DNA of 15,839 nucleotides, from NCBI GenBank assembly GCA_003219995.1, contig QHRC01000083.1:9018-24856 (forward strand), read 5' to 3'. How positions within the stretch are numbered: position 1 is the first letter of the stretch; each line of letters opens with the position of its first letter. This DNA comes from Verrucomicrobiota bacterium. GTDB lineage: Bacteria; Verrucomicrobiota; Verrucomicrobiia; Chthoniobacterales; UBA10450. A program made the translations under genes and the position numbers. Positions 1 to 15,839 of the stretch are shown here, piece by piece. The notes beneath the pieces are model-generated. The model was not told where the DNA came from and searched no databases. It worked only from the letters and a program-made list of their open reading frames with translations.

Positions 1-495
1 AACCATATCAGGGGCGATACAGTCGACGTGCCGTGGAAAGTGTTCGTTTCGTTTCCGCTGAAGAAAGACAAAATCTTCGGCGTCATCGGCGTGGGCGGCG
101 CGATTAATCAGAGTCCGATAGTCGGTCCCGGCGGCGGCATCATCTGGCTGTTCAACGACCACTTGCGTCTGGAAGGCGTCTTCCCCAAGCCAGCGTTGGT
201 TTATAATCCCAATGATAATTGGGAATTTCGCCTCTTCGGAAACATTTATTACGAAAGTTTCCGCACCGAAGACGTCATAACCCCCGAGAGGAAGTTGCAA
301 GTGCACAACGCATGGGTTCAATACAGCGAGGATCGTGCTGGGCTACAGGCGAGCTATTCTGGCCTCAAGCCGTTTGAGATCACGCTCGGCGGCGGCGTTA
401 CCGTGAGGCGGGACTTTGATTTCTTCCGCGCCGAAGCGAGCGCCAAGACAAAGCCTGCCCCTTTCGTCAAGTTCGAGATCGTAGCGAAATTCTAG
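1..495 (+). CDS. Outer-membrane beta-barrel protein (DUF6268-like), 3' part
   Basis: The reading frame is open from base 1 and ends at TAG 493-495, so the 5' part lies outside the window. A GTG at 28 is in frame but is probably internal, since codons before it read on as plausible protein (NHIRGDTVDV). The visible 164 residues alternate hydrophobic and polar residues with many Gly and aromatic positions, as in amphipathic beta-strands, and end in Phe (VAKF), the usual signal for BAM-mediated insertion into the outer membrane. The pattern of a glycine-rich strand followed by a Pro-rich turn (FPKPALVYNPND) resembles the DUF6268 family of putative barrels. Function is unknown; no ligand or enzyme motif is visible. 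Its stop overlaps the stop of the convergent minus-strand SCP2 gene (shared CTAG). Confidence 0.7.
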   Translation, partial: NHIRGDTVDVPWKVFVSFPLKKDKIFGVIGVGGAINQSPIVGPGGGIIWLFNDHLRLEGVFPKPALVYNPNDNWEFRLFGNIYYESFRTEDVITPERKLQVHNAWVQYSEDRAGLQASYSGLKPFEITLGGGVTVRRDFDFFRAEASAKTKPAPFVKFEIVAKF

Positions 496-889
496 GGAAA
501 GATTTCGTCGAGCTTTTTCGCGGTCGACTGCGGACCGTGGACTTTCAGTCGCCCGGTCAAAAAGGCCCATGAGCCTTTGAGCGTTCCATTGGACATCGCG
601 ACCCAATCCTTATCGCTCGTGATAAAGGTGACGCTGGGATTGTCGATCTTAACGTCCCGTCGTTCACGTCGATCCACCACTCGCCGCCGTTCGGGCCACT
701 CAGCTCCCATTGGTAGCGGGCGTGGACTCCTTTTGCTTTCTCAGCGCGAAAACTTTGGCGCATTCCATCGAAAACCTGTTGCGGCGTCGAGTTGTCAGGC
801 TCGTTTGAGGCTGCCCTGGCCCCGCTCAACGAGATCGAAGAGATCATCGCCAGCATTGTCACGCAAACTCTCGCGTTCTTCGCATTCAT
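492..889 (-). pseudogene. SCP2 sterol-binding domain protein, frameshifted
   Basis: Two minus-strand frames together give one SCP2-like domain. The first starts at ATG 889 with a signal peptide (MNAKNARVCVTMLAMISS... to ARA) and runs through FDGMRQSFRAEKAKGVHARY and GGEWWIDVNDGT. The second continues with KIDNPSVTFITSDKDWVAMS, GTLKGSWAFLTGRLKVHG and KLDEIFP, to TAG at 492-494. SCP2 proteins show exactly this order: a W-x-I-x-V-x-D-G strand, then T-x-x-D-x-D-W, then the FLTGRLKVxG helix. Adding one base near 650-656 (G in ACG-GTT) would restore a single frame of about 132 residues. It is therefore a recent pseudogene or a sequencing/assembly error. A TTG at 904 could start the gene earlier, but ATG 889 fits a signal peptide. 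The break coincides with a copy of the AAGATCGACA motif. The protein would be exported and bind a lipid; partner unknown. Confidence 0.6.
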
Positions 890-930
890 AACGGCATTAT
901 CCAAATGATAGATCGTTCCGAGGAGTCATA

Positions 931-952
931 TTGGCCGTTTTCCCATGGCCAA
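931..952. terminator. Weak hairpin between MFS and SCP2 genes
   Basis: TTGGCC (931-936) and GGCCAA (947-952) can pair around a 10-base loop. It lies between the stop of the MFS gene (965) and the start of the SCP2 gene (889), both on minus. The stem is short and has no T-run, so it is at best an attenuator; it may be chance. Confidence 0.2.
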
Positions 953-964
953 GTGCGCCAGACC

Positions 965-2383
965 TCAGCGCAAACTTTTGTCCAGCGGCCCGATCTTTCG
1001 CGTTTCCGGCCAAATCATCGCAATCGCGATTACGGCGAGAATCGTTCCGATCCCCCCGCCGACTACGGACAGGACCGGTCCGAAAAGCGCGGCAGTGAGT
1101 CCTGATTCAAGCGCGCCGAATTCATTCGAAGTGCCGATAAAAATATTATTCACAGCCGAAACGCGTCCGCGCATTTCATCGGGTGTGACCAGTTGCACGA
1201 TCGAGCCGCGGATAATCACGCTCACACTGTCAAAGGCGCCGGCAATAAAAAGCATGCCGAGGGAAAGCCACAACACTTTCGATATGCCGAAAACGATGGT
1301 GGCAATTCCGAAACAGGTCACGCACCAAAGCAAGGCTTTGCCGGCATGTTTCATCGGCGGGAGGTAAGCCACTCCGAGCGCCGTGACAAACGCGCCCACC
1401 GCGGGCGCGGCCCGCATCCAACCGAGACCGATCGGACCGCAATGTAAGATTTGATCGGCATAAATCGGAAGCAATGCGGTCGCTCCGCCAAGCAAGACCG
1501 CAAATAAATCGAGTGTGATCGTGGCAAGAATCACTTTCTTGCTCAAGACGAAGCGCATGCCGGCAATCAAACTCCGCCACGGATTTTTCTCGATCTGGTT
1601 TGTGATTCGCGCGCCGCGGCGAATCGGCAGGACGAGGAGAAAAAACGAAAACGCGCAGAGAGCGTCGAGCGCGTAGACGAATGGGAAACCAGCATGGGCG
1701 ACGAGGAGACCGCTGATGCCGGGTCCGACGACTGATCCGATTTGGAATACGCTGTTGTTCCACGTCACCGCGTTGGCGAAAGCGTCGCGTGAAACAAGCG
1801 TGGGAAAAAAGGAGCTGCGCGCGGCCCAACCAAAAGTGCGAGCCGTTCCGTAGATAAAAAGCAAAAAGTAAATGAGCGGAACGGAAGCGTCATCGAAATG
1901 AAACGCCGGATGGTGGCGTTCGAAGACCGCGGCAATGGCTCGCAATATTCCGTTTCCCTGCCGCAAGATCGTCATGTTTGGAATGACAAGATGTTTCCAG
2001 GAGACCAACGCCAAGGCCACCGAAGCTAGAGCGCTGAAAATCTGCGACACCAGAATTATTCGCTTGCGGCTAAACCGGTCGGCCAGATGACCAGCCGGCA
2101 GGGAGAGCAAGACGACCGGGACCGCGATGACCAGTCCAACGAGACCAAGCGCAGTCGCCGAATGGGTACGCGCGTAGATTTCCCATTCGACCGCGACCGC
2201 GAGCATCTGGCGGCCCATGATCGACAGTAAATTGCCAAGCGTGAACAAGCTGAACCCGGGGGACCGAAACGCAGCGTAGGGATCATGCGACCGCGCTTCC
2301 GGCCGTGGCGGCGGCGTGATCGCGGCGCGTTGGCCGCGTGGCGAATCGTATCGATTTGGTGGCAGGTCGTTTTCTTGCGGCAT
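965..2383 (-). CDS. MFS transporter, EntS / MFS_3-type exporter
   Basis: A 472-residue major facilitator from ATG 2383 (MPQENDLPPNRY); an in-frame GTG at 2413 would add ten residues. About 45 Pro/Arg-rich, disordered residues come first, then roughly 10-12 hydrophobic helices. The first half carries the MFS motif A between TM2 and TM3 (GHLADRFSRKRI). Motifs such as SSFFPTLVSRDAFANAVTWN and GPGISGLLVAHAG match the MFS_3 family (transmembrane secretion effectors, including the enterobactin exporter EntS), found in the inner membrane and driven by proton exchange. An inserted stretch between TM3 and TM4 (WKHLVIPNMTILRQGNGI) widens the usual loop. The substrate cannot be told from sequence, and no siderophore or antibiotic genes lie nearby. 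The SCP2 gene follows on the same strand after about 75 bp and could be co-transcribed. Confidence 0.85.
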   Translation of the reverse strand: MPQENDLPPNRYDSPRGQRAAITPPPRPEARSHDPYAAFRSPGFSLFTLGNLLSIMGRQMLAVAVEWEIYARTHSATALGLVGLVIAVPVVLLSLPAGHLADRFSRKRIILVSQIFSALASVALALVSWKHLVIPNMTILRQGNGILRAIAAVFERHHPAFHFDDASVPLIYFLLFIYGTARTFGWAARSSFFPTLVSRDAFANAVTWNNSVFQIGSVVGPGISGLLVAHAGFPFVYALDALCAFSFFLLVLPIRRGARITNQIEKNPWRSLIAGMRFVLSKKVILATITLDLFAVLLGGATALLPIYADQILHCGPIGLGWMRAAPAVGAFVTALGVAYLPPMKHAGKALLWCVTCFGIATIVFGISKVLWLSLGMLFIAGAFDSVSVIIRGSIVQLVTPDEMRGRVSAVNNIFIGTSNEFGALESGLTAALFGPVLSVVGGGIGTILAVIAIAMIWPETRKIGPLDKSLR

Positions 2384-2528
2384 GTTCGAGCGCGTTCGCA
2401 CGAACACGCGCACCAGATTCTAAATTCCGCAAACGCCGCCGCAACTGCGCGATGCAGATTCCGATGTCGACCTTAAAACGCTACTAGCAGCAGATCCGCG
2501 GGTCGCGCGCGAGAATTTTGCGTAGAGC

Positions 2529-2550
2529 AAACGTTACAAGCGCAACGCGT
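2529..2550 (+). repeat. Partial copy of the cysJ 3' end
   Basis: AAACGTTACAAGCGC followed by AACGCGT matches bases 3855-3876, which encode the end of the CysJ-like protein (KRYKRDV), with only two differences in 22 bases. Both copies are followed within about 20 bases by TTGTAGCTGCCGC, the start of the hairpin repeat. It may be the remnant of a duplicated gene end or part of a longer dispersed repeat. Confidence 0.5.
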
Positions 2551-2564
2551 CCCAACCGCGCGCG

Positions 2565-2644
2565 TTGTAGCTGCCGCTGTCCTCAGCGGCAGGATCATCG
2601 CTGACTAAACAGGGTTCTGCCGTCCGTGACGGCGGCCGCTACAA
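2565..2644. repeat. Composite hairpin (REP-like) repeat
   Basis: The element begins TTGTAGCTGCCGCT and ends GGCGGCCGCTACAA, an imperfect outer inverted repeat. Inside are two small stem-loops: TGCCGCT/AGCGGCA (2572-2591) and GCCGTCCGTGACGGC (2619-2633). The same ends occur as a perfect hairpin at 3894-3927, and GCCGCTACAA recurs at 2695-2704. It is non-coding and probably a member of a genome-wide family. Confidence 0.65.
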
Positions 2645-2702
2645 TACCGGCGGCAAAAGAAAAAAATGATGAACATTTGCGACAGCGAAAGATCGCCGCT
2701 AC

Positions 2703-2714
2703 AAGATCGACATG
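2703..2714 (+). promoter_or_regulatory. AAGATCGACA motif at the cysJ-like start codon
   Basis: AAGATCGACATG runs into ATG 2712, in the place where a Shine-Dalgarno sequence would sit; no GGAG-type site is seen. It is one of 14 exact copies in the window (see findings). Whether it acts in translation here is unknown. Confidence 0.45.
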
Positions 2715-3881
2715 CCGGAAGTTACTGCTCCACTCAAAGCCGCCACGTCCGCTTCGCTTTACACGCGAAGCAATCCGTTTCCCGGAAAACTTGTGGTCAA
2801 TCGACGTTTGAGCGGTCCCGAATCGGAAAAGGACACGCGCCATTTTGAGATCGATCTGACCGGATGGGGTCTAAGCTTCGAAGTCGGCGACTCCGTTGCG
2901 GTTTATCCAACCAACGATCCTGATTTAGTTGAGGAAATCATCCACGCACTCGGTGCAAAAGGCGATGAGCCAGTAGCGGCGGGAAAAACTCAAAAGAACT
3001 TTCGCGAGGCCCTTCTGCGCGATTATTCGATCACTCAACCTACGCCTAAGTTTTTGAAAGCGATTACACGACGGGCAAACTCTTCGACCCTGCTGAAAGA
3101 CTTGTTGCAGCCGGAACGCAAGGAAGATCTGGATCGATATCTCTGGGGCATGGAAGTGATCGATTTTTTAAATGAGCACCCTTCGGCAAAGTTTAGCCCG
3201 GAAGAATTCGTTGGGCTCCTCACGAAATTGCAGCCGCGGCTTTACTCCGTTGCGTCAAGCTTGCGCGTCTATCCCGAGCAAGTGCACCTGATCGTCGACG
3301 TGGTCCGCTACGAAAGTCATGGCCGTGTGCGCAAAGGCGTGGCCTCGTCATTTCTGGCTGAACGCGCCGACAATGTTCCTGTGCCGGTTTATCCCAGCTC
3401 GGCAAAGCATTTTCATATGCCCGAAAATCCCGACACCCCAATCATCATGATCGGACCGGGTACTGGCATCGCGCCATTTCGTGCATTCTTGCAAGATCGA
3501 CAGGCCGTGGGCGCGAAAGGGAAGAACTGGCTCTACTTCGGAGCCCAACGAGAGAAATGCGATTATGCCTATAAGGAGGACTTTGATCGATTCAAGCGCG
3601 ACGGTATTTTGACACGATTCGATTGCGCCTGGTCGCGTGACCAAGCCCACAAGATTTACGTGCAGCATAAATTGCTGGAAAACGCAGCGGAAATCTGGAA
3701 ATGGCTCGATTCCGAGGGCGCGCAGTTTTTTGTTTGTGGCGATGCGCGGCGCATGGCGAAAGATGTAGATGCCGCATTGCGTAAAATCGTTCAGGAGCAG
3801 GGCGGTAAGAGCGTGAATGACGCGAACTCTTACGTCGAAAAATTGAAGAGCGATAAACGTTACAAGCGCGACGTGTATTAA
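2712..3881 (+). CDS. Sulfite-reductase-type NADPH flavoprotein lacking the FMN domain (CysJ-like)
   Basis: A 389-residue protein matching only the FAD/NADPH half of CysJ (about 600 residues in enteric bacteria). FAD-binding RLYS is at about 176-179, the flavin/NADP loop RKGVASSFLAE at about 207-217, the nucleotide motif IGPGTGIAPFRAFLQ at about 247-261, then YFGAQRE, WSRDQAHKIYVQ and the CysJ-like tail KRYKRDVY with the terminal Tyr that stacks on flavin. Residues 20-150 form the connecting domain typical of diflavin reductases. The N-terminal flavodoxin domain is absent, and the upstream DNA does not encode it. It would be cytoplasmic, taking electrons from NADPH to a separate carrier or directly to a hemoprotein sulfite reductase (CysI), not in this window. 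ATG 2712 begins MPEVTAPLKA; an upstream ATG in another frame is not used. It converges on the YfhO-like gene with a 4-base overlap. Confidence 0.85.
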   Translation: MPEVTAPLKAATSASLYTRSNPFPGKLVVNRRLSGPESEKDTRHFEIDLTGWGLSFEVGDSVAVYPTNDPDLVEEIIHALGAKGDEPVAAGKTQKNFREALLRDYSITQPTPKFLKAITRRANSSTLLKDLLQPERKEDLDRYLWGMEVIDFLNEHPSAKFSPEEFVGLLTKLQPRLYSVASSLRVYPEQVHLIVDVVRYESHGRVRKGVASSFLAERADNVPVPVYPSSAKHFHMPENPDTPIIMIGPGTGIAPFRAFLQDRQAVGAKGKNWLYFGAQREKCDYAYKEDFDRFKRDGILTRFDCAWSRDQAHKIYVQHKLLENAAEIWKWLDSEGAQFFVCGDARRMAKDVDAALRKIVQEQGGKSVNDANSYVEKLKSDKRYKRDVY

Positions 3882-6175
3882 ATTCTGCTCGAGTTGTAGC
3901 TGCCGCCAGAGACGGCGGCAGCTACAACGCCCGCGACGAAAATTACCACGCACAAGATCGACAATCCCCCGCCCGCGACCAGCCACACCGGCCGGTAAGT
4001 CAGAACAAGATGCCCGTGCAAACCAGCTGGCAGTTCGACCGTCGGGAATAAACCCCGATACGAATCGACGCTAAGCTTTTCGCCTGCGATTTGCGCGACA
4101 TAACCGCGAAAGTATGGACGCGAAAAAGTCAGCAAGGCAACGCGCTGATCGCCTTTCACTGGATCGACATCGGCCTCGACCTGATTTCGCGACTCCGTAA
4201 TTCGTGAAATATTCGCGGGAACAAATTGCTCGCCCGGCCGGGAATCAATCGAAGTAACCGATCGCACTCGCGCAAACGGCGCAACGCGCCGATGAAAGAC
4301 GCGGCCTTCTTTTGTCGACGTGACAAGCCGCCAATCGATCGCCGGCAGTGGATCAACATTCACTTCCGAGGCAACCGCAATTCCGTCAACGCCAAGTCGG
4401 GTCAATAAGCCATCGGCTCCGGCTTGTTCCGTGAGCAAATATTTGCCGAAATCCGGATCGATTTCGCCGTGAATGGCGAAATTGAAGTCGCGTCCCACGC
4501 CGGCGGCAAGAATCGGGCTATAGCCGTTGATAAAATGCAATTCGCCCCACATCGATGTGCTCCCGGGCCGGACAACCTGCCCGACCGGTCCCGTTTTTTT
4601 CTCGATGCGATAGGCGTGTTCGGTCGGCGGATAAATACTCAAATAGAGCCGCTGCCGATCAAGCGGCCCGGCCCCAAGTAATTGTGGATCGAGATTGTAC
4701 TTCGGCACGCCGCAATTCAGCGGGAGTAAAAAGTAAGTTGCCAACAACGCCGCGACAGTGACGCCGGCCGGCATCCAGGCCAGAAGCTGTTTGCTTTGAC
4801 TGGAAAGGAATTCCGAGAACACCCAAAGCAGAGAGAGCCCTAGAAAAATCCATGTGAGTGGGAAAGCATTCGGGCCGTCCGTGTGCAAGATCGACATCGT
4901 GATTGCCGTCAAGGCCACAAGGAGAAATGCAATCATGCCGGGTAACGCAAGAATTTCGCGCGATAGCTGTTGAGGGTGCGCCCTCCGGCCCAGCTGGCGG
5001 AGCGCTTCCGCAGCACACAGCGCAAGAATCAGATGAAAAAACGGCAGCCAGCGAAAACTCCAGCGAAAAACTCCGGCGCTTGGCAGCATCGAGATCGCAA
5101 GAACAAGCAGGAGCAAACCGATCTCCGACCGGATTTTCCGGAGTGACGCCACCTCCGTCTCCGCTTCGCCCGAGAGAGTAAACGGCGATGCTATACGTGA
5201 ATCGCGTATAGCATATTTTGCGACAAACGCCGCGATGAAAGCAGCTGTGGCAACAAGCCCGCAGGACAACTCGGTCGCGGTGTGCGGCATCATTCGCGTG
5301 GAAAAATCGGCCCAGTTCACCGTCCAACACGGCAAAATAAATCCAGGCAATGCGGCGGGCGGAACAAGCCATTGCCAGTGGGCGGACGAGGTTTGCAGCT
5401 CGCGCGCGGAACCATGAACGTAAGCAAAAGCTGCGAGCCAGGCCGGCGCGGAAAGACCGAATCCGAGAGCAGCCCCGAAGAGCAGCGGCAAGATCGACAA
5501 CAGCGTTCGCGTTTGAATGAGCGACCGCAGACAAAGCCACGCGATTAAGAGCACCAGCATTAAAACGGTGTAAGGAAATCCGCCGGTGACGACGAGATAG
5601 ACGAATGGCGCGGGCCACAGAAATCTCCAGCGAGTTCGCTGTCGATCCAGCGCGCGCTCGAGGCCCCACCACCCCCAGGGAAACCAGGCGAACGCGCCAA
5701 GCGCGCCAAACCAGTCGGCCGCGCCCCAACAAATGATCCAGCCATTCAGAGCCGCGACCAATGCGACAAAGATCGACAGTGGGGCGGATAGTTCGCGATC
5801 GCGCGCGAGTAGAAACGCGCCTGCGGCAAGGACGAAAAGATGGATGATAGAAAGTGCGGCGGCTTGTTGGGGAAAGCTGAGTGAAAATTTCCAAACCAGA
5901 ATGACGGCCGCGTTAATGAAAATCGAAAACGTTCCGTATTGAAATTCGCCGGCAAGATTGCTGCAGATCCACGAGTACGGGCTGAGCAACGGGAAATCAC
6001 CTTCAGACCAGCTGCGCGCGACATCGGCAAAGACGGGCAAGATCGACAATTCATAATCGTCGTTCCAAAACGCGAGCGGGTCGCGCCAAAGCAGGATGAG
6101 GCAAAAGGCGACGACGATTAGTCCCGACGCAGTCGCGCCCCAAAAATTCAGCCACTGATTAACACGGATTTTCAC
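3878..6175 (-). CDS. Large polytopic membrane protein, YfhO / GT-C glycosyltransferase-like
   Basis: 765 residues with about 11-13 hydrophobic helices, a soluble periplasmic C-terminal domain (roughly residues 510-720) and a final TM helix. The first loop carries NDDYELSILPVFADVARSW and GDFPLLSPYSW, the acidic pattern seen in YfhO-family and related GT-C enzymes that move sugars from lipid carriers to wall polymers or proteins. That role is inferred from fold resemblance. The only usable start is GTG 6175, because an in-frame TGA lies just upstream and no ATG follows for a long way. This GTG and the first ten or so codons (KIRVNQWLN) lie inside the dispersed repeat 6151-6230. The last codons (AAAVSGGSYNSS) are encoded by the hairpin 3894-3927. 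The gene also contains five copies of the AAGATCGACA complement, all read as (L/M)SI(L/F). It lies downstream of the MBL gene on the same strand. Confidence 0.75.
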   Translation of the reverse strand: MKIRVNQWLNFWGATASGLIVVAFCLILLWRDPLAFWNDDYELSILPVFADVARSWSEGDFPLLSPYSWICSNLAGEFQYGTFSIFINAAVILVWKFSLSFPQQAAALSIIHLFVLAAGAFLLARDRELSAPLSIFVALVAALNGWIICWGAADWFGALGAFAWFPWGWWGLERALDRQRTRWRFLWPAPFVYLVVTGGFPYTVLMLVLLIAWLCLRSLIQTRTLLSILPLLFGAALGFGLSAPAWLAAFAYVHGSARELQTSSAHWQWLVPPAALPGFILPCWTVNWADFSTRMMPHTATELSCGLVATAAFIAAFVAKYAIRDSRIASPFTLSGEAETEVASLRKIRSEIGLLLLVLAISMLPSAGVFRWSFRWLPFFHLILALCAAEALRQLGRRAHPQQLSREILALPGMIAFLLVALTAITMSILHTDGPNAFPLTWIFLGLSLLWVFSEFLSSQSKQLLAWMPAGVTVAALLATYFLLPLNCGVPKYNLDPQLLGAGPLDRQRLYLSIYPPTEHAYRIEKKTGPVGQVVRPGSTSMWGELHFINGYSPILAAGVGRDFNFAIHGEIDPDFGKYLLTEQAGADGLLTRLGVDGIAVASEVNVDPLPAIDWRLVTSTKEGRVFHRRVAPFARVRSVTSIDSRPGEQFVPANISRITESRNQVEADVDPVKGDQRVALLTFSRPYFRGYVAQIAGEKLSVDSYRGLFPTVELPAGLHGHLVLTYRPVWLVAGGGLSILCVVIFVAGVVAAAVSGGSYNSSRI
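3894..3927. repeat. Perfect 14-bp inverted repeat (hairpin) at a convergent gene junction
   Basis: TTGTAGCTGCCGCC (3894-3907) and GGCGGCAGCTACAA (3914-3927) pair perfectly around AGAGAC. It lies 12 bases past the cysJ-like stop and could end that transcript, although no T-run follows. It also lies inside the last codons of the minus-strand membrane-protein gene. The arms match the ends of the composite repeat at 2565-2644, so it is a family member rather than a unique terminator. Confidence 0.8.
5188..5214. repeat. Perfect 10-bp inverted repeat inside the membrane-protein gene
   Basis: ATGCTATACG (5188-5197) and CGTATAGCAT (5205-5214) pair around TGAATCG. On minus it encodes AIRDSRIA in a hydrophilic loop between two membrane helices. 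It may be a small inserted palindrome tolerated by the loop, or chance. Confidence 0.5.
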
Positions 6176-6230
6176 AGATGCAGAAAAACAAATCTGCTGA
6201 TCTGTGTTTCATCTGTGTACATCTATGGCT
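6151..6230. repeat. Dispersed imperfect inverted repeat (ACACGGATT...CATCTGTG type)
   Basis: The left arm GCCACTGATTAACACGGATT, followed by TTCACAGATG, pairs imperfectly with the right arm, read on minus as AGCCATAGATGTACACAGAT then GAAACACAGATC. The result is a hairpin of about 80 bases around CAGAAAAACAAATCTGC. Similar 'cacggat/ctgtg' short repeats are known scattered through many environmental bacterial genomes; I recall this from general experience. It fills the 66-base space between the MBL stop and the membrane-protein gene and extends into the latter's 5' end. Confidence 0.65.
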
Positions 6231-6241
6231 AGAAATTATTT

Positions 6242-7198
6242 TTATAGCACCACGGGTTTGCCTTCAGTCATGACAAGAACTTTGTCCTCGATCCCGTGGT
6301 CGCGGGCGGCGGCCTGCAAACGCTGGAGCGGCTCGTCAAGTGGTTCGTAGCCAAGCCGAAAAGTTCCGTAATGCATCGGCACCAAAACCTTCGCGCCGAG
6401 TTCCGTGAACGCCTTGACCGCCTCTTCCGGATTCATGTGAACTTCGCGGCCGGTCGGCGGGTCGTAGGCCCCGATGGGAAGAAGCGCGATGTCGATCTGG
6501 TAATGATCTCCAATCTCCCTGAAGCCTGGGAAAAAAGCGCTGTCGCCACAATGAAAAATTGTCCGGTTATCCACCGTGACCGCGAACCCGCCAAAGCCGC
6601 GATGCAAGTCCGCCAGAAAACGCGCGCCCCAATGGTAACAAGGCGTTAAGGAAACTTGGAGCGGGCCGAGTCGCACTGTCTGCCAGTAATCAAGCTCGTG
6701 GACAATATGGAAACCGAGATCATGCACCAGGTTACCCACACCGATAGGGACGACGATGGGCTGATTGGCCGCCACTCGCCGCAGCGTTCGCCGGTCGAGA
6801 TGATCGAAATGCGCGTGGGTCACAAGGACGAAATCGATTTCCGGCAAATGATGAATCTCAAATCCGGGCCGCTTCAGTCGTTTGATCACCTTCAGCCATT
6901 TCGACCAGTTCGGGTCGATCAGGACATTGATCTCGTGCGTTTGCAGCAAAAACGAAGCGTGTCCGATCCAGGTGAGACAAATTTCGCCTTTCTCGATCTT
7001 GGGAAATTGCGGCTGAAAACGGTCGCCGGAGCGCCTGACAAAAAGCGAAGGAATCAGGACGCTGGTGAGAAAATTGCGTTTGTGCCAGTCCGGGCGCGGA
7101 CGCAAGCGAACACGGGTCGAGCGTTTCGGGGAAGCGCCATCCTCTGATTTTTGGCGAACGATGTTCCTCCGGCTTTTTTTCGAAAAAGGAATCGGCAC
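6242..7198 (-). CDS. MBL-fold metal-dependent hydrolase, NAPE-PLD / UlaG-like
   Basis: About 318 residues from GTG 7198; an in-frame TTG at 7255 would add 19, and neither start has a good ribosome site. The zinc site is complete: HAHFDH (about residues 128-133 from GTG 7198), His in PCYHWGARF, Asp in HCGDSAFF, and His in VPMHYGTF near the end. The opening WIGHASFLLQ with LIDPNWS, and the segments IALLPIGAYDP and HMNPEEAV, match the bacterial relatives of N-acyl-phosphatidylethanolamine phospholipase D rather than beta-lactamases. Such enzymes cleave a phosphodiester bond in a lipid or other small substrate. There is no signal peptide; the basic N-terminus (KKSRRNIVRQ) suggests a cytoplasmic or membrane-face enzyme. 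It may share a transcript with the membrane-protein gene downstream and is divergent from the DUF1460 gene. Confidence 0.8.
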   Translation of the reverse strand: MPIPFSKKSRRNIVRQKSEDGASPKRSTRVRLRPRPDWHKRNFLTSVLIPSLFVRRSGDRFQPQFPKIEKGEICLTWIGHASFLLQTHEINVLIDPNWSKWLKVIKRLKRPGFEIHHLPEIDFVLVTHAHFDHLDRRTLRRVAANQPIVVPIGVGNLVHDLGFHIVHELDYWQTVRLGPLQVSLTPCYHWGARFLADLHRGFGGFAVTVDNRTIFHCGDSAFFPGFREIGDHYQIDIALLPIGAYDPPTGREVHMNPEEAVKAFTELGAKVLVPMHYGTFRLGYEPLDEPLQRLQAAARDHGIEDKVLVMTEGKPVVL

Positions 7199-7306
7199 TC
7201 TCGCGCAAGCATATAAGCTTGGTGGGATGAAGTAAAATTTTTCACGCCGCCGCAATTAGAAACGCGGTTGATCAAGCGTAAATTCCGCCTTCAGTTGTGC
7301 GCGCAT

Positions 7307-8194
7307 ATGCGGAACTGGAAATTCATCATTCCTCTGGTTTTGGTTTGCTCAGTCGCGACTGCGGTCGAGACGCGACTGCCGTTCAAAACCGTTTTCAAGG
7401 GGCAAGATCAGTTCAATCGATTGGTCTCGCGAGCAAAGAGCGAAAATTGGAAAGCGCTGCCGATCGGCGAACGGACGGCGGCGGCGGGACAAGCGCTGGT
7501 CGGAACGCGTTACAAGCATTTCACCCTCGAAATCGACAATCGAATTGAAACGCCGTCGGTGAATTTTCAGGGAATGGATTGCTGGACTTTTTTTGAAATC
7601 GCGCTCGCCTTCGCCCGGATGCTGGATGAGCCGGAGGAGAACTGGACGCCCGAGCATCTGCTCCATTACATCGAGCTCGACCGCTATCGCGGCGGTGAAT
7701 GCACTGGCGATTATCTTTCGCGCCTGCATTACCTCGAAGACTGGCTCTACGACAACGATCGGCGCAGATTGATTGTCGATCTTACGCGCGAGTTGGGCGG
7801 AGTAAGCGTTCCGCATTCAGCGCGGGAAATGACAGTTGGCTGGCGGCATTATCGGTATCTTGCCCACAACCGGTCGCTGCTCAGGCCGCTGGCGCAAATG
7901 GAAGCGCGAGTTTCATCTCGACCTCTTTATCAAATTCCAAAACGCCGCGTGGCCGCAGCGGAATCGAAATTGCGCAACGGCGATATCATCGGGATAATTT
8001 CACGCGATCGCAGTGGACTCTACTCAACTGCGCATGTTGGTCTGGCCCTGCGCGCAAACGACGGCGTTCTGCATTTCATGCACGCGTCGTCCCCGGGCAA
8101 TTCAGGAAAAGTCGTGGTGGACGCGCAGTTATCGAAATATCTTTATCGATACGGCAGCGACAGCGGGATCCTGATTGCCCGCCCTCTGCGGTAA
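7307..8194 (+). CDS. Secreted DUF1460 protein, amidase-like cysteine hydrolase
   Basis: 295 residues from ATG 7307, which starts a signal peptide (MRNWKFIIPLVLVCSVATAV); an upstream TTG at 7268 is in frame but would spoil it. The mature part carries the DUF1460 hallmark NFQGMDCWTFFEIAL with the presumed nucleophile Cys92, and later STAHVGLAL with His243 followed by HFMHASS. DUF1460 proteins have an NlpC/P60-like papain fold and are thought to act on N-acetylmuramoyl-L-alanine or related cell-wall peptides; this is known for the family, not shown here. It would act in the periplasm. It ends 67 bases before the ABC binding-protein gene on the same strand, so the two may share a transcript, although the importer has its own ribosome site. 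A copy of the AAGATCGACA complement lies inside (7774-7783, read VDL). Confidence 0.85.
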   Translation: MRNWKFIIPLVLVCSVATAVETRLPFKTVFKGQDQFNRLVSRAKSENWKALPIGERTAAAGQALVGTRYKHFTLEIDNRIETPSVNFQGMDCWTFFEIALAFARMLDEPEENWTPEHLLHYIELDRYRGGECTGDYLSRLHYLEDWLYDNDRRRLIVDLTRELGGVSVPHSAREMTVGWRHYRYLAHNRSLLRPLAQMEARVSSRPLYQIPKRRVAAAESKLRNGDIIGIISRDRSGLYSTAHVGLALRANDGVLHFMHASSPGNSGKVVVDAQLSKYLYRYGSDSGILIARPLR

Positions 8195-8242
8195 TTCGAT
8201 TGCCGGAATCACATCGGCGCTCCATCCTTCGGCAGAATCCTT

Positions 8243-8250
8243 AAGAGGAG
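8243..8250 (+). promoter_or_regulatory. Ribosome binding site of the ABC binding-protein gene
   Basis: AAGAGGAG ends 11 bases before ATG 8262, a longer gap than usual. The gap is filled by the AAGATCGACA motif. This site supports ATG 8262 over earlier in-frame codons. Confidence 0.6.
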
Positions 8251-8252
8251 TA

Positions 8253-8264
8253 AAGATCGACATG
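8253..8264 (+). promoter_or_regulatory. AAGATCGACA motif at the binding-protein start codon
   Basis: AAGATCGACATG leads into ATG 8262, between the ribosome site (8243-8250) and the start. The arrangement is the same as at 2703-2714. Confidence 0.45.
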
Positions 8265-9233
8265 AAACGAATCAGAGTTATGAAAACGTTTTTCTCCATT
8301 TCGCTGGCGATCGCGACGGCGGTCCCGGGTTGGGCGGAAACGAAAATCCGAGTGGGCCACTTTCCGAATGTGACCCACGTGCAGGGATTGGTGGGACATG
8401 CTCTTTCCCGCCAGGGAAAGGGCTGGTTTGAAGAGCGAATCGGCCCGGGGACAAAAATCGAATGGTTCGTTTACAACGCGGGCCCGAGCGCAACGGAAGC
8501 GATTTTTGCCAACTCGATCGATCTTACCTACGTTGGTCCGAGTCCGGCGATCAACGCCTATGCAAAATCGCGCGGCGAAGAAATCCGGATTGTATCGGGC
8601 GCAGCCAATGGTGGAGCGGCGCTCGTTGTCGCAGGAGATAGCTCGTTAAAAAATGCGGCAGATTTTCGCGGCAAAAAAATCGCGACGCCACAACTTGGAA
8701 ATACGCAGGATGTTTCCTGCCGGGCGTGGCTAGCCGCGGGCGGATTGAAGATTACACAGCTGGGTGGCGAAGCGCAGGTGCTGCCAACGCAAAACGCAGA
8801 TCAACTCGCGCTTTTCCAACAGAAGAACGTGGAGGGCGTCTGGACAGTCGAACCTTGGGTCTCGCGCCTGGAAACGGAGGCAGGCGGCAAAGTGCTGGTG
8901 GAGGAAACCGATTCGCCGACCACAGTTCTCGTTTCCAGTGCGAAGCTTCTTCAAGGCAATCGCGCGATGGTGAAGAAATTTGTGGAAGCGCATCGGGCGC
9001 TGACGGATTGGATCGCGAAAAATCCGGTGGAGGCGCAAAAGCTGGTAGCTGCCGAATTAGCGGATGAGACAAAAGCGAAGATGTCGGATGAGCTGATTAC
9101 GCACGCCTGGAAGCGAATTGCGCTGACGAACGAAATCCGCCGCGAAGCGCTCGATAAGTTCGTCGCCAACGCGAAGGCGGCCGGTTTCCTCCGTGATGTT
9201 CCAGATCTGGCGCGCTTGATCGAGAATCCCTGA
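8262..9233 (+). CDS. ABC importer periplasmic binding protein, sulfonate/nitrate/taurine type
   Basis: 323 residues from ATG 8262 with a signal peptide (MKRIRVMKTFFSISLAIATA, cut after GWA). ATG 8280 is an alternative start. The mature chain opens KIRVGHFPNVTHVQGLVGHA, then AGPSATEAIFANSIDLTYVG, PAINAYAKS, DFRGKKIATPQLGNTQD and GVWTVEPWVSRLE. This is the NMT1/SsuA pattern of family 2 solute-binding proteins that bring in aliphatic sulfonates, taurine, nitrate or thiamine precursors. The phrase GKKIATPQLGNTQD is typical of the SsuA-like branch, so an organosulfur ligand is likely but not proven. The stop TGA (9231-9233) overlaps the ATG of the ATPase gene by one base, which shows translational coupling. 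Confidence 0.85.
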   Translation: MKRIRVMKTFFSISLAIATAVPGWAETKIRVGHFPNVTHVQGLVGHALSRQGKGWFEERIGPGTKIEWFVYNAGPSATEAIFANSIDLTYVGPSPAINAYAKSRGEEIRIVSGAANGGAALVVAGDSSLKNAADFRGKKIATPQLGNTQDVSCRAWLAAGGLKITQLGGEAQVLPTQNADQLALFQQKNVEGVWTVEPWVSRLETEAGGKVLVEETDSPTTVLVSSAKLLQGNRAMVKKFVEAHRALTDWIAKNPVEAQKLVAAELADETKAKMSDELITHAWKRIALTNEIRREALDKFVANAKAAGFLRDVPDLARLIENP

Positions 9234-10042
9234 TGTCGCTGCAAGAAGAGCTGCAAGGTCCGCCGCCGGCCAAGCTGATTGTCGAACATGTCTCGAAATG
9301 GTTTCGGCAAAAGCGCCAGACGGTGCATGCGCTGGATGATATCTCGCTCGAAGTCGCTGAGGGCGAATTCATCGTCATTGTCGGTCCGAGCGGTTGCGGA
9401 AAATCGACGTTGCTCGACATCATCGCCGGTTTGGAAAAGCCGGACAAAGGACAGGTGATGGCCGACAATCAGCCGGTGCTCAACCCAGGCCGTCATCGGC
9501 TTGTCATGTTTCAGGAGTCGGCACTGTTTCCCTGGCTCAATGCCTTCGGCAACGTCATGTTCGGTTTGAAATTAAAGCCTGGTCTGCGCAATTCCGAACG
9601 GCGAGAGGTCGCAAAATTCTTCCTCCATCTCGTCGGCCTGGAAAAATTCATGGAAGCAAATGTGCACGAGCTTTCCGGCGGGATGAAACAACGTGTGGCG
9701 CTGGCGCGCGCACTCGCACCGAACCCGCGTGTGCTCTTGATGGATGAGCCGTTTGCCGCGCTCGATGCCATGACGCGCGAGCAGCTTTACGGCGATATCC
9801 AGCGCATTTGGGAGAAGCGCCGCAAAACGATCATTTTCGTCACACACAACGTGCGGGAAGCAGCTTGCCTGGCCGATCGGGTCATGATCATGTCGCCGAC
9901 CCCCGGCCGCATTCGTGAAGTCTTTGAAGTGACGCTGCCGCGACCGCGCGATTTTAATAGCATCCAAATCGCGCAACACGCCTCCAAGCTGACCGCGGCT
10001 TTGAAAGGACACGCGGAGCACGACGCCGTGACCAACGCATGA
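9233..10042 (+). CDS. ABC importer ATPase, SsuB/TauB/NrtD type
   Basis: 269 residues with all ABC motifs in order: Walker A GPSGCGKST (51-59), Q-loop MFQESALFPW (Q94), signature LSGGMKQRVA (147-156), Walker B VLLMDEP (167-173), D-loop ALD and switch His in FVTHNVREA (H205). The Q-loop context ALFPWLNAFGNV and the tail RIREVFEVTLPRPRD are typical of nitrate/sulfonate/taurine importers. It hydrolyses ATP on the cytoplasmic side to drive uptake through the adjacent permease. Start ATG 9233 overlaps the previous stop by one base, and its own end overlaps the permease start by four (ATGA), so the three genes are one translational unit. The last 30 residues (QHASKLTAALKGHAEHDAVT) are a variable tail without recognised function. 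Confidence 0.93.
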   Translation: MSLQEELQGPPPAKLIVEHVSKWFRQKRQTVHALDDISLEVAEGEFIVIVGPSGCGKSTLLDIIAGLEKPDKGQVMADNQPVLNPGRHRLVMFQESALFPWLNAFGNVMFGLKLKPGLRNSERREVAKFFLHLVGLEKFMEANVHELSGGMKQRVALARALAPNPRVLLMDEPFAALDAMTREQLYGDIQRIWEKRRKTIIFVTHNVREAACLADRVMIMSPTPGRIREVFEVTLPRPRDFNSIQIAQHASKLTAALKGHAEHDAVTNA

Positions 10043-10806
10043 GACGTAGCTTGCTCGCGATTTTGTTTTTCGTTTCGCTGGTCGCGATTTGGAGCGCGAT
10101 TGTGCGCGGACAAATTTGGTCGCCAGTATTGCTGCCCTCTCCGCTCAGCGTCTGGAATTATGTGCTCAGCGCCGGGCGCGACGGCACTTTGTTCAGCGCT
10201 TCGATCGTAACGCTGCGCCGGTTGTTGTCCGGCTATGCCATAGGCCTGGCGATCGGATTGCCCCTCGGTTTGTTGACCGCTTCATCGACTTTTGTCGAAG
10301 ACACCATCGGCGTGCTCGCCCTGGGATTGCAGACATTGCCAAGCGTCTGCTGGGTCCCACTCGCGCTGCTTTGGTTCGGGCAAACTGAGAGTGCAATGCT
10401 TTTTGTCGTGATCATGGGAACGGTCTGGTCGGTGGTGATCGCGACCGATACCGGCGTGCGCACGATTCCGCCCATCTATGCGCGGGCCGCGCGGACGATG
10501 GGCTCGAGACCGTTCCATAAATGGACGCGCGTCATTTTGCCGGCATCGCTGCCCTATTTGGTGAGCGGAATGAAACAAGGCTGGGCTTTTGCTTGGCGCT
10601 CACTCATGGCCGCGGAAATTTATGTGACCATTCTCACCGGATTCGGTCTCGGCCATCTCTTGCATTACGGACGCGAACTCAACGCGATGGACCAGGTTAT
10701 CGGAATCATGCTGGTGATCATTGTCATCGGATTGCTCGCGGACAAAATTCTCTTCTCCCCGTGGGAACGTTTTCTCCATCGCCGCTGGGGGACGGGAAAA
10801 CGCTAA
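10039..10806 (+). CDS. ABC importer permease, SsuC/TauC type
   Basis: 255 residues with about six membrane helices. The EAA loop that docks on the ATPase is clear: AARTMGSRPFHKWTRVILPASLPYL, near residues 150-175 (given here as separate motifs AARTMGSRPF and ILPASLPYL). The start of the chain, SPVLLPSPLSVWNYV, and the segment GMKQGWAFAWRSLMAAEIYV are characteristic of the sulfonate/taurine/nitrate permease family. ATG 10039 overlaps the ATPase stop. The gene ends 15 bases before the stop of the convergent kinase gene, with no obvious terminator between them. With one permease gene the transporter would work as a homodimer. Confidence 0.92.
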   Translation: MRRSLLAILFFVSLVAIWSAIVRGQIWSPVLLPSPLSVWNYVLSAGRDGTLFSASIVTLRRLLSGYAIGLAIGLPLGLLTASSTFVEDTIGVLALGLQTLPSVCWVPLALLWFGQTESAMLFVVIMGTVWSVVIATDTGVRTIPPIYARAARTMGSRPFHKWTRVILPASLPYLVSGMKQGWAFAWRSLMAAEIYVTILTGFGLGHLLHYGRELNAMDQVIGIMLVIIVIGLLADKILFSPWERFLHRRWGTGKR

Positions 10807-10821
10807 GCAGGACCGATTCGT

Positions 10822-12840
10822 TTAACCAGCGGCCGCCAAGACAGGCAACTCGATCACAAATGTGGCACCTTTACCGAGTCCTTCGCTGCTTGCGCGAATC
10901 GTGCCCCCGTGCATCTCGATGGTGGCTTTGCCAATGGCCAGACCCAGGCCAAGCCCTTCCCGGCGCGAATCGACCTGCTCGAAGGCATCGAAAATTTTCT
11001 CGAGCGACTCCGGGGCGATGCCCACGCCGCTGTCACTGATCTCGATGACGAGCGAGTTCGGCCTCGGGTTATATGAACGTGCGGAAATCGTGCCGCCTTC
11101 CGGCGTGAATTTGCAGGCGTTGCGAAACACGTTCCAGAAAACCTGTTGCAGGCGCGGAGGATCCACATGGACCTCATGGCGCGCGGCGTCGAGAAACAGA
11201 GAAAGTTTGAGATGTCGATCTTCGATTTCGCTGCGGACAATTTCCAACGCCTCCCCAAGCAATTCGTGCGCATCGGCGGAGCGAAGTTGAAGCTGTAATT
11301 TGCCGCGCGAGATGCGGGTGAGATCGAGCAGATCGTCGATGAGCCGCGCCTCCAGTTCGACATTGCGGCAAACCATTTTCAGTCCTTCCTCCACCTCCGG
11401 GCTAAGACCTGGTTGATTTACGGTTCCGCCCGCCCAGATCAGCACCGGCGTGAGCGGAGTGCGCAGCTCGTGGCTGAGCGTGGCGAGAAACCGGTCCTTG
11501 GCCGCATTTGCCGCCTCGGCCCTATCTTTCTCCCGTTGTAATTCCTGCTCGATCCGGCGCCGCTCGATAAAGAGCCCGATTAGACTCCCGAAGGCTTCGA
11601 CCAGTTGCAGCAAGTCGGGGTCGGGTTCGACCACGTGCTCACTGAACATCTCGATGACGCCATTGATGGCACGCCCCGCAAAAAGAGGAAAGGCAAAGCC
11701 GCCGCGCAATCCCGCCTCCACCGCCCCGGGCGCTCTCGGAAAATTCGGATCGACCGTGACGTCGTAAATCCAGGTCGGTTTCTCCGATTCCCAGACTCGG
11801 CCGGGCAGACCTTCGCCTTTTTTGAATTGAGTGGAACGCGAGACCTCCGCGAACTTTTCCAGGTTTTCCGCCCCTCCATGCCAGATGGATCGACAACCCA
11901 ACAGTCCAGCCTCAAAATCGTAAAGCCACAGCGCGCTCAAAACCCAATTATCGATTGACGCGATGGTTTGGAGAATTGCTGAACTCGCCTCGCCAAGCGT
12001 CCAAGATTCGGCCAGGAGACTCGCTACAGCGTATTGCGCCAGACGCCGGCGCTCAATCCGGACGCGCTCGGTAATGTCCCGCGCAATTTTTGAAGCCCCG
12101 ACGACATGCCCATTCTCATCTTTGATGGGCGAAACGGTCAGTGAAACATTCAATAACATTCCGTCTTTACGGCGGCGAACGGCATCGTAATGATGGATGC
12201 GCTCGCCTCGATGGATCCGTTCGAGAATGCCGGGCTCTTCATCGCGGCGCTCCGGTGGAACCAAAATCGTGACCGATTTGCCGATCACTTCGTCGTGCTT
12301 GTAGCCAAAGAGTTGTTCTGCTCCCTCGTTCCAACTAGTGATCTCGCCTTCGAGGTCTGTGCTAATGATCGCGTCCGCAGAAGCTTCGACAATCGCAGCT
12401 AGCCGGCTTCTGGCAGTCTCGCCCCGTTTGCGCTCGGTGATGTCACGCAGGTAGGCCGTGAAAAAGTGGGCGCCGTTGATTTTAAATGGAGTGATGGCGA
12501 GCTCGACTAGGATTTCGGAGCCATCGCGCCGCAGCGCTTCGATCTCGATTCGTTTTCCGAGCAAGGGTCCTTCCCCGGTCTGCAAATAACGAGCAAGTCC
12601 TAGTCGATGTTGCGCGCGCATGCGGGCAGGGACGATCAGCTCGGCCAGTTCTGTGCCAACTGCTTCCGCACGGCTAAAACCGAACACGCGTTCGGCCGCG
12701 GGATTGAATTCGCGGACGCGACCGCTGCCGTCGATGGTAATGATGCAATCGAGCGCGGATTCCAGGATGGCGCGATTGAGCGTCTCTGCCCATTCCGGCA
12801 GAATCTGCTCCACGTCGCCTTCTTCTCGCTTTGATCCCAT
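10822..12840 (-). CDS. Soluble PAS-PAS-GAF sensor histidine kinase
   Basis: 672 residues from ATG 12840, without membrane helices or a signal peptide. Domains in order: PAS at about 20-135 (NRAILESALDCIITIDGSGR... ending AYLRDITERKR), PAS at about 145-260 (ending KIARDITERVR), GAF at about 265-430 (GLPGRVWESEKPTWIYDV, GGFAFPLFAGR), HisKA with phosphoacceptor His457 in FLATLSHELRTPL, then HATPase_c with N-box NVFRNACKFTP (N574), G1 DSGVGI (603-608) and G2 GLGLGLAIGK (629-638). All catalytic residues are present. It has no receiver domain and no response regulator lies beside it, so it is an orphan kinase. The PAS and GAF domains suggest a cytoplasmic redox, light or small-ligand signal, not identified. 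The sulfotransferase gene lies 74 bases upstream on the same strand and may be co-transcribed. Confidence 0.9.
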   Translation of the reverse strand: MGSKREEGDVEQILPEWAETLNRAILESALDCIITIDGSGRVREFNPAAERVFGFSRAEAVGTELAELIVPARMRAQHRLGLARYLQTGEGPLLGKRIEIEALRRDGSEILVELAITPFKINGAHFFTAYLRDITERKRGETARSRLAAIVEASADAIISTDLEGEITSWNEGAEQLFGYKHDEVIGKSVTILVPPERRDEEPGILERIHRGERIHHYDAVRRRKDGMLLNVSLTVSPIKDENGHVVGASKIARDITERVRIERRRLAQYAVASLLAESWTLGEASSAILQTIASIDNWVLSALWLYDFEAGLLGCRSIWHGGAENLEKFAEVSRSTQFKKGEGLPGRVWESEKPTWIYDVTVDPNFPRAPGAVEAGLRGGFAFPLFAGRAINGVIEMFSEHVVEPDPDLLQLVEAFGSLIGLFIERRRIEQELQREKDRAEAANAAKDRFLATLSHELRTPLTPVLIWAGGTVNQPGLSPEVEEGLKMVCRNVELEARLIDDLLDLTRISRGKLQLQLRSADAHELLGEALEIVRSEIEDRHLKLSLFLDAARHEVHVDPPRLQQVFWNVFRNACKFTPEGGTISARSYNPRPNSLVIEISDSGVGIAPESLEKIFDAFEQVDSRREGLGLGLAIGKATIEMHGGTIRASSEGLGKGATFVIELPVLAAAG

Positions 12841-12914
12841 TGAACGCCGTGCGCTCGCAAAACTTGGAGCAGCAGATGGCGTTCCGGCAGATTACCAGCC
12901 CGACCTCTCGGCGA

Positions 12915-13706
12915 TCAATGCCGATTAGAAGCAACCGCTGCGTGTTCGTTGGCCTCGTAACCAAAATCAGGATTTAGCCGCCGCAATGCATAAATCGCAT
13001 ATTGTCGATCTTGGGCGAAAAGATAATCCTCGTAGCCGCCAATCTTGCCGCGCCGCACTTTGAATGACTCAGGGTCACGTATGTCCCGGGCCTGGAGAAT
13101 TTTGGAATCGAAGACGCCAGCTGCCTCCAGTTTTTGCATGTTGCCAAACTCGGAAAAATCGAGCGCATCCTGAAAGATCGACATGTCAGGCTCGGTTTCG
13201 TCGAGCAAAGCGAGCAACGCGCGAAATTGTTCGGCCGGGGCCGCGCGCACCGATTCATATTGCAGGAGGGAAAAGTTCCGGTGGCCTGAAAATTCATCCA
13301 ACCAATCGTTCATCGTTTGAACAATGGATCTGATCCCAAACCGCTGGTCGCGTAGCATCTCGCTGATGGTTCTCTGGCCAAATTCGGCTCGCATTCCGGG
13401 ATCGCGCCTGGTCATTTGCAAATAGAGCGAAACAAAAACATCGCGCGGATCGCGCGCGAGCAGCACGATTGTCGTCCGGCGAAGCTCTTTCGCGGGAACC
13501 AGGTATTTACCGCGGATTGTGTCCCAAAGGTCCCCCTTCGTCCTATGCTCAAATAAGTCATGTGAATAAATGACGCGTGGAATCGTCCGATCGCCGTACC
13601 GGTCCGGTGTGAGCGTGAACTCATGGCCGCCACGCTTGCAAAAGTAAGCGCACAGAAACGTTCGCAGCCAAGTGCGTCCGCTTTTCGGGACCGAGAGGAC
13701 GATCAT
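12915..13706 (-). CDS. Sulfotransferase domain protein (PAPS-dependent)
   Basis: 263 residues from ATG 13706. The 5'-phosphosulfate loop is VPKSGRTWLR (6-15) and the 3'-phosphate site is LLARDPRDVFVSLYLQ (about 82-97, with Arg85 and Ser93), the two defining motifs of PAPS-using sulfotransferases. YSHD (H49) sits where the catalytic base is expected. It would transfer sulfate from PAPS to a hydroxyl or amino group; the acceptor is unknown. Bacterial members act on lipids, sugars or peptides. The start is set by a strong ribosome site, GGGAGGGG, just upstream. The frame stays open to a TTG at 13820, but that extension would enter the tmRNA promoter region. It lies upstream of the kinase gene and is divergent from the tmRNA gene. 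Confidence 0.85.
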   Translation of the reverse strand: MIVLSVPKSGRTWLRTFLCAYFCKRGGHEFTLTPDRYGDRTIPRVIYSHDLFEHRTKGDLWDTIRGKYLVPAKELRRTTIVLLARDPRDVFVSLYLQMTRRDPGMRAEFGQRTISEMLRDQRFGIRSIVQTMNDWLDEFSGHRNFSLLQYESVRAAPAEQFRALLALLDETEPDMSIFQDALDFSEFGNMQKLEAAGVFDSKILQARDIRDPESFKVRRGKIGGYEDYLFAQDRQYAIYALRRLNPDFGYEANEHAAVASNRH

Positions 13707-13708
13707 GT

Positions 13709-13716
13709 CCCCTCCC
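13709..13716 (-). promoter_or_regulatory. Strong Shine-Dalgarno of the sulfotransferase gene
   Basis: On minus the sequence reads GGGAGGGGACATG. It decides ATG 13706 over the longer TTG or internal ATG choices upstream. Confidence 0.75.
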
Positions 13717-13814
13717 GAAAGGGCGCGAGAGCGGCTACTGAAATTCCAGCGTGGCCGAAGCATTCTGCATTGTGAAACGAACGTCCGCTCGCGTCCAGTG
13801 CGACGCTGCCCGGT

Positions 13815-13843
13815 TTGCAAATCAACCCGGCCGCGATTATAAT
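13815..13843 (+). promoter_or_regulatory. Sigma-70-type promoter of the tmRNA gene
   Basis: TTGCAA (13815-13820, four of six to TTGACA) lies 17 bases from a perfect TATAAT (13838-13843). Transcription would start near 13850, so a short leader is removed by RNase P to give the mature 5' end at 13858. Confidence 0.7.
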
Positions 13844-13857
13844 TTATCCTCCAGAAT

Positions 13858-14215
13858 GGGGGCGTACTGGCTTCGACTTGTGGTTGGAAGCGCAGGCGGC
13901 ATGTCGAGGATGGTTCGTTGGCCTCGTAAAAAACCGAACCAAAACAAATAAACGCAGATCACCAAGATCTCGCTCTCGCGGCTTAATTGACCGTGACGTT
14001 TGGAGTTGGACGCCTGCTACGGCGCCAAACGTGGATAGCAGGCTAATCGTTCGGCGGAGTGGCCGCGCCGGGCGGTGAAGGAACTTCGTGGACGCTCGGG
14101 AGACGGCAGTGCGCCGGTGCAACGTCGGCTCCCTAAACCTCAACGCCGGATAAGCATGTAGATGGCTGCGTGGACAGCGACGAGGACAGGGGTTCAACTC
14201 CCCTCGCCTCCACCA
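13858..14215 (+). ncRNA. ssrA: Transfer-messenger RNA (one-piece tmRNA)
   Basis: This 358-base gene rescues stalled ribosomes together with SmpB. Its ends form the tRNA-like acceptor: 5' GGGGGCG (13858-13864) pairs with CGCCTCC, followed by the encoded ACCA (14212-14215). The T-arm is GGGGTTCAACTCCCC, and the stretch GATAAGCATGTAGATGG is the conserved pre-T region. GGTTCGTTGGCCTCGTAAAA marks the conserved element before the tag. The tag frame starts at GCA 13954 and ends at TAA 13984-13986, encoding ADHQDLALAA. With the alanine brought in by the tmRNA itself, stalled proteins would receive AADHQDLALAA, ending in the usual LAA protease signal for ClpXP-type degradation. It is a standard-order, non-permuted tmRNA with its own promoter. 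Confidence 0.96.
13954..13986 (+). other. tmRNA tag reading frame
   Basis: Codons GCA GAT CAC CAA GAT CTC, then GCT CTC GCG GCT TAA, give ADHQDLALAA. Comparison with the E. coli gene, where a GCA resume codon follows GCCTCGTAAAAAGCCGC, places the resume codon here. A stop in the same frame lies a few codons upstream (TAA 13927-13929), so the tag cannot start much earlier. Confidence 0.85.
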
Positions 14216-14270
14216 AAAGGCTACGTTTGGCGAAAAAACAAAATAAGCCTTCCCAACTCGATCTCTCACA

Positions 14271-14279
14271 TGCTATAAA
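14271..14279 (+). promoter_or_regulatory. Extended -10 promoter before the small secreted protein
   Basis: TGCTATAAA is an extended -10 (TGn plus TATAAA, 14274-14279). Only a poor -35 (TTCCCA, 14250-14255) is present, as is usual for extended -10 promoters. The start would be near 14286, 35 bases ahead of ATG 14321. Confidence 0.45.
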
Positions 14280-14320
14280 CATCATAATTCTGATAACGAT
14301 AGCGCTCTCTTTTCGCTTTT

Positions 14321-14770
14321 ATGAATCCTCGCCTCCTGACCAAGATCGTCTACCATTGCGCACTCCTCCTTGCTTGCCTCACCCTCAGCGCCCGACCGCA
14401 GCAACCAGTTCTTCTCACTCCACAAGAAAACGATCTCGTCGTGCTAAATGGCTGCGTTATTTCCGCTTGTAATTATTTGGCCTTGGTCAAAACACAGCAC
14501 AGTCTGGATACGGATTTTTCGGCGAAAATTCTTCTCGTCCGCTACAACGGGCATCCAGCCGGCCATGCCTATTGTATATGGGAAACCGATGGAGCGATCT
14601 ATGGCTACGATCGCAACGCCGGCTCGTTTCCGATTCCCGTTTACACGCGCGACGCTCGATCCATTGCCATCGTTCTCGCACAGCAGCTCGGCAAAGTTCT
14701 CGATCAGCCGCTTTCGGTAAACCAGGCGGAATTTGTCGAACCGCAACACGCTGACGTCTACAAATTCTAA
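14321..14770 (+). CDS. Small secreted transglutaminase-like cysteine protein, function unknown
   Basis: 149 residues from ATG 14321 with a signal peptide (IVYHCALLLACLTLSA). I do not recognise it as a named family. The mature protein has Cys45 and Cys50 in NGCVISACNY, His82 in PAGHAYCIWE and Asp97 in IYGYDRNAGSF. The spacing and the HAYCIWETDGAIYGYDRN context resemble the Cys-His-Asp triad of the transglutaminase-like fold (H-A-W...D-G-x-x-Y-x-x-D), so a cross-linking, peptidase or inactive role is possible. This is inference from motif shape only. There is no clear ribosome site before ATG. It lies downstream of tmRNA and has its own likely promoter. It converges on msrA with 81 bases between stops and no strong terminator in that space. 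Confidence 0.65.
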   Translation: MNPRLLTKIVYHCALLLACLTLSARPQQPVLLTPQENDLVVLNGCVISACNYLALVKTQHSLDTDFSAKILLVRYNGHPAGHAYCIWETDGAIYGYDRNAGSFPIPVYTRDARSIAIVLAQQLGKVLDQPLSVNQAEFVEPQHADVYKF

Positions 14771-14851
14771 CTGCGATCGATCTAAAGGCGCGCGCACCCT
14801 TGGAATCGAGGCGGCCGGTGGCAAAACTTCGCGCCCGAAACACCCGCTTAC

Positions 14852-15460
14852 TCACGGCGATTTGCTCCACGTCTTCGCCTGAAACGAAACGCGTCCGGAG
14901 CCTTGCTCGAATTCTTCAAAACGCTCTGCGTTCTGCTGGTAGTATTTCTGGTGATAGGCTTCGGCCGGATAAAATTTCATGAGCGGCAGAATCTCAGTCG
15001 CAATCGGTTTATCGAACTTTCCTGATTGCGCCAGTTTTTCTTTCGAGGCTTCGGCGATTTTTTTTTCCTCATTGTCGCCGTAAAAAATCGCGGCCCGATA
15101 GCTCGGCCCAATATCGGTAAACTGGCCGTCCGCCTGGGTCGGATCGATTTGTCGCCAGTAAATATCGAGCAGTTGATCGAAGGAAATTTTGGCTGGATCG
15201 TAAGCGATCTCAATCGACTCGCGATACTTAGTCTTCTCCGAACCGACTAATTCGTAGGTTGGATTTGGTTCGGTCCCTCCACAATAGCCGACAACGGTCT
15301 TGATCACGCCCGTGGCCTTGTCAAAAGCGGGCTGGATGCACCAAAAACAACCGCCGGCAAAGACTGCCGTCTTTGTCTTCGCGCCAGCCGACTCCGGCGC
15401 GCCGGTAAGATCGGCAATCAATGCAAACGTAATGAGAAGAAGAGCAAAATATCTTTTCAT
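14852..15460 (-). CDS. msrA: Secreted peptide methionine sulfoxide reductase A
   Basis: 202 residues from ATG 15460 with a signal peptide (MKRYFALLLITFALIADLTG). Longer in-frame starts toward 15772 would put the signal sequence inside the protein and overlap the divergent DUF4383 gene, so they are rejected. The catalytic Cys38 lies in GGCFWC; the substrate-site Glu is kept in KYRESIEI and Asp/Tyr in TDIGPSYRAAIF. Two things differ from common relatives: the residue after FWCI is Gln (usually Glu in GCFWxxE), and there is no Cys near the C-terminus. Cys41 or Cys60 (GYCGG) could act as the resolving thiol. It repairs S-methionine sulfoxide outside the cytoplasm and would need a thioredoxin-type partner, not seen here. 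A copy of AAGATCGACA lies three bases before ATG. Confidence 0.93.
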   Translation of the reverse strand: MKRYFALLLITFALIADLTGAPESAGAKTKTAVFAGGCFWCIQPAFDKATGVIKTVVGYCGGTEPNPTYELVGSEKTKYRESIEIAYDPAKISFDQLLDIYWRQIDPTQADGQFTDIGPSYRAAIFYGDNEEKKIAEASKEKLAQSGKFDKPIATEILPLMKFYPAEAYHQKYYQQNAERFEEFEQGSGRVSFQAKTWSKSP

Positions 15461-15463
15461 GGT

Positions 15464-15473
15464 TGTCGATCTT
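15464..15473 (-). promoter_or_regulatory. AAGATCGACA motif before msrA
   Basis: On minus it reads AAGATCGACAACCATG, so the motif lies three bases before the msrA start, in the ribosome-binding region. No GGAG-type site is present there. Confidence 0.45.
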
Positions 15474-15511
15474 AGACAGCCAAGTGTCTTTTTTGTTTCG
15501 CGGTTTTGAGC

Positions 15512-15539
15512 TTGCCAGTGAGGCCGCGACTGCCATAAG
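15512..15539 (+). promoter_or_regulatory. Possible sigma-70 promoter of the DUF4383 gene
   Basis: TTGCCA (15512-15517) and CATAAG (15534-15539) with a 16-base spacer; the start would be about 24 bases before ATG 15570. Confidence 0.35.
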
Positions 15540-15558
15540 TGTGGTCTCTTAACCCAAT

Positions 15559-15565
15559 AGGAGGT
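15559..15565 (+). promoter_or_regulatory. Shine-Dalgarno of the DUF4383 gene
   Basis: AGGAGGT lies four bases before ATG 15570 and is close to a full match to the anti-SD sequence. It fixes the start. Confidence 0.8.
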
Positions 15566-15569
15566 AACG

Positions 15570-15839
15570 ATGGTAAAAACAGCTGCTATTCTCTTCGGTT
15601 TAGTCTTCTTACTTGTCGGCATTCTCGGCTTCGTTCCGGCCGCTACGAGCAATGAGATGCTGCTCGGCATCTTCCACGTCAACTTCGCGCACAATATCGT
15701 CCATCTCGCTTCCGGAGCTGTCTTTCTCCTCTGCGGCATGTCCGGGCCCGGCCCTTCGCGCACGTTCTTCAAAATCTTCGGGATCGTTTATGCGCTGGTC
15801 GCTGCTCTCGGTTTCTATTATGGCGATCAACCAATCCTT
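15570..15839 (+). CDS. DUF4383-like membrane protein, 5' part
   Basis: The frame opens at ATG 15570 and runs off the window after 90 codons. The first helix is MVKTAAILFGLVFLLVGILG. A loop with FHVNFAHNIVHLASGAVFLL follows, then GIVYALVAALGFYYG. The F-H-V-N-x-x-H-N-x-V-H signature between helices is typical of DUF4383, a small family of four-helix inner-membrane proteins of unknown function; its conserved His residues suggest metal or heme contact, which is speculation. The full protein would be about 120-150 residues. It is divergent from msrA, and the shared 109-base spacer holds its promoter and ribosome site. Confidence 0.8.
   Translation, partial: MVKTAAILFGLVFLLVGILGFVPAATSNEMLLGIFHVNFAHNIVHLASGAVFLLCGMSGPGPSRTFFKIFGIVYALVAALGFYYGDQPIL

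Follow-up and report, generated by a model that had tools for sequence, protein, structure and literature searches.

Two bacterial families, the Neisseriaceae and the Pasteurellaceae, are reported to have specific uptake words (PMC3630211, PMC7811141). The word studied here, AAGATCGACA, shares with the DUS of the Neisseriaceae a core of 10 bases, copy numbers from the hundreds into the thousands, intragenic copies and permissive intergenic regions. It is an unrelated word from another phylum. As AAGATCGACA and a second word, GCCTAACGA, do here, DUS differ between related lineages, and two can occur in one genome; such words are described as dialects (PMC3630211). Like the USS of the Pasteurellaceae (Hin type), AAGATCGACA has a strict inner core with a weaker flank and a tail of one-mismatch copies. 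It also shares even spacing near one per kb with the USS, which is under-represented in newly acquired segments (PMC7811141, PMC1939737). AAGATCGACA differs from the USS in word, in its mainly one-sided and only partly A/T flank and in its direct-orientation pairs. By eye, AAGATCGACA resembled none of the DUS words compared and neither of two USS words.

Two other kinds of dispersed word are relevant. HIP1 of cyanobacteria is likewise a very frequent GATC-containing word, whose place other words take in some lineages (PMC4390886). HIP1 is palindromic and tied to methyltransferases, whereas AAGATCGACA is asymmetric, has a longer specificity and is not accompanied by GATC enrichment outside its copies. 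Chi and KOPS resemble AAGATCGACA in being short and numerous (Chi has about one thousand copies in E. coli), but they are polar and AAGATCGACA is strand-balanced over 460 kb of G142, a genome with 4,653 copies.

Copies of AAGATCGACA in the window

The window is a stretch of 15,839 nucleotides from a soil lineage of Verrucomicrobiota (Chthoniobacterales) near Candidatus Udaeobacter. The first-pass annotation reported 14 exact copies of AAGATCGACA, and all 14 were recovered at the same positions and on the same strands; dinucleotide shuffles of the window contained 0.06 copies on average and one at most. The base following the word is A or T in 12/14 copies, the same count as reported before. 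Exact copies and one-mismatch places are as follows.

641 to 650, minus strand: exact copy in no named gene
2703 to 2712, plus strand: exact copy whose final base is also the first of the ATG start codon of an FAD/NAD oxidoreductase gene
3493 to 3502, plus strand: exact copy, FAD/NAD oxidoreductase gene, sense
3954 to 3963, plus strand: exact copy, YfhO-like gene (named from a sub-cutoff Pfam match), antisense
4887 to 4896, plus strand: exact copy, YfhO-like gene, antisense
5490 to 5499, plus strand: exact copy, YfhO-like gene, antisense
5769 to 5778, plus strand: exact copy, YfhO-like gene, antisense
6039 to 6048, plus strand: exact copy, YfhO-like gene, antisense
7774 to 7783, minus strand: exact copy, AmiA-like gene, antisense, VDL frame
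8253 to 8262, plus strand: exact copy, NMT1-type substrate-binding protein gene, sense, KID frame
11213 to 11222, minus strand: exact copy, PAS/GAF histidine kinase gene, sense
13003 to 13012, minus strand: exact copy, sulfotransferase gene, sense
13174 to 13183, plus strand: exact copy, sulfotransferase gene, antisense
15464 to 15473, minus strand: exact copy, MsrA gene, sense
1965 to 1974, plus strand: one-mismatch AAGATCGTCA, exact AAGATCGACA in G149, G150 and G151
2217 to 2226, plus strand: one-mismatch ATGATCGACA
2465 to 2474, minus strand: one-mismatch AAGGTCGACA
6490 to 6499, minus strand: one-mismatch CAGATCGACA, exact AAGATCGACA in G149 and G151
6991 to 7000, minus strand: one-mismatch AAGATCGAGA
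15407 to 15416, plus strand: one-mismatch AAGATCGGCA, exact AAGATCGACA in G150

Copies had been placed in at least seven genes and in spacers, in both orientations and several frames. Twelve of the 14 were found within seven named genes, both sense and antisense and in various reading frames, and those at 641 and 2703 lie outside these genes. One-base variants had been counted with the set. Allowing one mismatch gave 20 places versus 1.25 expected, and three of the six one-mismatch places (1965, 6490 and 15407) are exact AAGATCGACA in at least one relative of the same genus. Conservation at orthologous sites, a check proposed earlier, exceeded that of random 10-mers in each comparison (9/13 versus 34%, 9/13 versus 27%, 7/11 versus 30% and 6/10 versus 12%).

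Abundance, placement and effect on proteins

AAGATCGACA is not peculiar to the window. Its source genome (G000, 2.097 Mb) contains 996 copies, 497 and 499 per strand, and no copy of the reversed word. A count against a Markov background, suggested in the first-pass annotation, gave nothing near expectation: 140 copies were found in 247 kb of G000 versus 3.2 under a fourth-order model, and 1,610 in 980 kb of G142 versus 5.3. In 4/4 genomes tested AAGATCGACA was the top 10-mer over this model. It is thus a strongly over-represented word on both strands in the 9–12-mer range typical of uptake signals. Genomes of the window's genus carry 996 to 1,509 copies, and the 35 genomes of genus g14 carry 74 to 755. 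The other 130 genomes of the order have 0 to 46 each and 285 further genomes of a phylum sample at most 37 each; across the order and this sample, high counts are confined to one family. No comparable dispersed word was found in 20–40 kb samples of six genomes from other families of the order (G003, G019, G031, G054, G086 and G206). Apart from GA repeats in G206, these samples yielded just weak words in low numbers.

Placement was examined in G142. On three joined contig stretches the per-strand counts were 378/395, 309/275 and 71/93 (totals 773, 584 and 164). No clear polarity was observed along these 460, 360 and 100 kb, in assemblies where origin and terminus are unmapped. Spacing was compared with gene-stratified random placement after collapsing pairs within 20 bp. 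Gaps of 30–200 bp were depleted (186 versus 327 expected) and gaps of 200–800 bp enriched (862 versus 618). Even spacing, a mark of uptake signals that the first-pass annotation had proposed to look for, was thus found in G142, the one genome examined for it. Density between genes is about three times that inside genes, and 1,252 of the 1,610 copies are intragenic (676 antisense, 576 sense). Intergenic enrichment in the window's own genome is slight, with 27/147 copies outside genes versus about 22 expected by length. Uptake signals tend to be scarce in newly acquired DNA and in rRNA genes. The longest AAGATCGACA-free stretch examined in G142 (13 kb) is an integrase/ABC-3C island. Among 13 gaps longer than 2.7 kb, the longest alone is clearly mobile and the other 12 are mixed, with ordinary genes. 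One of these gaps contains a PilM-like gene.

The word has altered the proteome. VDL, KID and RST tripeptides occur 529, 387 and 146 times in G142 versus 112, 45 and 59 expected. Since AAGATCGACA codons explain nearly all of this excess, the word is maintained at the DNA level, as had been claimed from the window.

Extended site, second word and competence genes

One-mismatch copies number 402 in G142 versus 120 expected. Positions 5–7 are almost invariant, and changes also fall away from the ends (G3>C and C9>G). An extended flank is seen in 217 intergenic single copies; the extended site consists of CGC, the core, W and a weak tail, with a specificity of about 20 bp. Near-copies on the same strand of G142 peak at 15 bp (62–64) and 16 bp (41–43), and 91/109 same-strand neighbour pairs less than 60 bp apart have one of these two spacings. 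A second set, with spacers of 15–18 bp, comprises 21/92 pairs listed outside G142 by hand count. The two sets correspond to about 1.5 and 2.5 helical turns. Flanks and pair spacers in G142 vary from copy to copy. No inverted pairs were found in G142 or G000, and opposite-strand near-copies within 80 bp of the 1,610 G142 copies never exceeded 10 for a given offset and averaged 1.8. Inverted pairs are frequent in Neisseria; G142 has direct pairs instead. Head-to-tail pairs 15–16 bp apart are best read as a new feature relative to DUS and USS. A viral scan for the double site returned none with a 5-bp spacer and two with a 6-bp spacer.

In a sister clade AAGATCGACA is absent and a different word, GCCTAACGA, is found; both occur in G142. 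Copies of GCCTAACGA avoid one another at distances under 100 bp and show no such avoidance of AAGATCGACA (265 GCCTAACGA sites have AAGATCGACA within 100 bp versus 229 by rotation). In G142 GCCTAACGA is not denser between genes (0.61 versus 0.87 per kb), and its edge positions are loose. Because GCCTAACGA ignores AAGATCGACA, shows no intergenic excess and has loose edges, it is possible that the two words are separate systems. Among the 35 g14 genomes their densities are inversely related (rho −0.49; −0.64 against a control word, −0.40 partial on genome size), all uncorrected for kinship. In a ComEC tree of 36 rows, whose root is unresolved, the GCCTAACGA-rich genomes except G142 form one clade (96/99); two g5 rows were dropped for want of a match, and g3 and g9 were left out. 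A literature search short of most subscription papers found no report of AAGATCGACA or of uptake words in the Udaeobacter-related group. Papers containing either word, among the matches listed, were unrelated by title and abstract start.

The competence machinery that accompanies uptake signals (ComEC, DprA and a type IV pilus) is present in the family. Competence genes, a search for which the first-pass annotation had suggested, were largely found: ComEC in 76/83 family genomes, DprA in 74/83 and the PilT family in 81/83, with the HHH_3 (ComEA-type) domain in only 43/83. ComEC, DprA and PilT are equally common in motif-poor and motif-rich genera and therefore do not explain who carries AAGATCGACA. 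Nor does the ComEA-type domain decide its presence, as it is missing from the near-complete, motif-bearing G143 and G111. A further difference from the DUS system is that no family genome (0/83) has a ComP_DUS (PF16732) member over cut-off. Weak PF16732 matches, with E up to 0.01, occur in 56/83. The weak match in G142 also bears a pilin N-terminal motif.

A probable uptake tag and rival explanations

Of the three readings offered by the first-pass annotation, an uptake sequence fits best the number of copies, strand balance, spacing, mismatch tail, flank, family restriction and competence genes. We consider it somewhat probable that AAGATCGACA is a self tag resembling an uptake signal, that biased uptake of DNA has spread it, and that it is convergent with DUS and USS. 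It would be the core of a tag bound by a DNA-binding protein of the Udaeobacter-related family; the likeliest candidate is a receptor for natural transformation at the cell surface or the pilus tip. We infer that cells would preferentially take up tagged DNA and incorporate it by recombination. A mutation that gives rise to a tag, or completes a partial one, would therefore be copied between cells more often than one that breaks a tag. Such molecular drive could yield about one tag per 0.6–2 kb on both strands, mostly in protein-tolerant places. An extra tag close to an existing one would gain little, which would account for the even spacing. The binding site would exceed 10 bases, and a second site in the same direction, displaced by 1.5 helical turns, would be favoured.

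The main rival, which we regard as unlikely, is a protein that organises the chromosome, whether nucleoid-associated or linked to repair or replication, and binds AAGATCGACA cooperatively, head to tail, with selection for regular binding holding a set density. Even spacing, strand balance and intergenic enrichment in G142 are consistent with it, and its direct pairs suit cooperative binding, as does the second spacer set at about 2.5 turns outside G142. However, the spread from 74 to 755 copies within g14, and a sister clade with a different word, would be odd for a structural need. Protein-altering selection at hundreds of sites would be costly without drive, and no candidate protein was found. 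The presence of GATC in AAGATCGACA recalls the methylation or mismatch-repair process proposed to make and keep HIP1, which has been connected to methyltransferases acting on GATC and CGATCG (PMC4390886). Here such a process is very unlikely. In 920 kb of G142, GATC occurs 8,428 times versus 8,128 expected and falls below expectation once the 1,521 AAGATCGACA copies are removed, which disfavours the plain GATC methylation context raised earlier. AAGATCGACA is also not palindromic, its one-mismatch changes are not confined to the ends, and its specificity exceeds the usual methyltransferase site, which is shorter than about 20 bp.

The roughly threefold intergenic enrichment and the spaced pairs in G142 would also suit a miniature mobile repeat or a site bound by a global regulator of transcription, but the preponderance of intragenic copies in both orientations makes this highly improbable, and flanks and spacers that vary between copies are unlike a transposed unit. 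The segregation or Chi-type motif suggested earlier has a copy number near that of Chi in its favor. Polar motifs of the Chi/KOPS type are strand-biased within a replichore, and the strand balance over the three G142 stretches led us to reject Chi, KOPS or another polar replication or repair signal as scarcely credible. An assembly, adapter or low-complexity artefact might be suspected, as the sources are metagenome assemblies and the AGATCG of AAGATCGACA also occurs in a common sequencing adapter. Its probability is negligible: the word turns up in assemblies from several genera, sits in open genes in frames compatible with the amino acids, and is conserved at orthologous sites.

Returning to the proposed uptake tag, we suggest tentatively, and with slightly more doubt than belief, that this may be a third, independently evolved uptake-signal system, in a soil lineage, and the first in Verrucomicrobiota. 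It would have two unrelated dialects, AAGATCGACA and GCCTAACGA, in sister clades, with both in G142, and a receptor preferring head-to-tail double sites 1.5 turns apart. Even if AAGATCGACA does not serve uptake, several hundred VDL and KID tripeptides have arisen from it in the examined part of the G142 proteome, a strong case of proteins shaped by forces acting on DNA. If the proposal is true, a third unrelated origin would provide an independent test of drive versus selection in the origin of such words. It would indicate that sex by transformation is still going on in soil bacteria that are largely uncultured, and AAGATCGACA would label the free soil DNA that Udaeobacter-related cells favour.

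Copies of the 10-mer in the window and its genome

The first-pass annotation had listed 14 exact copies of a GATC-containing 10-mer in the window, 12 of them followed by A or T. All 14 are present and correctly placed (0.06 expected; largest shuffle 1), and A or T does follow 12. With up to one mismatch allowed, 20 places match versus 1.25 expected. The enrichment extends beyond the window, as the genome-wide count proposed at that stage found 497 forward and 499 reverse copies in the whole assembly (G000; 2.097 Mb in 285 contigs, 77% complete, window at C200:9018-24856). The 10-mer read backwards, used as a control, occurs 0 times in the same assembly. In 4/4 genomes tested the 10-mer is the top over-represented word of its length.

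Three consecutive genes at 8175-10806 of the window encode an NMT1-type binding protein, an ATPase and a permease, by family match a predicted ABC importer of the nitrate/sulfonate type. The gene at 14852-15772 has an MsrA domain at residues about 134-284 of 305; the residues N-terminal to it gave no Pfam match. A ComEC gene lies on the same contig, 1.5 kb past the right end of the window (C200:26364-27170).

Form, placement and effect on proteins

Site form and placement were examined mainly in G142, a related genome that offers the best statistics; 49 pieces, totalling 980 kb of its 2.9 Mb, were used, with genes called by a simple script. Among 217 single intergenic copies, C-G-C is preferred ahead of the core, the base directly 3' is A or T in about 99%, and a weak tail extends over about eight bases and is T-rich at its end. 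The 30 possible single-base variants total 402 versus 120 expected, including A1 to T (87 versus 1.1), G3 to C (44 versus 5.5) and C9 to G (36 versus 6.6); positions 5-7 are near-invariant. The ratio of exact to one-mismatch copies is 1,610 : 402 in these 980 kb and 147 : 141 in 257 kb of G000. For the H. influenzae uptake word USS, PMC1939737 gives 1,471 exact copies and 764 with a single mismatch.

In G142, 1,252/1,610 copies lie within genes (1.41 per kb), and intergenic density is 3.05-4.35 per kb depending on gap type, with no preference for convergent over tandem gaps. G000 offers a weak test, with 120/147 copies within genes (0.55 per kb versus 0.26-0.87 in gaps). Along three stretches of G142, the two strands carry similar numbers of copies. 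Spacing was compared with random placement preserving the gene/intergenic split, after pairs within 20 bp were collapsed. Spacings of 30-100 bp (61 versus 149 expected), 100-200 bp (125 versus 178) and 1.6-3.2 kb (70 versus 111) are scarce, and those of 200-400 bp (364 versus 273) and 400-800 bp (498 versus 346) are in excess; the bin below 30 bp (15 versus 71) was set aside as biased by the collapsing. The longest 10-mer-free stretch in 920 kb is 13.0 kb, with a phage-type integrase and ABC-3C/DUF2326 proteins. This genomic island of G142 (L104:1958-14430), with its integrase, a protein with an ABC-3C-type C-terminal domain and a DUF2326 protein, is perhaps a defence island. Twelve further gaps above 2.7 kb hold mixed genes, identified in part, including a PilM-like gene.

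The proposal that DNA rather than protein is kept holds, as the tripeptide excess in G142 is mostly motif-coded. VDL occurs 529 times versus 112 expected from amino-acid frequencies; with 10-mer codons it is found 479 times versus 13, and without them it is depleted (50 versus 109). KID (387 versus 45; 358 motif-coded) and RST (146 versus 59; 107 motif-coded) behave similarly. By frame, 470 copies are read as VDL, 341 as KID and 8 in the cysteine frame. The excess is weaker in G000 (observed/expected: VDL 71/25, KID 52/10, RST 31/16) and absent from the 101 kb of G147, a relative without the 10-mer (VDL 8/10, KID 3/2). Four copies lie in the G142 ComEC gene, and two of these alter a residue common to 8/10 other aligned proteins. 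At orthologous sites, in four comparisons with species at 78-87% DNA identity, window copies were kept at 9/13, 9/13, 7/11 and 6/10 aligned sites versus 34, 27, 30 and 12% of random aligned 10-mers drawn without codon-position matching.

Distribution in the family and the second word

A ComEC alignment scan of named genomes gave 77 loci, the nearest in MAGs labelled Verrucomicrobia, Chthoniobacterales, Spartobacteria and Candidatus Udaeobacter; NCBI places the last in Verrucomicrobiota, Spartobacteria, Chthoniobacterales. For the order, the 10-mer was counted in every one of the 213 genomes searched.

Copies of the 10-mer per genome (genus and family numbers are those assigned by the search tool)
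g1 (n=4): 996-1,509
g2: 715
g3: 1,070
g4 (n=6): 147-1,016
g11 (G142): 4,653
g12 (G143): 760
g14 (n=35): 74-755
g5 (n=11): 22-85
g6-g10 and g13 (n=23): 9-69
other families of the order (n=130): 0-46

In a phylum sample of 288 genomes, the 10-mer plus A/T occurs 671-4,514 times in the three that belong to the family; none of the other 285 has more than 37.

A second dispersed word, GCCTAACGA, is absent from the window and was found outside it, in loci L051-L060, L102-L140, L141-L211 and L238-L243.

Copies of GCCTAACGA per genome
g13: 1,410-4,605, highest (4,605) in G147
g10: 2,147
G142: 1,802
g6-g9: 94-587
other families of the order: 0-30

Counts in g5 and g12 are close to those of the control word. 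G142 excepted, those genomes rich in GCCTAACGA that the ComEC tree includes form a single clade in it. This word also intrudes into G142 proteins (PN[DE] 236 versus 61 expected, SLG 215 versus 115).

Competence genes were searched for, as also proposed at first pass. ComEC, DprA and PilT-family ATPases are common (76/83, 74/83 and 81/83 family genomes; 29, 29 and 30 of the 30 best genomes). Their presence does not distinguish genera rich in the motif from those poor in it. ComP_DUS had no match above cut-off in the 83 family genomes; a G142 prepilin with a pilin leader matches it weakly (22.6 bits versus a cut-off of 27.3). The G142 ComEC (L059:11210-13708) is an 833-codon open frame, longer than most, on a long branch (0.6) of the ComEC tree, and G142 also tops 10-mer density.

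Head-to-tail pairs and the proposed role of the 10-mer

Of the 109 same-strand neighbour pairs below 60 bp in G142, 91 have one of two offsets, 15 bp (55 pairs) or 16 bp (36 pairs), and their spacers differ. Opposite-strand pairs show no comparable 15-16 bp peak. Same-strand pairs separated by a 0-20 bp spacer occur at least once in 24/83 family genomes, with 263 in G142. A hand count of 92 listed pairs outside G142, some apparently orthologous and so not independent, gave spacers of 5-6 bp (64), 15-18 bp (21) and other lengths (7). Pair centres are about 1.5 and 2.5 turns apart, suggesting phased helix contact by a protein. Two high-GC (0.67-0.68) viral contigs, L278 and L279, carry clustered direct repeats like TTCAAGATC(G/A)AC at 15-17 or 21 bp, among them exact AAGATCGACA pairs 16 bp apart, and one stretch of L279 shows weak similarity to Thermobifida phage P1312. 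These repeats are possibly a convergence on the same paired site.

We lean towards the view that the 10-mer works like an uptake signal, from the number of copies, their balance between strands and even spacing, the tail of mismatched copies, the extended site and the intrusion into proteins, together with its patchy family distribution, the second word in a sister clade and the competence genes. Even spacing of uptake signals is described in PMC1939737, and PMC7811141 describes spacing of about 1 kb, scarcity in new segments and drive as sufficient. The 10-mer does not share the defining features of DUS proper, namely a related word, ComP and inverted pairs. A chromosome-binding protein is the strongest alternative, and the phased direct pairs would suit it too.

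As differing words in related lineages, the 10-mer and GCCTAACGA resemble the uptake-word dialects of Neisseriaceae (dialects are described in PMC3630211). Because one word is unrelated to the other, their positions show no mutual avoidance and their styles differ, they may be two systems. By the counts above, the 10-mer rose within one family, and its abundance differs many-fold among close relatives.
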